From Komagataeibacter intermedius TF2 (GTDB lineage: Bacteria; Pseudomonadota; Alphaproteobacteria; Acetobacterales; Acetobacteraceae): DNA of 64,000 nt. Positions 1 through 64,000 of the stretch are shown piece by piece (positions within the stretch are counted from its first letter, which is position 1; each line of letters starts with the position of its first letter). Under the pieces are notes generated by a model. It was not told where the DNA came from and searched no databases. It saw only the letters and a list, made by a program, of their open reading frames with translations. Location: NCBI RefSeq assembly GCF_000964425.1, contig NZ_BANF01000012.1, positions 1-64,000 on the forward strand, read 5' to 3'. The position numbers and the translations under genes are program-made.

Positions 1-207
1 CCCGCCGTAACCATTGGCTGTGGCGGGTCGATCCCGGTCGCGGGCGACATGCAGCGCATACTGGGCATGTCAGCGCTGCTGGTGGGCTTCGCGCTGGATG
101 ATGACCGCGCCCACTCCCCCAATGAAAAGTATGACCTGACGTCCTTCCACAAGGGCATACGGTCATGGGTCCGCATCCTGCACGCCATGGCACGCACCAA
201 TGACTGA
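1..207 (+). CDS. M20 family metallopeptidase, C-terminal end (partial)
   Basis: The first 68 codons are open from the window edge and end in TGA. The peptide contains GGSIPV, then a run ending [15 protein letters not shown], then FHKGIRS. This is the typical C-terminus of M20 dipeptidases and deacylases of the ArgE/DapE/ACY1/CPG2 type, where the His of the HSPNE segment belongs to the active-site region. The start, the metal site and the lid domain lie outside the window. Its last codons overlap the pdxA start by 8 bp, so the two genes are probably cotranscribed. Family is clear; the substrate cannot be told from this piece. Confidence 0.85.
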
Positions 208-1183
208 TGTACCCCTTGCCCTGACCATGGGCGACCCGGCGGGAATCGGGCCGGAAATCACGGCGGGCGCATGGCGGGCCCTGCGGGACGGTCCGGTGCG
301 TTTTGCCGTGCTGGGCGATGCGGCGCTGATCGCACGCCACGACGTGCCAGTGCGCGAAATCGGGACCATTGCGCAGGCGGCGGAGACGTTCGCCCATGCC
401 GTGCCAGTACTGCCGGTTGACCTGGCCGCCCCCGTGCGGCCCGGACAGCCGGACAGCGGCAATGCCCACGCCATAACCACATCCATCGCGCGCGCGGTGG
501 AACTGTCCCGCAACGGACAGGCGACCGGCGTGGTGACCTGCCCGATCAGCAAGATCGTGCTGAAAAAAGCCGGTTTCCCCTATCCCGGCCATACCGAATA
601 CCTGGCCGCGCTGTGCAACGTGCCGGGGCGCGAGGTCATGATGCTGGCCTGTCCCGAACTGCGGGTCGTGCCCATTACCATCCATGTCAGCCTGCGCCGT
701 GCGCTGGATGAACTGGATGCCGCCGCCATCATCACCGCAACCCGTACCACCCATGCGGCCCTGCAGCGCGATTTTGGCATCATGACGCCGCGTATCGCCA
801 TTGCCGGGCTGAACCCCCATGCGGGCGAGGACGGCAGCATGGGCACGGAAGAACAGACCATCATCGCCCCCGCCATCGCGGCCCTGCGCGCCGATGGCAT
901 GGACATTACCGGACCGTGGCCGCCCGATACCATGTTCACCCCCGCCGCCCGCGCGCGGTACGACGTGGCGATGTGCATGTACCATGATCAGGCGCTGATC
1001 CCGCTCAAGACCATCGACATGACGCAGGGGGTCAACACCACGCTCGGACTGCCGATCATCCGTACATCGCCCGATCACGGCACCGCCTTCGACATCGCGG
1101 GACGCGGCCTGGCTGATCCCTCCAGCCTTGTCGCGGCGTTGCGCATGGCCATGCAGATGGCCGAACACAGGAACAGGTCATGA
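200..1183 (+). CDS. pdxA: 4-hydroxythreonine-4-phosphate dehydrogenase PdxA
   Basis: Cytosolic NAD-dependent oxidation of 4-phosphohydroxy-L-threonine in the DXP-dependent pathway to pyridoxal phosphate. The 327-residue length is normal. The N-terminus carries the family motif [12 protein letters not shown]. Three His-containing segments expected to bind the divalent metal are present: [19 protein letters not shown] and MYHDQALIP. The C-terminal segment [12 protein letters not shown] is also typical. The ATG at 200 lies inside the end of the upstream peptidase gene; another ATG at 207 would remove two residues and cannot be excluded. pdxJ follows with a 4-bp ATGA overlap, giving the two enzymes that act in succession. 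Confidence 0.96.
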
Positions 1184-1926
1184 CAGCATCCTTTCCCGCC
1201 CCCATCCGGCTGGGTGTGAATATCGATCACGTCGCCACCGTGCGCAACGCACGCGGCGGCACGCATCCCGATCCGGTCAAGGCTGCCCTGCTGGCGCAGG
1301 AAACGGGCGCCGACGGCATTACCGCCCACCTGCGCGAGGACCGTCGCCATATCCGCGATGCCGACCTTGAGCGCCTGCGCGCCGAACTGTCGATCCCGCT
1401 GAACATGGAAATGGCCGCGACCGAGGAAATGACCACTATTGCCGCCCGCCTGCGCCCGCATGCGTGCTGCCTGGTGCCCGAGCGGCGGCAGGAGGTCACG
1501 ACCGAAGGCGGGCTGGATGTGCGGGGACAGGCCGAAAGCCTTGCCCCCCGCATTGCCCGCATGCGGGACGCGGGAATTCGTGTCTCACTGTTCATCGATC
1601 CCGATGCGGCGCAGATCGAGACGGCGGCGAAACTGGGGGCGGCCGTGGTGGAACTGCACACCGGCGCCTATGCCGACGCCATGGATGCAACAGCCCGCGC
1701 CGTGGAACTGGGCCGCCTGACCACCGGGGCCGCGCATGCCGCGCATTGCGGGCTGGAAGTCCATGCAGGCCATGGGCTGACCTATGACAATGTCAGCCCG
1801 GTGGCCGCGCTGCCACAGGTCATGGAACTGAATATCGGACATTTCCTGATCGGGCAGGCCATTTTTGACGGACTGCCTGCCGTGATCCGCCACATGAAGG
1901 ATGTGATCGCAGCATCACGAAAGTAA
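1180..1926 (+). CDS. pdxJ: Pyridoxine 5'-phosphate synthase PdxJ
   Basis: Condenses 1-deoxyxylulose 5-phosphate with 1-amino-acetone 3-phosphate to give pyridoxine 5'-phosphate, the ring-closing step of vitamin B6 synthesis. The 248-residue TIM-barrel protein shows the N-terminal signature [16 protein letters not shown], the segment [16 protein letters not shown] and, near the end, [13 protein letters not shown], all characteristic of the family. It overlaps pdxA by 4 bp, so translation is probably coupled. A two-hairpin intergenic element follows directly and separates it from convergent tldD. Confidence 0.97.
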
Positions 1927-1927
1927 A

Positions 1928-2009
1928 AGAAGTTTTTTGGTGAAGCTGTTTTTCAGAAAGCTTCAGGGAACGCCGCCTTTTTTAACAAAAGGCGGCACCC
2001 AAAAACTTT
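1928..2009. repeat. Two-hairpin intergenic element, copy A (full, inverse orientation)
   Basis: Between convergent pdxJ and tldD. The outer arm AAGTTTTTTGG (from about 1930) pairs with CCAAAAACTTT (1999-2009). Inside lie hairpin TGAAGCT (1941-1947) / AGCTTCA (1959-1965) and a perfect 10-bp hairpin GCCGCCTTTT (1972-1981) / AAAAGGCGGC (1987-1996). The T-rich stems fit a terminator working on both strands. The hairpin order is opposite to the copies at 43494, 45936 and 57367. Confidence 0.8.
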
Positions 2010-2029
2010 CGTTCTTTAATATCTCTGGC

Positions 2030-3490
2030 TCAGCCGCCCGTGCCACCCACGGTCAGGCCGGTCATTTTCAGGGTCGGCTGGCCCACGCCCACCGGCACGC
2101 CCTGCCCGGACTTGCCACAGGTGCCGATACCAGGGTCCAGCGCGGGTTCCCCGCCAATCATGGTGACCCGGGTCATGGCGTCCGCGCCATTGCCGATCAG
2201 GGTGGCGCCCCGCACTGGGGTGGTGATCTTCCCATCCTCGATCAGATAGGCCTCGGATGCGGCAAACACGAATTTGCCCGAGGTGATGTCCACCTGTCCC
2301 CCGCCGAAATTGACCGCGTACAACCCGCGCTTCGTGCTGCGGATCATGTCATCGGTCGTGGCGTCGCCACCCAGCATGATGGTGTTGGTCATGCGCGGCA
2401 TGGGCGCATGGGCATAAGACTGCCGCCGCCCGTTCCCCGTAGGGGCCACGCCCATGAGGCGGGCATTGAGACGGTCCTGCAGATAGCCGGTCAGGATGCC
2501 GTCCTCGATCATCACGGTACGTCCGGTGGGCGTGCCTTCGTCATCAATGGTCAGACTGCCCCGGCGTTCGGGCAGGGTGCCGTCATCCACCACCGTGACA
2601 CCAGGGGCCGCCACCCGCTTGCCCATAAGTCCGGCGAAGGCGGACGTACCCTTGCGGTTGAAATCCCCTTCCAGCCCGTGGCCCACTGCTTCATGCAGCA
2701 GGATGCCGGGCCAGCCGGCACCCAGCACCACTTCCATTTCCCCCGCGGGCGCAGGCCGGGCGTCAAGGTTGACCAGCGCCATGCGCAGGGCCTCGTCCAC
2801 GGCGCCCTTCCACACCTGTGGCGACAGCAGGCGGGTGTAGGAATACCGGCCACCCAGCCCGTGGCCGCCACTTTCGCGCCGACCATCATGTTCCACCACC
2901 ACCGACACGTTCATGCGCACCAGCGGGCGGATGTCGGCCATGCGCTGCCCATCGGGGCGGATGATCTGGATCGCCTGCCATTCTGCGGAAATCGACGCCA
3001 TGACCTGCACCACGCGCGGGTCACGTGCACGGGCATAGGCATCGAGTTCCGACAGCATGGCGGCCCGGGATGCAAACGCCCCTTCTTCCAGCGGATTGAT
3101 GTCGGGATACAGGCGGTGGTTGGTCGAGCGCGGACCTGCCGACAGCGTGCCCGAACGCCCGGCCCTGATCTGGCTGACGGTTTCAGCCGCGCGGCGGATG
3201 GCGCTTTCGCTTATGTCATCGGAATGGGCGAAGCCGGTTTCCGCCTCCAGCACGGCACGCAGGCCGAATCCAGATGACGTGTCGAAGGTGGCGGAACGGA
3301 TCACCCCTTCATCCAGCGAGATCCCTTCGCTTTCACGATATTCCAGGAACAGCTCGCCATCATCCATTCCCTCCAGCGCGTGCTGGACCAGGCGTTCGGC
3401 ATCGGGACGGCCAAGGCGCGCGCCCGCGCGTTCAAAGAACAGGGTATCGGTTGCAGCCAGCGGGGAAAGACCCTGAAGGGATAAGGGCAT
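2030..3490 (-). CDS. tldD: TldD/PmbA family zinc metalloprotease TldD
   Basis: Cytosolic metalloprotease of family U62, known in other bacteria for trimming modified peptides together with PmbA/TldE. The 486-residue protein carries the zinc motif HEAVGH at residues 266-271, followed by GLEGDF, which identifies TldD rather than TldE (the latter lacks the HExxxH site). The glycine-rich C-terminus around GTCGKSGQGVPVG is also typical. The gene stands alone on the minus strand, convergent with pdxJ; no tldE partner is visible in the window. The start agrees with the usual N-terminus and length. Confidence 0.95.
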   Translation of the reverse strand: MPLSLQGLSPLAATDTLFFERAGARLGRPDAERLVQHALEGMDDGELFLEYRESEGISLDEGVIRSATFDTSSGFGLRAVLEAETGFAHSDDISESAIRRAAETVSQIRAGRSGTLSAGPRSTNHRLYPDINPLEEGAFASRAAMLSELDAYARARDPRVVQVMASISAEWQAIQIIRPDGQRMADIRPLVRMNVSVVVEHDGRRESGGHGLGGRYSYTRLLSPQVWKGAVDEALRMALVNLDARPAPAGEMEVVLGAGWPGILLHEAVGHGLEGDFNRKGTSAFAGLMGKRVAAPGVTVVDDGTLPERRGSLTIDDEGTPTGRTVMIEDGILTGYLQDRLNARLMGVAPTGNGRRQSYAHAPMPRMTNTIMLGGDATTDDMIRSTKRGLYAVNFGGGQVDITSGKFVFAASEAYLIEDGKITTPVRGATLIGNGADAMTRVTMIGGEPALDPGIGTCGKSGQGVPVGVGQPTLKMTGLTVGGTGG

Positions 3491-3733
3491 GAAATGGTGA
3501 CTCCGGTTGGCGGAACAGGATTAAAAGACGGGCACGATCAGGCCGCTGCGGGCCGGAAGGGCACGTAGCATAGACGGTTTTGCCCCCTGGGGAAAAGCTG
3601 GTCTGTCTTCATGACAGGTACCATGCGTGAAAATGAACTTCCCTCCATCTGGATGGTTTCCCTTTGTGGTAGGGACGCAAGGCAGGGCATTGTGCAAAAA
3701 TCAGGTTTTCATTGTTTGGAGAAATGGCGTCTC

Positions 3734-6601
3734 GTGAAAGTTTCCCTCCTGTGCGGTTCTAGTCTGTCCCGGTCCGCGCCCCGTCAGGCCGGACTGTTGC
3801 TGGCCAGCCTTCTTTACGCGGGTACGCCCGCCCTGGCCCAGACAGCGCCAACCACATCACAGGTGGCCCCCACGCCGTCGACCGCTGCTGTCCCCTCCTC
3901 GCCGCCCGCAGGCGCGGATGGGACAACAGCCGCGCCGTCTCCCTCCGCCGCAGGTGCGACACCCGCAGCGGAAGCACCGGAGCAGACCTATTCCGTACCA
4001 ACGCCTGAACCCCTGTCGGGGAGCGGAAACATGCTGCCTGCCCCAACCAGTGCGACACCGGAAGCAGCGCCACAGGCCACACCTGCGCAGGCCCCCGCCA
4101 TGCCTGCAGCCCAGCCGCAGCCGACGGTGCCCGCCAGCAACGCGACCACACCTCCATCGCCTGCTCCATCGCCGGCTCCGGCGACCGATCAGGCCGCACC
4201 ACCGCAGCCAGCCGCCGCCCCGGCCGCCACACCCGACACGAACACCCCACCCGCCAGCACCGGCACATCCGGCCCCACCACCCCGCCTGCGCCTGCGGGC
4301 ATGCCTGCGGCGGGTGGTTCCGATCATACAGACGCTGCGCCTCCTCCGCCCGCGCCGGGTACGGAACCCGTGCAGACAGTTCACAAGGACGGCCCCGCAT
4401 CGACCGGCAGCAGCCCCGTGCCGCCAGCCGACGCCCTGATGTCGGACGCGGGCGCGCCCGCGGCACTGGTGCAGGACCTGCGCCCACCTTCGGTCGTGCT
4501 GGATGGACTGTTCCAGGCGATCGGGGAAGCCCATATCTATACCGATGCCAAGACGGCGGCCGACGCCATTCCCGACGAGGCCCCGGCCGACCTGCTGGCG
4601 GAATACAATGTCGCCAAGCAGCGGCCCGATTTTTCCCTGAAGGACTTCGTTGCGCGGCATTTCACCCTGCCCGAGCGCAAGACGGTGTCCTACCAGCGCA
4701 CGCCGGATGAAAACGTGCGCGACTACATCAACGGCATGTGGGAAGTTCTCAGCCGCCCGCCCGACATGCAGGTGGCGTATTCATCGCAGCTTCCCCTGCC
4801 CTATACCTATGTCGTGCCGGGCGGGCGTTTCAGTGAACTGTATTACTGGGACAGCTATTTCACGATGATCGGGCTGTACGAAAACCAGAAGATCGACCTC
4901 ATGCGCGACATGGTGCGCGACATGGCGTCGATGATCGACCGGTACGGCCATATCCCCAATGGCAGCCGGACCTACTACCTCAGCCGGTCGCAGGTTCCGT
5001 TCTTCTCGCTAATGGTTGACCTGCTGGCCATGCATGACGGGCAGGTGGCCTACACCACCTTCCTGCCCGAACTGCAGGCGGAATATGATTACTGGATGGA
5101 CGGGCAGGATTCCGTTCCGCCCGGCGGCGCGTACCGGCATGTTGTGCGCCTGCCTGATGGCACGCTGATGAACCGCCACTGGGATGATCTGGATACCCCG
5201 CGTGACGAAAGCTACCCGCAGGACATCGCCACGGCCGCGCAGTCGGGACGCCCGAAGGGGGAGGTTTATCGCGACCTGCGCGCCGGTTCGGAAACGGGGT
5301 GGGATTTCTCGTCCCGCTGGCTGGCGGACGGGCATACCCTGTCCACCATTCACACCACCGACCTGCTGACGGTCGAACTGAACTGCATGATCCCGCATCT
5401 GGAACAGACGCTGGCCCATGCCTATGACCTGAAGGGCAACAAGGACGCAGCCGCCCGTTACAACCGTCTGGCGCAGGAGCGTATCGACGCGGTGCAGCGT
5501 ATCCTGTGGGATGAACGCCGGGCCGCCTTCATCGATTACGACTGGAAGAAGGGGGAATCGACCTCCATCCTGTCGGGTGCGGCCGTTGTGCCCCTGTTCA
5601 TGCAGATGGCAACACCGGAACAGGCCAAAGCCGTATCCGAGACGGTGCGTAAAAACCTGCTCAAGGTCGGCGGGCTGATCGCCACCGAACGCAGCGGCAG
5701 CGGGCAGCAGTGGGATTCACCCAACGGGTGGGCGCCCCTGCAATGGATGGCGGTCAAGGGCCTGAACCAGTACGGCTATGACGAACTGGCCAGTGACATT
5801 GCGGCGCGGTGGATGGGCCGCGTGATCGGCACGTATGAAAAGTCCGGCGTGCTGCTGGAAAAATATGACGTGGTCAATCCGTTCATCAGCCCCAAGGGCG
5901 GCAAGGGCGGCGGCGAATACCCGATGCAGATCGGGTTTGGCTGGACCAACGGCACGCTGCTTGGCCTTATGAACCGCTATCCGCAGAACACGCGTGTCGT
6001 GCTTGACCGCAACCCGGCGGCGGACCAGCCATCACCCCAGCCCCTGCCGCCCATGAACCCCTATGGCGTGCAGAGCGATAATGATGCGCTGAGCCGCTAC
6101 AGCCAGCCCACAGTCACCCTGACCCCGCGCCCGGTTGCCCCGACCCCGATCCTGCCGCAGATGTCGACCGTGGGGGCCAGCGCACCGTCATCGGCCACGC
6201 AGATTCCGCCTGCCGCCCCTGCGGTGAATGCGCCATCCGGCACACCCCCTGCAGCCCCGGCCACAGCGGCCAGTACGGAGCAGCATGTAGACACGCCGTC
6301 ACCTGCGACAGACGGGCAGCCAGCGCAATCCACACAGGCCGCGCAGCCGCCAGAAGCGGATCATGCCCCGGCCACCGAAACACCACCGGCCCCGGCATCC
6401 GCTGAAACGAAGCCGCCGGAAACACCAGTTCCCCCCGCAACAGGCGAAACACAGGGCGGGAATGAGACGCACGATAGCGGGACACCCGCAACGAAGGATG
6501 CGCCCGCGATAGCCCAACCCGCACAGCCGACCGCGACAGATACGCATGCCGGGACCACCGACAAAACGGCGACAGGCGAAAATCAGTCCGCGACCCACTA
6601 G
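3734..6601 (+). CDS. treA: Exported trehalase with Pro/Ala-rich arms
   Basis: Glycoside hydrolase family 37 enzyme splitting alpha,alpha-trehalose into glucose, probably in the periplasm. Both family signatures are visible: PGGRFSELYYWDSYF near residue 360 and QQWDSPNGWAPLQW near residue 660. I prefer the GTG at 3734, because it begins directly with a signal peptide (VKVSLLCGSS..., hydrophobic LLLASLLYAG, cleavage after ALA before Q). In-frame ATGs at 3611 and 3623 would put about 40 non-hydrophobic residues in front. The mature protein starts with about 220 residues rich in Pro, Ala and Thr and ends with about 190 more after the catalytic domain, so the 955 residues far exceed the roughly 550 of E. 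coli TreA. It stands alone, with an AT-rich 240-bp upstream gap. Confidence 0.92.
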   Translation: MKVSLLCGSSLSRSAPRQAGLLLASLLYAGTPALAQTAPTTSQVAPTPSTAAVPSSPPAGADGTTAAPSPSAAGATPAAEAPEQTYSVPTPEPLSGSGNMLPAPTSATPEAAPQATPAQAPAMPAAQPQPTVPASNATTPPSPAPSPAPATDQAAPPQPAAAPAATPDTNTPPASTGTSGPTTPPAPAGMPAAGGSDHTDAAPPPPAPGTEPVQTVHKDGPASTGSSPVPPADALMSDAGAPAALVQDLRPPSVVLDGLFQAIGEAHIYTDAKTAADAIPDEAPADLLAEYNVAKQRPDFSLKDFVARHFTLPERKTVSYQRTPDENVRDYINGMWEVLSRPPDMQVAYSSQLPLPYTYVVPGGRFSELYYWDSYFTMIGLYENQKIDLMRDMVRDMASMIDRYGHIPNGSRTYYLSRSQVPFFSLMVDLLAMHDGQVAYTTFLPELQAEYDYWMDGQDSVPPGGAYRHVVRLPDGTLMNRHWDDLDTPRDESYPQDIATAAQSGRPKGEVYRDLRAGSETGWDFSSRWLADGHTLSTIHTTDLLTVELNCMIPHLEQTLAHAYDLKGNKDAAARYNRLAQERIDAVQRILWDERRAAFIDYDWKKGESTSILSGAAVVPLFMQMATPEQAKAVSETVRKNLLKVGGLIATERSGSGQQWDSPNGWAPLQWMAVKGLNQYGYDELASDIAARWMGRVIGTYEKSGVLLEKYDVVNPFISPKGGKGGGEYPMQIGFGWTNGTLLGLMNRYPQNTRVVLDRNPAADQPSPQPLPPMNPYGVQSDNDALSRYSQPTVTLTPRPVAPTPILPQMSTVGASAPSSATQIPPAAPAVNAPSGTPPAAPATAASTEQHVDTPSPATDGQPAQSTQAAQPPEADHAPATETPPAPASAETKPPETPVPPATGETQGGNETHDSGTPATKDAPAIAQPAQPTATDTHAGTTDKTATGENQSATH

Positions 6602-6709
6602 GCTATCCAGCCGGGAAGCCGCCATGTCAGCGCGGCGCCCGGTTCTTCCTGCCTTCAGGTCCGGGCGTTCATGGCTGCTGCCGTTACATCACCGGGACAG
6701 CGGGAGCGT

Positions 6710-6736
6710 CATCCTGTCCACCCGGCAGACAGGATG
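6710..6736. terminator. Hairpin between convergent trehalase and GT22 genes
   Basis: Perfect 9-bp inverted repeat CATCCTGTC (6710-6718) / GACAGGATG (6728-6736) with a 9-nt loop, in the gap between two genes reading towards each other. There is no clean T-run directly after the stem on either strand, so its role as terminator rests on position and stem strength. Confidence 0.4.
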
Positions 6737-6756
6737 GATAAAAAACCTGCTGTCCT

Positions 6757-8208
6757 TTATCTGTTCATCCTGAGCACGGTTCGGGAAAACTGGGTATAGT
6801 CCGGTGTTCCGTCACATGTTGAATTGACGTGGTACAGACAGACATCATTTTTACAGATTATCTTCTGTGAATTCTTATTGAAAATATTATAGCCATCGCC
6901 ACCAATAACGTAATTGTATTTCGTGGGTGGGACATCGCCCTCTGTGGTATCAGTCAACAGATAGAGCGCGCGGTCGGGTTTCATATGGCTGTATCCACCT
7001 GACAGCCACCAGCCGCCATCCGGCCCAACCAGGGCAAGACCGCACATATCTGGCATTTTATTTGCCTTGGCCTGCAAATACATGATCCGATTGTTCTTAT
7101 GTATTCCGTCGGCATAGGACGACGCCAGGATACCCAGTTCAACAATGGCCAGACTCCCGACAAGTATCGGCAGAGGTATCGCACGACCTGACCGGGCCAT
7201 TTTTGAAAGAGAAAACGATGCGACAAGGACAAATATCGGGATGGCTGCGTAGATGAATGATATTTCCTTATGCGATATCATCGAATGATATAACAATATA
7301 AATAGCGGGATGGACGCCATATACCTGTGTTCTGGCATACCTTTCCAGAACAGCCAGCACAGCGGTAGAAATGCCGCTCCCCACAAATGAAACAGACCGA
7401 ACAGGTAAAAGACGGCAGGCATGCTGCCATAACGCAGGGCAACGCCTTCATTCACGTTCAGATAGAAGTTTTTATATATGGACTGAAAAGGATGACCCAG
7501 CGTCTGGTAATCAACCAGTCCCAGCATACACACGGGAAGGAGCAGCCCTGCAGCAACCGGCACCACGGACCGCGCGCCCGTCAGCCACACGACAATCATG
7601 ACGTCAAGACACAGCGCCGGGGCCAGATGAAACCGGAACGCGAACGACAGGCCGGTCAGCAGTCCAAATACAAACAGTATGGGGAGGCTGATATGTGCTT
7701 TCCCCTGTTTTTTCATTGCTATGTAAATGATCAGGACACTCAGCGCCATTATATTGCCGCTGACGGTCTCACCCAACGTACGGAATGAATCATTGACCAT
7801 ATCCGGCCACAAGGCCGCTGACATACCACATATCCATGCGCCGCTTATGCCCTCCGTCACCCAGCCGGCATAAACAAAGCCAGCAACAAGACCCAACGAG
7901 CAGAGCGCAAAGACAATCCTGACAAAAGTGGCGGAATACCCCAACCCCAGCGCGTGCCCGGCCCTGAGGATCTGCGCAATCATATCCGGCAGCAGCCATG
8001 ACCGGATTCCGGCCTGCCATTCCCATGTCAGGACGCCATGGCCCGTCAGCTTATAATAGGCCGGCTCCATATACTGAAAGAATTCATCCGCCCGTAACGG
8101 GCCGGGAGACAGGAATATCATCAGGATCCGGACGACCAGCGCCACGAATACACAGACCGCCAGTGGCAGGAGCACACCATCGCGCAGTTTGTCGGGATAC
8201 GGTTTCAT
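6757..8208 (-). CDS. GT22 (Alg9/PIG-B-like) GT-C mannosyltransferase, copy 1
   Basis: Multi-membrane protein of 483 residues. The first luminal/periplasmic loop has RADEFFQYMEP, then GHGVLTWEW and IRSWLLP, and a later segment reads HKEISFIYAAIP. These match the hallmarks of glycosyltransferase family 22 (acidic catalytic loop H/R-x-DE-x-FQ-x-x-EP, TWEW, HKE), enzymes that transfer mannose from a polyprenyl-phosphate-mannose donor. About ten hydrophobic segments follow, with a hydrophilic tail. I chose ATG 8208, which has AGGA 8 bases upstream; an in-frame GTG at 8262 would add 18 residues. Its nearest relative is the adjacent copy at 8303-9778 (same motifs, same strand). The acceptor is unknown. 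Base composition is lower in GC than the flanking core genes. Confidence 0.78.
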   Translation of the reverse strand: MKPYPDKLRDGVLLPLAVCVFVALVVRILMIFLSPGPLRADEFFQYMEPAYYKLTGHGVLTWEWQAGIRSWLLPDMIAQILRAGHALGLGYSATFVRIVFALCSLGLVAGFVYAGWVTEGISGAWICGMSAALWPDMVNDSFRTLGETVSGNIMALSVLIIYIAMKKQGKAHISLPILFVFGLLTGLSFAFRFHLAPALCLDVMIVVWLTGARSVVPVAAGLLLPVCMLGLVDYQTLGHPFQSIYKNFYLNVNEGVALRYGSMPAVFYLFGLFHLWGAAFLPLCWLFWKGMPEHRYMASIPLFILLYHSMISHKEISFIYAAIPIFVLVASFSLSKMARSGRAIPLPILVGSLAIVELGILASSYADGIHKNNRIMYLQAKANKMPDMCGLALVGPDGGWWLSGGYSHMKPDRALYLLTDTTEGDVPPTKYNYVIGGDGYNIFNKNSQKIICKNDVCLYHVNSTCDGTPDYTQFSRTVLRMNR

Positions 8209-8302
8209 ACTGTTTTTCCTGCCACAACCGATCAAAAACGATAGAGAAAACCGTCTGTCCACATTGGGTTATGGAACAGGCCTGTTTTCAGGTCCGTCCA
8301 TA

Positions 8303-9778
8303 TCAGGGCTTCACCAGCCAGGGATCCTGTCCGCTGACCCTCTGGTTTTCTGCCCTGGTCACCATCTTTTCAAACTGGCTGTAATCGGGCGCACCGCTAC
8401 AGGTCTGCGCCGTCTTGTACAGGCAATAGTACCCCTTGCACGCGACAGCATGGAGTGCATCACCGATCAGCCTGTAAGTTCTATACGAAACGACGTAATT
8501 GTACTGGTGCGACGCATTCTGGATATCGGCTTTATCATAATAGAAATAAAGCGGAATATCGCGTTTCGTGAACTGGCTGTATCCCCCTGTATCCCCCCAT
8601 TCATCCGACCCGATCAGAACGGCGACACCGCACGAATCTTCCTGCTGTGATGCCTTATACAGCAGAGCCGGTATGCGACTGACCATGTTCATATGCTGTT
8701 TGAACGGAGACGCCGCCATGCAGCAGCACATGGCCACGACCGCTATGGCTGCCGCAAAAGCCCTGGGCTGCAGTTTTTCAAGAATGGAAGAGAGACCCAG
8801 ACTGGCCACAAGGACAAGCAGCGGCATCGCCGCATAAATGAAAGAGGTCTCCTTATGCGCAATCAGGCTGTGGTAAAATATGATGACGGTTCCGATTACG
8901 GCAGGCATCCATGCCCGCTTCATCCCCTTCACGAACAGAAAAACAAACGCCAGAAAGGCAAATTGCCAGAATGAGATGATACTTTCTACATAATAGTAAA
9001 ACGGCATCACTCCGTAATTTTTTGATACTGATTTAAATATATTGACGTAGAAATTATTTATAATAGAGGGATAAAACCCGCCCCAGGTCATACCGTCCAC
9101 AACGCCAAGTGCCAGAACCGGCAGAAGGCTGGTCAGGACAATCGCACTCCGGTCACGCCATTTCGGCAGCCAGAACAGAACCCATAACATGGACAACGCA
9201 ACTGCGGGCGCCAATTGAAAACGCAGGACAACCGTAAGGCCCAGAAACACGGCACAACCCAGATACGGTTTAAGGTTGTCACGTCCCTGCAACTGTAGTT
9301 GCCGGCCAATCATGGCCAGCCCGATGGCCAGGGCCAGTGTGTTTCCTGCCTGGAATTCCCCAGCGGTCCGGTCCGCGCCAATCAGCAGATCAGGCCACAG
9401 GGCCGCCATGACACCGCATGTCAATGCCCCTGCCCGCCCATACAGCATTCCGCCCAGCGTCGCGAATACAGCAATAATCGATACGGAGAGGACGGCGAAC
9501 ACCAGCTTGACAGCCAAGACTGGCAGACCCAGCCCCATGGCGCGTGTTATTTCCCATATCCCGGCAATCGCCCCCGGAAGGACCCAGTTCCTGACACCCG
9601 CCTGCCATTCCCATGTAACGACACCATGGCCCGTCAACAGATGATGGGCTGGTTCAAGATTCTGGAAAATTTCGTCCGGTCGCCATCCCCCCCGATAGAA
9701 GAAGCAGATAACAACGCGAAAAATGAGCCCCAGAATACAACATGAAACAATTATATTCTTTTTGTTTAAATCTCTCAC
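8303..9778 (-). CDS. GT22 (Alg9/PIG-B-like) GT-C mannosyltransferase, copy 2
   Basis: A 491-residue multi-membrane protein clearly paralogous to the gene at 6757-8208. It has RPDEIFQNLEPAH in the first external loop, then GHGVVTWEW and VRNWVLP, and later HKETSFIYAAMP. RPDE is closer to the eukaryotic GT22 consensus (HPDE) than the RADE of its neighbour. About ten hydrophobic helices are followed by a soluble tail with Cys pairs that end in a CSGAPDYSQFE-type segment, also found in copy 1 as CDGTPDYTQFS. The start is GTG at 9778 with only a weak purine-rich stretch upstream. A lipid-phosphate-mannose donor and an acceptor in the envelope are inferred from the family. Confidence 0.78.
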   Translation of the reverse strand: MRDLNKKNIIVSCCILGLIFRVVICFFYRGGWRPDEIFQNLEPAHHLLTGHGVVTWEWQAGVRNWVLPGAIAGIWEITRAMGLGLPVLAVKLVFAVLSVSIIAVFATLGGMLYGRAGALTCGVMAALWPDLLIGADRTAGEFQAGNTLALAIGLAMIGRQLQLQGRDNLKPYLGCAVFLGLTVVLRFQLAPAVALSMLWVLFWLPKWRDRSAIVLTSLLPVLALGVVDGMTWGGFYPSIINNFYVNIFKSVSKNYGVMPFYYYVESIISFWQFAFLAFVFLFVKGMKRAWMPAVIGTVIIFYHSLIAHKETSFIYAAMPLLVLVASLGLSSILEKLQPRAFAAAIAVVAMCCCMAASPFKQHMNMVSRIPALLYKASQQEDSCGVAVLIGSDEWGDTGGYSQFTKRDIPLYFYYDKADIQNASHQYNYVVSYRTYRLIGDALHAVACKGYYCLYKTAQTCSGAPDYSQFEKMVTRAENQRVSGQDPWLVKP

Positions 9779-9948
9779 AGCATCATCTTTCGCAATAAAT
9801 ACTTCTATTTTCGATTGATAGTTTTAAATATTATTCCCAGTGCCATTATTGAATTTTTATTACTCATGGAACATCCCACATAAGAAATAATGCAAAAGAA
9901 AGTCCGGTCTCTCCACCTGCCTGACAGGGCGGCATGGGGCAGCAGCTT

Positions 9949-11619
9949 TTATTTCTTCTTTTCCCATTCAAACAGACCGTGACACGACATGACCCTCTGC
10001 CGATCATATATGAGAAGCGAGAATTCATCATCCACCGGAACAATCCGGTCCGGTGTTCCCATGTTGCTTATGACCGCAGCCTGTTTCAGATACTCATCAT
10101 TTTTTGGAAAGACTGGTGAATAGACCAGAAAGAAGACACGATCCGTGCCCTGCAGGTCAGCAGGCAGGTACCAGTCCCTTTTGCTCAGCCACGGACGGGA
10201 TGCAAGATGGCATGCCGCTTTATCCGCGGCTGATACATCCTCGTTAACCATGATCGAACGCAGTTTCAGTTCTCCCCCACTGGCAAGCGTCGTAAGGGAA
10301 GCGTGCCAGTAATCCGTATAACCATATGTAAGATCCTGCTGATGCAGCACGGCCATCAGGGGCCGGACATCCAACTGATGACCAACATGATACGGGTCGA
10401 TATCCACGTCCTGTTCCGTCCGGGGGTGCCATGTCAGCACGCAGGCCAGTAATGACCACACGATCGCCCCCATGAAAATGCCGGATGCGTCCCCAGCCCT
10501 GTCAGAACGGGCATAGGCAATGGTCGCGAACAGCAAAACGGGCAGAAAATAACGGATGATGTCTTCGCCGGGAATATGGAAATCCAGTATCGACGCCGCA
10601 AGGACATCCATGACCAGCCCGACGACCAGAATATCCGAAACGGAATCTTCCCCGGCAAAGCACTGGTTCCGTCTTACGTCATTCACCCGCTGACGGGCAT
10701 AACGCCAGACATAAAGCGCAATGAACACGAACGGCACCAGGCGCACGATATCTGTCAGGGAATTATGGTTGGCATGGCCGATAACGGTCTTGCCCCAGAA
10801 ATTGATGCCGAACAGGTCCAGCACCGACATAAGGGCCAACAGCAGGTGTGAAGGCAGTTCCGGCAGCGCCATGAAATGGGCCACCACATGCAGGGAATGG
10901 AATCCCCCTTCCACGTGGATAACAGTCTTGATCACCGTCGCCGCTACAAAAGCCATGATCACAGGCACAAAGCAGCGCACGCCCCGTTCGGGATGATCGT
11001 CTGTCCAGATCCGCCACAGGCTGACAAGACAGGTCGGCATGACAAAACAGCAGACGGCAAACGGGTCGCTGATAAAAATGATGCTGACAAACATGAACAG
11101 GCTGGCCTGCGCCAGCTTTCCCCCTGTTCCATCCAGCACACGTCCGGCGGCGATAATGCCCACAAGGGCCACGAACATCGTACCCACATGATAGGGTGCA
11201 TACGTAATGAACGCGATTGCTTCCTGCTCATATAGCGGCACAAGGGCGATAAAGCCCATGACGGGCAGCAGACATCGCCAGGACCGGTTGCGTCTTCCGC
11301 CCAGGGCCAGATAACAGGCAGCCCCAATAATACCGCCCCACCACACGGCAGGCAGGATATGCAGCACCGTCATGCTTGCGGGCATGAGCCTGAGCAGGCC
11401 GGCCATGCCCAGCAGATCTATCAGCCAGAAATTGTCAGGGGAATTGACCCACCCCTTGAGAAAAAAATTCCCCTGCGCCATGTCCTGCGCTTCGAACCAG
11501 GCATTGGCCTGGTCTGAATCCGGCAGGAACCGCAGGCCGAAATGATAACACAGGGCACCACCCAGAAACGATAAAATAACCGATAGTATAACAGGGATAT
11601 ATTTTCTGCCTACGTTCAT
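9949..11619 (-). CDS. Unassigned polytopic membrane protein, possible GT-C glycosyltransferase
   Basis: I do not recognise a named family. The 556-residue protein begins with a membrane anchor, then a loop with LPDSDQANAWFEAQDMAQ, which resembles the acidic first periplasmic loop of GT-C enzymes. Ten or more hydrophobic segments follow up to about residue 400, and a soluble C-terminal domain of about 150 residues closes the protein. It reads in the same direction as the two GT22 genes and the GT2 gene and shares their lower GC. A role in the same glycan pathway, as transferase or as flippase-like partner, is inference from topology and neighbourhood only. The start ATG has a weak GGTGGG upstream. 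Confidence 0.55.
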   Translation of the reverse strand: MNVGRKYIPVILSVILSFLGGALCYHFGLRFLPDSDQANAWFEAQDMAQGNFFLKGWVNSPDNFWLIDLLGMAGLLRLMPASMTVLHILPAVWWGGIIGAACYLALGGRRNRSWRCLLPVMGFIALVPLYEQEAIAFITYAPYHVGTMFVALVGIIAAGRVLDGTGGKLAQASLFMFVSIIFISDPFAVCCFVMPTCLVSLWRIWTDDHPERGVRCFVPVIMAFVAATVIKTVIHVEGGFHSLHVVAHFMALPELPSHLLLALMSVLDLFGINFWGKTVIGHANHNSLTDIVRLVPFVFIALYVWRYARQRVNDVRRNQCFAGEDSVSDILVVGLVMDVLAASILDFHIPGEDIIRYFLPVLLFATIAYARSDRAGDASGIFMGAIVWSLLACVLTWHPRTEQDVDIDPYHVGHQLDVRPLMAVLHQQDLTYGYTDYWHASLTTLASGGELKLRSIMVNEDVSAADKAACHLASRPWLSKRDWYLPADLQGTDRVFFLVYSPVFPKNDEYLKQAAVISNMGTPDRIVPVDDEFSLLIYDRQRVMSCHGLFEWEKKK

Positions 11620-12054
11620 GCCATTATACCCACCATGAAGTAATATTATAATCTACAAAAACAACAACAATAAGACGAAACTATATTATCGACATTCTGC
11701 GTTACATAGGTAGTGCCCGCTATAATCGTGCGGCCTTCATGGCCAGTCATGGGGGCGATATGGGTGTACAGGCATCATGCTGCCCCGCCTCCTGTCCAGA
11801 CGGCGCATAATCTATGGGGATTGCGGCATGAAGGGATTGTCTGCGCAAAAAGGATCCCGGCGTTGACAGGCGAGGAACGCCAGTCCCCCCGGTTGGGGCA
11901 GACCTCGATGTATCATGCATGATCAGACCGTTGCGCCACCCTGCAAAATACGTCGGGCATGCTACCTCATCATCACGATAAGGACGTCGTATATCTGACA
12001 ATTGAAATATGAGTGACCTCCCGCATGGGACAGCTCCCGTGCATGGGGTGTGGG
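11620..12054. other. 435-bp gap, AT-rich, no gene seen
   Basis: Between the GT2 gene and the polytopic membrane gene, both on the minus strand. Neither strand holds a reading frame with a convincing start and protein-like composition. It may carry the promoter of the minus-strand membrane genes, but I find no clear -35/-10 pair. Its base composition matches the glycosyltransferase block rather than the core genome. Confidence 0.5.
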
Positions 12055-12861
12055 TCAGCCTGCCTTGCCACAACCTGCTGCAGTTGGAAGAGACGTCTTT
12101 TTACGCTTCAGCATGTGATGGGCAATCATCTGCCCGAACTGGATCAGCACCTTGCGGCCCATCTTGCTTTCCCCTTCATGACGCGACCGGAAAACAAATG
12201 GCAGTTCAATCACGCGCGGAGCGGTTTTCTGAACCATCAGCAGGTCAAGCAGGATCTTGAACCCCGTACCCGACAGGTCGCGCACTGACCTGACAAACAG
12301 ATCACGGCGCACGGCGAAAAAACCGCTCATCGGGTCGCTGACCTTCACGGGCAGGCATAGCTGCGCGATCCGGATGCCCGCATTGGACAGGAACAGCCGC
12401 CACCAGTTGGCCAGGCCACTATTGTCGCCACCTTCCACATGCCGGCTGCCGATCGCCACATCGTACCCCTGATGCCGGATGGCATCGAACATCTGGCCCA
12501 GCAGCCGTTCGTCATGCTGCATGTCGCCATCCATCACCGCCACAACCGGCGCCGATGACGACAGGATTCCCTCAATCACGGCGGAAGACAGGCCTCGACG
12601 CCCCACCCGCAGGATACCCCGCACCCGGCTGTCTGCCTGCGCCAGCCGCCAGACTTCATCTATGGTGCCGTCTGGCGAGGCATCGTCAACAAATATCAGT
12701 TCCCAATCGAGATGCACCAGCGCCTGCTCCACCGCGTGAAACAGGGGTTCGACATTTCCGCGTTCATTATAGCACGGGATGATGACGCTCAGGACCGGGC
12801 CCGGTCGGGATATACCTTTTTCATGCGACTCAGACTGCGAGGGGACTGAAGAAGCTTGCAT
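12055..12861 (-). CDS. Polyprenyl-phosphate mannose synthase-like GT2 glycosyltransferase
   Basis: A 268-residue soluble family 2 glycosyltransferase. It opens with LSVIIPCYNERGNVEPL, has the nucleotide-sugar motif IFVDDASPDGT, and MDGDMQHDERLL where Dol-P-Man synthases have a DADLQH-type DxD. It continues with SDPMSGFFAVRRDLF and GTGFKILLDLL, both typical of the DPM1/Ppm1 branch. There are no C-terminal membrane helices, as in the DPM1 type. It would load mannose (or a related sugar) from a nucleotide onto polyprenyl phosphate at the inner face of the membrane, giving the donor that the two neighbouring GT22 enzymes need. The actual sugar is not shown by the sequence. Confidence 0.82.
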   Translation of the reverse strand: MQASSVPSQSESHEKGISRPGPVLSVIIPCYNERGNVEPLFHAVEQALVHLDWELIFVDDASPDGTIDEVWRLAQADSRVRGILRVGRRGLSSAVIEGILSSSAPVVAVMDGDMQHDERLLGQMFDAIRHQGYDVAIGSRHVEGGDNSGLANWWRLFLSNAGIRIAQLCLPVKVSDPMSGFFAVRRDLFVRSVRDLSGTGFKILLDLLMVQKTAPRVIELPFVFRSRHEGESKMGRKVLIQFGQMIAHHMLKRKKTSLPTAAGCGKAG

Positions 12862-13003
12862 GGTCGGTAAAAATTCCTAGGGCTTTACATGGATGGCGCT
12901 GCGGCAGGACGTACCGCAGGCAGCCCCCCCATTACAAGGGGTCATGCGTAAAGGATTTCCCCTACGGCTGCAATATAAGCGGATATGCGGCCTGAAACAG
13001 AAA

Positions 13004-13033
13004 CAGGCCGGTTACCAAAAGGCAACCGGCCTG
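13004..13033 (-). terminator. Terminator of tRNA-Pro
   Basis: 10-bp inverted repeat CAGGCCGGTT (13004-13013) / AACCGGCCTG (13024-13033) just 3' of the tRNA. Read on the minus strand it is followed by a T-rich stretch (TTTCTGTTT). Confidence 0.75.
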
Positions 13034-13039
13034 CGAATC

Positions 13040-13116
13040 TGGTCGGAGTGAGAGGATTCGAACCTCCGGCCCCTGCGTCCCGAACACAGTGCTCTACCAG
13101 GCTGAGCTACACTCCG
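13040..13116 (-). tRNA. tRNA-Pro (anticodon CGG)
   Basis: The minus strand folds as a cloverleaf: acceptor CGGAGTG pairs with CACTCCG, D arm GCTC/GAGC, anticodon stem CTGTG/CGCAG with loop TTCGGGA, so anticodon CGG for codon CCG, and T loop TTCGAAT. The 3' CCA is encoded (13040-13042). The C1-G72 pair start is typical of bacterial tRNA-Pro. Confidence 0.96.
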
Positions 13117-13171
13117 TTGCAGGCGGCTATACAGGGCTGTTGCATTTTAGGCAAGGGGATAGATGAAAGAT

Positions 13172-13756
13172 TTACAGCGTGGCGACCCTGTCGCGTGCAT
13201 CCGCCTGCACCGGCAGGGTCGCCAGCGCCGTCATCAGCGTCGCGACATCGGGCACCACCTCAAACAGGTTCCGCGCGGACGGGGAGGCAAATCCATCCGC
13301 GATACAGCCATCCACCATGGCCAGCAGCGGATCGGCCCAGCCCGCCACGTTGACGATATAGATCGGCTTGTCATGCTGGCGCAGCTGCCGCCACGTGATG
13401 ATCTCGATCGTCTCGTCAAAAGTGCCAAGGCCACCGGGCATCACCACAAAGGCATCGGACTGTGCGAACATGCGCGCCTTGCGGTCATGCATGCTGTCGG
13501 TCACGGTCAGGTCGGTGACACCTTCATGCATGATCTCACGCGAATGCAGGAAGGCGGGAATGACCCCCGTTACCGCCCCGCCCGCAGCCAGCACGGCGTC
13601 CGCCACGGTCCCCATCAGCCCAACATGTCCCCCGCCATAGACCAGCCGGAGCCCGGCCTGCCCCAGTGCGGTACCCAGCGCACGGGACTGCGCCGCATAT
13701 TCCGGCCGGGAGCCGAAACGCGATCCACAAAAAACGGCAACGGATGAAATCTGCAT
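13172..13756 (-). CDS. LOG family protein (TIGR00730-type Rossmann fold)
   Basis: A 194-residue protein with the family motif PGGLGTFDE (PGGxGTxxE), preceded by a Rossmann-type segment LVYGGGHVGLMG. Members hydrolyse nucleoside 5'-monophosphates, including cytokinin riboside 5'-monophosphate, to base and ribose 5-phosphate; in bacteria many act as nucleotide housekeeping enzymes. It sits alone between tRNA-Pro and an MFS gene on the same strand. The in vivo substrate is not shown. Confidence 0.9.
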   Translation of the reverse strand: MQISSVAVFCGSRFGSRPEYAAQSRALGTALGQAGLRLVYGGGHVGLMGTVADAVLAAGGAVTGVIPAFLHSREIMHEGVTDLTVTDSMHDRKARMFAQSDAFVVMPGGLGTFDETIEIITWRQLRQHDKPIYIVNVAGWADPLLAMVDGCIADGFASPSARNLFEVVPDVATLMTALATLPVQADARDRVATL

Positions 13757-13801
13757 CTATCCAGCTCAGCTCCCCACAGGACTATCGTTTCCCCACGCCC
13801 G

Positions 13802-15004
13802 TCAGCGTGGCAGGACTCTCAACATAATGGTTACACCCACACCCGCCAGCGTGAACAGGGCGGATACCAGAAACAGCGCGCCATATCCCATGGTCTGGAT
13901 CACCAGTCCCAGCAGGGGGCCGGACAGGCCCACGGCAATATCAAGGAACACGGAAAACGCCCCCAGCGCGGCCCCCCGGTTTTCCGGCCCGACACGCGCC
14001 ACCGCCAGCACGCCCATGGCCGGGAACACCAGCGAAAACCCCGCCCCGGTCAGCGCCGCCCCCAGCGCCGCCCCACTGATCGAGGAACACCGCCACAGCA
14101 CGACCAGTCCCAGCGTTTCCACCAGCAGCGAGACAAGCGTGACCACCAGCCCACCACGGCGGTCAATCTGCCGGGCGAACAGGAACCGCATGAGTACGAA
14201 CGCCAGACCAAATCCGGTCAGCGCCGTTGCGGCCCCGTTCCAGTGGTTATGGGCATAGAACAGGGCAAGGCAGGCCGAAATCGTTCCGAACCCCACGGAC
14301 CCACATGCCAGAACCGCCCCATGCGGCAGGACACGGCGGAACACGGCATGAAACGGCATTGGCGGCGCCTTGCTGGGCACCGGCGGCACCGGGGCGTACT
14401 GCCGCGCCAGCAGGAACCCGAACAGGGTCAGCCCCGCCGACAGCATACCAACCACCGTCAGCCCGCCATATGGCAGCGCCAGGCCCGACAGAAGCTGACC
14501 GATCGGCGCGCCCAGCGCGATGCCGCCATACGACGTCACCCCATTCCATGAAATGACCTGCGCGGTGCGCGCTGCACCAACCCGCCCGATATTCCACATG
14601 ATGGCGCCGGTCGCGGTCCAGCTTTCCCCAATCCCCAGGAAAATACGGCTGGCAATCAGCAGGATGACGGACAGGGCCGCGAAATGCAGCAGCAGGCCCG
14701 ACAGCATCAGCGTCAGCCCCGACAGGGTACAGACCGCAAGGCCCGTCACCACCGTGGGCTTGGCCCCGCGACGATCCGCCTGCCGCCCCGCCCCCGCACG
14801 GGACGCAAAGGTGGCAAGGTACTGCACGGATACAGCCAGCCCCGCCAGCACCGTGTTATATCCCAGCACCTGGTGCACAAAAACCGGAATGACCGCCATC
14901 GGCAGGCCAATATCGATGTAGCAGAGGAGGTTGAACAGCACGACGGGAAGTATCCGCCGTGTAGGAGACCCCGATACAGCCTGCGGCCCGGTCATGATAC
15001 GCAT
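13802..15004 (-). CDS. YhhS-type MFS efflux transporter
   Basis: A 12-helix major facilitator of 400 residues. The N-terminal part, VLFNLLCYIDIGLPMAVIP then SVQYLATFASR, closely resembles E. coli YhhS and related proteins of the UPF0226 group. The helix 2-3 loop GRQADRRGAKPTVV is the usual MFS A motif. The open frame extends 72 codons further upstream, but that part has no MFS character. I start at ATG 15004, or 14995, near a GGAG. Substrate unknown; relatives are linked to export of sugars or drugs. A divergent NUDIX gene begins 200 bp away. Confidence 0.85.
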   Translation of the reverse strand: MRIMTGPQAVSGSPTRRILPVVLFNLLCYIDIGLPMAVIPVFVHQVLGYNTVLAGLAVSVQYLATFASRAGAGRQADRRGAKPTVVTGLAVCTLSGLTLMLSGLLLHFAALSVILLIASRIFLGIGESWTATGAIMWNIGRVGAARTAQVISWNGVTSYGGIALGAPIGQLLSGLALPYGGLTVVGMLSAGLTLFGFLLARQYAPVPPVPSKAPPMPFHAVFRRVLPHGAVLACGSVGFGTISACLALFYAHNHWNGAATALTGFGLAFVLMRFLFARQIDRRGGLVVTLVSLLVETLGLVVLWRCSSISGAALGAALTGAGFSLVFPAMGVLAVARVGPENRGAALGAFSVFLDIAVGLSGPLLGLVIQTMGYGALFLVSALFTLAGVGVTIMLRVLPR

Positions 15005-15203
15005 AAACTCCGTCAATAAAAAACAAACACCCCGATCAAACGCGGATACCAGCAATACGACCAACCCCACAAAATCATTGTGGAGCCGGGGCACCATAGG
15101 GCTTATGGGAAAACGTGAAAAAACCAACCCATGGCCATTCGTTCCCGCACGACTGCCCTGTGCGGGATGCATGCAGACATGATCAGGAAGGATGCAGGAC
15201 CCC

Positions 15204-15779
15204 ATGACGCAATCCCCCACCCCGGATGCAGGTGGCTATACAACCGTTTCCACCCGCACCGCCTATGAAAATCCATGGACCCGCGTGCGCGAAGACATCA
15301 TCATCCGTCCAGGTGGCAAAAAAGGGCTGTACGGCGTGGTGGAGCGGGGAGATTTTGTCGTGGTCCTGCCCCTGTGGGACGGACCGGATGGCCCGCGCGT
15401 CACCCTGATCCGCCAGTACCGCTATCCCATCGGCAAACGGATGTGGGAACTGCCCATGGGCATGTGGGAACACCGTCCCGACGCCACGCCCGAAGACGTG
15501 GCGCGCGGCGAACTGCGGGAGGAAACCGGTCTGATCGCCGACCATATGCGCGAGGCCGGCCTGTTGTACCAGGGTGCTGGATACACCACCCAGAAAGGTC
15601 GCGCCTATCTGGCCACCGGCCTGCGGCAGGGTCCGCACCAGCGTGAGGAAACAGAGGAAGACATTACCTGCCACGTCGTCACGCTGAAGGACATGGAAGC
15701 CATGATCGTGGACGGACGGATCACCTGCATGGTCACAATCGCGGCATTTGGTCTGATCCGCGCGCGCGGGTGGATCTGA
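15204..15779 (+). CDS. NUDIX hydrolase, ADP-ribose pyrophosphatase-like
   Basis: A 191-residue protein with an intact NUDIX core ARGELREETGLI and the preceding MWELPMGMWE strand. The layout LIRQYRYPIGKRMWELPMG matches the ADP-ribose/nucleoside-diphosphate-sugar pyrophosphatase subgroup, which releases sugar phosphate and a nucleoside monophosphate with Mg2+. ATG 15204 has AGGA 5 bases upstream; the ATG at 15192 lies directly against its Shine-Dalgarno sequence and is less likely. Substrate not certain. Confidence 0.85.
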   Translation: MTQSPTPDAGGYTTVSTRTAYENPWTRVREDIIIRPGGKKGLYGVVERGDFVVVLPLWDGPDGPRVTLIRQYRYPIGKRMWELPMGMWEHRPDATPEDVARGELREETGLIADHMREAGLLYQGAGYTTQKGRAYLATGLRQGPHQREETEEDITCHVVTLKDMEAMIVDGRITCMVTIAAFGLIRARGWI

Positions 15780-16164
15780 CCGGGCCGGGACTCGCCAGCC
15801 GAATGCCAGACCCGAAATGTTCTGGTCCGGGAAAGAAAATACAGGCAGGCCGTGCCCGAATATCGCAGCATGATGCCGTGAATTCAGGCCACCACCGGTC
15901 TGCCTGATAGATCGGAAAAAGGTGCCTCCGGCATCACTCATCAGACACATCATCAACCGGCCCGCCTGTTCCCACAGAGCCGCAGAAATCAAGGCTCAGG
16001 GCACATCGCACGGCTTCATCATGAAGGGAATAAAGCCCTGCATCCCTGGTCGAAAATCACGCGGGAAACCCGTCAGATACGACAGGAGAAAATAGTGGAC
16101 CATACCCTTGCCGGACATTTTCCCTCTGAATCGCGTTGCAGACCACAAGGACGATCCCGCCGGT
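15780..16164. other. 385-bp gap without a recognisable gene
   Basis: Between the NUDIX gene and the end of convergent metF. The minus-strand frame that runs through it and across the NUDIX gene has no recognisable domain and is an antisense shadow. No strong hairpin with T-run is visible. It may hold a decayed gene, but nothing identifies it. Confidence 0.4.
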
Positions 16165-16926
16165 TCAGCAGGTCAACAGATCCTGCACCTGGCCCCGGCG
16201 CAGCGGGGGCAGGTAACGCTCCAGCTTGACGCGCAGCGGCATGAGATAGGTATTGCCGCCTGCCTGCGCCACGGTCTCCATCATCTGCCGTGCAAAGGCG
16301 ATATTGGCGTCCAGCGTCGGCTCGAAATCATGGGGAAAAATGACGTGGTTCGTCGTTTCCCAGTATGAGCGTGACTTCGGGCCAATCACGGGGGAAATGC
16401 CCCAGAACACGTTTTCCCCATGCAGCCAGTTCATGCACAGGTCCAGCATGCGCATGTCAAAAATGGGCTGGGTAAAGAAACCGGCGGCACCGGCTTCCTT
16501 CTTGCGGGCTATGGCCTCCATTTCCTTGTACGGCGCACGGCGGTACGGATCGAAGGCGGCATAGACCGTCAGATGCGGCGCTTCACGCCGGTACCGGGCA
16601 ATCATGCTCTCGCTGGTATTGGGGTAGGTACGGTGCTTCAGGTCCGACGGCGGATCCCCCTTCACCACCAGCACTTCCTTCAGGTCCGGGTCGTCCGCGC
16701 CCGGCAGCGGTGCGTCGGGCGCGATGTCGATGGCGCGGATATGGGGCACCACACGGGGGAAAATCGGACGGACCAGGGCCGCAGCCTCCCAGCTTCGGAT
16801 GGAAAAACGCAGGAGGTCGGGAATATTGAGCATCTGCGCATCGGGAAACAGCCGACGGACATCCTCGGCATCGCGCAGCAGCGTTTCCCGGTCGCGCGGG
16901 ATCAGTTCAACGGATGTCAGCGTCAT
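16165..16926 (-). CDS. metF: Methylenetetrahydrofolate reductase family protein (short, divergent)
   Basis: A TIM-barrel flavoprotein family that reduces 5,10-methylene-THF to 5-methyl-THF for methionine synthesis. Recognisable pieces are SVELIPRD (in place of FEFFPPR), VVKGDPP, and [14 protein letters not shown], which corresponds to the FITQ-FFD segment of MetF. At 253 residues it is shorter than the usual 290-300. It overlaps folD by 4 bp (ATGA), so the enzyme that makes or consumes methylene-THF is translated just before it, which supports a folate role. It could instead be a MetF-like protein with a different one-carbon substrate. Confidence 0.75.
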
Positions 16927-17852
16927 GTGTTTTCTCCTGAACGCGCCTTGCCCTCCACAAGCATGCGGGCCGCATCGAGGGTATTGCGCAGCAGGCAGGC
17001 GATGGTCATGGGGCCGACCCCACCGGGCACAGGCGTAATCAGGCCCGCGCGCCTGACAGCTTCATCAAAATTCACATCCCCGACCAGCCGCGTCTTGCCG
17101 TTGGGCAGCGTCACGCGGGATATTCCGACATCGATCACCGTCGCACCCGGCTTGATCCAGTCGCCACGCACCAGTTCGCGCACGCCTGTCGCCACCACGA
17201 CAATATCCGCCTGCCGGGCAAGGGATGCGGTATCACGTGTATCGATATGGGCCACGGTTACGGTGCAGCCTTCGCGCAGCAGCAGTTCCGCCATGGGGCG
17301 GCCGACCAGGTTGGACGCCCCGATCACCAGCGCATCGCTGCCACGCATGTCGCCCACGTAATGACGCAGCAGCAGCAGGCAACCGAGTGGCGTGCACGGC
17401 ACGATGCCCGGCAGCCCCAGCGCCAGTCGGCCGGCATTGACCACGCCCAGCCCGTCCACGTCCTTTTCGGGAATGATCGCATTGGTCACCGCAACCGGGT
17501 CCAGCCCCGCAGGCAGCGGCAGCTGCACAAGGATGCCATGGATTTCGGGATCGACATTCAGCCGTTCGATCAGGCCCAGCAGTTCCTTCTGCGATGTCGT
17601 GGCGGGCAGCATGTGCATGAACGAACGCATGCCCGCGCGGTGGGTCTGCAGCGCCTTGTTGCGCACATAGACCTCACTGGCCGGGTCATTGCCCACCAGC
17701 ACCACCGCAAGGCCGGGCGTAACGTGATACCGGTCATAGAAAGCGCTGACATCGGTCGCGATATCCTGCGTCATGCGGGCCGCGAAGCCCTTGCCGTCAA
17801 TCAGGCGCGCGGCAGGGCGTTCCTGTGCATCGGATACTGCTGGACCGGTCAT
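16923..17852 (-). CDS. folD: Bifunctional methylene-THF dehydrogenase/methenyl-THF cyclohydrolase FolD
   Basis: Interconverts methylene-, methenyl- and 10-formyl-THF with NADP in the cytosol. Features seen are [14 protein letters not shown] (with the catalytic-region Lys), [27 protein letters not shown], the Rossmann-type [17 protein letters not shown] and the C-terminal [16 protein letters not shown] start at ATG 17852, where GGAGGG lies just upstream; the open frame continues to 17918 with a hydrophobic stretch that FolD proteins lack. Cotranscribed with the overlapping metF-like gene. Confidence 0.95.
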
Positions 17853-17946
17853 CATCCCTCCGGAAACGAACATGGCGATGCCAGCAGATAAGGCAAGAAA
17901 CCATGGCGCGACAATCATCCCGCGCCAGTTTTCTGGCCCATGCAGT

Positions 17947-17989
17947 AAAAAAACCGGCTTTTTCCCCGTCCGGACGCAAAAAAGGCCGG
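17947..17989 (-). terminator. Terminator after degP
   Basis: Inverted repeat CCGGCTTTTT (17954-17963) / AAAAAGGCCGG (17979-17989), with one bulged base, flanked on the left by seven A. On the minus strand this gives a GC-capped stem followed by TTTTTTT, between degP and folD. Confidence 0.6.
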
Positions 17990-18033
17990 AGCATCGCTGC
18001 CCCGGCCCACTGCCACCCGGTTATGGGAATGGC

Positions 18034-19605
18034 TTACTGGTCGTCTTCCTCGCTGCTGGCCGTATCCGAATCATCGCTGTTGGGGCTGACGGCCACAAAG
18101 ACGCTCTGCCCGTTGCGCACGACCCGCAGCAGAACCGAATGGTTGGCCTGCAGTGCCTGCCGGATGGCGGACACCGTGGCGCGCGGGTTTTCAACCGGCA
18201 CCTCGCCCACGGACTGGATGACGTCGCCCGCATGGATCCCGGCCTGTTCGGCAGCGGAACCGGGCTGCACGTCACTGACCACCACGCCACGCACGTTTTC
18301 CTCCAGCCCGAGCTGCTGGCGCATGTCAGGCGTCAGCGGCGCAAGGGTTACGCCCAGCTTCGGTCCCTTGTCCGCATCGTGGGAGGTATCGCCCACCGTG
18401 CCATCGGCCGTGCCACCCTTGCCAAGGCTGGAAATCTGGACACTGGCGGTCTGCGGCTTGTTGTTGCGCAGGTACGCAATCGTCGCCTTGGTGCCCGGCA
18501 CGATGGTCGCCACCTTGACTGCAAGCGTATGCGGCGTGTCGATGGGCTGGCCATTCAGCGTGGTGACGACATCACCTGCCTTCAGCCCCGCCTTTTCCGC
18601 CGGGCTGCCGGCACTGACGCTGGCCACCAGCGCACCCGTCGCCGGCGCGCCGGAGGGCGACGGCTTCATGCCCAGCGCACTGGCCATGGACGGCGTGATC
18701 GCCTGCGCCGTCACACCCAGGTACCCACGGGTGACGTGACCGGTCTTTTCCAGCTGGTCCACAATGTTCTTCACGGTATCGGACGGAATGGCGAAGCCAA
18801 TCCCGATCGACCCGCCAGAAGGCGACAGGATGGCGGTATTCACCCCAACCACCTTGCCATCCTGCGTGAACAGCGGACCGCCGGAATTGCCACGATTGAT
18901 CGGGGCATCAACCTGAATGAAGGAATCATAGGGGCCATCGCCAATGTCACGCCCGCGGGCCGAGACGATACCGGCCGTCACCGTGCCGCCAAGGCCGTAC
19001 GGATTGCCAACGGCCACGACCCATTCACCCGGTTCGACCTTATCCGAATCCCCCAGTTCGATAAAGCGCAGCTTGCCCGACGGCGAGACCTTGAGCAGCG
19101 CGATATCCGTCTTGGAGTCGCGGCCCACGATCTTGGCGGGCAGCGCCGTGCCGTCATCCAGCGTCACGGTGACCTTGGTCGCACCCTTCACCACATGGTT
19201 GTTGGTCACGACATACCCGTCGGGCGAAATGACAAAGCCCGACCCACGGGCCTCAACGGTATGGTGGGGCTGCTGCGGCATCATCTGGAAGGGAAAGGGG
19301 AACGGAAAACCGCCGGGCATGCCACCCGGGCCACCATCCTCGCCCGTATCGGCATCCTTGATCCGCGCCGTGATGGAGACAACGGCAGGTTTGACCTGCT
19401 TGACCAGGTTCACGAAATTCGGAAGCTGCTGGATCTGGGTATCAGGATGGATGACCCCACTGTCTTCCGCACGCGCCAGAGGAGCCGAGAGCAGACCCGC
19501 CCCCGCTACGGTGCTGGCGACGAGTGTTGCCAGCATCCGGTTCCGGAACCGGCTGGGGGAAAGGGCGTTCGACCGCAATACGTCTGACATGGCATCCCTG
19601 AACAT
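18034..19605 (-). CDS. degP: Periplasmic Do family serine protease (DegP/HtrA-like)
   Basis: A 523-residue secreted protease and chaperone for misfolded envelope proteins. A signal-type segment ends ...SAPLARA before EDSG (about residue 46). The chymotrypsin-like triad is His137 (VTNNHVVKG), Asp167 (DSKTDIALL) and Ser241 (RGNSGGPLF). Two PDZ domains follow, around residues 295-390 and 430-500. A Gly/Pro/Phe-rich Q-linker (GGMPGGFPFPFPF) precedes the protease core, as in HtrA proteins. AGGA lies 6 bases before the ATG. The gene is monocistronic, with a terminator after it. DegP versus DegQ cannot be told from sequence alone. Confidence 0.94.
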   Translation of the reverse strand: MFRDAMSDVLRSNALSPSRFRNRMLATLVASTVAGAGLLSAPLARAEDSGVIHPDTQIQQLPNFVNLVKQVKPAVVSITARIKDADTGEDGGPGGMPGGFPFPFPFQMMPQQPHHTVEARGSGFVISPDGYVVTNNHVVKGATKVTVTLDDGTALPAKIVGRDSKTDIALLKVSPSGKLRFIELGDSDKVEPGEWVVAVGNPYGLGGTVTAGIVSARGRDIGDGPYDSFIQVDAPINRGNSGGPLFTQDGKVVGVNTAILSPSGGSIGIGFAIPSDTVKNIVDQLEKTGHVTRGYLGVTAQAITPSMASALGMKPSPSGAPATGALVASVSAGSPAEKAGLKAGDVVTTLNGQPIDTPHTLAVKVATIVPGTKATIAYLRNNKPQTASVQISSLGKGGTADGTVGDTSHDADKGPKLGVTLAPLTPDMRQQLGLEENVRGVVVSDVQPGSAAEQAGIHAGDVIQSVGEVPVENPRATVSAIRQALQANHSVLLRVVRNGQSVFVAVSPNSDDSDTASSEEDDQ

Positions 19606-19725
19606 GGTTGTCCTGCTGAAATCTCAAAACGACGGACGGGACCGACCGCCGGGGCTTACAGTCCCATTGCCTGCATTGTGCCGCAAGACAGCCGACCCGT
19701 GTTATACCGTTGCATGACAAATAGG

Positions 19726-20199
19726 TTAGGCGCGCAGCCGCTGGAAAAACTCCCTCAGCAGCTGCCCCGCCTCGCGCTCGCGCACGCCGCCCACGGTTTC
19801 GGGGCGATGCAGGCAGCGTGGCTGCGCAAACAGGCGTGGACCATGTTCCACCCCGCCCCCCTTCGGGTCATAGGCCCCGAACACGATCCGGCCGACCCGG
19901 AAATGCGTGGCCGCGGCAGCGCACATCGGGCATGGCTCCAGCGTGACATACAACGTGCAGCCGGCAAGGCGCAGGCCCACGCGCTGCATGCCTGCCGTCC
20001 GCATGACCAGCATTTCCGCATGGGCGGACGGGTCGCCCCATTCTTCCACCCGGTTGCCCGCGCGCGCCAGCAGCCGCCCGTCCGGCCCCGACAGGGCAGC
20101 GCCCACCGGGACTTCCCCACGCCGGGCCGCGGCACGGGCTTCCTCCATCGCGATATCCATGAAATGCCCCGGCAGGGGACGTGAACGTGTCATGCGCAT
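19726..20199 (-). CDS. tadA: tRNA adenosine(34) deaminase TadA
   Basis: Deaminates the wobble adenosine of tRNA-Arg(ACG) to inosine. The zinc site and catalytic Glu are in HAEMLVM and PCPMC (HAE...PCxxC), and the C-terminal half matches the TadA/CDA fold. The open frame reaches back to 20355, but the residues before MRMTRSRPLPGHFMDIAMEEA do not look like the family. I start at ATG 20199, which has AAGGGGA 11 bases upstream, giving 157 residues; 20193 is an alternative. Confidence 0.93.
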   Translation of the reverse strand: MRMTRSRPLPGHFMDIAMEEARAAARRGEVPVGAALSGPDGRLLARAGNRVEEWGDPSAHAEMLVMRTAGMQRVGLRLAGCTLYVTLEPCPMCAAAATHFRVGRIVFGAYDPKGGGVEHGPRLFAQPRCLHRPETVGGVREREAGQLLREFFQRLRA

Positions 20200-20407
20200 C
20201 CGGTCGCGGTCCCCTTCAGTCCCGATATGTCCGCCGTCGTCCATTTTTTTGTGGATCGGCACAACTCCCGCCTGACAATATCGTTTCACATAGGTGGCAG
20301 TAGGGGCGAATTCCCCCCACTGCCCTTCTGGCAGACCGCAACTGGCCCATCCCATCCCGGGTCATGCAACCACCCGGGGCATGGGTGACCTTCATGGGAG
20401 TAAGGTG

Positions 20408-20545
20408 ATGCATACGCTCACGCTTGTTCTTGCCACCGCTGCCATTGTAGCGGGGATGGCCGCCTCGGACGATCTACGCCACAGAACCACACAGGCAGGC
20501 GAGTCCTGTGTCCTGACCTGCATGCTGCGCACGGACCAGCGCTGA
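20408..20545 (+). CDS. Candidate 45-residue exported small protein
   Basis: Short frame starting at ATG 20408, with a strong Shine-Dalgarno (GGAG and TAAGG within 12 bases upstream). The first 20 residues, MHTLTLVLATAAIVAGMAAS, look like a signal peptide or a single membrane helix. The remaining 25 residues carry two Cys four apart (SCVLTC). A strong hairpin follows 8 bp after the stop. No family recognised. The gene is divergent from tadA and stands alone. Confidence 0.5.
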   Translation: MHTLTLVLATAAIVAGMAASDDLRHRTTQAGESCVLTCMLRTDQR

Positions 20546-20552
20546 CAGTTCC

Positions 20553-20588
20553 ACGGCCCATGCCGGATCACGCCGCGGCATGGGCCGT
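20553..20588 (+). terminator. Strong hairpin after the small exported ORF
   Basis: Perfect 12-bp inverted repeat ACGGCCCATGCC (20553-20564) / GGCATGGGCCGT (20577-20588) with a 12-nt loop, followed on the plus strand by GCTTCATTTCTC. It lies between the small ORF and the convergent histidine phosphatase gene, so it may serve both. Confidence 0.6.
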
Positions 20589-20665
20589 GCTTCATTTCTC
20601 CGCCGGGTCGCGCATGACCATGCCGTGATCACCGACCGGGCGGGGCATAGGGACCTGCCTGGCCC

Positions 20666-21421
20666 TCACGCCCGTCCGGTCGCCGCAATAGCCGGCGAGG
20701 TCACGGCCATTTCTTCGTACCCATCCTGCGCTGATGCGGGCAGAGGCATGGGCAATTCGTTGACCGTGACGATCCGCCACCCCTCCGGCAGGCGCTCGAT
20801 CACGCTTAGCGCCAGGTTCTGCACGGAAAAATGCAACGCCGTTTCCGCATGGATACGCAGGGCATGCGCAAGGGCGGCGCGAATGGCCCCGCCATGACTG
20901 ACCACCACCATGTCCTGCCCCGCATGTTCCGCCGCCAGACGGTCCAGGCACGCGCCGACCCGGGCACAGACCTGCACCATGCTTTCTCCCTCCGGCGGCA
21001 GTTCCGTGGCACTGACGGACCAGAACGGGTGCGCGGGCAGGCTCAGCCTTTCGGGCAGGGTATCGTGGGTGATGCCATGCCATTCCCCCATGGACTGTTC
21101 GGTCAGGTCCGGCTCGACCTGCCATTCATGCGGGCCATAGCCCGCCTGCTGGATGGCGCGCGCCGTCTGGTGGGTGCGTGACAGTGGCGAGGTGAACCAC
21201 AACGCCGGATGCGGCAGGCGACGGGCCAGTGCTTCATACATCCAGCGCTGGGCCACAAGGCTGTCGGGACACAGGGGCACGTCCATCGCGCCATACAGCC
21301 GCATGCGGGCATTCTGTTCCACCAGTGCGTGACGGATCAGCCAGAATCGGGTCACCCCTTTCTGCAACTGGGGAGTATCAAGGAAATTGCTGTGATTTTT
21401 CTGTATGGTCACGCTGAACAT
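20666..21421 (-). CDS. Histidine phosphatase superfamily protein
   Basis: A 251-residue protein of the phosphoglycerate-mutase-like fold. The phosphate pocket reads LIRHALVEQN (RHA in place of the common RHG), and the second His lies in VVSHGGAIRAAL. FTSPLSRTHQTA and LTEQSMGEWHG complete the usual order. Such proteins act as phosphatases, e.g. on alpha-ribazole phosphate or phosphoglycerate; the substrate cannot be read off. It starts 26 bp after the end of the PLP-fold gene and probably belongs to the same transcript. Confidence 0.85.
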   Translation of the reverse strand: MFSVTIQKNHSNFLDTPQLQKGVTRFWLIRHALVEQNARMRLYGAMDVPLCPDSLVAQRWMYEALARRLPHPALWFTSPLSRTHQTARAIQQAGYGPHEWQVEPDLTEQSMGEWHGITHDTLPERLSLPAHPFWSVSATELPPEGESMVQVCARVGACLDRLAAEHAGQDMVVVSHGGAIRAALAHALRIHAETALHFSVQNLALSVIERLPEGWRIVTVNELPMPLPASAQDGYEEMAVTSPAIAATGRA

Positions 21422-21447
21422 CCATTGAACGGGAAAGTCGTGAAAAC

Positions 21448-23556
21448 TCAGGCTGGCAGGATGGCGCGCGCCTGCCAGCCATGGGGCAGATAGGTCTGTA
21501 CCGGCGCGGCCATGCTCAGCCGCGACCAGTGCCGCAGGATCAGGTTGATCTTGTCCACGATCCGTCCCACGTTACGCACTTCACGGCGTAGGCGTTCGGT
21601 CGGATCCATGCCGTCATGCGACGGCTCCCCTGCTACAAGCCGGGCGCCCGCGGAAATACGCAATGCCCCCGCGACCATACCGGGCAGGCCGGGATGCGCC
21701 AGCGGCACGGGCTGGCCTACATGACACAGCAGGCACGCAAGGGCCACGTCGGGATCATCGGGCGGGATAAGGCCCGACAGGTCGGTGTTGAGCCACGCAT
21801 AAAGCCGCCGCGCATCCGGCAGCACCAGTGGATGAAAACCTTCCCCGTCACTGTCGGGCGCACGCACGAAAAAACACATGATGGTCGGCAGGGTATCCCA
21901 TGCCCCTTCCATCGGCGTGCGGTCAGGCCGGACGGGGGGCAGGAGTTCGAGTGCCGGTTCCGCCATGATCCGGGCCGAGACCGCAGACAGGAAATCACGC
22001 AGCCGGTCATGAACCGTCACACGGGGAATACGGCTGAACGCGGCCATTTCCGCCAGTGCCGCACACCAGCGCAGGATCAGCCCGATATTATGCCCCGCAG
22101 GCAGACCAGCCACCGCCCCGCCCCGTGGCCAGGCATGCCGATAGCTGTAATCTTTCAGCCCCACGGGCACGGAACGGGGACCATCCAGCCTGCGACGCAC
22201 GCCTGTAGGCAATAGCAGCGCCCCGCAGAACGGCGGGCCGGTAAAGAACTTGGACCCCGTGACCATGACCATCCAGCCCCTGTCCAGATAGTCGCGGACC
22301 CGCAGCGGGTCCAGCCGGGCCTGACAGGCATCCACCACCACGTCCGGACCATCCCCCGTCCCGTCCATTGGTGCACAGGCCCGTTCCAGCGCCGGAAGCC
22401 CCGGCGCCAGCAGCCCGGTCTTGGACAGGTCCAGCCGGTGCAGCAGCACATGCCGCCCCGCGGCACGCATGTCATGGGTCAGGCGGCAGGTTTCGGCATC
22501 CACCTCTGCTACCGGGCGGACATGCCCCTCCGCATCGCGCATCGGCACGTTCACCACCAGCGTATCGGTGGGGAATCCCGCAATCGGCGCGCCCCGCGTC
22601 ACACCATGGCCAAGGGCGGTGTCATTGGCGAAATGACACCCCATGGCAGCCAGCGGGACGCCGCTGCCGGTTTCCTCAGGCGCAAGCACGATATTGCTGA
22701 CGGGCCGTCCACTCGGTGCAAGGGATGCAAGGGCCAGCGCATACAGTTCGCAGTCCGTGCCGGAGGGGGCCAGCACGACCCCTTCCCCCGCCACAAGGCC
22801 GAAATGCGCTGCGATATGGGCCTGTATGTCCGTATCCAGCGCGCAGGCTGCCGCGTCCCCGCGTCCATGCAGTGCACCGGCCAGCAGGGACAGCCGCGCC
22901 GTCTCCGCCCCCGCGAACCCCCGTTCGGACAGTGATGATGCCGTGGATGAGGCAAACGTAATGGCCCATGGCCGGGGCCGGTGCGAACAGCCGTAATGGT
23001 TCAGGCCCGTTGCCGGGTCCACGGCCAGGCGGGCATCGCCGCCCGTAGCCATCAGGCTTTCGGTTGGTCCCAGTATGGGCCACAGGTCACGTAACGCATC
23101 ATGCAGCGCGGCAAACGGATCGGTGCCGGACTGTCGCGGCACATCAGGCTGAAGCGGGGCAAGGGCCTGCCATATCTGTCGCAGGGCGGATGGCGGGGGC
23201 ACCTGCGCCTGCGCCATCTGCGGCACCCATGCCGCGGGCGCATCCGCATCCGACCGACCGGTATCAAGATACCAGAACAGGGCCGCCGTGCGCGCGGCAC
23301 AGAAAGCAGCGCACAGCGCCCTGTGCGGCGCGATGTCCAGCAGGGGGGCGAGTTCCAGTGCATGGCGCAGGAAAAAGGCCGTTTCCTCCTGCTGTCCCTG
23401 TGCAGGCAACCCCAGCACGATGGCGCCCGTAGGCTGGACACGGAACGGCAGCTCCAGCGCCGGGTCCAGCGCGATCTGCCGCTCGCCCGCAATAACGCGC
23501 AGGTCCGGTCGTTCCAGAACGCGCAGCAGTTCCTGCGTCAATGTGTGGGCGAACAC
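21448..23556 (-). CDS. Large PLP-dependent-fold protein of unknown function
   Basis: A 702-residue protein. The middle and C-terminal parts resemble fold-type I PLP enzymes (aminotransferase class V / decarboxylase-like). The order is a GTDCELYALAL segment in the cofactor-phosphate region, VVVDACQARLD in the position of the cofactor-binding Asp, and VTGSKFFTGPPFCGALLLP with the candidate Schiff-base Lys. The first 190 residues have no recognisable domain. The start is GTG 23556, inside the last 19 bp of the RluA-type gene. Neighbours are RNA and cell-division genes, which say nothing of the substrate. I cannot name the reaction. Confidence 0.6.
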   Translation of the reverse strand: MFAHTLTQELLRVLERPDLRVIAGERQIALDPALELPFRVQPTGAIVLGLPAQGQQEETAFFLRHALELAPLLDIAPHRALCAAFCAARTAALFWYLDTGRSDADAPAAWVPQMAQAQVPPPSALRQIWQALAPLQPDVPRQSGTDPFAALHDALRDLWPILGPTESLMATGGDARLAVDPATGLNHYGCSHRPRPWAITFASSTASSLSERGFAGAETARLSLLAGALHGRGDAAACALDTDIQAHIAAHFGLVAGEGVVLAPSGTDCELYALALASLAPSGRPVSNIVLAPEETGSGVPLAAMGCHFANDTALGHGVTRGAPIAGFPTDTLVVNVPMRDAEGHVRPVAEVDAETCRLTHDMRAAGRHVLLHRLDLSKTGLLAPGLPALERACAPMDGTGDGPDVVVDACQARLDPLRVRDYLDRGWMVMVTGSKFFTGPPFCGALLLPTGVRRRLDGPRSVPVGLKDYSYRHAWPRGGAVAGLPAGHNIGLILRWCAALAEMAAFSRIPRVTVHDRLRDFLSAVSARIMAEPALELLPPVRPDRTPMEGAWDTLPTIMCFFVRAPDSDGEGFHPLVLPDARRLYAWLNTDLSGLIPPDDPDVALACLLCHVGQPVPLAHPGLPGMVAGALRISAGARLVAGEPSHDGMDPTERLRREVRNVGRIVDKINLILRHWSRLSMAAPVQTYLPHGWQARAILPA

Positions 23557-24296
23557 CGTGCTGCTTCCTTTTCCACATTGTCAGGCGGCGCGGTCCAGCC
23601 AGCCTGTTCCATGATACGGCGCATATGCTCCGGTGGCATGGCCGTGGCGTGCACGGACACATCCAGGGGTAAGTGGATGCTCCGGCTCATCAGGTGTAGC
23701 GCCCCCGCGTCCCGGGCGCCATAGCGCGTATCCCCACGTATGGGACACCCGATCGCAGCGCAATGCGCACGCGCCTGATGGGTCCGCCCGGTTTCCAGCA
23801 CCAGTTCCAGCCAGCTTATGAGCTGGCCCGCGCCATCATGACCCGTTCCCAGCACACGCCAGCGCGTCCGGGCGGGCTGGCCGCCGGTTTTCACAGGCTG
23901 CATCCGCCACTGCCTGTCGTGTTCCACCCGCGCAAGCGGGACGTCGATCACCCCCTGCGCCGCATCAGGCGCACCCTGCACGATGGCCCAGTAGGTCTTG
24001 CGCGCCTTACCGGCCGCCAGACACGCCTGTACCGCCACCAGCGCCTGCTTGCGCAGGGCCACCACCAGACAGCCCGATGTATCCCGGTCCAGCCGGTGCG
24101 CCAGCCACGGGCCGTTGCGATGCCGCGACAGTGCGGGAAACCAGTCCTCGACGCTTTTGCCCCCGTCCCTGCCCGGATGGGCCGGCAGGCCCGGCGGCTT
24201 GTCCAGCACGACCAGCCGGCTGTCACGGTACAGAACCGTAAACGGCAGGGCGGTGGAGGACTGTTTCACCGCACGGGGCATGGCGTGGGGCTTCAT
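23538..24296 (-). CDS. RluA family RNA pseudouridine synthase
   Basis: A 252-residue pseudouridine synthase. The catalytic motif HRLDRDTSGCLV contains the essential Asp. LVVLDKPPGLPAHPG and the later ELVLETGRTHQARAHCAAIGCPI are the usual RluA-family blocks. There is no N-terminal S4 domain, as in RluA/TruC-like members, so the target may be rRNA or tRNA. It overlaps ftsK by 4 bp upstream and the PLP-fold gene by 19 bp downstream. Confidence 0.9.
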   Translation of the reverse strand: MKPHAMPRAVKQSSTALPFTVLYRDSRLVVLDKPPGLPAHPGRDGGKSVEDWFPALSRHRNGPWLAHRLDRDTSGCLVVALRKQALVAVQACLAAGKARKTYWAIVQGAPDAAQGVIDVPLARVEHDRQWRMQPVKTGGQPARTRWRVLGTGHDGAGQLISWLELVLETGRTHQARAHCAAIGCPIRGDTRYGARDAGALHLMSRSIHLPLDVSVHATAMPPEHMRRIMEQAGWTAPPDNVEKEAARCSPTH

Positions 24297-27145
24297 TCGT
24301 CTTCCGTCGGGCGGCGCATCAGGACTTCGCGGCGACCGACATGGTTGGCCTCGCTGACCAGTCCTTCCTTTTCCATCTGTTCGATGATCTTGGCGGCACG
24401 GTTATAGCCGATCGACAGGTGACGCTGGATGAAGGATGTGGACGCCTTGCCTTCGCGCGCCACGACCTCGACCGCCTGCGCGAACAGGCCATCTTCCTCC
24501 GCCCCGCCAGCGGGGGCTGCGAAGGGTTTGCCGGAGCTGTCCTCTTCCTGTGGGGAAATGACGTCATCATCATAGATCGGCTCACCCTGCGTGCGCAGGA
24601 AGGCGACGACGGCCTCCACCTCATTATCATCCACGAACGGCCCATGCACGCGCGTGATCCGGCCACCGGCCTGCATGAACAGCATGTCACCACGCCCCAG
24701 TAGCTGTTCGGCCCCCTGCTCGCCCAGGATGGTGCGGCTGTCGAACTTGCTTATGACCTGAAAGGAAATACGGGTCGGAAAGTTCGCCTTGATGGTGCCG
24801 GTAATCACATCCACCGACGGGCGCTGGGTGGCAAGGATCAGATGAATGCCCGCAGCCCGCGCCTTCTGCGCCAGACGCTGCAGCAGGGCTTCGATTTCCT
24901 TGCCCGCCACGATCATGAGATCGGCCATCTCGTCCACCACGATCACGAGATATGGCAGGGAATCGAGGGCAAGCTGCTGTTCTTCGAACGTGGGCTTGCC
25001 GGTTTCGGGGTCATAACCGGTCTGGACGCGCCGGGTCACGATTTCACCACGCGCCCGCGCTTCGGCCACGCGTTCGTTGTAGCTTGCGATATTGCGCACC
25101 TGCAGGTGCGCCATGCCACGGTACCGGCGATCCATTTCACGCACGGCCCATTTAAGGGCCGCAACCGCCTTGGCGGGTTCCGTGACCACCGGCGTCATGA
25201 GGTGGGGAATCCCCTCATAAATCGACAGTTCAAGGATCTTGGGGTCAATCAGGATCAGGCGGCACTGCTCGGGCGAAAGACGGTACAGCAGCGACAGGAT
25301 CATGGAATTCACGCCCACCGACTTGCCCGACCCGGTGGTGCCCGCGATCAGCAGGTGCGGCATGGCGGCAAGGTCGCTGTAAACCGACTCGCCTGCAATA
25401 TCCTTGCCCAGCGCCAGGTTCAGACGCGCACGCGAATGCCCCCATTGCGGATCCATGAGCAGTTCGGAGAAATAGACCGTCTCACGCCGTGTATTGGGCA
25501 CCTCGATCCCGATCACGTTACGGCCCGGCACAGTGGCGATACGCACACTGAGCACCGACAGGGAACGCGCCACGTCATCCGCCAGGCCAATCACGCGCGC
25601 GGCACGGATGCCGGGGGCTGGCTGGAGTTCATACAGCGTGACCACCGGGCCTGCGTGATAGGCGACGATTTCGCCCTGCACCCCGTATTCCGACAGCACG
25701 GTCACAAGCTGCGTGGCATTGGCATGCAGCAGTTCCTCGGTCGGCTTGGTCGCTTCAGCCGATGGCGGGGGCTTGAGCAGCGACAGCGATGGAAACTGCC
25801 ATTCCGGTTGCGGCGGGGGTGTATAGGCATCTTCCACCGGGGCCACGGGCGTTGCGGTGGCATAGTCCGGGCCGTCCGCCGCCGGTTCTTCCGCCGCGCG
25901 GCCTGTACCCGAAAAAAAGCGCGACAGCAGGTTCGGGCGCGCAGGTTCCTTTGCAGCAGCTGGCAGGTCATCCGGGAGCGACGGAATAATGGGCGCCGTC
26001 TCCTGCCCCCCGGTCTCCTCATGCCATGGCAACCGGTCCGATGCGGGCGAGGACCCGCCCGTCAGCAGGGGCTGGGTAATTTCCTCGTCCATGCCCGGCG
26101 GGTGCATCCAGCTGGTCTGCAACGAAACCTGCGCGGGTTTGCTCCCGTCCGCCTTACGGCCGCCCAGCGCTGCGGGGCGCACGGCCGTTTCCGGCTTTTT
26201 GACCGGTGCGGGCATGGCCTTCGGCCCGGCGGCCACCGCCGTCTTGGGATCGGCCACCGGCATGATGCCCGTGCCAGGCATGGATTGCCCCGTGGACACA
26301 CCCGGGTCCGCCTGCATCGCGCGGCTGCCCGTATCCGTAAGCGGCGTCTGGAAAGGCGAGGCCCCAGCCACATCATGCCTTGCGCCAGAAGCCGGAGACG
26401 CCGTGGAGCTGGCCCGCTGCGGCATGTCGGGATACGGAACCGTGTCCGGCATATCCCGCGCCTGCGCCCTGTCCCCCGTTACGCGTCGCAACCAGATGGC
26501 CAGCACCATGGGCTGGCGCAGCAGGACCCGGATCCCCCGGCCAATGCCCCGCCATTCGGACAGGGACAGCGCAAGGGCCAGCAGCAGCAGCAGGCCGCCG
26601 AGCACCAGCCCCAGCAGCCAGACGACAAGCGGCCCCCCACGCCCCACGAACACGGTGGCCGCCTGAATGGACATATGCGCCACCGACAGGCCGACAGCCC
26701 CGCCCGGTCCCGCCTGCGTGGGCCACAGCGGGGCATGAAGCGCAGGCAGCAGCAGCGGCACGGCAGCGATGTCAGCCGCGATGACCGGCAGCCCGCAGAC
26801 CAGCGCGATAAGACGCAGCAGCGCCGATGTCAGCCCGTGATGCCGGATCAGCCGCCATCCCCATGCCAGCAGGCAGAAAATGGCCAGCACATCCACGATC
26901 CCGAAATTCTGGAGCATGAAATCAGCCATGTACGCGCCCGGCCGCCCGAGCAGGTTGGCCGGGGGCTGGGCGCTGGACGTATTGGCTGATGGATCGCGTG
27001 GATCATAACTCCACAACGCAATGGCGAAACACAGCGCCAGACTCCACAACCCCAGCCCTCCCGCTTCGGTCAACCGGTCGCGCAGGCGCGACCGTACCGG
27101 GCCGGAGGACAGCGAGTCAGGGACAAAACGGCTGAAAATCGCCAA
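24293..27145 (-). CDS. ftsK: DNA translocase FtsK
   Basis: A 950-residue septal DNA pump. About four or five membrane helices occupy residues 30-200, a Pro/Ala-rich linker runs to about 480, and the RecA-like motor follows with Walker A AGTTGSGKS near residue 600 and Walker B LVIVVDEMADLM. The C-terminal winged-helix gamma domain (RHLSIGYNRAAKIIEQMEKEG) recognises KOPS in other bacteria. It moves chromosome dimers through the septum and activates XerCD. The gene heads a tightly packed cluster with the RluA-type, PLP-fold and phosphatase genes. Confidence 0.96.
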   Translation of the reverse strand: MAIFSRFVPDSLSSGPVRSRLRDRLTEAGGLGLWSLALCFAIALWSYDPRDPSANTSSAQPPANLLGRPGAYMADFMLQNFGIVDVLAIFCLLAWGWRLIRHHGLTSALLRLIALVCGLPVIAADIAAVPLLLPALHAPLWPTQAGPGGAVGLSVAHMSIQAATVFVGRGGPLVVWLLGLVLGGLLLLLALALSLSEWRGIGRGIRVLLRQPMVLAIWLRRVTGDRAQARDMPDTVPYPDMPQRASSTASPASGARHDVAGASPFQTPLTDTGSRAMQADPGVSTGQSMPGTGIMPVADPKTAVAAGPKAMPAPVKKPETAVRPAALGGRKADGSKPAQVSLQTSWMHPPGMDEEITQPLLTGGSSPASDRLPWHEETGGQETAPIIPSLPDDLPAAAKEPARPNLLSRFFSGTGRAAEEPAADGPDYATATPVAPVEDAYTPPPQPEWQFPSLSLLKPPPSAEATKPTEELLHANATQLVTVLSEYGVQGEIVAYHAGPVVTLYELQPAPGIRAARVIGLADDVARSLSVLSVRIATVPGRNVIGIEVPNTRRETVYFSELLMDPQWGHSRARLNLALGKDIAGESVYSDLAAMPHLLIAGTTGSGKSVGVNSMILSLLYRLSPEQCRLILIDPKILELSIYEGIPHLMTPVVTEPAKAVAALKWAVREMDRRYRGMAHLQVRNIASYNERVAEARARGEIVTRRVQTGYDPETGKPTFEEQQLALDSLPYLVIVVDEMADLMIVAGKEIEALLQRLAQKARAAGIHLILATQRPSVDVITGTIKANFPTRISFQVISKFDSRTILGEQGAEQLLGRGDMLFMQAGGRITRVHGPFVDDNEVEAVVAFLRTQGEPIYDDDVISPQEEDSSGKPFAAPAGGAEEDGLFAQAVEVVAREGKASTSFIQRHLSIGYNRAAKIIEQMEKEGLVSEANHVGRREVLMRRPTEDE

Positions 27146-27316
27146 AAATCCATATCCTGATCATAAGTCCCGGCATGGGGATGCCATCAGGGACCAAACG
27201 CACAAGGGAAACAGCCAGTACACTACACTCCATGCCTGTCATTTCCGTCAAACGATCCAACTATAACCCCGTCCGCCCCATAGACAGAAGGCCGCTGGCG
27301 AAAATACGGCAATCAA

Positions 27317-27892
27317 TCATGTCGCGTCATCCACACCATGCCGCCACGCATACAGGCACGCGGCCCCATGCCTGCGTTCCAGCAGCAGCCGGTCGGCAGC
27401 GACAGGCGCAGGTTCCGCCGCAGCCGTTTCCACCACCACCAGCGTTGTCGGGTGCAGCCAGCCCCCACGGTCCAGCACCGACAGCGCCCGGGCAGGCAGG
27501 TCCTGGTTATAGGGTGGATCAAGGAAAACCATGTCCACCGGCCCCGCCGCCCCACGTGGTGGCAGGCGCAGCATGTCCAGCGCGCGGATCACGGCGCGAT
27601 CACCCATGCCACAGGTCGCGACATTTTCACGCAGGGTCCGCAGGGCGGCACGATCGCGTTCCACGAACACGGCGCTGGCAGCCCCACGGGACAGGGCTTC
27701 CAGCCCCAGCGCACCCGTGCCGGCGAATCCATCCATGACGCGCGCGCCACGCATGATGTCCACCCCCGCCCATGGCGCATGGGCCAGCGTGTCAAACAGC
27801 GCCTGCCTTACACGGTCCGCCGTCGGACGCGTGGTCTGTCCCGGCGGCGCGCGCAGGGTGCGCCCACGACAGTCACCCGCAATGATCCGCAT
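27317..27892 (-). CDS. rsmD: 16S rRNA (guanine(966)-N2)-methyltransferase RsmD
   Basis: A 191-residue SAM-dependent methyltransferase. The N-terminus MRIIAGDCRGRTLRAPPG is the RsmD signature. DGFAGTGALGLEALSRGA binds SAM, and FLDPPYNQDLP is the catalytic DPPY motif. It modifies the 30S subunit. Its start overlaps the stop of the upstream RluB-type gene, so translation is probably coupled. Confidence 0.95.
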   Translation of the reverse strand: MRIIAGDCRGRTLRAPPGQTTRPTADRVRQALFDTLAHAPWAGVDIMRGARVMDGFAGTGALGLEALSRGAASAVFVERDRAALRTLRENVATCGMGDRAVIRALDMLRLPPRGAAGPVDMVFLDPPYNQDLPARALSVLDRGGWLHPTTLVVVETAAAEPAPVAADRLLLERRHGAACLYAWRHGVDDAT

Positions 27893-28668
27893 TACGCCCT
27901 GCGCTGTGACGGAGCGGACGGAAGCCCGGGCACCTGTTCACGAATGACCTTGCCGGTGACTTCTTCCAGTTCGCCGCGCTTGAGGGTGCCAAGCTGGAAA
28001 GGACCATACGACGTGCGGATCAGGCGGCTGACATGCAGGTTCAGTCCCTGCATGACCTTGCGGACCTCGCGGTTCTTGCCCTCACGCAATGAAACGGTCA
28101 GCCATGCATTGTCCCCCTTGACCGAATCCAGCTGTGCTTCGATCGGGCCATAGCGCACGCCCTCGAATTCACTGCCATGAGCAAGGGATGCCAGCATCCG
28201 TTCGTCCACCACCCCGAACACACGTACGCGGTACCGGCGTATCCAGCCATTGCTGGGCAGTTCCAGCCTGCGGGCCAGTTCGCCATCATTGGTCAGCAGC
28301 AGCAGCCCCTCACTGTTCAGATCCAGCCGTCCCACGCTTATGACGCGTGGCATGGCCGGTGGCAGGGACTCGAACACCGTCGGGCGACCTTCGGGATCGC
28401 GATGGGTTGTCACCAGGCCATCGGGCTTGTGATAGCGCCACAGCCGCGTGCGGTCAGGCGCGCTGACCACGGTGTTGTCCACCTGAACGATATCACCCGC
28501 ATCCACGAACGTGGCCGGGTGGGTGACAACCGCGCTGTTCAGCCTGACCCGGCCTTCGGCAATCATGCGTTCCGCGTCGCGGCGGCTGGCCACGCCCGAA
28601 CGGGCCAGCCATTTGGCGATACGGTCGCCCCGTTCCGGTGCGTTGGATGGGGAATGGTCCTGTGTCAT
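27892..28668 (-). CDS. rluB: RsuA/RluB/E/F family pseudouridine synthase
   Basis: An N-terminal S4 RNA-binding domain (RIAKWLARSGVASRRDAERM) is followed by the pseudouridine synthase domain with VGRLDLNSEGLLLLTNDG, which holds the catalytic Asp, and REGKNREVRKVM. The layout matches RluB, which modifies U2605 of 23S rRNA, but RsuA/RluE/RluF share it, so the symbol is a best guess. I start at ATG 28668 (4-bp overlap with the amidotransferase gene), giving 258 residues. The frame is open to 28764, with no S4-like sequence there. Confidence 0.88.
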   Translation of the reverse strand: MTQDHSPSNAPERGDRIAKWLARSGVASRRDAERMIAEGRVRLNSAVVTHPATFVDAGDIVQVDNTVVSAPDRTRLWRYHKPDGLVTTHRDPEGRPTVFESLPPAMPRVISVGRLDLNSEGLLLLTNDGELARRLELPSNGWIRRYRVRVFGVVDERMLASLAHGSEFEGVRYGPIEAQLDSVKGDNAWLTVSLREGKNREVRKVMQGLNLHVSRLIRTSYGPFQLGTLKRGELEEVTGKVIREQVPGLPSAPSQRRA

Positions 28669-29405
28669 ATTCGTATCTGCCTCGCAGCGTCGATCAACCC
28701 TTCGAACAGGAGACGGTCCCCTGCCGATATGCCAAATTCCGGATGCCACTGCACCCCGATGCAAAATGGATGGCCTGGCAGTTCAATGGCCTCGACAACC
28801 CCATCAGGCGCTGTAGCACAGATCACCGCACGTCCTGCATCCGCCACCGCCTGATGATGGGACGAATTCACCGCCAGCCGCCCACACCCCACCAGACACG
28901 CCAGATGCGTGCCTGCGATCACATCCACCATGTGCCCGGCCTCATCACGCGGATTGGGCTGTTCATGCGCAAGGGCCGTGGGATAGGTGTCGGGAATATG
29001 CTGCACCAGCTTTCCACCCAGCACCACAGCCAGAAGCTGCATGCCGCCACATATGCCCAGAACGGGCAGCCCACGCGCCATGGCCGCACGGACAAGGGCC
29101 GTTTCAGCTGCCGTCCGTCGTGGCTTGGTCTGCACGCTGGCGTGCTGGTCCGATGCGCCGTACAGGTCGGGCGGCACGTCAAACGCGCCCCCCGTCACCA
29201 CCAGACCATCCAGCCGCGCGACCATGGCCGCCGCCTGCTGCGCATCATGCCCCAGGGCAACCGGCAGCCCACCGCACGCGGCAATCATGTCCATGTAATT
29301 CTGCCGGATCGCGTACCACGGAAATCGGGAATAACCGTCCCTGTCATCCGTCGCGGGCGGTTCGCTGTCCAGCGTGACCCCGATCAGGGGGAAATGGGAT
29401 TTCAT
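28665..29405 (-). CDS. Class I glutamine amidotransferase, gamma-glutamyl-GABA hydrolase-like
   Basis: A 246-residue peptidase C26 protein. The nucleophile elbow is LGICGGMQLL, and the catalytic His-Glu pair is in GVQWHPEF. SSHHQAV and the N-terminal PLIGVT match the PuuD/YvdE subgroup, which hydrolyses gamma-glutamyl-gamma-aminobutyrate in putrescine breakdown. No other puu genes are near, so the substrate is uncertain. It overlaps the RluB-type gene by 4 bp. Confidence 0.87.
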   Translation of the reverse strand: MKSHFPLIGVTLDSEPPATDDRDGYSRFPWYAIRQNYMDMIAACGGLPVALGHDAQQAAAMVARLDGLVVTGGAFDVPPDLYGASDQHASVQTKPRRTAAETALVRAAMARGLPVLGICGGMQLLAVVLGGKLVQHIPDTYPTALAHEQPNPRDEAGHMVDVIAGTHLACLVGCGRLAVNSSHHQAVADAGRAVICATAPDGVVEAIELPGHPFCIGVQWHPEFGISAGDRLLFEGLIDAARQIRI

Positions 29406-29518
29406 CCCGCCTGCCTAACGGAATATTCAGCCAAAAGGAATGGAGATGCCACGCTGTTCCCTTCCCTGATTGCCTGACAGAGCCGAAATACTGGCCTCCC
29501 CCAGGAAACAGAATACAA

Positions 29519-29553
29519 AAAATCCCCACCGGACATGCCATGATGGGGATTTT
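29519..29553 (-). terminator. Terminator of tRNA-Lys
   Basis: Inverted repeat AAAATCCCCA (29519-29528) / TGGGGATTTT (29544-29553), just 3' of tRNA-Lys on the minus strand, where it continues into TTTTTTGTATT. Confidence 0.75.
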
Positions 29554-29573
29554 CGTAAACCTGTTAAACCCTA

Positions 29574-29649
<76 letters not shown>

Positions 29650-29732
29650 ACAGGGTTACCCGCTTGGGTGAGAGGGCTTCTAGCAGTCAGCCTGTTGTCT
29701 GGCAAGGGGAATTTTTGATTTTTTTGAAATTC

Positions 29733-30632
29733 CTACTGCAGCAGCAGCCGCAGCACGCCATCGAACTGTTCCAGCGAGCGGTAATCAATGCGGATGCTCC
29801 CCCCTTTCCCGTCAAAGGATATCTGGACCTTCAGCCCCAGCCTGGCCGCGAGATCACGTTCCAGTGCAGCGATTTCAGGATTACGGGCCGTTTTGTCCGC
29901 CTTGTCGCGTGCATTCGCCGCCTTGCGTTCCTGCTGTCTGGCCAGCGCTTCCGTCTGCCGGACATTCAGCCCCTGCGCCAGCACGATTTTCAGTGCCGCA
30001 ACCGGATCGGCATGCCCAAGCAGGGCGCGGGCATGCCCTGCGGACAGGCCGCGATGGCGCACCGCATCGCGCACGGGCGGCGGCAACTGCAGCAGGCGCA
30101 CCATATTGGCGACATGCGGGCGGGATTTGCCTATGGCGCTGGCCAGTTCATCCTGCGTCAGGTCGTAATCATCCAGCAGACGCTGCAGGCCCTCGGCTTC
30201 TTCAATGGCATTGAGGTCGGCACGCTGGAGGTTTTCCACCAGTGCCGCTGCCATGGCGTCCCCGTCATCAAGCGGACGGATATGAACAGGCACGTCATGC
30301 AGGCCCGCAATCTGGGCCGCGCGCCAGCGACGTTCGCCCGCAATGATCTGGTAAACCCCTTTCCGCCCCGGATGGGGACGGACAAGGATAGGCTGCAGGA
30401 TGCCACGTACGCGGATGGAGCTGGCCAGTTCGTCCAGCGCACCGGGTTCCATCTGCTGGCGTGGCTGGAAGGGGCTGGGTTCCATGACGTCAACCGGCAG
30501 GCTGGAAATGGCTTCCGGCACCTTGCGGGCCTCTACCGCTGGTGCGGCGGGCAGCATGTTGACCTGCTCCCCCAGCAGGGCGGCCAGCCCGCGACCGAGA
30601 CGGGGACGACCGGCATCCTTCTTGGTTTTCAT
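29733..30632 (-). CDS. parB: Chromosome partitioning protein ParB
   Basis: A 299-residue CTP-dependent DNA clamp that loads at parS and spreads. The N-terminus GRPRLGRGLAALLG is the ParA-stimulating region. QPRQQMEP and AGERRWRAAQ are the CTP-binding motifs (boxes I and II), and a helix-turn-helix around LTQDELASAIGKSRPHVANMV reads parS. The C-terminal part is the dimer domain. It overlaps parA by one base. Two perfect parS sites lie about 1.4 and 3.7 kb away, in rsmG and mnmE. Confidence 0.97.
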   Translation of the reverse strand: MKTKKDAGRPRLGRGLAALLGEQVNMLPAAPAVEARKVPEAISSLPVDVMEPSPFQPRQQMEPGALDELASSIRVRGILQPILVRPHPGRKGVYQIIAGERRWRAAQIAGLHDVPVHIRPLDDGDAMAAALVENLQRADLNAIEEAEGLQRLLDDYDLTQDELASAIGKSRPHVANMVRLLQLPPPVRDAVRHRGLSAGHARALLGHADPVAALKIVLAQGLNVRQTEALARQQERKAANARDKADKTARNPEIAALERDLAARLGLKVQISFDGKGGSIRIDYRSLEQFDGVLRLLLQ

Positions 30633-31474
30633 CAGCTTGCCTTCCCTTTTCGTACTGCGTGCAGCCCCAGACGGTCCACCACTTCGGTGGCGAGGGCCTG
30701 ATAGGCCAGGCTGCCGGACGACCGGTGGTCGTAATTCATAACCGGCTGTCCATGGCTCTGTGCTTCTGAAATCCGGATATTGCGAGGAATAAGGGTTTCC
30801 ATCACCCGGTCGCCGAAGAAGCTGCGGGCGTCATCCGCCACCAGTTCCGACAGATTGTTCCGTCGGTCATACATGGTCAGCACAATACCATCGAGCTTCA
30901 GCGCCGGGTTGAGCGACTGGCGCACGCTGTTGACGGTACGGACCAGCTGGCTGATCCCTTCCAGCGCAAAGAACTCACACTGCAGTGGCACGATCACGGA
31001 TTGCGCCGCCACAAGGGCATTGAGAGTCAGCAGGCCGAGGCTGGGCGGGCAATCAATCAGGATGGCATCATAATCCGCCCCGATCTGCGCCAGCGCATCG
31101 TGCAGCCGGTATTCCCGCCGATCCGCCATGACCAGTTCCAGTTCCGCGCCGGCCAGTTCCGTATCCGCCGCGATCAGCGACAGACCGGGCACGGCGCTGG
31201 GCTGAACCACGGCGGCGGCCCGCGCGCCATCTTCCAGCATGGCGTAGGTACCGCTGCGCCGGGCATCATACCCCACGCCCAGGCCGGTCGAGGCATTGCC
31301 CTGCGGGTCCATATCGACAAGCAGGACCTTCAGCCCCGATGTCGCCAGAGCCGCAGCCAGATTGATGGCCGTGGTTGTCTTGCCCACACCGCCCTTCTGG
31401 TTGGCCAGCGCAATAATGCGGGGGGAAGCGGCTGGGCCGCTTTCCGTATCATTCATTGTTGTGGTCTGTGACAC
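30632..31474 (-). CDS. parA: Chromosome partitioning ATPase ParA
   Basis: A 280-residue deviant-Walker ATPase. [17 protein letters not shown] is the deviant Walker [15 protein letters not shown] is switch I, and [13 protein letters not shown] is switch II / Walker B. It binds nucleoid DNA as an ATP dimer and pulls ParB-parS complexes. Its start lies 26 bp inside the 3' end of rsmG. The first ATG at 31474 is used; a second at 31456 would remove six residues. Confidence 0.97.
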
Positions 31475-32060
31475 GCCTGATATCGCTCAATTTTAGAATC
31501 ACACCATCCGTATTTGTACGGCTTGGAATCCGGGTTGTCGCCATGTGCCAGCCGGAGCTGGCCGTCATCAATTCTTCTTCCGCATTCCGTCCTTTCAGAA
31601 ACAGGCAGAAGCCATCCGGGCGCAGGAAGCGCGTTCCCCATTCCAGCAGGCGCGGCAGGGGGGCCAGCGCGCGGGCCGTGACCACCTGCGCGGGTGGCAC
31701 GTCCGCTACCTCCAGCCGCTGCGCGCACACGCGCACCTGCACGCCTGCGGTCCGTGCGGCTTCACGCAGGAAAGCAGCCTTGCGCTGATCTGATTCAATC
31801 AGTGTAACCCGCGCACCCGTGGCGCAGGCAATCACCAGACCCGGGAACCCGCCACCGGACCCCATATCCACCAGACTGATGGGACCGAACGGAATCATCT
31901 GCGCCAGTTGCAGACTATCAGCAATATGGCGCGACCATAAATGCGGCAGGTCATGCGGCGACACAAGATTGATCCGCTGGTTCCAGCGCAGCAGGATATC
32001 GGCATAGCGGTCCAGCCTGTCGCGTGTTTCACGTGAAACATCGGGCATGACGGGCATCAT
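31449..32060 (-). CDS. rsmG: 16S rRNA (guanine(527)-N7)-methyltransferase RsmG
   Basis: A 203-residue SAM methyltransferase (GidB). The N-terminus [22 protein letters not shown] is typical, followed by [12 protein letters not shown] (SAM motif I) and [14 protein letters not shown]. Residues VSRET are encoded by a perfect parS site, a known arrangement in many bacteria. It overlaps mnmG by 4 bp (ATGA) and parA by 26 bp, so the cluster is probably one transcript. Confidence 0.96.
32025..32040. promoter_or_regulatory. parS site 1 (within rsmG)
   Basis: Perfect 16-bp palindrome TGTTTCACGTGAAACA, identical to the conserved bacterial parS consensus bound by ParB. It encodes VSRET near the N-terminus of RsmG. 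Confidence 0.95.
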
Positions 32061-33928
32061 ACTGCGACCTGCCTTTGCCGCACATGCGCCAGCAGGGCAA
32101 CCAGGGCTGATGGCGTAATACCCGGGATGCGCTGTGCCGCGGCAAATGTCATGGGGCGAACCCGTGCCAGACGTTCCTGCATTTCCGTGCTCAGCCCACC
32201 CACCAGCGCATAGTCCAGGTCTGGTGGCAGCGCCATGCGTCCTTCGGTAGCCAGCTGCCGGATTTCACGGTCCTGTCGGGAAATATAGCCGCTGTACCGG
32301 GCTTCGGTCGCCAGATGCTGGGCCACGCGGGGTGGCAGGTCGATAAACCATGGCGCCACCCGGGCAACCGTTTCCGGCGATGCGTCCGTAGCCAGCACGT
32401 CAAGCAGGGAGCGCGCCCGCCCGTCAGCCGAGACATTCACCCCTGCCCTGCGCAGGATGTCAGGCGTATAGGTTTCATTGCGCGCGTGATCGGTCGCAGC
32501 ATCAATCGCGGCACAATCCGCATGGTAGCGCTGCGCGCGCGCAGGCCCCACGCAACCCCACTCCAGACCTCGCGGTGTAAGCCTCAGGTCGGCATTATCC
32601 GCCCGCAGGGTCAGACGATATTCGGCGCGGGACGTAAACATGCGATAGGGTTCGGACACGCCCTGCGTGGTCAGGTCATCGATCATGACGCCGATATAGG
32701 CATCCCCGCGATCAAGGGTGACACCGGATTGCCCTGCCGCATGCCGGGCTGCATTGACGCCTGCAATCAGCCCCTGAGCGCCCGCTTCCTCATACCCGGT
32801 CGTGCCGTTGATCTGGCCGGACAGGAACAGGCCCGGCATGTTTTTCAGTTCCAGCGTGGGGGCCAGTTCGCGCGGGTCCACGTAATCATATTCCACCGCA
32901 TAGCCCGGCCTGACAATCCGGCAGTGTTCCAGCCCCGGAATGCTGCGCAGCATGTCCACCTGCACATGTTCAGGCAGGCTGGTGGAGATGCCATTGGGAT
33001 ACACCAGCTCCCCATCCGGGCTGCCGGGCAGGCCTTCGGGTTCAAGGAAGATCTGATGGGACTCCCGCTGCGCGAACCGCACGACCTTGTCTTCGATCGA
33101 CGGACAGTACCGTGGTCCCCGCCCTGATATCGCCCCACCATACAGGGCGGAAAGCTGCAGGTTCTCGCGGATGATGTCATGCGTGCGTGGCGTAGTCGCC
33201 GTAATGCGGCACGACACCATGGGGTTCGTAATGGCGTCCGTCATGCGGCTGAACGGCTCGGGCACGGCGTCGCCCCTGTCTTCCGCCAGGGCGTCCCAGT
33301 CGATGCTGTCCCGCGCAATGCGGGCTGGTGTCCCGGTCTTGAGGCGCCCCATGCGCAACCCCAGCGTGGCCAGACGTTCACCCAGCGCATTCGCGGGCCG
33401 GTCCCCTACCCGCCCTGCAGGCTGGCTGTCATGTCCGACATGGATCGTCCCACGCAGGAACGTGCCGGTAGCCAGCACCACAGCCCCGCAGGCGAAGGCG
33501 CGGCCATCCTCACAGACCACGCCATCGATCCGCCCCTGTCCGTCAAGCAGCAGGTCACCGGCCGCCCCTTCCACAATATCCAGCCCGTCTGTCTGCGCCA
33601 GCAGATCCTGAATCGCCTGACGATAGAGCGAACGGTCCGCCTGCGCCCGCGGACCATGCACCGCAGGCCCCTTGGAGCGGTTCAGCAGTTTGAAATGGAT
33701 CCCGGCCCGATCCGCCGCGCGTCCCATCAACCCGTCCAGCGCATCAATTTCACGCACAAGGTGCCCCTTGCCAATGCCGCCAATGGCCGGGTTGCAGGAC
33801 ATGATGCCAATCGTCTCGCGACGATGCGTCAGCAGCATCGTCCGCGCGCCCATCCGCGCAGCGGCCGCGGCGGCTTCGCATCCAGCATGGCCGCCGCCCA
33901 CGACAATCACATCGTATTCGCGATTCAT
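32057..33928 (-). CDS. mnmG: tRNA uridine-5-carboxymethylaminomethyl(34) synthesis enzyme MnmG
   Basis: FAD-dependent partner of MnmE that installs the (carboxymethyl)aminomethyl group on wobble uridine 34. [16 protein letters not shown] is the FAD site, and [15 protein letters not shown] is the MnmG signature. The C-terminal helical part carries [13 protein letters not shown] start at ATG 33928, with GGAGGG 8 bases upstream, giving 623 residues. The 22 codons before it in the open frame are not MnmG-like. It sits 13 bp after mnmE. Confidence 0.97.
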
Positions 33929-33941
33929 CCCGACGTCCCTC

Positions 33942-35276
33942 CTACTTGCCAATGCAGAACTGGCCAAACACGGTATCCAGCAGGGCCTCGACATCCACGG
34001 CCCCTGTCAGGCGCCCAAGCGCGCGCATTGCCAGCCGCATCTCTTCCCCCCGCATTTCCGGCCATGTCATCATCCGCGCCTGATTGAGGTGATGGACCGT
34101 CTCCTCTATCGCGGCGCGATGGCGTGCCCGGGTGAAGGGCGCGCTGGCCCGGCCAGCCGTCAGGGCACGTGCCCGGCCAGCCAGAACGCTCCTTAGCACA
34201 TCCATGCCCGCACCGGTGAGAACACTGATCCCGATTACGCCATCCGGCGCGGGAGACAGGTCCGTCTTGTTGCATACCAGCACCCCGTCCCCGTCCAACC
34301 GTTCAGGGGGAGTATCATCTGCAAACACATGCACCACGCAATCAGCCTGTTTCACGTGAAACAGTGACCGCCGCACGCCTTCGGCTTCAATCTCATCATC
34401 GGTTTCACGCAGGCCCGCCGTATCGACCAGTGTGACCGGCACGTCCCCCATGACGACACGGATTTCAATCGCATCGCGCGTCGTGCCCGCCCGGGTGGAC
34501 ACAATGGCGGCATCGCGCCCCGCCAGGGCATTCAACAGGCTGGACTTACCGACATTCGGCTCACCCACAATGGCAAAGACCAGTCCGCGCCGCAGGCGCT
34601 CGGCGCCTTCGCCCATGGCCAGGTAATCCTGCATGGTCGCGTGCAGCGCCCGCAGACCATTCACCAGTTCCTGTTCGACTTCAGGGGGGAGTTCTTCATC
34701 AGGGAAGTCGATCAGGGCTTCCTGATGCGCCAGCAGCACGCGCAGCCTGTCGGCCCATTCCTGGTACAGGCGGCTCTGCGCCCCATCGACCTGCGCCAGC
34801 GCCTGTCGCCGCTGGGCCTCGGTTTCCGCATCGATCAGGTCAGCAATGCCTTCTGCCTGCATGAGGTCAAGCCGACCGTGGGTAAAGGCACGTCGGCTGA
34901 ATTCTCCCGGCTCTGCCGGGCGCGCGCCCAGCGCCACCAGCGTGTCGGCCACAGCACTGATAACCGCCGGTCCCGCATGCAGGTGCAGTTCCGCGCTGTC
35001 CTCCCCCGTATAACTGTCCGGCCCCGGAAACCACAGCACCAGCGCGCGGTCCAACAGGACGGGTGCATCCCCATCCTGCCGCCATAGCCCTCGCAGGGAT
35101 GCACGGCGCGGCGCAGGCAGGCGCCCGCACAGGGATTCCACAATCCTGCCCGTCCCCGGGCCGCTCAGCCGCATGACGGCTATGGCCGCACGGGACAGGC
35201 CACTGGCCAGCGCGAAAATGACGGGGGGATGACGATCACTTTCCTGCACAAACATCTCCATGGTGGCCATCATCAT
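33942..35276 (-). CDS. mnmE: tRNA modification GTPase MnmE
   Basis: Folate-binding N-terminal domain, helical domain and inserted G domain: G1 [13 protein letters not shown]2 RAGTTRD, G3 DTAGLRE, G4 NKTD, and the conserved C-terminal FGQFCIGK whose Cys is the family hallmark. LFHVKQ in the G domain is encoded by a perfect parS. The start is uncertain: the open frame reaches 35375, where it would overlap the divergent alkyltransferase gene, and the family usually has about ten residues before the first strand (here [10 protein letters not shown]). I chose ATG 35276; 35270, 35261 and 35255 are possible. Confidence 0.94.
34348..34363. promoter_or_regulatory. parS site 2 (within mnmE)
   Basis: Second perfect TGTTTCACGTGAAACA palindrome, 2.3 kb from the first, encoding FHVKQ of the MnmE G domain. 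The pair near parAB supports an origin-proximal centromere. Confidence 0.95.
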
Positions 35277-35334
35277 TTTGTCAGTTCCGGGAACGGCGTT
35301 ATCGTTCACCTCTTTGTCCTGATCAAGGTGACTC

Positions 35335-35805
35335 ATGCCACAACTTTCAATGCATTCGCCACTCGCCCCCCTCACCGTCTCTGTCGAGGATGGAAAAATC
35401 GTGGCGCTTGACTGGGGCTGGGGCCGGGATCAGGAAGAAACACCCCTGCTGCTGGAGGCGCGCGCCTGGCTGGATGCGTATTTTGACGGTGACGCCACGC
35501 TATGCACCCTGCCACTGAACCCGTATGGCACGCCCGAGCAGATCGCCGCATGGCGGTTCATGCAGACCATTCCCGTAGGTCAGCAGGTCTCATGGAGGGA
35601 TGCGGCGCGTCTGGCCGGTGTTCCCACCGATGCCATCATCAGTGCGTGCATGGAAAATCCCATTCCCATCCTGATCCCCTGCCACCGAATCAATTTTGAT
35701 GATTGTGCGCAGTATGATCCCGAAACCTATCCCGGTGATGAAGGCGCGCGGGACCGGCAGTTCCTGCATGATCTGGAAACCCTTTCCGCAAGTCCCCTGG
35801 CCTAA
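35335..35805 (+). CDS. Methylated-DNA-protein cysteine methyltransferase family protein
   Basis: A 156-residue protein with the C-terminal Ada/OGT domain. The active-site block is [12 protein letters not shown] (PCHR with acceptor Cys). [24 protein letters not shown] is the winged-helix that inserts into the minor groove. It transfers alkyl groups from O6-alkylguanine to itself. After PCHRI the segment [15 protein letters not shown] departs from the usual V(I)xxxGxxxGY ending, so repair activity is probable but not certain. AAGG lies 6 bases before the ATG. It is divergent from mnmE, 58 bp away, and 33 bp ahead of the oxidoreductase gene. Confidence 0.8.
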
Positions 35806-35838
35806 TTTCCCCCGCACCAGCTACAGGACGTTCAGGAC

Positions 35839-36810
35839 ATGAATACCGTCATCCGCATTCATGAATATGGGGGGCCAGATGTCCTCCGCACCGAAACGCT
35901 ACCCGTTCCCACCCCGGCAGCAGGCGAAGTCGTGCTGCGGCAGGAGGCGATCGGGGTCAACTTCATCGATACCTATTTCCGCACCGGCCTGTACAAATTC
36001 CCGGCTCTTCCCGCCGTGCCTGGCATGGAGGGTGCTGGAACCGTCACCGCTATCGGCTCCGGCGTGGAAGGCATCCGTCCCGGCATGCGCGTGGCCTATG
36101 TCACGACCCCGGGTGGCTATGCCACGTTCCGTACGATTGCGGCTGACAGGCTCGTGGTCCTGCCCGAGGACATCCCGTCGCAAACCGCCGCCGCCATCAT
36201 GCTGCGCGGGCTGAGCGCACATATGCTGCTGCGCGAGGTCCATCGCGTCCAGCCCGGTGAGGACATTCTGGTCTATGCCGCGGCCGGTGGCGTGGGCCTG
36301 CTTATGTGCCAGTGGGCACGCCATCTGGGCGCACGCGCCATTGGCGTCGTCTCAACGGCAGAAAAAGCGGAACTGGCCCGGGCCAACGGGGCAGCGGATG
36401 TCATCATCGGCACGGATCGGGTAAAGGAACAGGTCAGTGACCTGACAAACGGGCGCATGCTGCCGGTCGTATATGACAGCATTGGCCGCGACACCTTTGA
36501 AACCAGCCTGTCCTGCCTGATGCCTCGCGGTCTTATGGTCAGCTATGGCAATGCATCGGGCCCAGTGACGGGCGTCAATGTCGGCACGTTGGCTTCCCAT
36601 GGCAGCCTGTACCTGACACGCCCGGCCCTTACGACCTATATCGCCAAACGGCCCGCGCTGCTGCATGCCGCCAGTGAACTGTTCGCCCTCGTGCGGCAGG
36701 GCATCATCAAACCATGCATCGGCCAGTCCTTTCCCCTGACCGAAGCGGCACAGGCCCATATCGCCCTTGAATCACGCAAGACCACAGGCAGCACAATCCT
36801 GCTTCCCTGA
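35839..36810 (+). CDS. qor: Zinc-independent quinone oxidoreductase (MDR family)
   Basis: A 323-residue NADPH:quinone reductase-like protein of the medium-chain dehydrogenase superfamily. The N-terminus MNTVIRIHEYGGPDVL, GVNFIDTYFRTGLY and PGMEGAGTV are typical of QOR. The cofactor site is VYAAAGGVGLLMCQWARHLGA. It lacks the structural zinc Cys cluster. Substrates of relatives are quinones or enones. It probably shares a transcript with the alkyltransferase, as a two-gene plus-strand insert between mnmE and rho. Confidence 0.9.
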   Translation: MNTVIRIHEYGGPDVLRTETLPVPTPAAGEVVLRQEAIGVNFIDTYFRTGLYKFPALPAVPGMEGAGTVTAIGSGVEGIRPGMRVAYVTTPGGYATFRTIAADRLVVLPEDIPSQTAAAIMLRGLSAHMLLREVHRVQPGEDILVYAAAGGVGLLMCQWARHLGARAIGVVSTAEKAELARANGAADVIIGTDRVKEQVSDLTNGRMLPVVYDSIGRDTFETSLSCLMPRGLMVSYGNASGPVTGVNVGTLASHGSLYLTRPALTTYIAKRPALLHAASELFALVRQGIIKPCIGQSFPLTEAAQAHIALESRKTTGSTILLP

Positions 36811-36847
36811 ATTGCAGCCGGAATAGCAGAAACTGCCAATTGCCGTC

Positions 36848-36877
36848 TTTTTTGAAAAAAGCTTCACTAAAAACTTT
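36848..36877. repeat. Two-hairpin intergenic element, copy B (half)
   Basis: Contains only the right half: TTTTTTGAAAAAAGCTTCAC followed by the outer arm TAAAAACTTTT. The letters TGCCGTC just before it look like the remains of the other hairpin, fused after an internal deletion. It lies downstream of qor, between convergent qor and rho. Confidence 0.6.
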
Positions 36878-36890
36878 TGTCTTTCAAAAC

Positions 36891-36921
36891 AAAAACCCCG
36901 GCCTTGCGGCCGGGGTTTTTT
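36891..36921. terminator. Bidirectional terminator between qor and rho
   Basis: AAAAA, then perfect 8-bp stem CCCCGGCC (36896-36903) / GGCCGGGG (36908-36915) with TTGC loop, then TTTTTT. The A-run and T-run make it a classical intrinsic terminator on both strands for the convergent genes. Confidence 0.9.
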
Positions 36922-36944
36922 CAATCCGTCACGAAACAACCCGA

Positions 36945-38255
36945 TCAGGTATTCATCGCATCGAAGAAGTCGTGGTTGGTCTTGCTGTATTTCAGCTTGT
37001 CCAGCAGGAAGTCCATCGCATCCATGGTCCCCATCGGGGCAAGGATACGGCGCAGGACCCACATCTTGGCCAGATCGGCCCGATCAACCAGCAGCTCTTC
37101 CTTACGGGTGCCGCTCTTGGTGATGTCGATGGCAGGGAACGTACGCTTGTCAGCCAGCTTGCGATCAAGGATCAGTTCCGAGTTACCGGTGCCCTTGAAC
37201 TCTTCAAAGATGACTTCATCCATACGGCTGCCGGTATCAATCAGCGCGGTCGCGATAATGGTCAGCGAACCGCCTTCCTCGATATTACGGGCCGCACCGA
37301 AGAAACGCTTGGGGCGCTGCAGCGCGTTGGCGTCCACGCCGCCGGTCAGCACCTTGCCCGATGACGGCACGACGGTGTTGTAGGCTCGGGCCAGGCGTGT
37401 GATCGAATCCAGCAGGATCACGACATCACGCTTGTGCTCGACCAGGCGCTTGGCTTTTTCCAGCACCATTTCCGTGACCTGCACATGGCGTGTCGCGGGT
37501 TCATCAAAGGTGGAGGACACCACCTCGCCCCGCACCGAACGCGCCATGTCCGTCACTTCTTCCGGCCGCTCGTCAATCAGCAGCACGATCAGGAACACTT
37601 CGGGATGGTTCGCGGAAATGGAGGAGGCGATGCTCTGCAGCATCACGGTCTTGCCGGTGCGCGGCGGGGCCACGATCAACGCGCGCTGGCCCATGCCGAT
37701 GGGCGAGACGAGGTCGATCACGCGCGAGGTGAAATCGCGGTTCGGGGTCTTGCCCTTCCCCTTGCCATTGGCGGGCGGTTCCGTAGCGCCCCCCACAGTC
37801 GAGTTCTCGACTTCCATCTTCAGGCGGCGTTCGGGGTAAAGCGGCGTCAGGTTATCGAAATTGATCCGCTGGCGCACGGCCTCGGGCGGTTCAAAATTGA
37901 TCGCGTTGACCTTCAGCAGGGCAAAATACCGTTCCCCATCGCGGGGCGCGCGGATCTGGCCTTCGACCGTATCACCGGTGCGCAGGCCGAAGCGGCGGAC
38001 CTGGCTGGGGGAAATATAGATATCATCGGGTCCGGGCAGGTAATTGGCTTCCGGTGAGCGGAGGAAGCCAAAGCCATCAGACAGGATTTCAAGCGTGCCG
38101 TCCCCATAGATGGCCTGATCATTGTCGGCCAGTGTCTTGAGGATCGTGAACATCAACTCCTGCTTGCGAAGAGAAGATGCGTTTTCAATGTTCAGACTTT
38201 CAGCATATGCCAGAAGGTCTGCTGGGGATTTGGCCTTGAGTTCGGCGAGTTGCAT
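36945..38255 (-). CDS. rho: Transcription termination factor Rho
   Basis: A 436-residue hexameric RNA helicase. The N-terminus [20 protein letters not shown] fixes the start at ATG 38255; the ten extra codons upstream are not conserved. The OB-fold RNA-binding domain contains [20 protein letters not shown]. The motor has Walker A APPRTGKT, Walker [17 protein letters not shown] and the R-loop segment. A Gly/Lys insert GKGKGKTPN follows the OB region. The adjoining 390-bp leader fits the long untranslated leaders through which rho is autoregulated elsewhere. Confidence 0.97.
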
Positions 38256-38649
38256 GCAGGATATGCCTATAAGTGGGCAGTTCACGAAAGGAAAGGAAAA
38301 GCCGGCAATCAGTTTGAGAAGGCGCGTCGATGACGGACCCTGACCATATTCGGACGAAACGGTTTGATGCAGCTTAACGGATAGGTGGGAATCCCGAGCA
38401 CGCCATGAAATGGCACCCTTCGGGACAGCGGAACCATATGCCTTTAATCACCCGACGTCAAGCATCCGCGCCCGTTCATGCCATATCACCCTGTGGGCAT
38501 GATAATGTTTATACTGTCGTCATGGCTGTAACGCCGCGGCACGACACAATATTCACCTGCCCGCTGCGACGTTTCGATCCGGTTCCAGCAGCCTTTACCC
38601 TTCGGGCGCCGGGCAACGTTCCTGATTGCTTCAGGATAAACCGTTGATA
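38256..38649. other. Leader/promoter region upstream of rho, no gene
   Basis: About 390 bp with no convincing reading frame on either strand. By position it should contain the rho promoter and a long 5' leader. I see no intrinsic terminator or known riboswitch in it. Confidence 0.5.
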
Positions 38650-38717
38650 AAAAACCAGCGGCACTGCCTGGATGCCGCATTTCATGAAGCTTTGTGAAAA
38701 AAGGCTTCTCCAGAAAC
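38650..38717. repeat. Two-hairpin intergenic element, copy G (degenerate)
   Basis: AAAAACCA, then hairpin GCGGCA (38658-38663) / TGCCGC (38673-38678), then TGAAGCTTT (38685-38693) / AAAGGCTTC with a bulged G, then outer arm CCAGAAAC (38710-38717). Order and spacing follow copies C and E. It lies 3' of the porin gene, which ends at 38772 on the minus strand. Confidence 0.6.
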
Positions 38718-38771
38718 ATCCTTGTGGCCTGCAGGATGGTTCACACGGGAAACGTATTGCATGCCCTGCGC

Positions 38772-40085
38772 TCAGAACCCGATGACGGCATCCCCGCCAA
38801 AGGTGAACATGCCATTGTTCCGGCCGCCATTGAAGGGCATGGTCCCGTTCAGTGCACGGTCAAAGCGGATTTCCGGGCGCAGCATGAACACGCCGATATG
38901 GTGACCCAGCTGCGGGCGATAGCTGACACCCAGCGTCATTTCGCCATACGTCGTGCCATGGCTGGAGGCCGATGGCCCCGGCACGACCGTCCCCCCCGTG
39001 CCAGCCAGCGCTTCCATGTAGGAATTGTTCCCCTGGAAGGTGGCAACCATGGCGTTGTTATTGTCGCGGTATATTTCCCCACGGTAATTGAAGGTCAGGT
39101 CACGGTTGATACGGTAGCTGAGGAAACTGACGAAGCTTTCCGCATCCACACCGGCAAACTGTCCCCGCGCGCCAATGCCGCGCGTGCCCTCGTCATGCAG
39201 GTAATTGAATTCCGCCGTCAGGTTCAGCCGGTCATTCACCTGGTAATAGGCGCTGATATCGTTCCAGAACCGCTGGGAATGATCGGCTTCATAATGGCCG
39301 ATGGCGCGCCATGAATTTTCCGGCCCGACGCGACTCAGTTCCACGATGCGCAGCCTGCCGTGGGCCAGTTTGTTCAGGTTGAACCCGAAATATCCGGCTG
39401 GCGCACTGTTGTTGTCCGCATGCCCGAATGATGTCTGGTTGCCGGTATCAATACCGAACGTCACATCCACCATGGGTGTGACGTGCCAGTTGAACATGGC
39501 GCCCACATGCTGGAACGGCACGGAATATTCAGATGTATAGGCCAGCGTGTAGAAAGGCCGCGATGTCGGATCAAGCCCTTCCACCCCCATCGGGGCCTGC
39601 AGGATGCCCGCCTGCATGTCCAGCCCGCCACGCGTCAGCCATGGCAGGTGAACATCCATGTGCGCCTGCGCGGGAATCAGCTGGTACCGGGCGTTCCATT
39701 CCCGGTCACTGATGCCCAGCACCTGATAGTACCGCGCATCTGATCCGTACATGCCTTCCAGCGTAAAGCCGACCTGATATTTGTTTATGCTGGGGTCGAT
39801 CGCCTTGTTCAGGGTGAATTCAGCCTGGTTAAGCTGGACCTGATTGGCATGGTCGGCAAGGAAGTCGCCATAGTTGTAACCCGGCTGGGGACGGGCGGGA
39901 TTGGCCATGATCCCCCCTTCGATCTGCGCGCTCAGGGTAATGTCACCCAGCCACCGGGCAAGGCCCGTGCTGCTGTCATGCCGCAGGCCGGAAAAGACAT
40001 GGACCTGCGCGCGCGCAATGGCGGGCAGACCGCACCACATGCTGGTGATGACCAGAAAACACCCCAGTTTACGGTTTGATTTCAT
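38772..40085 (-). CDS. Outer-membrane beta-barrel porin (BBP2/OmpL-like)
   Basis: A 437-residue protein with a signal peptide (MKSNRKLGCFLVITSMWCGL, cleavage after ARA before QVHVF). It has alternating polar/aromatic strands throughout, many Tyr/Asn/Gly turns and a C-terminal Phe (GGDAVIGF), which is the outer-membrane sorting signal. LSAQIEGGIMANPARP, QLNQAEFTLNKAID and GTYGEMTLGVSYRP resemble the beta-barrel porin-2 family. The transported solute is unknown. A promoter and a dyad lie upstream. Confidence 0.8.
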   Translation of the reverse strand: MKSNRKLGCFLVITSMWCGLPAIARAQVHVFSGLRHDSSTGLARWLGDITLSAQIEGGIMANPARPQPGYNYGDFLADHANQVQLNQAEFTLNKAIDPSINKYQVGFTLEGMYGSDARYYQVLGISDREWNARYQLIPAQAHMDVHLPWLTRGGLDMQAGILQAPMGVEGLDPTSRPFYTLAYTSEYSVPFQHVGAMFNWHVTPMVDVTFGIDTGNQTSFGHADNNSAPAGYFGFNLNKLAHGRLRIVELSRVGPENSWRAIGHYEADHSQRFWNDISAYYQVNDRLNLTAEFNYLHDEGTRGIGARGQFAGVDAESFVSFLSYRINRDLTFNYRGEIYRDNNNAMVATFQGNNSYMEALAGTGGTVVPGPSASSHGTTYGEMTLGVSYRPQLGHHIGVFMLRPEIRFDRALNGTMPFNGGRNNGMFTFGGDAVIGF

Positions 40086-40192
40086 GGTGGCCTTCCCCTC
40101 TCCCGGTCTACCCGGGCAGGCACTGACAGTCTGCGCGCGCTCCGGCGTTCATGAATTTTCTTTTATTTCGTTTTCCTCACCAATGAAACCTA

Positions 40193-40208
40193 AATCATTG
40201 AAATGATT
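40193..40208. promoter_or_regulatory. 16-bp dyad at the porin promoter start point
   Basis: Perfect inverted repeat AATCATT-GA-AATGATT (40193-40208). It overlaps the expected +1 position of the promoter below, the usual place for a repressor operator. The cognate regulator is unknown. Confidence 0.4.
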
Positions 40209-40212
40209 CGAT

Positions 40213-40242
40213 ATTATAATAATTATGATACCGATATGTCAG
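40213..40242 (-). promoter_or_regulatory. Putative sigma-70-type promoter of the porin gene
   Basis: On the minus strand: -35 CTGACA (40242-40237), 18-bp spacer, -10 TATAAT (40218-40213), in an AT-rich patch about 130 bp upstream of the porin ATG and just past the corA stop. Confidence 0.55.
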
Positions 40243-40252
40243 GCAGGGCCAC

Positions 40253-41218
40253 CTATTTTCCCAGCCACCCACGTCGCCAGAACCAGATCAGTGGCAGCAC
40301 CACCGTCGCTGCCATAAGGGCAAGGGAATACCAGTACCCGTATTTCCAGTTCAGTTCCGGTATATCATGGAAGTTCATGCCGTAGATGCCCGCTACCAGC
40401 GTGGGAGCCACGCCAATAAAGCTGACCACGGTCAGGATCTTCATGCCATTATTCTGTTCGATGCTGATGAAGCCCAGCGTCGCATCCAGCAGGAACTGCA
40501 CCTTGTTGGCGGTCTGGGACACGAAATCATTCAGCGAACGGATATCACGCCCCACCGTCGCCAGCCGCGCCTGCAGGTGGTCAGACAGGTCATGGCGCTT
40601 GTTCTCGCCCAGGAAAATGGAAATCCGTTCCAGCCCCAGCAGGCTGTCGCGCACGGATGAACTGAGGTCGCCCGACCGGCCCACCCGGCGCAGCATGTTG
40701 CGCAGCAGGGCGCCCGCCTGCGCCTGGCTTGGCTCCTCGGACTGGAACACGTCCTTTGACATGCCATCCAGCGCCTGCCCCAGATGTTCCAGAATATCGG
40801 CCAGCCGGTCCACGATGGCTTCCAGCAGCATGATCCCCGCTTCGTTGGAGACCAGAGGCGTCGCCTCGCCGGCCACCGCGCGCGCCACCACGTCAAACGC
40901 GCTGAACCCGGTATAGCGGATGGTCAGCAGCCTGCCGGGCATGAGCACGAACCCCACGGGGGATACGAAAAAGTCATCCGGCGTCTTGCGCACCAGCGGC
41001 GTGGACAGATAGACGCCATTACCTTCGGTAAAGAGACGTGACGAACTTTCGATCTCATCCAGCTGGGCGCGGGTGGGAACACGCAGGCCCGTTACTTCGG
41101 CAGCGAGGGCCTCCTCCTCCTCGGTGGGGTTGAGCAGGTCCAGCCACGCCGCACCGGCCGCATCCTCCGCAGTCGTAACGGTCCGGGCCGGGGCGCCGGG
41201 ACGATGGGCGAGAAACAT
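40253..41218 (-). CDS. corA: CorA-type magnesium/divalent cation transporter
   Basis: A 321-residue inner-membrane channel. A large cytosolic N-terminal domain (begins MFLAHRPGAPARTV) leads into a long helix. Two C-terminal membrane helices carry the selectivity motif YGMNF (GMN) at the end of the first. The C-terminus WRRGWLGK is Lys/Arg-rich, as usual. It imports Mg2+ (Co2+, Ni2+). It is divergent from trpB, with 195 bp between. Confidence 0.93.
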   Translation of the reverse strand: MFLAHRPGAPARTVTTAEDAAGAAWLDLLNPTEEEEALAAEVTGLRVPTRAQLDEIESSSRLFTEGNGVYLSTPLVRKTPDDFFVSPVGFVLMPGRLLTIRYTGFSAFDVVARAVAGEATPLVSNEAGIMLLEAIVDRLADILEHLGQALDGMSKDVFQSEEPSQAQAGALLRNMLRRVGRSGDLSSSVRDSLLGLERISIFLGENKRHDLSDHLQARLATVGRDIRSLNDFVSQTANKVQFLLDATLGFISIEQNNGMKILTVVSFIGVAPTLVAGIYGMNFHDIPELNWKYGYWYSLALMAATVVLPLIWFWRRGWLGK

Positions 41219-41413
41219 GGGCAGTCTTTCTTTGGTTCGGGTCGTTGTTCATCCATCATGTGACGGCAAACATGTCAAATCATGACATGCTCCACGATAT
41301 GGCAGGGGCTGGTATTTTGCCGCCATCCGGTCCAGAACCGGCTGACAGGCGGCCAGGGACGGCTGCATGACGATACCATTGAGCCACGCACCTATTCTTG
41401 TGGAGTAGCGAAG

Positions 41414-42643
41414 TTGAGCGCAACAGACACACAGGCAGGCGCCAACAGCCTGCGCAGCGGGCCGGACGGTCGCGGCCGTTTCGGCATTTTCGGCGGCCGT
41501 TTCGTCGCTGAAACCCTGATGCCGCTCCTGCTGGAGCTGGATGGCGCATACAGGGCGGCACAGGCGGACCCCGAATTCCGGCGTGAACTGGATTATTACC
41601 TCAAGGACTATGTCGGCCGTCCCAGCCCGCTGTGGTTCGCACGCCGCATGACCGAAGAACTTGGCGGCGCCAAGATCTACATGAAGCGCGAGGAACTGAA
41701 CCACACCGGTTCGCACAAGCTCAACAACGTCATGGGACAGATCCTGCTGGCCCGCCGCATGGGCCGTACCCGCATCGTGGCCGAAACGGGCGCGGGCCAG
41801 CATGGTGTCGCCACCGCGACCGTGTGCGCACTGTTTGGCATGAAATGCGCGATCTACATGGGCGCCACCGATGTCGAGCGCCAGAAGCCCAACGTGTTCC
41901 GCATGCGGCTGCTGGGCGCCGAGGTCGTGCCCGTCACGGCGGGCGCGGGCACGCTGAAGGACGCCATGAACGAAGCCATGCGCGACTGGGTGACCAACGT
42001 GCACGACACCTACTTCCTTGTCGGCACGGTGGCGGGGCCGCATCCCTATCCGCAGATGGTGCGTGATTTCCAGTCCATCATCGGCGTGGAGACAAAGGAA
42101 CAGATCGTTGCCGCCGAAGGCCGCCTGCCCGATACGATCGTGGCGGCGATCGGTGGCGGGTCGAACGCCATGGGCATCTTCCATCCCTTCCTTGATGATC
42201 CCGAAGTCAGGCTGATCGGTGTCGAGGCCGCGGGCTGCGGTCTGGACAGCGGACGCACCGCCGCCTCCATCGAGCGCGGCAAGCCCGGCGTGCTGCACGG
42301 CAACCGTACCTACCTGCTGCAGGACGCGGACGGACAGATCACTGAAGCCCATTCCATCAGCGCGGGCCTCGACTACCCCGGCGTCGGCCCCGAACATTCA
42401 TGGCTCAGTGACATCGGGCGCGCCGAATATGTGGGCGCGACCGACCAGGAGGCACTGGACGCCTTCCAGTTGTGCACCCGCACGGAAGGCATCATTCCCG
42501 CGCTGGAAAGCGCCCATGCCATTGCCTACGCCACGAAGATCGCGCCCGACATGGGCAAGGACCAGATCATCGTGGTCAATATTTCCGGCCGGGGGGACAA
42601 GGACATCTTCACCGTCGCCGAACACCTGGGAGTGAAACTGTGA
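41414..42643 (+). CDS. trpB: Tryptophan synthase beta chain
   Basis: PLP enzyme joining indole and serine. [19 protein letters not shown] is the N-terminal signature, and [12 protein letters not shown] carries the PLP Lys. [11 protein letters not shown] and [10 protein letters not shown] (phosphate loop) follow. I start at TTG 41414, which has GGAG 8 bases upstream and gives 409 residues. The open frame reaches back to 41282, but the extra 44 residues are not TrpB-like. trpA overlaps by 4 bp. trpF, often directly upstream in alphaproteobacteria, is absent here; corA lies there instead. Confidence 0.97.
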
Positions 42644-43476
42644 GCCGCATCGCCCGCCGCTTCGCCACCCTGCGCCAGCAGGGACGTGGCGCCCTGATCC
42701 CCTATGTCGAAGCCTGCGATCCCGATTACGACACGTCTCTGGCCATCCTGCGCGGCATGCCTGCCGCCGGTGCGGACCTGATCGAGGTCGGCGTCCCCTT
42801 CTCCGACCCGTCAGCCGATGGCCCGACCATCCAGAAGGCAGCCCTGCGCGGCCTGAAGGGCGGTTCGACCATGAAGCGCGTGCTGGAAATGGTCGCAGCC
42901 TTCCGCGAAGGCGATGACGGGACCCCGATCATCCTGATGGGCTACACCAATCCCATCACGGCCTATGGTCCCGAACGCTTCTGCGTGGATGCGAAAGCAG
43001 CGGGCGTGGACGGGCTGATCGTCGTCGACATGCCGCCGGAGGAAGCCGACCTGCTGGCAGGCCCCGCCGCTACCGCCGGGCTGGACATCATCCGCCTTGT
43101 CGCCCCCACCACGCCCGATGACCGCCTGCCGGTCGTCTTCAATGGTGCATCGGGTTTTGTCTATTATGTCAGCATCACCGGGGTGACAGGCACGCGCACC
43201 GCCAGCACCGACGAACTGGCCCACGCCCTGCCCCGCCTGCGCCGGGCAACCGACCTGCCCATCGCCATCGGCTTTGGCATCCGCACGCCGGAACTTGCCG
43301 CAAACGCCGTAAGCGTGGCCGATGCTGCCGTCGTGGCGTCCGCCCTGCTCAACACGCTCGAGGCCACGCTTGATGCGGATGGAAAAGCGACAGCCAGAAC
43401 CGTGCCTGCGGTTCTGGAACAGCTGCGCGGACTGGCCAATGCCGTGCATGCTGTAAGCAAACCTGTCTCAGAATAG
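42640..43476 (+). CDS. trpA: Tryptophan synthase alpha chain
   Basis: Splits indole-3-glycerol phosphate and channels indole to TrpB. The start is GTG 42640, overlapping the trpB stop (GTGA). Family blocks are [34 protein letters not shown] (with the catalytic-region Asp/Glu), LMGYTNPI and [12 protein letters not shown]. The 278-residue length is normal. A two-hairpin element follows before accD. Confidence 0.97.
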
Positions 43477-43493
43477 TACATTGATAAGAAAGA

Positions 43494-43571
43494 AAAGTTT
43501 CTGAATGTCGCCTTTTTTCCAAAAGGCGGCGTTTTCTGAAGCTTTTTGAAAAAAGCTTCACCAGAAACTTT
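43494..43571. repeat. Two-hairpin intergenic element, copy C (full)
   Basis: Best-preserved copy. Outer arms AAAGTTTCTG (43494-43503) / CAGAAACTTT (43562-43571) match perfectly over 10 bp. Hairpin 1 is GTCGCCTTTT (43507-43516) / AAAAGGCGGC (43521-43530), with one T-G wobble. Hairpin 2 is TGAAGCTTTTT (43537-43547) / AAAAAGCTTCA (43550-43560). It lies between trpA and accD, both on the plus strand. Confidence 0.85.
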
Positions 43572-43693
43572 CTTTTGATTTACGGAGCGTTTCGCGGATG
43601 GTTTTCCCAAACGCCCCCTGCAATGACAATCTGGCCCAATCGTTCATCTGCCTGTATGGAACAGGCCTCCAGAAAGCTTAAGGGAGAGGCAAC

Positions 43694-44563
43694 ATGAGCT
43701 GGCTGACCGAATATGTCCGTCCCAAGATCCGCGGCCTGCTCAAGCGGGAAGTGCCGGACAACCTGTGGACCAACTGCGAATCGTGCGAGCAGATGATCCT
43801 GACCAAGGATCTGCGCAAGGCGATGAACGTGTGCCCGCATTGTGGCCACCACATGCGCGCAACCGTGCCCGAACGGCTGGAATGGACGTTTGATAACGGG
43901 GAATATACCCGCATCGAACTGCCCAGGGTGCCGGTTGACCCCCTCTCCTTCCGTGACCGCAAACGCTATACGGACCGGCTGAAGGATGAACGCGCCAAAT
44001 CCCAGCTTGATGAATCCATGGCTGTGGCGCATGGGCAGATCGGCGGGCATAACGCGGTTGTCGCCGTCATGGCGTTCGAATTCATCGCGGGTACGATGGG
44101 TGCGGGATTGGGCGAGGCCTTTCTGGCCGCAGCCCGCCTTGCCATCCTGCAGCAGTCCCCGCTGATCGTCTTTACCGCATCCGGCGGCGCGCGCATGCAG
44201 GAAGGCATGATCAGCCTCATGCAGATGCCGCGCACCACGGTGGCGGTACAGATGCTGCGGGAAGCAGGACTGCCCTATTTCGTCGTGCTGACCAACCCGA
44301 CCACGGGTGGCGTGTCCGCGTCCTTCGCCATGCTAGGGGATGTGCAGATTGCCGAACCCAATGCCCTGATCGGCTTTGCCGGGCAGCGCGTGATCGAGGA
44401 CACCGTGCGCGAAAAGCTGCCCGAAGGCTTCCAGCGCGCGGAATACCTGCTGGAACACGGCATGCTGGACATGGTGGTCAAGCGCGGCGATCTGCCCGGC
44501 ATGCTTGGACGGCTGATCGGCCAGCTCAACTACCGCCACATTGCGCCGCGGCCTGCGGCCTGA
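43694..44563 (+). CDS. accD: Acetyl-CoA carboxylase carboxyltransferase subunit beta
   Basis: Part of the enzyme making malonyl-CoA for fatty acid synthesis. The N-terminal four-Cys zinc ribbon is visible as NCESCEQM...NVCPHCGHHM. The crotonase-like carboxyltransferase core contains GTMGAGLGEAF, FTASGGARMQEGM and NPTTGGVSASFAMLGD. The 289-residue length is normal. It is followed by folC 22 bp later, the usual alphaproteobacterial pairing. GGGAG precedes the ATG. Confidence 0.97.
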   Translation: MSWLTEYVRPKIRGLLKREVPDNLWTNCESCEQMILTKDLRKAMNVCPHCGHHMRATVPERLEWTFDNGEYTRIELPRVPVDPLSFRDRKRYTDRLKDERAKSQLDESMAVAHGQIGGHNAVVAVMAFEFIAGTMGAGLGEAFLAAARLAILQQSPLIVFTASGGARMQEGMISLMQMPRTTVAVQMLREAGLPYFVVLTNPTTGGVSASFAMLGDVQIAEPNALIGFAGQRVIEDTVREKLPEGFQRAEYLLEHGMLDMVVKRGDLPGMLGRLIGQLNYRHIAPRPAA

Positions 44564-44585
44564 TTTCCGGAAAAGAACGCCACGC

Positions 44586-45908
44586 ATGAATGCCCCCACG
44601 CTTGGGCCGGAATTCGTTGGCCGGACAGGGCAGATACTCGAACGGCTGAACCGGCTGTATCCGACCCTGATCGACCTGTCACTGACCCGGCTGGAGACCC
44701 TGCTGGCGCGCCTCGGCCACCCGGAACGCCACCTGCCGCCCGTCGTGCATGTTGCGGGCACCAATGGCAAGGGCAGCACATGCGCGTTCATGCGCGCCGT
44801 GGCCGAAGCTGGCGGATGGCGGGTGCATGTCCTGACATCGCCACATCTGGTGCACGTGACGGAACGCTTCCGCATTGCGGGCCGGATCGTGACGGAAAGC
44901 GAACTGGCCAGCGTTCTGGAAGAAATCGAACAGGTCAATGCCGGCGCACCCATTACGGTGTTCGAGGTACTGACGGCTGCGGGTTTCATGCTGTTTTCGC
45001 GCCACCCCGCCGACCTTGCGATTGTCGAGGTCGGGCTGGGCGGGCGGTGTGACGCCACCAATGTGCTGCGCCACCCGGTCGCCTGCGCGATCACGGCCAT
45101 TTCCATGGATCACGAAGCGTTCCTTGGCGACACGCTGGGCGCGATCGCGGGGGAGAAGGCCGGTATCATCAAACCCGGCGTTCCCGTCACCACGGGCCGC
45201 CAGCCTGCGGAGGTCATGGCCCCCCTGACCCGCACGGCGCATGAACAGGGCAGCCCGCTGTGGCGGCGGGACCATGAATGGTCCATCACGCCCGCCCCGG
45301 ATGGCGCCAGCCTGCGGTATCATGACCGTCATGGCACGCTGGACCTGCCGCTGCCCGGCCTGCGTGGGGCACACCAGATTGACAATGCGGGCCTTGCCAT
45401 CGCCACGCTGCGGGCCAGTGGGCTGCCCCTGCCACAGCAGGCATGGGCGGGTATCGCCCACGCCCGCTGGCCCGCGCGGATGCAGCGCCTGTCCGGCCAT
45501 CTGGCGGCACTGCTGCCGCCGGGTTGGGAGCTGTGGCTGGATGGCGGCCATAACCCCGGCGCGGGCGAAGTGCTGGCGCAGGTCATGGATGAATGGACGG
45601 ACCGTCCCACCCATCTGATCATCGGCATGAAGCAGACCAAGGACGCCACCGGCTTCCTGACGCCCCTGCTGCCCCGTGCCGCCTCCATTCAGGCCGTGGC
45701 GGAAAAGAACCAGCATCTGGCCCAGCCGGTGGCCGACATTATCGCCGCCGCCGGTGGCCGGGCGACGGCAGGCCCCACCCTGCATGATGCGCTGACGCAC
45801 CTTGCGCCAGCGGCAGGGCCGGATGCCGCCCCTGCCCGCGTCATCATATGCGGAAGCCTGTATCTGGCAGGTGTCGCGCTGCAGCTTGATGGCTGGCAGC
45901 CCGACTGA
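44586..45908 (+). CDS. folC: Bifunctional folylpolyglutamate synthase/dihydrofolate synthase FolC
   Basis: ATP-dependent ligase adding glutamate to dihydropteroate and to folates. The P-loop is VAGTNGKGSTCAFM. LTSPHLVHVTERFRI, then VEVGLGGRCDATNV and SMDHEAFLGDTL follow in family order. DGGHNPGAGEVL marks the C-terminal Mur-ligase-type domain. I start at ATG 44586 (440 residues), because the 15 codons before it overlap accD and are not conserved in character. Confidence 0.95.
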   Translation: MNAPTLGPEFVGRTGQILERLNRLYPTLIDLSLTRLETLLARLGHPERHLPPVVHVAGTNGKGSTCAFMRAVAEAGGWRVHVLTSPHLVHVTERFRIAGRIVTESELASVLEEIEQVNAGAPITVFEVLTAAGFMLFSRHPADLAIVEVGLGGRCDATNVLRHPVACAITAISMDHEAFLGDTLGAIAGEKAGIIKPGVPVTTGRQPAEVMAPLTRTAHEQGSPLWRRDHEWSITPAPDGASLRYHDRHGTLDLPLPGLRGAHQIDNAGLAIATLRASGLPLPQQAWAGIAHARWPARMQRLSGHLAALLPPGWELWLDGGHNPGAGEVLAQVMDEWTDRPTHLIIGMKQTKDATGFLTPLLPRAASIQAVAEKNQHLAQPVADIIAAAGGRATAGPTLHDALTHLAPAAGPDAAPARVIICGSLYLAGVALQLDGWQPD

Positions 45909-45935
45909 CAGGTAATATCCGTATCGTTTCCGGGC

Positions 45936-45996
45936 GCCGCCTTTTTCAGCAAAGGCGACATTCCCTGACGCTATCTGTAAAAGGCTTCACCAAAAA
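45936..45996. repeat. Two-hairpin intergenic element, copy D (degenerate)
   Basis: GCCGCCTTT (45936-45944) / AAAGGCGAC (45951-45959), with one mismatch, then a decayed second hairpin ending AAAAGGCTTCACCAAAAAA. Same orientation as copy C. It lies between convergent folC and the sugar-porter gene and runs into a regular terminator. Confidence 0.6.
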
Positions 45997-46020
45997 ACCC
46001 GCCCTATTCACAGGGCGGGT
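45992..46020 (-). terminator. Terminator of the sugar-porter gene
   Basis: Stem ACCCGCCCT (45997-46005) / AGGGCGGGT (46012-46020) with a 6-nt loop. On the minus strand it is followed by TTTTTT (45997-45992). Confidence 0.85.
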
Positions 46021-46036
46021 GCATGGTGGCCGTGTC

Positions 46037-47452
46037 CTACCTGCCGTCAGGCAGCGGTTCGCCCTGGCCGATCTCACGCAGGGGCAGGCCCGCCATGAGC
46101 CGCTGCTCGATCTTTTCCAGTGACATGTCCCGTGTCTCCGGAATGAAGCGCCATGTCACCACCACGAAAATCAGGTTGAACCCGGCAAACAGCCAGAAAG
46201 TCGGCCCGTTGCCCATCCACTGCAGCAGTGACAGGAAACTTGCCCCCACGATCATGTTGGCGATCCAGTTGGTCAGCGTGGAGATGGAAATGCCAAGGTC
46301 GCGCCCCTGTAGCGGCTGCACCTCCGAACACAGGACCCAGATCAGGGGCCCGGCGGACATGGCAAAGCCGGAAATGTAGATCAGCAGCATGAAGACCGAG
46401 ATGATCTGTTCCGTCTGCCCCAGGTTGGGCCGGTTCAGCATGAAACCAAGACAGCCCATGCCCACGGCCATGATGACGAAGCCGGTGTACAGAATGGGCT
46501 TGCGCCCCCACCGGTCCACCAGACCAATGGCGATAAAGGTGGCCAGCATGTTCACCAGCCCCACCATGGCGGTGCACCACAGCTGGGCCGGGCCGATATA
46601 ACCGGCCAGCGCGAAGATCTTGGGCGCGTAGTACATCACCACATTCACGCCAGCGAGCTGCTGCATGACCTGCAGCGTCATGCCCAGGAAGATGGAGCGG
46701 CGGAAATTGCTGTTGTGGCGCAGCAGGCTCCAGCCGCGCTGCTTCTGCTGCAACTGGCGGCTGATGTTCTGGATTTCCTGCATGGCGGCACTTCGGTCAT
46801 CACGCAGGTCCACCAGCACGTCCAGCGCTTCCTTGCGCCGGCCACGCATCATGAGCCAGCGCGGGCTGTAGGGCAGGAACAGCACCCCGATCAGGAACAG
46901 CAGCCCCGGCACGGCGGCTATGGCGAACATGCCGCGCCAGTTGCCGGAATAGCTGAACATCGTATTGCTGAGGAACGCGATGAAGATCCCGGCCGTAATC
47001 ATGAGCTGATAGGTCGAGATCATGGCGCCACGCGCCTGTTCGCTGGCGATTTCGGACAGATACAGGGGGGCGGTGAATGCCGCCACCCCGATCGCCAGCC
47101 CCATGATCAGCCGTCCCACGATCATGGACGGGATCGACCACGCCAACGCGCAGGCCAGCGATCCCGCCACGAACACCGCCGCCCCCACCAGCAACGCATG
47201 CTTGCGCCCGATCTGGTGCGACATCCAGCCACCACACAGGGACCCCACGGCGGCCCCCCCCATCATGGCGCTGACAATCCATTCCTGCTGCACGGTGGAG
47301 GCATGGAACGTCTGGGCCAGCAGGTCCAGCGCACCGGATATGACCCCGATATCCAGCCCGGCCATAAGGCCGGCAAGTGCGGCAAGACAGCCAATGATGA
47401 GAGTACGCAGCCGTGCCGTATCGAATCCGTTCGCTGCGGGCTGATTTTCCAT
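46037..47452 (-). CDS. Sugar porter family MFS transporter
   Basis: A 12-helix proton-coupled sugar transporter of 471 residues. DIGVISGALDLL in helix 1, GRKHALLVGA, DRWGRKPILYTG and PETRDMSLEKIE are the classical sugar-porter signatures, as in XylE/GalP/AraE. ATG 47452 has AAGGA 10 bases upstream; the frame is open to 47512. Which sugar it carries is not shown. It lies 43 bp after an unknown protein gene on the same strand. Confidence 0.9.
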   Translation of the reverse strand: MENQPAANGFDTARLRTLIIGCLAALAGLMAGLDIGVISGALDLLAQTFHASTVQQEWIVSAMMGGAAVGSLCGGWMSHQIGRKHALLVGAAVFVAGSLACALAWSIPSMIVGRLIMGLAIGVAAFTAPLYLSEIASEQARGAMISTYQLMITAGIFIAFLSNTMFSYSGNWRGMFAIAAVPGLLFLIGVLFLPYSPRWLMMRGRRKEALDVLVDLRDDRSAAMQEIQNISRQLQQKQRGWSLLRHNSNFRRSIFLGMTLQVMQQLAGVNVVMYYAPKIFALAGYIGPAQLWCTAMVGLVNMLATFIAIGLVDRWGRKPILYTGFVIMAVGMGCLGFMLNRPNLGQTEQIISVFMLLIYISGFAMSAGPLIWVLCSEVQPLQGRDLGISISTLTNWIANMIVGASFLSLLQWMGNGPTFWLFAGFNLIFVVVTWRFIPETRDMSLEKIEQRLMAGLPLREIGQGEPLPDGR

Positions 47453-47495
47453 GAAAGCCGGTCCTTTGATCTTTTTCTTGTTGCCGGTGATCAGA

Positions 47496-48041
47496 TTATT
47501 CCGACCGGGCAATCCCGGTCAGCAGAAAGAACGATACACCATATCTTCGCGTCCGGTCAGGATCATGTTCCAGCAGCTCATCGATTACAAATCGTTTTAC
47601 CCTGAGAACGACCGGCATATCCGCTGTATGCCCTGCCGGATCGTCCGATTCCATGATTTCCATCATATTTGCAAGCCATGGCGGCACGCCGGGACGCTCC
47701 GTCAGCACCAGTGGCGCGCGGGGAGAAAATACGATGGTGCCACGCGCCTGTATCGTTTCCAGATCCGCCTGCGTGGTCACATGGTACAGATAGGCATCAG
47801 CCCCCTCGCCCGCCCGCAGGTGACGCACGTCCACCCGCGTCAGGCCGATCGCCACGGTATCGAGATAGGTCAGGGCATGCGCGATACCGGGAAGGGGTGC
47901 GGCAAACAGGTCCGGCTGCGGCCCGGCCACGGGCGCGGCAGATGGCGCATCCCCGCGCTGCCGCGCCTTCCCAGGCTTCCGACTGCGCATGAGGGACGCA
48001 AAGGGCAGTTCCGCCATCCGGCCTTTTCGGCGTTGCGCCAT
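47496..48041 (-). CDS. Hypothetical protein, faint ADP-ribosyltransferase-like motif
   Basis: A 181-residue soluble protein. The first 45 residues are basic and disordered-looking. The core has YLYHVTTQADLETIQARG followed by VLTERPGVPPWLANM, then VVLRVKRFVIDELLEHD. The opening YHVT...L..I...G resembles the first strand of small ADP-ribosyltransferase-like folds (KptA and DarT start similarly), but I cannot place the later catalytic residues with certainty. Same strand as the sugar porter. Function unknown. Confidence 0.6.
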   Translation of the reverse strand: MAQRRKGRMAELPFASLMRSRKPGKARQRGDAPSAAPVAGPQPDLFAAPLPGIAHALTYLDTVAIGLTRVDVRHLRAGEGADAYLYHVTTQADLETIQARGTIVFSPRAPLVLTERPGVPPWLANMMEIMESDDPAGHTADMPVVLRVKRFVIDELLEHDPDRTRRYGVSFFLLTGIARSE

Positions 48042-48102
48042 GTCCGTGCCCCATCAGTGACCGACAGATGCCGTTACGACCCGTTGTGGTAAATACAGGC
48101 CA

Positions 48103-48606
48103 TCAGGCGCATGCGGCGCACACGCCCTCCGCCTCTATGGTGGTCTGGCGGACGGAAAACCCGCGCGCGCGCGTCACATCCAGCAGCGCCTGAAGGACAG
48201 GGGGATCATCCAGTTCCGTCACGCGCCCGCATTTGCTGCAGATCAGGAACTGCGCCGCATGGACATGGCCGTGGCTACGGCAGTCATGGCCGGATTCCAG
48301 CATGTGCCGGCACCCGACAAAGGCGGACAGGCGTTCGATCTTGTGAATCAGCCCCTGTTCCATAAGGAAGTCCAGCGCCCGGTAGACCGTGGGCGGCGCC
48401 ACCGGCCTGCCACGGCTTGTACGGATCTGTTCCAGCAGGTCATAGGCCCCAAGCGGGCGGTCCGCCGCCAGCACCAGCCCCAGTACCAGCCTGCGGATAT
48501 CCGTCAGCCTGACGGCGCGCGCCACACACATGGCCGCCGCCTGGTCAAGCAGGGGGTCCACCCCGTCGGGCAAACCTGTTCCGGCCGTCTGTATCGTGCG
48601 GGCCAC
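48103..48606 (-). CDS. zur: Fur family transcriptional regulator, Zur-like
   Basis: A 167-residue metal-dependent repressor. The winged helix includes RPLGAYDLLEQIR and PPTVYRALDFLMEQGLIHKIE. Metal ligands are in the His-rich CRSHGHVHAAQFLICSKCG and the second Cys pair VCAACA near the C-terminus, giving the CxxC...CxxC structural zinc site of Zur/Fur. GHVHAAQFLIC is closer to Zur than to Fur. The start is GTG 48606, with AGGAG 8 bases upstream; 82 open codons before it are non-conserved. Zinc as effector is inferred. Confidence 0.85.
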   Translation of the reverse strand: MARTIQTAGTGLPDGVDPLLDQAAAMCVARAVRLTDIRRLVLGLVLAADRPLGAYDLLEQIRTSRGRPVAPPTVYRALDFLMEQGLIHKIERLSAFVGCRHMLESGHDCRSHGHVHAAQFLICSKCGRVTELDDPPVLQALLDVTRARGFSVRQTTIEAEGVCAACA

Positions 48607-48671
48607 TGCTGGTGCTCCTGTATCCGGTTGCCGGCATGGCCCCGGTGCGCCCGCATGCCTCCGGGCCGGGG

Positions 48672-48782
48672 TCAGTCCGGCAGGTGATCCGCCCACATGG
48701 CCATAAACGCCATGAAAAGGGCAAGGCCAGCATGTATCCAGATCAGTCCGCGCAGCGTCAAGACAGGAACCCTGTCCCGCAT
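48672..48782 (-). CDS. Candidate 36-residue membrane protein upstream of zur
   Basis: Short frame beginning MRDRVPVLTLRGLIWIHAGL, with AGGG just upstream of the ATG. Positive N-terminus, then a single helix of about 18 hydrophobic residues (LIWIHAGLALFMAFMAMW) and an acidic HLPD end. It stops 65 bp before the zur start on the same strand, so the two could be cotranscribed. No family recognised. Confidence 0.4.
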   Translation of the reverse strand: MRDRVPVLTLRGLIWIHAGLALFMAFMAMWADHLPD

Positions 48783-48897
48783 GCCTGCCCTGTCGGGCGA
48801 GTTCCCCACCATGCCACCATCCCCCTGCCTGCTGGTCCATCCGGCCCGTCATGCCGCAAAAGGCTGGATTTTTCCTTAACCCTGCGCAGGTTGCCGC

Positions 48898-49392
48898 CTA
48901 TTCGCCATCCTCGTGAGGCAGCATATGGTAGGTGCGGTTGAAATAGACCAGTCCACCACGCGGGCTGCTGTTGCGCAGGCTCTCCACCGCGCCGAACATG
49001 ACGCTGTGGGTACCCACTTCCACGATCCGCTCGATCCGGCAGTCCAGCGACAGCACCGCCTCGGCCAGAACGGGCGCGCCGGTGGTCAGCGTGTCCCAAT
49101 GCCCGCTGCGGAAGCGTTCGGCCTGTTCCAGTGGGCTGGCGAATACGCCCGATATGTCCTGCTGGTCGGCGGCAAGGACGTTGATGCACATGGCGGCATC
49201 CACACGGAACCGGTCGCGCACCCGTGAATTGCGGTTCAGGCAGACCAGGACGGTTGGCGGCGTATCGGTGACCGAACACACGGCGGATGCCGTAAAACCC
49301 GCCGGGTCATCAAGTGTTCCGGTCGTAACCACATTTACCGCCGCGCCAAGTCGCGCCATGGCGTTGCGAAAGGTGAGGGCGTCAATCCCCAT
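48898..49392 (-). CDS. Flavin reductase family protein
   Basis: A 164-residue FMN-binding split-barrel protein. FRNAMARLGAAVNVVTT, GFTASAVCSVTDTPPTVLVCLNR and NVLAADQQDIS are the typical blocks of the HpaC/RutF-type reductases, which supply reduced flavin to two-component monooxygenases. No monooxygenase gene is nearby, so the partner is unknown. It is divergent from the CoA hydrolase gene, 122 bp apart. Confidence 0.88.
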   Translation of the reverse strand: MGIDALTFRNAMARLGAAVNVVTTGTLDDPAGFTASAVCSVTDTPPTVLVCLNRNSRVRDRFRVDAAMCINVLAADQQDISGVFASPLEQAERFRSGHWDTLTTGAPVLAEAVLSLDCRIERIVEVGTHSVMFGAVESLRNSSPRGGLVYFNRTYHMLPHEDGE

Positions 49393-49514
49393 GGTGCTCC
49401 TGCCTTGGTAGCTGTTGCATGCCAGTAGTCCGCACGCAGCCGTGACGCCGGACGATAGCGGGGGTAGCGCATTCTGTAGCGGTTGAACACAGCAAACAGC
49501 ACCAGGGAAACACC

Positions 49515-50573
49515 ATGGATACCGGATTGATCGATATACGCCATACCGGCCGGCTGGGCCGCATCACGCTCAACAGGCCCGCGGCACTGAACGCCCTGAA
49601 CATGGACATGCTGGAGCGCATTGACGCCTGCCTGCGCGCGTGGCGTGACGACGGGGCGGTCGAAACCGTGCTGATCGACAGCGCCAGCCCGCGCGCCTTC
49701 TGCGCGGGCGGCGACATCCGCGCCATACGCGACCGGCTGGCAACACAAGGTCTTGAGGCCGGGGCCATGCCCTTCCGGCGCAGCTACCGCCTTGCCGCCA
49801 CCCTCGCAGGGTATCCAAAGCCGGTCGTGTCCTTCATGGATGGCATCGCCATGGGTGGCGGGATCGGGCTGGGTGGCCATGTCCGGTACCGGATCGTGAC
49901 CGAACGCGCCGTCCTTGCCATGCCGGAAACAGCCATTGCGCTCACGCCGGATGCAGGCGGGTCCTACCTGCTGTCCCGCGCGCCCGGGCTGAGCGGACTG
50001 CGCCTTGCACTGACGGGGGGACGGATGAACGCGACAATGGCGCTGGATGCGGGATTTGCCGACCGGATGGCCCATTCCACCACGCTGGATGCCATAAGAC
50101 AGGCGCTGACCCACACACCTGCGGGCCGGGTCATGGACAGCCTGCCGCCATGTCCCCCGATGGCAGGGGGCCCGGACACGGCAGCCATTGCAACCGTCTA
50201 TGATGCACCGGACATGCCCGAACTGCTACGCAGGCTGCAGGCGCATCAGGCCGACTGGGCACGTGACGATCTGGCGGCGATGGCGCGCGCCTGTCCGTTT
50301 TCGCTGTGCCTTACACTGGCGGCCTACCATGCCGCCCGCGTCCTACCGGATCTGGACCATGTGCTGGAGCAGGAATTCCAGCTGGTCTGCCACCTGCTGC
50401 TGCGTCCCGATTTTGCCGAGGGCGTACGCGCCCGCCTGATTGACAAGGATAATGCCCCGGACTGGAGACCCGGATGCGTTGACGCAGTTTCCCCGCATGA
50501 AATTGCAGCCTGCCTGCATGATCATGCCTGTTCGCCCCTGGGCCTGATCACCGCCGGGCCGGACAGGCGATAA
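49515..50573 (+). CDS. 3-hydroxyisobutyryl-CoA hydrolase / enoyl-CoA hydratase family protein
   Basis: A 352-residue crotonase-fold protein. ITLNRPAALNALN, AFCAGGDIRAI and GIAMGGGIGLGGHVRYRI form the CoA pocket and oxyanion hole, and MPETAIALTPDAGGSYLL holds the catalytic Glu region. The C-terminal block EQEFQLVCHLLLRPDFAEGV...RARLIDKDNAP is the mark of the HIBCH subgroup, which acts in valine breakdown. Other valine-degradation genes are not in the window. AGGGA precedes the ATG. Confidence 0.88.
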   Translation: MDTGLIDIRHTGRLGRITLNRPAALNALNMDMLERIDACLRAWRDDGAVETVLIDSASPRAFCAGGDIRAIRDRLATQGLEAGAMPFRRSYRLAATLAGYPKPVVSFMDGIAMGGGIGLGGHVRYRIVTERAVLAMPETAIALTPDAGGSYLLSRAPGLSGLRLALTGGRMNATMALDAGFADRMAHSTTLDAIRQALTHTPAGRVMDSLPPCPPMAGGPDTAAIATVYDAPDMPELLRRLQAHQADWARDDLAAMARACPFSLCLTLAAYHAARVLPDLDHVLEQEFQLVCHLLLRPDFAEGVRARLIDKDNAPDWRPGCVDAVSPHEIAACLHDHACSPLGLITAGPDRR

Positions 50574-50595
50574 TTTATTATCACACATAAAGTAT

Positions 50596-52032
50596 ATGCA
50601 AATGCCATTTTCTGACCGTTACATTCCCCTGACCCATCACAGCAGGCTGGGGGATGAATTCTATGATGCGGTGCAGGCCGCCACCTTCCCCGCGCACATC
50701 CTGCGCTACCGGAATGATGACGTCTCACCACGCATCGGGCTGGATACGCTTGGTGACGCGGAATGGGTGCGCCATTTCGGATATTTCGATCCCCTGCCCG
50801 GTTCGCTGCCGCAGCCACTGGCCCTGCGCTATCACGGCCATCAGTTCCGGGCGTACAACCCCGACCTGGGGGACGGGCGGGGATTCCTGTTCGCGCAGCT
50901 TGAGGACAGCGTGGACCGGCGCGTGCTGGATATCGGCACCAAGGGCAGTGGCACCACGCCATGGTCGCGCGGTGGCGATGGCCGCCTGACGCTGAAGGGG
51001 GGCGTGCGCGAAATCCTGGCCAGCGAACGGCTGGATGCCGCAGGCGTCCGGACCTCGCGCACGCTAAGTGTGGTGGAAACGGGGGAAAACCTGCACCGTG
51101 GCGACGAACCATCCCCCACGCGGTCATGCGTTCTGGCGCGGCTGAGCCATTCCCATATCCGTATCGGCACGTTCCAGCGCCTTGTCGCCCATGAGGACCG
51201 CGCCAGCCTGACCCGGCTGGTGGAGTACGTGATCGAAACCTATTACCCTGACCTCGCCAGCGCCACTGATCCTGCCGCCGCCCTGTATGACGCCGCCACG
51301 ACCCGTATTGCCGAAATGACCGCGCAGTGGATGGCGGCCGGCTTCGTGCATGGGGTGCTCAACACCGATAACATCAACATTACCGGCGAAAGTTTCGATT
51401 ACGGGCCATGGCGGTTCGCGCCCACGTTCAACCCGACCTTCACCGCCGCCTATTTCGATCATTCCGGCCTGTATGCCTATGGCCGCCAGCCCGAGGCGAT
51501 GATGTGGAATGTGGCCAGGCTGGGGGAATGCCTGCTTTCCCTTTCCACGCTTGAGAACATCCAAAGTATTTTTGATGACTTCTGGGAACGATATGAACGT
51601 TTTCTTGATATTTCAGTGCTTAATCGACTTGGCCTGAAAGAGATATCAAGAAAATCGTCCACCAGTCTGCGTGAATGTCTTTTTTCTTTCATGGATGAAA
51701 GCCAGATTGGGTTTGAATTTCCATTTTTTGACTGGTATGGTGGCGAACAGAGCCAGAAACGTGCCGTAACAGGACCGCGTGGAGACTTTTATGCGCAGGA
51801 CAGTTTCAGCCCTCTGCACGACCGGATCATGCGCCATGAACCGGCACCGGGCGTCGATCTGTCACAGCCGTATTTCCACAATGGAATCGCGTGCGTGATG
51901 TCTGTCGAAACGGTGGAAGCCATCTGGCAGCCCATCGCGACGGCCGATGACTGGTCCCGCCTGCATGATGCCCTGCGTCAGGTCGCCAGCATGAAAGCCG
52001 CCGTGCAGACCCATGCCCCCGGGGACGGTTGA
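50596..52032 (+). CDS. selO: Protein adenylyltransferase SelO (YdiU/UPF0061)
   Basis: A 478-residue pseudokinase-fold enzyme that transfers AMP from ATP to Ser/Thr/Tyr of target proteins, linked to redox stress. YHGHQFRAYNPDLGDGRGFL, then GTKGSGTTPWSRGGDGRLTL and GVREILASE are the ATP-binding core, and GFVHGVLNTDNINITGESFD is the metal-binding catalytic loop (N and D). The C-terminus lacks the Sec/Cys motif of eukaryotic SelO. The stretch at about 51545-51755 is much richer in A+T than the rest of the gene. Start ATG 50596 with only a weak Shine-Dalgarno; 50602 is an alternative. Confidence 0.93.
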   Translation: MQMPFSDRYIPLTHHSRLGDEFYDAVQAATFPAHILRYRNDDVSPRIGLDTLGDAEWVRHFGYFDPLPGSLPQPLALRYHGHQFRAYNPDLGDGRGFLFAQLEDSVDRRVLDIGTKGSGTTPWSRGGDGRLTLKGGVREILASERLDAAGVRTSRTLSVVETGENLHRGDEPSPTRSCVLARLSHSHIRIGTFQRLVAHEDRASLTRLVEYVIETYYPDLASATDPAAALYDAATTRIAEMTAQWMAAGFVHGVLNTDNINITGESFDYGPWRFAPTFNPTFTAAYFDHSGLYAYGRQPEAMMWNVARLGECLLSLSTLENIQSIFDDFWERYERFLDISVLNRLGLKEISRKSSTSLRECLFSFMDESQIGFEFPFFDWYGGEQSQKRAVTGPRGDFYAQDSFSPLHDRIMRHEPAPGVDLSQPYFHNGIACVMSVETVEAIWQPIATADDWSRLHDALRQVASMKAAVQTHAPGDG

Positions 52033-52096
52033 CCCCGCCCCGGGAACCCGGCCGTTACGGATGAATTATAAGAAGAAGGAAGGAAAAGGCACCCGC

Positions 52097-53575
52097 ATGA
52101 ATAACCAGACCCCACCAGCACACCCCACGCCAGAGGCAACGGAACCGTTGCCCGACATGTCCCAGATCGAGATTTCCCCCAACGCACGCAAGACCTTATG
52201 GCTCGCAGCCATCGTGGCCGCAATCTGCGGCGGCCTCTATGGTTACGATACCGGGATCGTCTCGGGGGCGCTGCTGCTGATCACGCATGATTTCCACCTC
52301 AGCAGCTTCTATCAGGAAATGGTGGCCTCCGCCATTCTGGCTGGCGCCGTGATGGGATCACTGCTGACCGGGTGGATGTCCGAACATTATGGGCGCCGCA
52401 AGTCCATCATGATCGTGACGGCCATTTTCGTGCTGGGCGCGCTGGCCTGCGCCTTCTCGCCCGATGTCTATACGCTGATCATTTCGCGCGTGTTCCTGGG
52501 GCTGGCGGTTGGCGGGTCCACGCAGGTGGTGCCCATGTACATCTCGGAACTGGCGCCAGCGCACAAGCGCGGGCACATGGTCACGATGTTCAACATCGCC
52601 ATCGGCATCGGCATCTTCGCCGCCAACATCATCGGCTTTGCCGCGCGTGATGCATGGGGCTGGCGGCCAATGGTGGCGATCGCCGCCATTCCTGCCGCCG
52701 TCGTGTTCATTTCCATGTTCTTCCTGCCCAAAAGCCCGCGCTGGGCGGCGGAACATGAAAGCCTTGATTCCGCGCTGGAGCAGCTGCAGCGCATCCGTAC
52801 CTCCGAACGCGACATCCGCCGCGAAATGCGCCGCATCCACGCCAATGCGAACGAGGAAACCGACCCGCGCGACATCGGCTGGCGCGGCCTGCGCCAGCCA
52901 TGGGTGCGCCCGGCCCTTGTGGCCGCCCTTGGCGTCGCCTTCTTCACGCAGGCGGGCGGGCTGGAAATGATGATCTATTACGCGCCCACCTTCCTGTCGG
53001 ATGCGGGGTTTGGCAGCTCATCCGCGCTTATGGCCAGCATCGGCATCTCGATCATCTATCTGGTCATGACCGTGCTGGGGTCGAACATTGTCGACCGCAT
53101 CGGTCGCCGCAGGCTTGTGCTGGTCATGGGACCGGGCAGCGTGCTCAGCCTGATCGGCCTTGGCATCATGTTCCTGCTGCACCCGCAGCCGGGCAGCATG
53201 GGCAGCTGGCTGATCATTGCCTTCATGCTGCTGTTCATGGTGTTCAACGCCGGTGGCATCCAGGTCGTGGGCTGGCTGCTGGGGGCGGAAATGTTCCCGC
53301 TGTCCATGCGTGGCAACGCCACCAGCCTGCATTCAGCCATGCTGTGGGGCAGCGACCTGCTGGTGACCAGCACGGCGCTGACGCTGGTGACCAAGATCAC
53401 GCTGGGCGGCACGATGTGGTTCTACGCCGGGGTAAACCTGCTGTCGGTCCTGTTCGTGTATTTCATGGTGCCTGAAACGCGCGGGGCCTCGCTGGAAGAC
53501 ATCGAGGACGCACTGCGCGAAGGCCGCTTCCGCCCGACACGCGGCAATACCGCCATTGTCGAGGAAGAAGAATAA
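52097..53575 (+). CDS. Sugar porter family MFS transporter
   Basis: A 492-residue 12-helix sugar/proton symporter. GGLYGYDTGIVSGALLLI in helix 1, SEHYGRRKSIMIV, DRIGRRRLVLVMG and PETRGASLEDIEDALREG are the sugar-porter signatures. FTQAGGLEMMIYYAPTF replaces the usual QQ-x-x-GIN segment in helix 7, which may alter specificity. ATG 52097 has AAGGAAGGAAAAGG upstream; the frame is open to 52013 across the selO stop. A terminator follows. Confidence 0.9.
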   Translation: MNNQTPPAHPTPEATEPLPDMSQIEISPNARKTLWLAAIVAAICGGLYGYDTGIVSGALLLITHDFHLSSFYQEMVASAILAGAVMGSLLTGWMSEHYGRRKSIMIVTAIFVLGALACAFSPDVYTLIISRVFLGLAVGGSTQVVPMYISELAPAHKRGHMVTMFNIAIGIGIFAANIIGFAARDAWGWRPMVAIAAIPAAVVFISMFFLPKSPRWAAEHESLDSALEQLQRIRTSERDIRREMRRIHANANEETDPRDIGWRGLRQPWVRPALVAALGVAFFTQAGGLEMMIYYAPTFLSDAGFGSSSALMASIGISIIYLVMTVLGSNIVDRIGRRRLVLVMGPGSVLSLIGLGIMFLLHPQPGSMGSWLIIAFMLLFMVFNAGGIQVVGWLLGAEMFPLSMRGNATSLHSAMLWGSDLLVTSTALTLVTKITLGGTMWFYAGVNLLSVLFVYFMVPETRGASLEDIEDALREGRFRPTRGNTAIVEEEE

Positions 53576-53610
53576 CATCCGGCACTACCGGATACAGGCG
53601 GCACCATTAA

Positions 53611-53643
53611 AAAACGGGCGTCCCGGCCAGGGGCGCCCGTTTT
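53611..53643. terminator. Bidirectional terminator between MFS and S9 peptidase genes
   Basis: AAAACGGGCG (53611-53620) / CGCCCGTTTT (53634-53643) around a 13-nt loop that can itself pair partly. A-run on one side, T-run on the other, between convergent genes. Confidence 0.85.
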
Positions 53644-53651
53644 GCGTTTTC

Positions 53652-55649
53652 TTATGCGTGGGTCGGTTGCGGGTCAGCAATCAGGTCCACGTGCAGGGCA
53701 GGGGAGACGGGCAACCTGAGCACCTGCTGGTAGAATGCCAGTTCCAGTTCCCATGCCTGCCGTATGGTGGATTCCTGCCGGAAGCCATGGCCTTCGCCCT
53801 CAAACTCGTACAATGCGCAGGGCACCCCGCGCCCGCGCAGGGCGGCGACCATGGACCGTGCCTGCGCGGGTGGCACCACCCGGTCATCCAGTCCCTGCAG
53901 AAACAGGACAGGCACCCGGATATCCGCCACCTGTGTTATGGGCGAACGGGCCAGATAGGTTGCTTCATCCGCAGGGTAGGGACCAACCAGCGTATCCAGA
54001 TAACGTGATTCAAACTTGTGCGTATCCTGTGCCAGCGCCCGCAGGTCGGTCACGCCATACAGGCTGGTGCCAGCCGCGAACAGGCTGGAACGCGCCAGCG
54101 CCAGCAGTACCGTCAGGCCACCCGCGCTGCTGCCCCGTGTGACGATGCGGGCCGGGTCAACCTGTCCGGTCGTGGCAAGGTACTGGCAGGCGGCAATGCA
54201 GTCATCCACGTCCACCACGCCCCACTGCCGTTCCAGCCGCTGCCGGTAGGCGCGGCCAAAACCGGTTGAACCGCCATAATTGACATCAACCACGGCAAAC
54301 CCCCGGCTGGTCCACCACTGCACCTTGAATGAAAAGGCGGGATTGGCGCGGCCGGTCGGCCCCCCATGGGCGACAACGACCAGCGGTGGCCTTTCGCCAT
54401 CCGGCCCGCGATACCGGGCATTGGCGGGGGCATAGAAAAAGGCGTGTCCGGTGCCCTTGCCATCGGGCAGGGGAAAATGGATCGGGGCAGGGCGGGCGAT
54501 GTCGGCTGCCGCCAGCGGCAGTTCCGTTGCCCGCCGCAGCACCTGTGGCGCATGCCCCGGCAGGCCGCGCACAACCGCCGCCGCGTTATCAGATGGCGCA
54601 TCCAGCCACGCAAACCCGTCCCCTTCCACCGGAACGGGACAGCCGGACGGGTGACCAAGATCCAGCGGCGTCACCATGCCATCACGGATGGAAACCATCC
54701 GGGTATCGCCATCGTTGATGACCATGGCGAGGATGCTGCCATCCGCCAGCGGCACGTAACTGCGCAGGCCGAACACCCAGTGGGGCTGGCCGATTTCGGC
54801 TTCCATGGGGGCAAGCGCCACGGGGGGGGAGGACGTCGTATCAAACCGGTAAAGATTCCACCATCCGCTGCGATCAGACAGCGCCAGCAGCCGCCCCGCC
54901 GTATCCCAGCAGGGTTCAATGACCGATTCCATCTGTCCATCATCGCCAGCGGCAGTCCACGGGGCGGCGAGGCGCGGCGGATCATCGCCTTCCTGCAGCA
55001 GGGTGGCGACACGCAGGCGCGTCGCATCCCACGGCATGGCGGGATGGTCCCATTCGATCCATGCCATATACCGTCCATCGGGCGAGGGACGGGGAGAAGA
55101 CAGGAAATCCGGCCCCATGACCAGCGGCGTCCCCCCGTTGAACGCGGGATCCACCGTGGCCGTGCAGTCCAGCACCACGATGGCGGCGGCAGGTTCCTCG
55201 TCTTCCGCGCGGTGGTCTTCACGCACGCAGAACACGAAGCGTCCGTCGGGGCTGAATGTCAGGTCGGCATACCACAGCCCCGCCCCGGTCGAGAGGCAGC
55301 GCGGCGTCTCCCCCTCCACCAGCCACAGGCTGCCGTCGCGGCGGTTGCTGAACGCAATGACACCCTGACACACCGCATAGGCACCGCCGCCATATTCATG
55401 CACCCGGGTACCGACATCAAACGGGGCGGGGGTCACGTCATCCACCTGTCCCGCACGGGCACGGACCAGTACGCGCCGTCCCCCTTCTGCCGGGCGGCCT
55501 TCGATCCAGTAAATGTCACGCCCGTCCACCCGCACATCCGACAGGGAAACCGTCTTCCCCGCCACAAGTGCTGCGCTGACGGGTGAGGGCCATGTGCCAT
55601 AGGGGCGCACCTCGGTGCCTGTCGTGGCGCTGGTGCTGGACTGGGTCAT
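53652..55649 (-). CDS. S9 family peptidase (prolyl oligopeptidase / acylaminoacyl peptidase type)
   Basis: A 665-residue serine peptidase: an N-terminal beta-propeller (repeated DGRFVFCVRED, SPDGRYMAWIEWD segments, residues about 30-390) and a C-terminal alpha/beta-hydrolase domain. Catalytic Ser is in RGSSAGGLTVLL, Asp in LQGLDDRVVPP and His in GEGHGFRQ. No signal peptide, so probably cytosolic. ATG 55649 has AGGAG 7 bases upstream. The gene is head-to-head with the DedA gene. Confidence 0.92.
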   Translation of the reverse strand: MTQSSTSATTGTEVRPYGTWPSPVSAALVAGKTVSLSDVRVDGRDIYWIEGRPAEGGRRVLVRARAGQVDDVTPAPFDVGTRVHEYGGGAYAVCQGVIAFSNRRDGSLWLVEGETPRCLSTGAGLWYADLTFSPDGRFVFCVREDHRAEDEEPAAAIVVLDCTATVDPAFNGGTPLVMGPDFLSSPRPSPDGRYMAWIEWDHPAMPWDATRLRVATLLQEGDDPPRLAAPWTAAGDDGQMESVIEPCWDTAGRLLALSDRSGWWNLYRFDTTSSPPVALAPMEAEIGQPHWVFGLRSYVPLADGSILAMVINDGDTRMVSIRDGMVTPLDLGHPSGCPVPVEGDGFAWLDAPSDNAAAVVRGLPGHAPQVLRRATELPLAAADIARPAPIHFPLPDGKGTGHAFFYAPANARYRGPDGERPPLVVVAHGGPTGRANPAFSFKVQWWTSRGFAVVDVNYGGSTGFGRAYRQRLERQWGVVDVDDCIAACQYLATTGQVDPARIVTRGSSAGGLTVLLALARSSLFAAGTSLYGVTDLRALAQDTHKFESRYLDTLVGPYPADEATYLARSPITQVADIRVPVLFLQGLDDRVVPPAQARSMVAALRGRGVPCALYEFEGEGHGFRQESTIRQAWELELAFYQQVLRLPVSPALHVDLIADPQPTHA

Positions 55650-55746
55650 GTTCTTGCTCCTGCCATTTGTGCGTGACAATGGTATCGGAATTGCACACAC
55701 CGCGTTTTACGCTCTGTCGTCCATACCCTACATACTCTTTTTATTT

Positions 55747-56415
55747 GTGACAGGTAGTCCGCTGCTTCAGCATCTTGAACATCTTTTCCAGCATTACGGC
55801 TATGGCGTGATTGGCGTCATTGTCATGCTGGAAAGCATGGGTATTCCCCTGCCGGCGGAAACCCTGGTCATTTCGGCCTCGATCTACTGCGCCACCACCC
55901 ACCGGCTGGATATTGCATGGGTGGCGACGGCCGCGATCGTGGGCGCGATTACAGGGGACAACCTTGGCTACCTGATCGGACGCTGGCTTGGGTATCCGCT
56001 GCTGGAACGCCATGGGCCCAAGGTGGGACTGACACTGCGACGCCTCCAGACCGGCCGCTATCTGTTCGGACGGTATGGGGGGATCATCGTCTGCGCGGGA
56101 CGGTTCCTTGCCATCCTGCGTGTATTCGTGGCCCTTCTGGCGGGGGCCAACCATATGCCGTGGTCCAGGTTTCTGGTGTACAATGCGCTGGGCGGCACGA
56201 TATGGGCCGGTGGATATGCCTATGCCGCCTATTATCTGGGCCACAGGATCACACGCATTTCCGGCCCGATGGGCATGGCCGTCGCTACGGTAGGCGGAAT
56301 TGTGATGGTATGCGCCATCATGTTCCTGCGTCGGCATGAAGCACGCCTGACGGCGCAGGTGGAAGCCGCAGCCCTGAAGGAAATGCACCAACCCAAGGAA
56401 CAGGCGGACACATGA
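55747..56415 (+). CDS. DedA family inner-membrane protein
   Basis: Polytopic membrane protein with the DedA/VTT core: MLESMGIPLPAETLVI (E-x-x-G-x-P-x-P-x-E), ITGDNLGYLIGRWLG and RFLAILRVFVALLAG (R-F-x-x-x-R). Relatives help recycle undecaprenyl phosphate or other lipids. Start uncertain: GTG 55747 gives a normal 222-residue protein but has no Shine-Dalgarno, while ATG 55648 and 55615 overlap the divergent peptidase gene. A possible promoter (TTTACG, 17 bp, TACATA) ends just before 55747, which would suit a leaderless start. It overlaps the SDR gene by 4 bp. Confidence 0.85.
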   Translation: MTGSPLLQHLEHLFQHYGYGVIGVIVMLESMGIPLPAETLVISASIYCATTHRLDIAWVATAAIVGAITGDNLGYLIGRWLGYPLLERHGPKVGLTLRRLQTGRYLFGRYGGIIVCAGRFLAILRVFVALLAGANHMPWSRFLVYNALGGTIWAGGYAYAAYYLGHRITRISGPMGMAVATVGGIVMVCAIMFLRRHEARLTAQVEAAALKEMHQPKEQADT

Positions 56416-57353
56416 CCAGACACTGGACCATTCGGCAGGCCCCGCGCATGGACGGACGCCTTGCCCTTGTCACCGGGGCCACTGGTGGCCTTGGCTACCA
56501 GACTGCCCTTGGCCTGGCGTCACGCGGGGCCCGGGTCATCCTGACGGGGCGCAATCCGGACAAGGGGCTGGCCGCGCTGACGCGCCTGCAGCTTGACGCG
56601 CCGGGGGCAGATGCCACGTTCCGGCTGCTTGATGTCTCTAGCCTTGAATCAATCGCGACCTTTGCCCATGCACTGGCGGGGGAAACCGACAGGCTGGACG
56701 TTCTGGTCAACAACGCGGGCGTCATGGGCACGCCGCACCGCATGGAAACGCGCGACGGCTTCGAGATGCAGTTTGGCACCAATTTCCTTGGTCCCTTTGC
56801 GCTGACAGCCCGCCTGCGTCCCCTGTTATGCGCAGTCCCGCACGGTGGCCGGGTGGTGACGGTGGCAAGTCTGGCCGCCCTGACGGGGCAGATCGTATTT
56901 GACGACCTGCAGGCCCGTCGCCGTTATGCCCCTTTCCGCGCCTACCGGCAAAGCAAGCTGGCGGACCTGATCCTGGCGCTGGAACTGGACCGTCAGACCC
57001 GCACGCACGGCTGGCCGCTACATTCCATTGCCGCCCATCCCGGCTGGGCCAGAACCGATATCGCGACCAGCAGGCTGAATACGGAACAGGGGCTGCAGGA
57101 ACGACTGACCCGTATCGGCGCGGTCTGGGCGTTCCGCCTTATGGGGCAGTCCGCAGCCCACGGCGCGCTGCCCATCGAATTCGCCGCCATGGCGCCAGAA
57201 GCCCGCGATGGTGGCTATTACGGCCCGAGCGGACAGGGCGAACGCCGGGGACATGTCACCGACGCCTTCGTTCCGGCCGCCGCACGCGACCTGACCATTG
57301 CGCGACGGCTGTGGCAGGTGGCGGAGCGGCTGACCGGCACATCTCTGTCATAG
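56412..57353 (+). CDS. Short-chain dehydrogenase/reductase (retinol-dehydrogenase-like)
   Basis: A 313-residue NAD(P)-dependent SDR. LVTGATGGLGYQTALGLA (TGxxxGxG), VLVNNAGVMG, and the catalytic YRQSK (YxxxK) with VVTVASLAAL supplying Ser are all present. The overall pattern fits the RDH/WWOX-like oxidoreductases; substrate unknown. Its ATG overlaps the dedA stop (ATGA). A full two-hairpin element follows. Confidence 0.9.
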   Translation: MTRHWTIRQAPRMDGRLALVTGATGGLGYQTALGLASRGARVILTGRNPDKGLAALTRLQLDAPGADATFRLLDVSSLESIATFAHALAGETDRLDVLVNNAGVMGTPHRMETRDGFEMQFGTNFLGPFALTARLRPLLCAVPHGGRVVTVASLAALTGQIVFDDLQARRRYAPFRAYRQSKLADLILALELDRQTRTHGWPLHSIAAHPGWARTDIATSRLNTEQGLQERLTRIGAVWAFRLMGQSAAHGALPIEFAAMAPEARDGGYYGPSGQGERRGHVTDAFVPAAARDLTIARRLWQVAERLTGTSLS

Positions 57354-57366
57354 ATGGAAAAGAATA

Positions 57367-57443
57367 AAAGTCTTTTGGATGCCACCTTTAAAAAAAGGCG
57401 GCGTTCCCTGAAGCTTTTTGAAAAAAGCTTCACCAAAAACTTT
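57367..57443. repeat. Two-hairpin intergenic element, copy E (full)
   Basis: Outer arms AAAGTCTTTTGG (57367-57378) / CCAAAAACTTT (57433-57443), near-perfect. Hairpin 1 is GCCACCTTT (57381-57389) / AAAGGCGGC (57394-57402), with one mismatch. Hairpin 2 is TGAAGCTTTTT (57409-57419) / AAAAAGCTTCA (57422-57432). It lies between convergent SDR and trmB genes. Confidence 0.85.
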
Positions 57444-57473
57444 TTCCTTATTGGCTGATTGCTGAATAGCCGC

Positions 57474-58178
57474 CTAGCGGCGGACGAAGGTCCAGTACAA
57501 TGGCTGGCGGCCTGCTTTCAGCGCCTTGGCTTCGTAGCGGGTAGGAGGCCAGCCTTCGGGACGAAGCGTTGCGGGCGGTGCCGTTTCAAACAGATCCTGC
57601 GCGCCCATCACTTCCTCAACCCATGCCTGATAGGTCGGGTCATCACTGGCCACACGCCAGACCGCACCCGGCCGCAGGATACGGGCGGCCTGCTTCACCG
57701 TTTCGGGGTGGACAAAACGCCGCTTTGCATGGCGCGACTTGGGCCACGGATCAGGAAACATGAGAAACAGGCGGTCAATGGACGCATCGGGCAGGCCGCG
57801 CAGCAGGATGCGGGCATCTTCATCCCATATCCGCAACATGTCGGGGACAGGGGCAGTTGCCTCCCCATCGTCTGGCACGACACGGGACAGCAGGGAACAC
57901 AGCCCGTTTTCAAAGACTTCGCACGCGATATAACCGACATCCGGATGGGCGGCATGCTGGGCCAGGGAATGTTCACCGCCGCCAAAACCGACTTCCAGCC
58001 ATATCTGCGCCGGCCTGTGGCCGAAACCGGCCGCCGGGTCCGCAATGGCGGATTCCGGGAACCGCATCCGGGGCAATGTCTGGTCCAGAAGCCGCTGCTG
58101 GCGGGGACGCAGCGGATGGCCGCGCTGACGCCCGTAAAGCCGGTCAGGAGATGCCTTTACATCCACAGAGGCCGTCAT
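57474..58178 (-). CDS. trmB: tRNA (guanosine(46)-N7)-methyltransferase TrmB
   Basis: A 234-residue SAM methyltransferase that adds m7G46 in the tRNA variable loop. LEVGFGGGEHSL is the SAM motif, and FLMFPDPWPKSRHAKRRFVHP is the TrmB signature. GRQRGHPLRPRQ near the N-terminus is also typical. I start at ATG 58178; 52 open codons upstream look non-coding. It lies between the repeat elements E and F. Confidence 0.95.
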   Translation of the reverse strand: MTASVDVKASPDRLYGRQRGHPLRPRQQRLLDQTLPRMRFPESAIADPAAGFGHRPAQIWLEVGFGGGEHSLAQHAAHPDVGYIACEVFENGLCSLLSRVVPDDGEATAPVPDMLRIWDEDARILLRGLPDASIDRLFLMFPDPWPKSRHAKRRFVHPETVKQAARILRPGAVWRVASDDPTYQAWVEEVMGAQDLFETAPPATLRPEGWPPTRYEAKALKAGRQPLYWTFVRR

Positions 58179-58361
58179 ATGTCCGAAAATCCTGCTCCTG
58201 CTGCCGCGTGGTGCACGCCGCACGGCATGATTACCCCATCGGGGCGGGGGAAAACACAGCGGGGGCCGCCATGACCGGCTTTTGCAAGCAGCCATGACAA
58301 GCCCCCGATGGGCTCCGGCCCGTATATAGGCCAAAGCAGGCGGAAGAATGAACCCGCCAGA

Positions 58362-58400
58362 ACGCCGCCTTTCCGAAAAAAGGCGGCGTCCAGAAACTTT
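58362..58400. repeat. Two-hairpin intergenic element, copy F (half)
   Basis: 11-bp hairpin ACGCCGCCTTT (58362-58372) / AAAGGCGGCGT (58379-58389) followed by the outer arm CCAGAAACTTT (58390-58400). The TGAAGCTT hairpin and the other arm are missing. Orientation as in copy A. It sits directly 3' of metK on the minus strand. Confidence 0.7.
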
Positions 58401-58409
58401 TACTGTCTT

Positions 58410-59597
58410 TTAGCGGTTGAAGGCACCGCGCAGGGCACCGACCAGATCGGTCTGTTCCCACGTGAAATCGTCCTTCGCCGCATCCGGCATGCGACCAAAG
58501 TGGCCGTAGGCGGAGGTCTGGGTATAGATCGGACGGTTCAGGCGCAGGTGCTTGCGGATGCCGCGCGGGGACAGATCCATGACCTCACGCAGCACGCGGC
58601 CCAGCTTTTCCTCATCCACGTCCTTGCCCGTGCCATCCAGGTCAACATAGACCGACAGCGGATGGGACACGCCAATGGCATAGGAAATCTGCAGCGTGCA
58701 GCGATCAGCAAGGCCAGCCGCCACAACGTTCTTCGCCAGGTAGCGGCAGGCATAGGCCGCCGAACGGTCAACCTTCGTCGGATCCTTGCCCGAGAACGCG
58801 CCACCGCCATGCGGCGCCGCACCGCCATAGGTGTCCACGATGATCTTGCGCCCCGTCAGGCCGCAGTCACCATCCGGCCCGCCGATGACGAAGACACCGG
58901 TGGGGTTGACGTAGAATTCATCTTCCGGCGGCATCCAGCCTTCCGGCAGGACATCACGCACGATGCTGCCCAGTTCCTCACGGATGGTGGCCTGACTGGC
59001 CCCTTCAACGTGCTGGGTGGAAATCACGACGGAGGTGGCGCCAACGGGCTTGCCATCGACATAGCGCAGGGTGACCTGGCTCTTGGCGTCCGGCTGCAGG
59101 GCGGCGGCACGCGGGTCGCCGGCCTTACGCAGGTCACGCACACGGTGCAGGATATCATGCGCGTAGAACAGCGGCGCAGGCATCAGGCTTTCGGTTTCAC
59201 GCGTGGCGAAACCGAACATGATGCCCTGATCGCCAGCGCCCTCGTCCTTTTCACCGGCGCTGTCCACGCCCACGGCAATATCAGCGGACTGTGCGTGAAG
59301 GTAGTATTCCACCTCGGCATTGCGCCATGAGAAACCGGCCTGATCGTAGCCAATGTCCTTCACCGCGTCGCGCGCACCCTGAATCAGCAGGTCGGGGGTG
59401 ACGGAAGCCGGACCACGGACTTCACCCGCAAGGATGATGCGGTTGGTGGTGACCATCGTTTCACACGCAACGCGCGATTCACCGTCTGCCGTCAGGAATG
59501 CATCGAGAACGGTATCACTGATCCGGTCGGCGACCTTGTCGGGATGCCCTTCGGATACCGATTCCGATGTAAACAGAAAATCGCCTTTATTACGCAT
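58410..59597 (-). CDS. metK: S-adenosylmethionine synthetase
   Basis: A 395-residue enzyme making SAM from methionine and [23 protein letters not shown] is the N-terminal signature, [12 protein letters not shown] is signature 1, and [19 protein letters not shown] is signature 2. The start ATG 59597 fits the family; the frame is open for 85 more codons upstream without homology. The 142-bp leader to dapB holds TTGACG as a possible -35, but I see no SAM riboswitch. Confidence 0.97.
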
Positions 59598-59739
59598 GAT
59601 GGTCCTGTCTGCCTCGTGTGGAGTAGAATAACGCCTGCGAAACCGGGCGTACGATCGCATGCGTTTGACCGAAACAGGACCAAGCGTCAAGCCATTTCCC
59701 TGAATACCACCATCCCATGCCACACCCCGGCATGCCGGG

Positions 59740-60531
59740 TTACGCGGGGCGGTCCAGCCCCAGCACGTCTTCCATATCATAAAGACCGGACGCACGCCCG
59801 GACAGCCATCGCGCCGCCCGGACCGCGCCGGTGGCATAGACCCGGCGGTCAAAAGACCGGTGGGTCAGGCTGATCTGTTCATGCCCCGATGTGAAAATGA
59901 CCGAGTGTTCGCCCACGATCTGCCCGCCACGCAGGGCGGCAAAGCCGATCGCCCCATTCGCGCGCGGGCCGGTATGCCCGTCACGACCACTTTCGATATG
60001 ATCTTCCAGCCTGACACCACGGCCTGCGGCCACCGCGCGGCCCATGGCCAGCGCCGTGCCCGACGGGGCATCGACCTTCTGCCGGTGATGCATCTCCAGA
60101 ATTTCGGCATCATATTCACTGCCGGGCAGGACGGCGGCCATCTGCCGCGCCAGTCGGGTGACCAGCGTGACACCGGGGGAGAAATTGGCGGCCTGCACCA
60201 CCGCGATCTTCTGCGCCGCCGCATCAACCGCCTGCTGCTGCGCCGGGGACAGCCCCGTCGTGCCCAGCACCCACGCGGTGCCGGTTTCAGACAGTGCCGC
60301 TGCATGCGCAGCAACCATATCGGCATGGGTGAAATCAATCACGACATCACAATGACGCGCCAGTTCGGCAATATCGGCATGAACGCGACATTCGATACCC
60401 GCGACCTTCTGCCCATCACGTGTCGTGCCACCAGCCAGAATGGCGCCACCGGCAGGCACTTCTTCAGCCAGCAGGCGACCCACGCGCCCGTTCAGGCCCG
60501 CGATCCCGATACGCAATGACTGCGCGTTCAT
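59740..60531 (-). CDS. dapB: 4-hydroxy-tetrahydrodipicolinate reductase DapB
   Basis: NAD(P)H-dependent step of lysine and diaminopimelate synthesis. [20 protein letters not shown] is the cofactor site, [11 protein letters not shown] follows, and [17 protein letters not shown] is the DapB signature with the catalytic His/Lys. ATG 60531 has GGAG 8 bases upstream, giving 263 residues; earlier codons to 60606 are not conserved. It is separated from dnaJ by two strong hairpins. Confidence 0.96.
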
Positions 60532-60566
60532 TGAGTTTTCTCCACCAGTGTCCAGATATAGAAATA

Positions 60567-60592
60567 GCGGCGCGACCGGGGGATCGCGCCGC
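60567..60592 (-). terminator. GC-rich hairpin upstream of dapB
   Basis: Perfect 9-bp inverted repeat GCGGCGCGA (60567-60575) / TCGCGCCGC (60584-60592) with an 8-nt loop. On the minus strand it is followed by TATTTCTATATC, a weak T-rich stretch, so it may end the dnaJ transcript. Confidence 0.55.
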
Positions 60593-60598
60593 CTGGGC

Positions 60599-60638
60599 CT
60601 ATTCATGGTGCAAGTTGGGGGGGATTCACCATGAATAG
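60599..60638 (-). repeat. 12-bp inverted repeat between dnaJ and dapB
   Basis: CTATTCATGGTG (60599-60610) / CACCATGAATAG (60627-60638), perfect, with a 16-nt loop holding seven consecutive G (plus strand). It lies next to the GC-rich hairpin, in the 3' region of dnaJ. Function not known. Confidence 0.6.
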
Positions 60639-60712
60639 TGCCACGACCCTACACCTGAATAATCTGTCATTTCAACTGCTGCCCCTGCATGTCAGTGCAG
60701 GAAAAAAGCGGC

Positions 60713-61840
60713 TTACAGCTTGCCTTCAAAAAAATCCTTCACCTTGCTGAAGAAACCGGTGCTTTCGGGGCTGCCCTTGGCATGGCCTGCGGCGTCCCCC
60801 TCGAATTCCTCCAGCAGTTCGCGCTGGCGCTTGGTCAGATGGCGCGGCGTTTCCACCACGACCTGGATATACATGTCCCCACGGGCGGACGACCGCAGGA
60901 CCGAGAATCCCTTGCCCCGCAGGCGGAAATGTTCGCCTGTCTGGGTTCCTGCCGGGATCTTGACCTTGGTGCGCGACCCGTCCACGACCGGCACCTCGAT
61001 TTCAGTGCCGAGGGCAGCCTGCGCCATGCGCACGGGCACGCGGCAGTAGATGTTGGCGCCATCACGCTGGAAGATCGCGTGCTGTTCGACCGATACATGA
61101 ACATACAGGTCGCCCGCGGGCACGCCCTTGCCGCCGGATTCCCCCTCACCGGAAATGCGGATGCGGGTGCCATCTTCCACCCCGGCGGGGATCGTGACCT
61201 CAATGGTGCGGTTCTTTTCCACCGTGCCGGTGCCGTGACATTCCTTACACGGATTGCGGATCAGGCGGCCCGAGCCATGACAGGTGGGGCAGGGGCGTTC
61301 CACGAAGAAGAAGCCCTGCTGCGCACGTACCTTGCCCGCGCCATGGCACGACGGGCAGGTTTCGGGCTGTGCATCCTTGTCCGCCGACCCGGTGCCGTCA
61401 CAGCTTTCGCAGGTGACGCGGGTGGGAACCGTGATCTTTTTCTTAACGCCGGCGAAGGCCTCGGCAAAGGTGATGGTCACCTGCACCTGCAGGTCGGCGC
61501 CCGAACGGCGGCCACCGCGCCGGCCGCCCATCATGTCACCGAACATCTGTTCGAAGATGTCGCCCAGCCCCCCGCCACCGAAATCAAAGCCGCCAGCACC
61601 GGGGCCACCGCCCTCGAACGCCGCATGGCCGAACCGGTCATAGGCCGCGCGCTTCTGGTCGTCCTTCAGCACGTCGTAGGCTTCGTTGATTTCCTTGAAC
61701 CTGTTTTCCGCTTCCGCATCCCCCGGGTTCCGGTCGGGATGGTACTTCATGGCCAGCTTGCGATACGCCCGCTTGATCTCGTCACCATTGGCATCGCGAG
61801 AAACTTCAAGGACTGCGTAATAATCTATCTTGGTGGCCAT
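60713..61840 (-). CDS. dnaJ: Chaperone protein DnaJ
   Basis: A 375-residue type I J-protein that delivers clients to DnaK and triggers its ATPase. J domain with HPD in [11 protein letters not shown], then a Gly/Phe-rich region ([16 protein letters not shown]). Four zinc-binding repeats follow ([32 protein letters not shown]), then the client-binding C-terminal domains. It follows dnaK on the same strand after 190 bp containing two hairpins. Confidence 0.97.
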
Positions 61841-61928
61841 GTGGGTCCTCTAGCAAACGCGACCGCCCGACATCCTTGCGGCACGATCCTCGCGTTCCAG
61901 AATAGTGTTGTTGTGCAGAATATGAAAA

Positions 61929-61956
61929 GCGCCCGTCTTCACAGAAGCACGGGCGC
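61929..61956 (-). terminator. Intrinsic terminator/attenuator between dnaK and dnaJ
   Basis: GCGCCCGT-CTTC (61929-61940) pairs with GAAG-C-ACGGGCGC (61944-61956): 12 bp with one bulged C and a 3-nt loop. On the minus strand it is followed by TTTTCATATT. Its place inside the dnaKJ pair suggests that dnaJ is made in lower amount or from its own promoter. Confidence 0.75.
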
Positions 61957-61974
61957 CACCCTGGTGGAAAGGTC

Positions 61975-61996
61975 GGGCGGACCCGAAGGTCCGCCC
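61975..61996 (-). terminator. UUCG-loop hairpin 3' of dnaK
   Basis: Perfect 9-bp stem GGGCGGACC (61975-61983) / GGTCCGCCC (61988-61996). On the minus strand the loop is C(TTCG)G, the extra-stable tetraloop, 34 bases after the dnaK stop. No strong T-run follows, so it may protect the 3' end of dnaK mRNA instead of ending it. Confidence 0.65.
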
Positions 61997-62030
61997 TCCA
62001 TTCCGGAGCCTGTATGACGCCTTGCGGCGA

Positions 62031-63944
<1,914 letters not shown>

Positions 63945-64000
63945 TCAGATACTCTCCTTTTCAGCGGCCTGCCCGGACCCGAAGCATCGGGGCGGACCCT

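What the first reader, a model, noticed from the sequence alone, without database searches (positions are those of the whole stretch)
1928..58400. Dispersed two-hairpin intergenic element with outer inverted repeats, seven copies in 57 kb
Copies at 1928-2009, 36848-36877, 38650-38717, 43494-43571, 45936-45996, 57367-57443 and 58362-58400. A full copy is an outer arm AAAGTTTYTGG, a GCCGCC/GGCGGC hairpin, a GTTCCC-like spacer, a TGAAGCTTTTT/AAAAAGCTTCA hairpin, and a closing arm CCARAAACTTT. Both orientations occur. All copies lie directly 3' of a gene, four of them between convergent genes. This looks like a small non-autonomous mobile element adopted as a terminator, or a REP/BIME-like family. 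The structure is seen directly; mobility is inferred.
Basis: partly seen in the sequence, partly recalled or inferred. Interest (0 to 1): 0.7.

Follow-up and report, generated by a model that had tools for sequence, protein, structure and literature searches.

The report
Jumping DNA carrying a transcription terminator
The repeats are worn-down copies of a tiny transposable element of acetic acid bacteria that carries a folded stop signal for transcription in its middle; the stop signal appears to outlast the rest of the element at the ends of genes, so a selfish DNA family may be supplying the genus with gene-end signals.

Summary
All seven copies are there and belong to a family with at least 143 places in this genome, found in 19 of 19 genomes of its genus (Komagataeibacter). 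In intact copies the 85-bp three-way-junction core lies inside a MITE of about 162 bp with 15-bp terminal inverted repeats (GAGACTGTTTGAAAA). Of 26 distinct intact sites 22 have a 3-bp target duplication, 21 of them TNA, as in the IS1031 group of IS5 (recalled). Sister plasmids hold the natural empty site. The window copy after trpA matches MITE positions 5-156, and four relatives lack it at that site. Older copies keep the core while the ends are near random. None lies between divergent genes (0 of 30 loci; 0 of 37 own-genome loci), and U-rich tracts flank both sides. Best reading: an IS5-type MITE with a built-in bidirectional terminator whose core hosts retain. Movement is shown by sequence; termination is inferred. 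REP/RAYT membership fails. Look-alike cores with other hairpin stems occur in other Acetobacteraceae; homology unproven.

The parts
1910..2025 (-). MITE relic between pdxJ and tldD (convergent); core 1927-2013; matches MITE positions 23-135
36849..36884 (+). remnant (MITE positions 88-125) between a quinone reductase gene and rho (convergent); a fuller copy stands here in K. oboediens, swingsii, FXV3, xylinus, diospyri
38625..38725 (+). degenerate copy (MITE positions 4-121, 23 bits) 3' of a porin-like gene, upstream of rho (tandem)
43463..43612 (+). most complete relic in the window (MITE positions 5-156 of 162, 93 bits); core 43490-43574; lies after trpA, before accD (tandem)
45926..45997 (+). 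core remnant (MITE positions 42-113) between folC and a sugar transporter gene (convergent); orientation differs between species
57349..57449 (+). MITE relic (positions 21-122), core 57363-57446, between an SDR gene and a methyltransferase gene (convergent); core inverted between conserved flanks in K. diospyri
58358..58414 (-). partial core (MITE positions 25-81), 3' of metK (tandem)
42640..43476 (+). trpA; its last codons in this genome lie over the relic's left end

Best explanation
The copies are decayed members of a MITE family of Komagataeibacter (and of Novacetimonas plasmids). The intact unit is about 162 bp: 15-bp terminal inverted repeats GAGACTGTTTGAAAA, a core in which an outer stem (AAAAGTTTYTGG...CCARAAACTTYTT) closes two hairpins (GCCGCC-T6..A6-GGCGGC and TGAAGC-T5..A6-GCTTCA), and U-rich stretches outside the outer stem on both strands. 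It has no room for a transposase and is most likely moved in trans by an IS5-family (IS1031-group) transposase that duplicates TNA. SHOWN by sequence: the unit, its ends, the target duplications, filled and empty sites, loss of the ends in older copies, position 3' of genes. INFERRED: the core is a bidirectional intrinsic terminator, so insertions at gene ends do little harm or help, while those between promoters are removed; after insertion the ends drift to randomness and the core is kept. INFERRED: the exact partner transposase.
For: Terminal repeats: GAGACTGTTTGAAAAC (<=1 mismatch) occurs in 13 of 13 genus genomes searched (4 hits here, 68 in K. swingsii), 0 of 7 others, reversed-pattern control 0 in all 20; a core was found beside the repeat in 24 of 26 loci. 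Target duplications: 22 of 26 distinct sites have 3 identical bp, 21 of them TNA; in a wider set with ends projected from a profile 27 of 45. Empty site: on conjugative plasmids the end of a dotG/icmE gene is uninterrupted in 6 of 7 records and carries the MITE in N. hansenii p1 and in genus genome G006 (L230), where TAA, the stop codon, is the duplication; two empties were read (K. oboediens pKOB2, flanks 98.9 and 94.1 percent identical to L230; K. europaeus), four judged from adjacent flank matches. Window copy: the insert after trpA aligns with the MITE, absent in four relatives. Position: 15 convergent, 15 tandem, 1 edge of 31 loci in ten species, 0 of 30 divergent, p 6e-5 against share of intergenic bases; own genome 0 of 37 loci, p 6e-6; nearest gene end a median 13 bp away (list). 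U-rich tracts: after the right arm A is 0.00 at +1 to +4 in 77 copies; before the left arm T is 0-0.04 and A 0.78-0.88. Retention: core identity 0.85 against 0.60 and 0.58 for the ends (shuffled 0.56) in 30 own copies. IS5 transposases of NF033580 type match in 19 of 19 genus genomes; one has the end GAGCCTGTTTGAAAAAT.
Against: No RNA data. The window's copies are not called terminators by the tool's consensus scan, apart from one hit touching 38650 and others outside the cores (1910-2025 was not scanned). My own scan finds an ordinary terminator outside the core in 16 of 37 convergent regions with a copy and in 15 of 34 without, so the copy is not simply a replacement. Depletion between divergent genes already holds for intact copies (2 of 39, p 4e-4) and any insertion into promoters would be selected against. 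Insertion exactly at stop codons is not enriched (8 of 45 against 14 percent expected, p 0.30). No IS with exactly the MITE's 15-mer at both ends was found in 30 plus 28 loci. Old copies were found by their core, which biases towards conserved cores.
Confidence: 0.75

Rival explanations
1. The core is the primary, older element: a family-wide, self-copying terminator-like repeat of Acetobacteraceae that a Komagataeibacter MITE captured, so that most core-only copies never had the GAGACTG ends.
For: Cores with the same outer arm (AAAAGTTTTTTG) and two T6/A6 hairpins but different hairpin stems occur in other family genomes: 17 outside the genus, in 11 genera, among 150 searched at E<=1e-6; examples are near-identical within a genome and show no GAGACTG repeat beside the core. 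Copies fall mostly into intact ones or ones with ends near random.
Against: The trpA copy and the copy at 38625 keep recognisable MITE ends (positions 5-156 and 4-121); six of 41 copies in other species keep the left end at 75 percent or more. A structure-heavy model may match unrelated AT-rich double hairpins in those genomes.
Confidence: 0.2
2. REP/BIME or REPIN-like family moved by a RAYT.
For: Short, palindromic, extragenic, over 100 copies.
Against: PF01797 found in 0 of 19 genus genomes while 5 of 14 control genomes ring, and in 1 of 10 other family genomes with such cores; IS-type ends and 3-bp duplications. A paper passage states that CGTC-tagged repeats are missing in Acetobacteraceae (PMC3733652).
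Confidence: 0.02
3. Ordinary intrinsic terminators that look alike through vertical descent and selection, without movement.
For: Position and U-rich flanks; some loci share the element in six to eight of ten species.
Against: Intact copies with terminal repeats, target duplications and empty sites; 19 of 31 loci lack the element in at least one assessable species, though some of these are deletion remnants.
Confidence: 0.03

Closest known systems
IS5-family (IS1031-group) MITEs
   Same: short, no transposase gene, GAG-starting terminal repeats, 3-bp TNA duplications; IS5 transposases in the same genomes
   Different: carries a conserved three-way-junction core with U-rich flanks on both strands that appears to be kept after the ends decay; exact partner IS not found. 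The group name and its TNA rule are recalled
SPRITE of Streptococcus pneumoniae (PMC3049150, passages seen)
   Same: a dispersed repeat family described as Rho-independent-terminator-like
   Different: SPRITE is an 18-bp duplex with a U-rich tract; here two hairpins inside a closing stem, U-rich on both sides, within a transposon with target duplications
BrickBuilt MITE of Porphyromonas gingivalis (PMC4596501, passages seen) and QMITE of Coxiella (PMC5896051, passages seen)
   Same: intergenic MITEs; terminators predicted around BrickBuilt copies; one QMITE supplies a gene's 3' end
   Different: there the terminators lie beside the element or are shared by chance; here the terminator-like structure is the element's core
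REP/BIME/REPIN with RAYT
   Same: small extragenic palindromes in high copy
   Different: no RAYT in the genus; IS-type ends and duplications

Membership tests
MITE | short (under about 300 bp), no transposase gene | tested here: met
   150-164 bp in 28 rows, 26 distinct sites
MITE | terminal inverted repeats | tested here: met
   15-bp GAGACTGTTTGAAAA at both ends, 0-3 mismatches in sum
MITE | target-site duplication | tested here: met
   22 of 26 distinct sites have 3 identical bp
MITE | insertion into natural empty sites | tested here: met
   dotG end on sister plasmids; trpA
MITE | autonomous relative with the same ends | tested here: inconclusive
   nearest IS5 end differs by 1 of 15 bases on one side and 2 on the other, and shows no clear duplication (L349); no exact match in the loci examined
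IS5 family, IS1031 group | 3-bp TNA duplication (rule recalled) | tested here: met
   21 of 26 distinct sites; IS1031-like elements in the genus show TAA, TCA, TTA, TAA at four loci
IS5 family, IS1031 group | moved by an IS5 transposase | not testable with these tools
   transposases of NF033580 type are present in the genus; activity on these ends needs an experiment
REP/BIME/REPIN | RAYT (Y1_Tnp) in the genome | tested here: not met
   0 of 19 genus genomes; 5 of 14 controls positive
Intrinsic terminator | stem followed by a U-rich tract | tested here: met
   77 copies, both strands; the stem next to the tract is A/U-rich and the tract is interrupted, and consensus scans do not call most window copies
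Intrinsic terminator | located 3' of genes | tested here: met
   31 loci and 37 own-genome loci
Intrinsic terminator | stops transcription | not testable with these tools
   needs Term-seq or reporters
Any Rfam family | match at the curated threshold | tested here: not met
   window: two tRNAs only; four loci with copies: at the curated threshold two cobalamin riboswitches, not over the element

The most novel reading that the evidence does not exclude
Acetobacteraceae harbour an ancient class of self-spreading bidirectional terminators: a three-way-junction core with a conserved outer arm and hairpin stems that are swapped as a set from genus to genus and homogenised within each genome. In Komagataeibacter the core rides on an IS5-type MITE; elsewhere it spreads without those ends by a means not yet known. 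Genomes take their gene-end signals from this pool.
Probability: 0.25. Interest if true: 0.78.

Novelty: new variant of a known kind. Interest (0 to 1): 0.6.

Why it matters
It gives a traceable case of transposons becoming standard gene-end signals: intact, decaying and core-only copies can be compared at the same loci across about ten species. It offers a simple reason why a MITE can reach high copy number: it carries its own terminator and so is tolerated where genes end. Komagataeibacter is the main bacterial cellulose producer, and the cores are candidate ready-made two-way terminators. It would also correct annotation, since in the annotated plasmid records looked at no feature was named for these copies.

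Tried and rejected
RAYT as mover: PF01797 absent from the genus. BLAST of 150-bp flanks of 36 own copies found no shared flank (one weak hit); I first took the arms as the ends, which was wrong, because BLAST misses the decayed ends; plasmid copies showed the longer unit. Insertion aimed at stop codons: eight of 45 sites, not above expectation. Element as replacement of ordinary terminators: not supported as a rule (16 of 37 against 15 of 34), though at metK two species without the copy have another hairpin there. Which core orientation is ancestral at the SDR locus: end comparison inconclusive. Concerted evolution inside the genus: orthologous pairs 0.82, paralogues in one genome 0.80, others 0.78 identity, no clear signal. 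Separate IS ends among repeat hits: L227, L251, L298, L302 turned out to be broken MITEs. A direct IS630 link suggested by a MITE beside an IS630 gene on N. hansenii p1: the IS630 lies between the dotG stop and the MITE, and a scan found no MITE-type end at the IS630's far side. A solo-arm (uptake-signal) reading: the exact arm occurs only 33 times in the genome against 7 for the reversed pattern. Literature: ten searches showed no description of this element in the listings; passages were seen in seven papers, no paper was read whole, and most subscription journals are not held.

Full report
What was checked. The seven places were read and searched with a covariance model made from 27 copies of the same genome. 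Three are full copies, three are weaker and one (36848) is a remnant that the model sees only marginally and the later MITE profile sees at E 5e-5. The genome holds at least 143 places (150 of 1453 candidates were scored). In 18 further genomes of the genus the counts are 55 to 113, where 113 is the number scored. Outside the genus, in the same call, one genome has 12 matches, two have one each and 18 have none.

Where it comes from. A plasmid search with one copy hit only Komagataeibacter and Novacetimonas. The nearest named relative at one gene is K. oboediens (99 percent protein identity; 96 percent DNA over 1.4 kb in G007). So the window is taken as Komagataeibacter. Names for G handles are my inference from equal contig lengths.

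The core. An outer stem AAAAGTTTYTGG/CCARAAACTTYTT closes two hairpins. In 27 copies, cells changed on both sides (21 against 10.3) and the covariation score exceed shuffles, while two other measures do not; column 13-82 is C-G in ten copies and U-A in ten. Outside the stem both strands run U-rich: in 77 of 79 copies that could be anchored, the four bases after the right arm are never A, and the four before the left arm are A in 78 to 88 percent. Most single-copy folds show the three-way junction, two of six window folds do not (45934-45997, and the minus-strand reading of 1927-2010), and consensus terminator scans miss most copies.

Position. I called genes with a simple codon-bias caller; where family searches were made they agree. 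In 820 kb from ten Komagataeibacter genomes, 73 copies lie 37 convergent, 35 tandem, none divergent, none inside genes, one at an edge. Orthologues inflate this, so by locus it is 15, 15, 0, 0 and 1 of 31. In this genome, 37 of the at least 143 copies had flanks at hand: 25 convergent, 12 tandem, none divergent or intragenic, nearest gene end a median 13 bp away. Divergent regions make up 28 percent of intergenic bases; p is 6e-5 for 0 of 30 and 6e-6 for 0 of 37.

The mobile unit. Two plasmid copies showed inverted repeats outside the core. The pattern GAGACTGTTTGAAAAC is present in 13 of 13 genus genomes searched, 68 times in K. swingsii but only four times here, in none of seven others, and the reversed pattern is in none. 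In 24 of 26 loci the core stands beside it. Aligned intact copies are 150-164 bp, mostly 160-163. Of 28 rows, 26 are distinct sites; 22 have identical 3-bp flanks, 21 of them TNA and one ATA; four have none or two bases only. A wider profile-based set of 45 has 27 TNA duplications; some ends there are projected and uncertain. Its context is 19 convergent, 18 tandem, 2 divergent, 6 edge, so depletion between divergent genes already holds for intact copies (p 4e-4). Eight sit exactly on a stop codon, which is no more than expected, since most stop codons are TNA (p 0.30).

Filled and empty sites. On conjugative plasmids, both flanks of the dotG/icmE end are held by seven records; in six they are adjacent, in N. 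hansenii p1 a MITE and an IS630 lie between. The filled site without IS630 is in G006 (L230): AAGAAGTAA, MITE, TAAGG; the empty site of K. oboediens pKOB2 reads AAGAAGTAAG, with flanks 98.9 percent (461 bp) and 94.1 percent (544 bp) identical. In the window, the region after trpA in this genome, K. xylinus and K. swingsii carries an insert that aligns with the MITE, while oboediens, rhaeticus, saccharivorans and G013 lack it; its profile match covers positions 5-156 of 162. At the SDR|methyltransferase locus K. diospyri has the core inverted between flanks that match the others; of ten loci with a copy in two or more species, four show opposite orientations, and independent insertion is not excluded for the others. 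Over 31 loci, 19 lack the copy in at least one species that could be judged; some of these are remnants or deletions, for example two in this genome, and K. saccharivorans keeps a piece like a MITE end at the rho locus.

What is kept. In 30 own copies chosen for a good core, identity to the MITE consensus is 0.85 in the core, 0.60 and 0.58 in the ends, against 0.55-0.56 for shuffled sequence; eight swingsii and 41 other copies behave alike, except that six of the 41 keep the left end and one the right end at 75 percent or more. Selection of copies by core exaggerates this, but equal decay would leave far more of the ends.

The mover. PF01797 is absent from 19 of 19 genus genomes. IS5-type transposases match in 19 of 19; the query protein is an IS5 family transposase by NCBIfam. 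Ends seen: GAGGCCGTTTGAGAAT with TAA duplication; GAGCCTGTTTGAAAAAT (one mismatch to the MITE, other end two); GAGCCTGATCCGAAAG with TAA, TCA, TTA, TAA, which I recall as IS1031-like. An IS with the exact ends was not found in the loci looked at, and multi-copy ISs collapse in draft assemblies.

Look-alikes elsewhere. In the family search, 17 of 147 genomes outside the genus match at E<=1e-6, in 11 genera. One of these genera (g89) has copies as good as the genus's own. In others the outer arm AAAAGTTTTTTG and the T6/A6 hairpins are kept while the hairpin stems differ (CTCCC and GTTC; GTTC and CTTC; GCCGCC and GTGGGGGC), and copies in one genome can be identical over about 70 bases. Eight genomes re-searched give 8 to 138 matches at E<=1e-4, both strands counted. 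Their context, 25 of 30 loci judged with a caller trained on Komagataeibacter, is 20 tandem, 2 convergent, 2 divergent, 1 intragenic, so the strict 3' pattern is not shown there. A Y1 transposase is in 1 of 10 such genomes. Homology of these cores to the MITE core is a proposal.

Judgement. MITE origin is close to certain for the intact copies and for the trpA copy, likely for the rest. Terminator function is likely but untested. It is a new variant of a known kind: a MITE whose core is a two-way terminator that appears to outlive the transposon.

Noticed in passing
window 43463-43612: The MITE relic lies between trpA and accD in the order trpB-trpA-accD-folC; it may put a terminator inside a conserved gene cluster, and trpA's last codons here lie over the relic's left end.
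   Followed up: partly
L376 480-1648 (N. hansenii plasmid p1): An IS630 gene stands between the dotG stop codon and a MITE that in G006 directly follows that stop codon: a nested insertion.
   Followed up: partly
L224 3085-3325 and 3453-3698 (N. hansenii plasmid p1): Two cobalamin riboswitch matches on opposite strands about 450 and 800 bp from a MITE.
   Followed up: no
metK 3' end, L184-L187 and L176-L179 stretches: Species without the copy after metK (K. saccharivorans, G013) have an unrelated G+C-rich hairpin there; K. xylinus has a shrunken copy that keeps the outer arms.
   Followed up: partly
G174, L375: The only Y1/RAYT-type transposase gene met in genomes with such cores.
   Followed up: no
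K. saccharivorans stretch L184-L187: No model match in 80 kb syntenic with the window, while K. swingsii, rhaeticus and xylinus have 10 to 12 each; copy number varies strongly between species.
   Followed up: no
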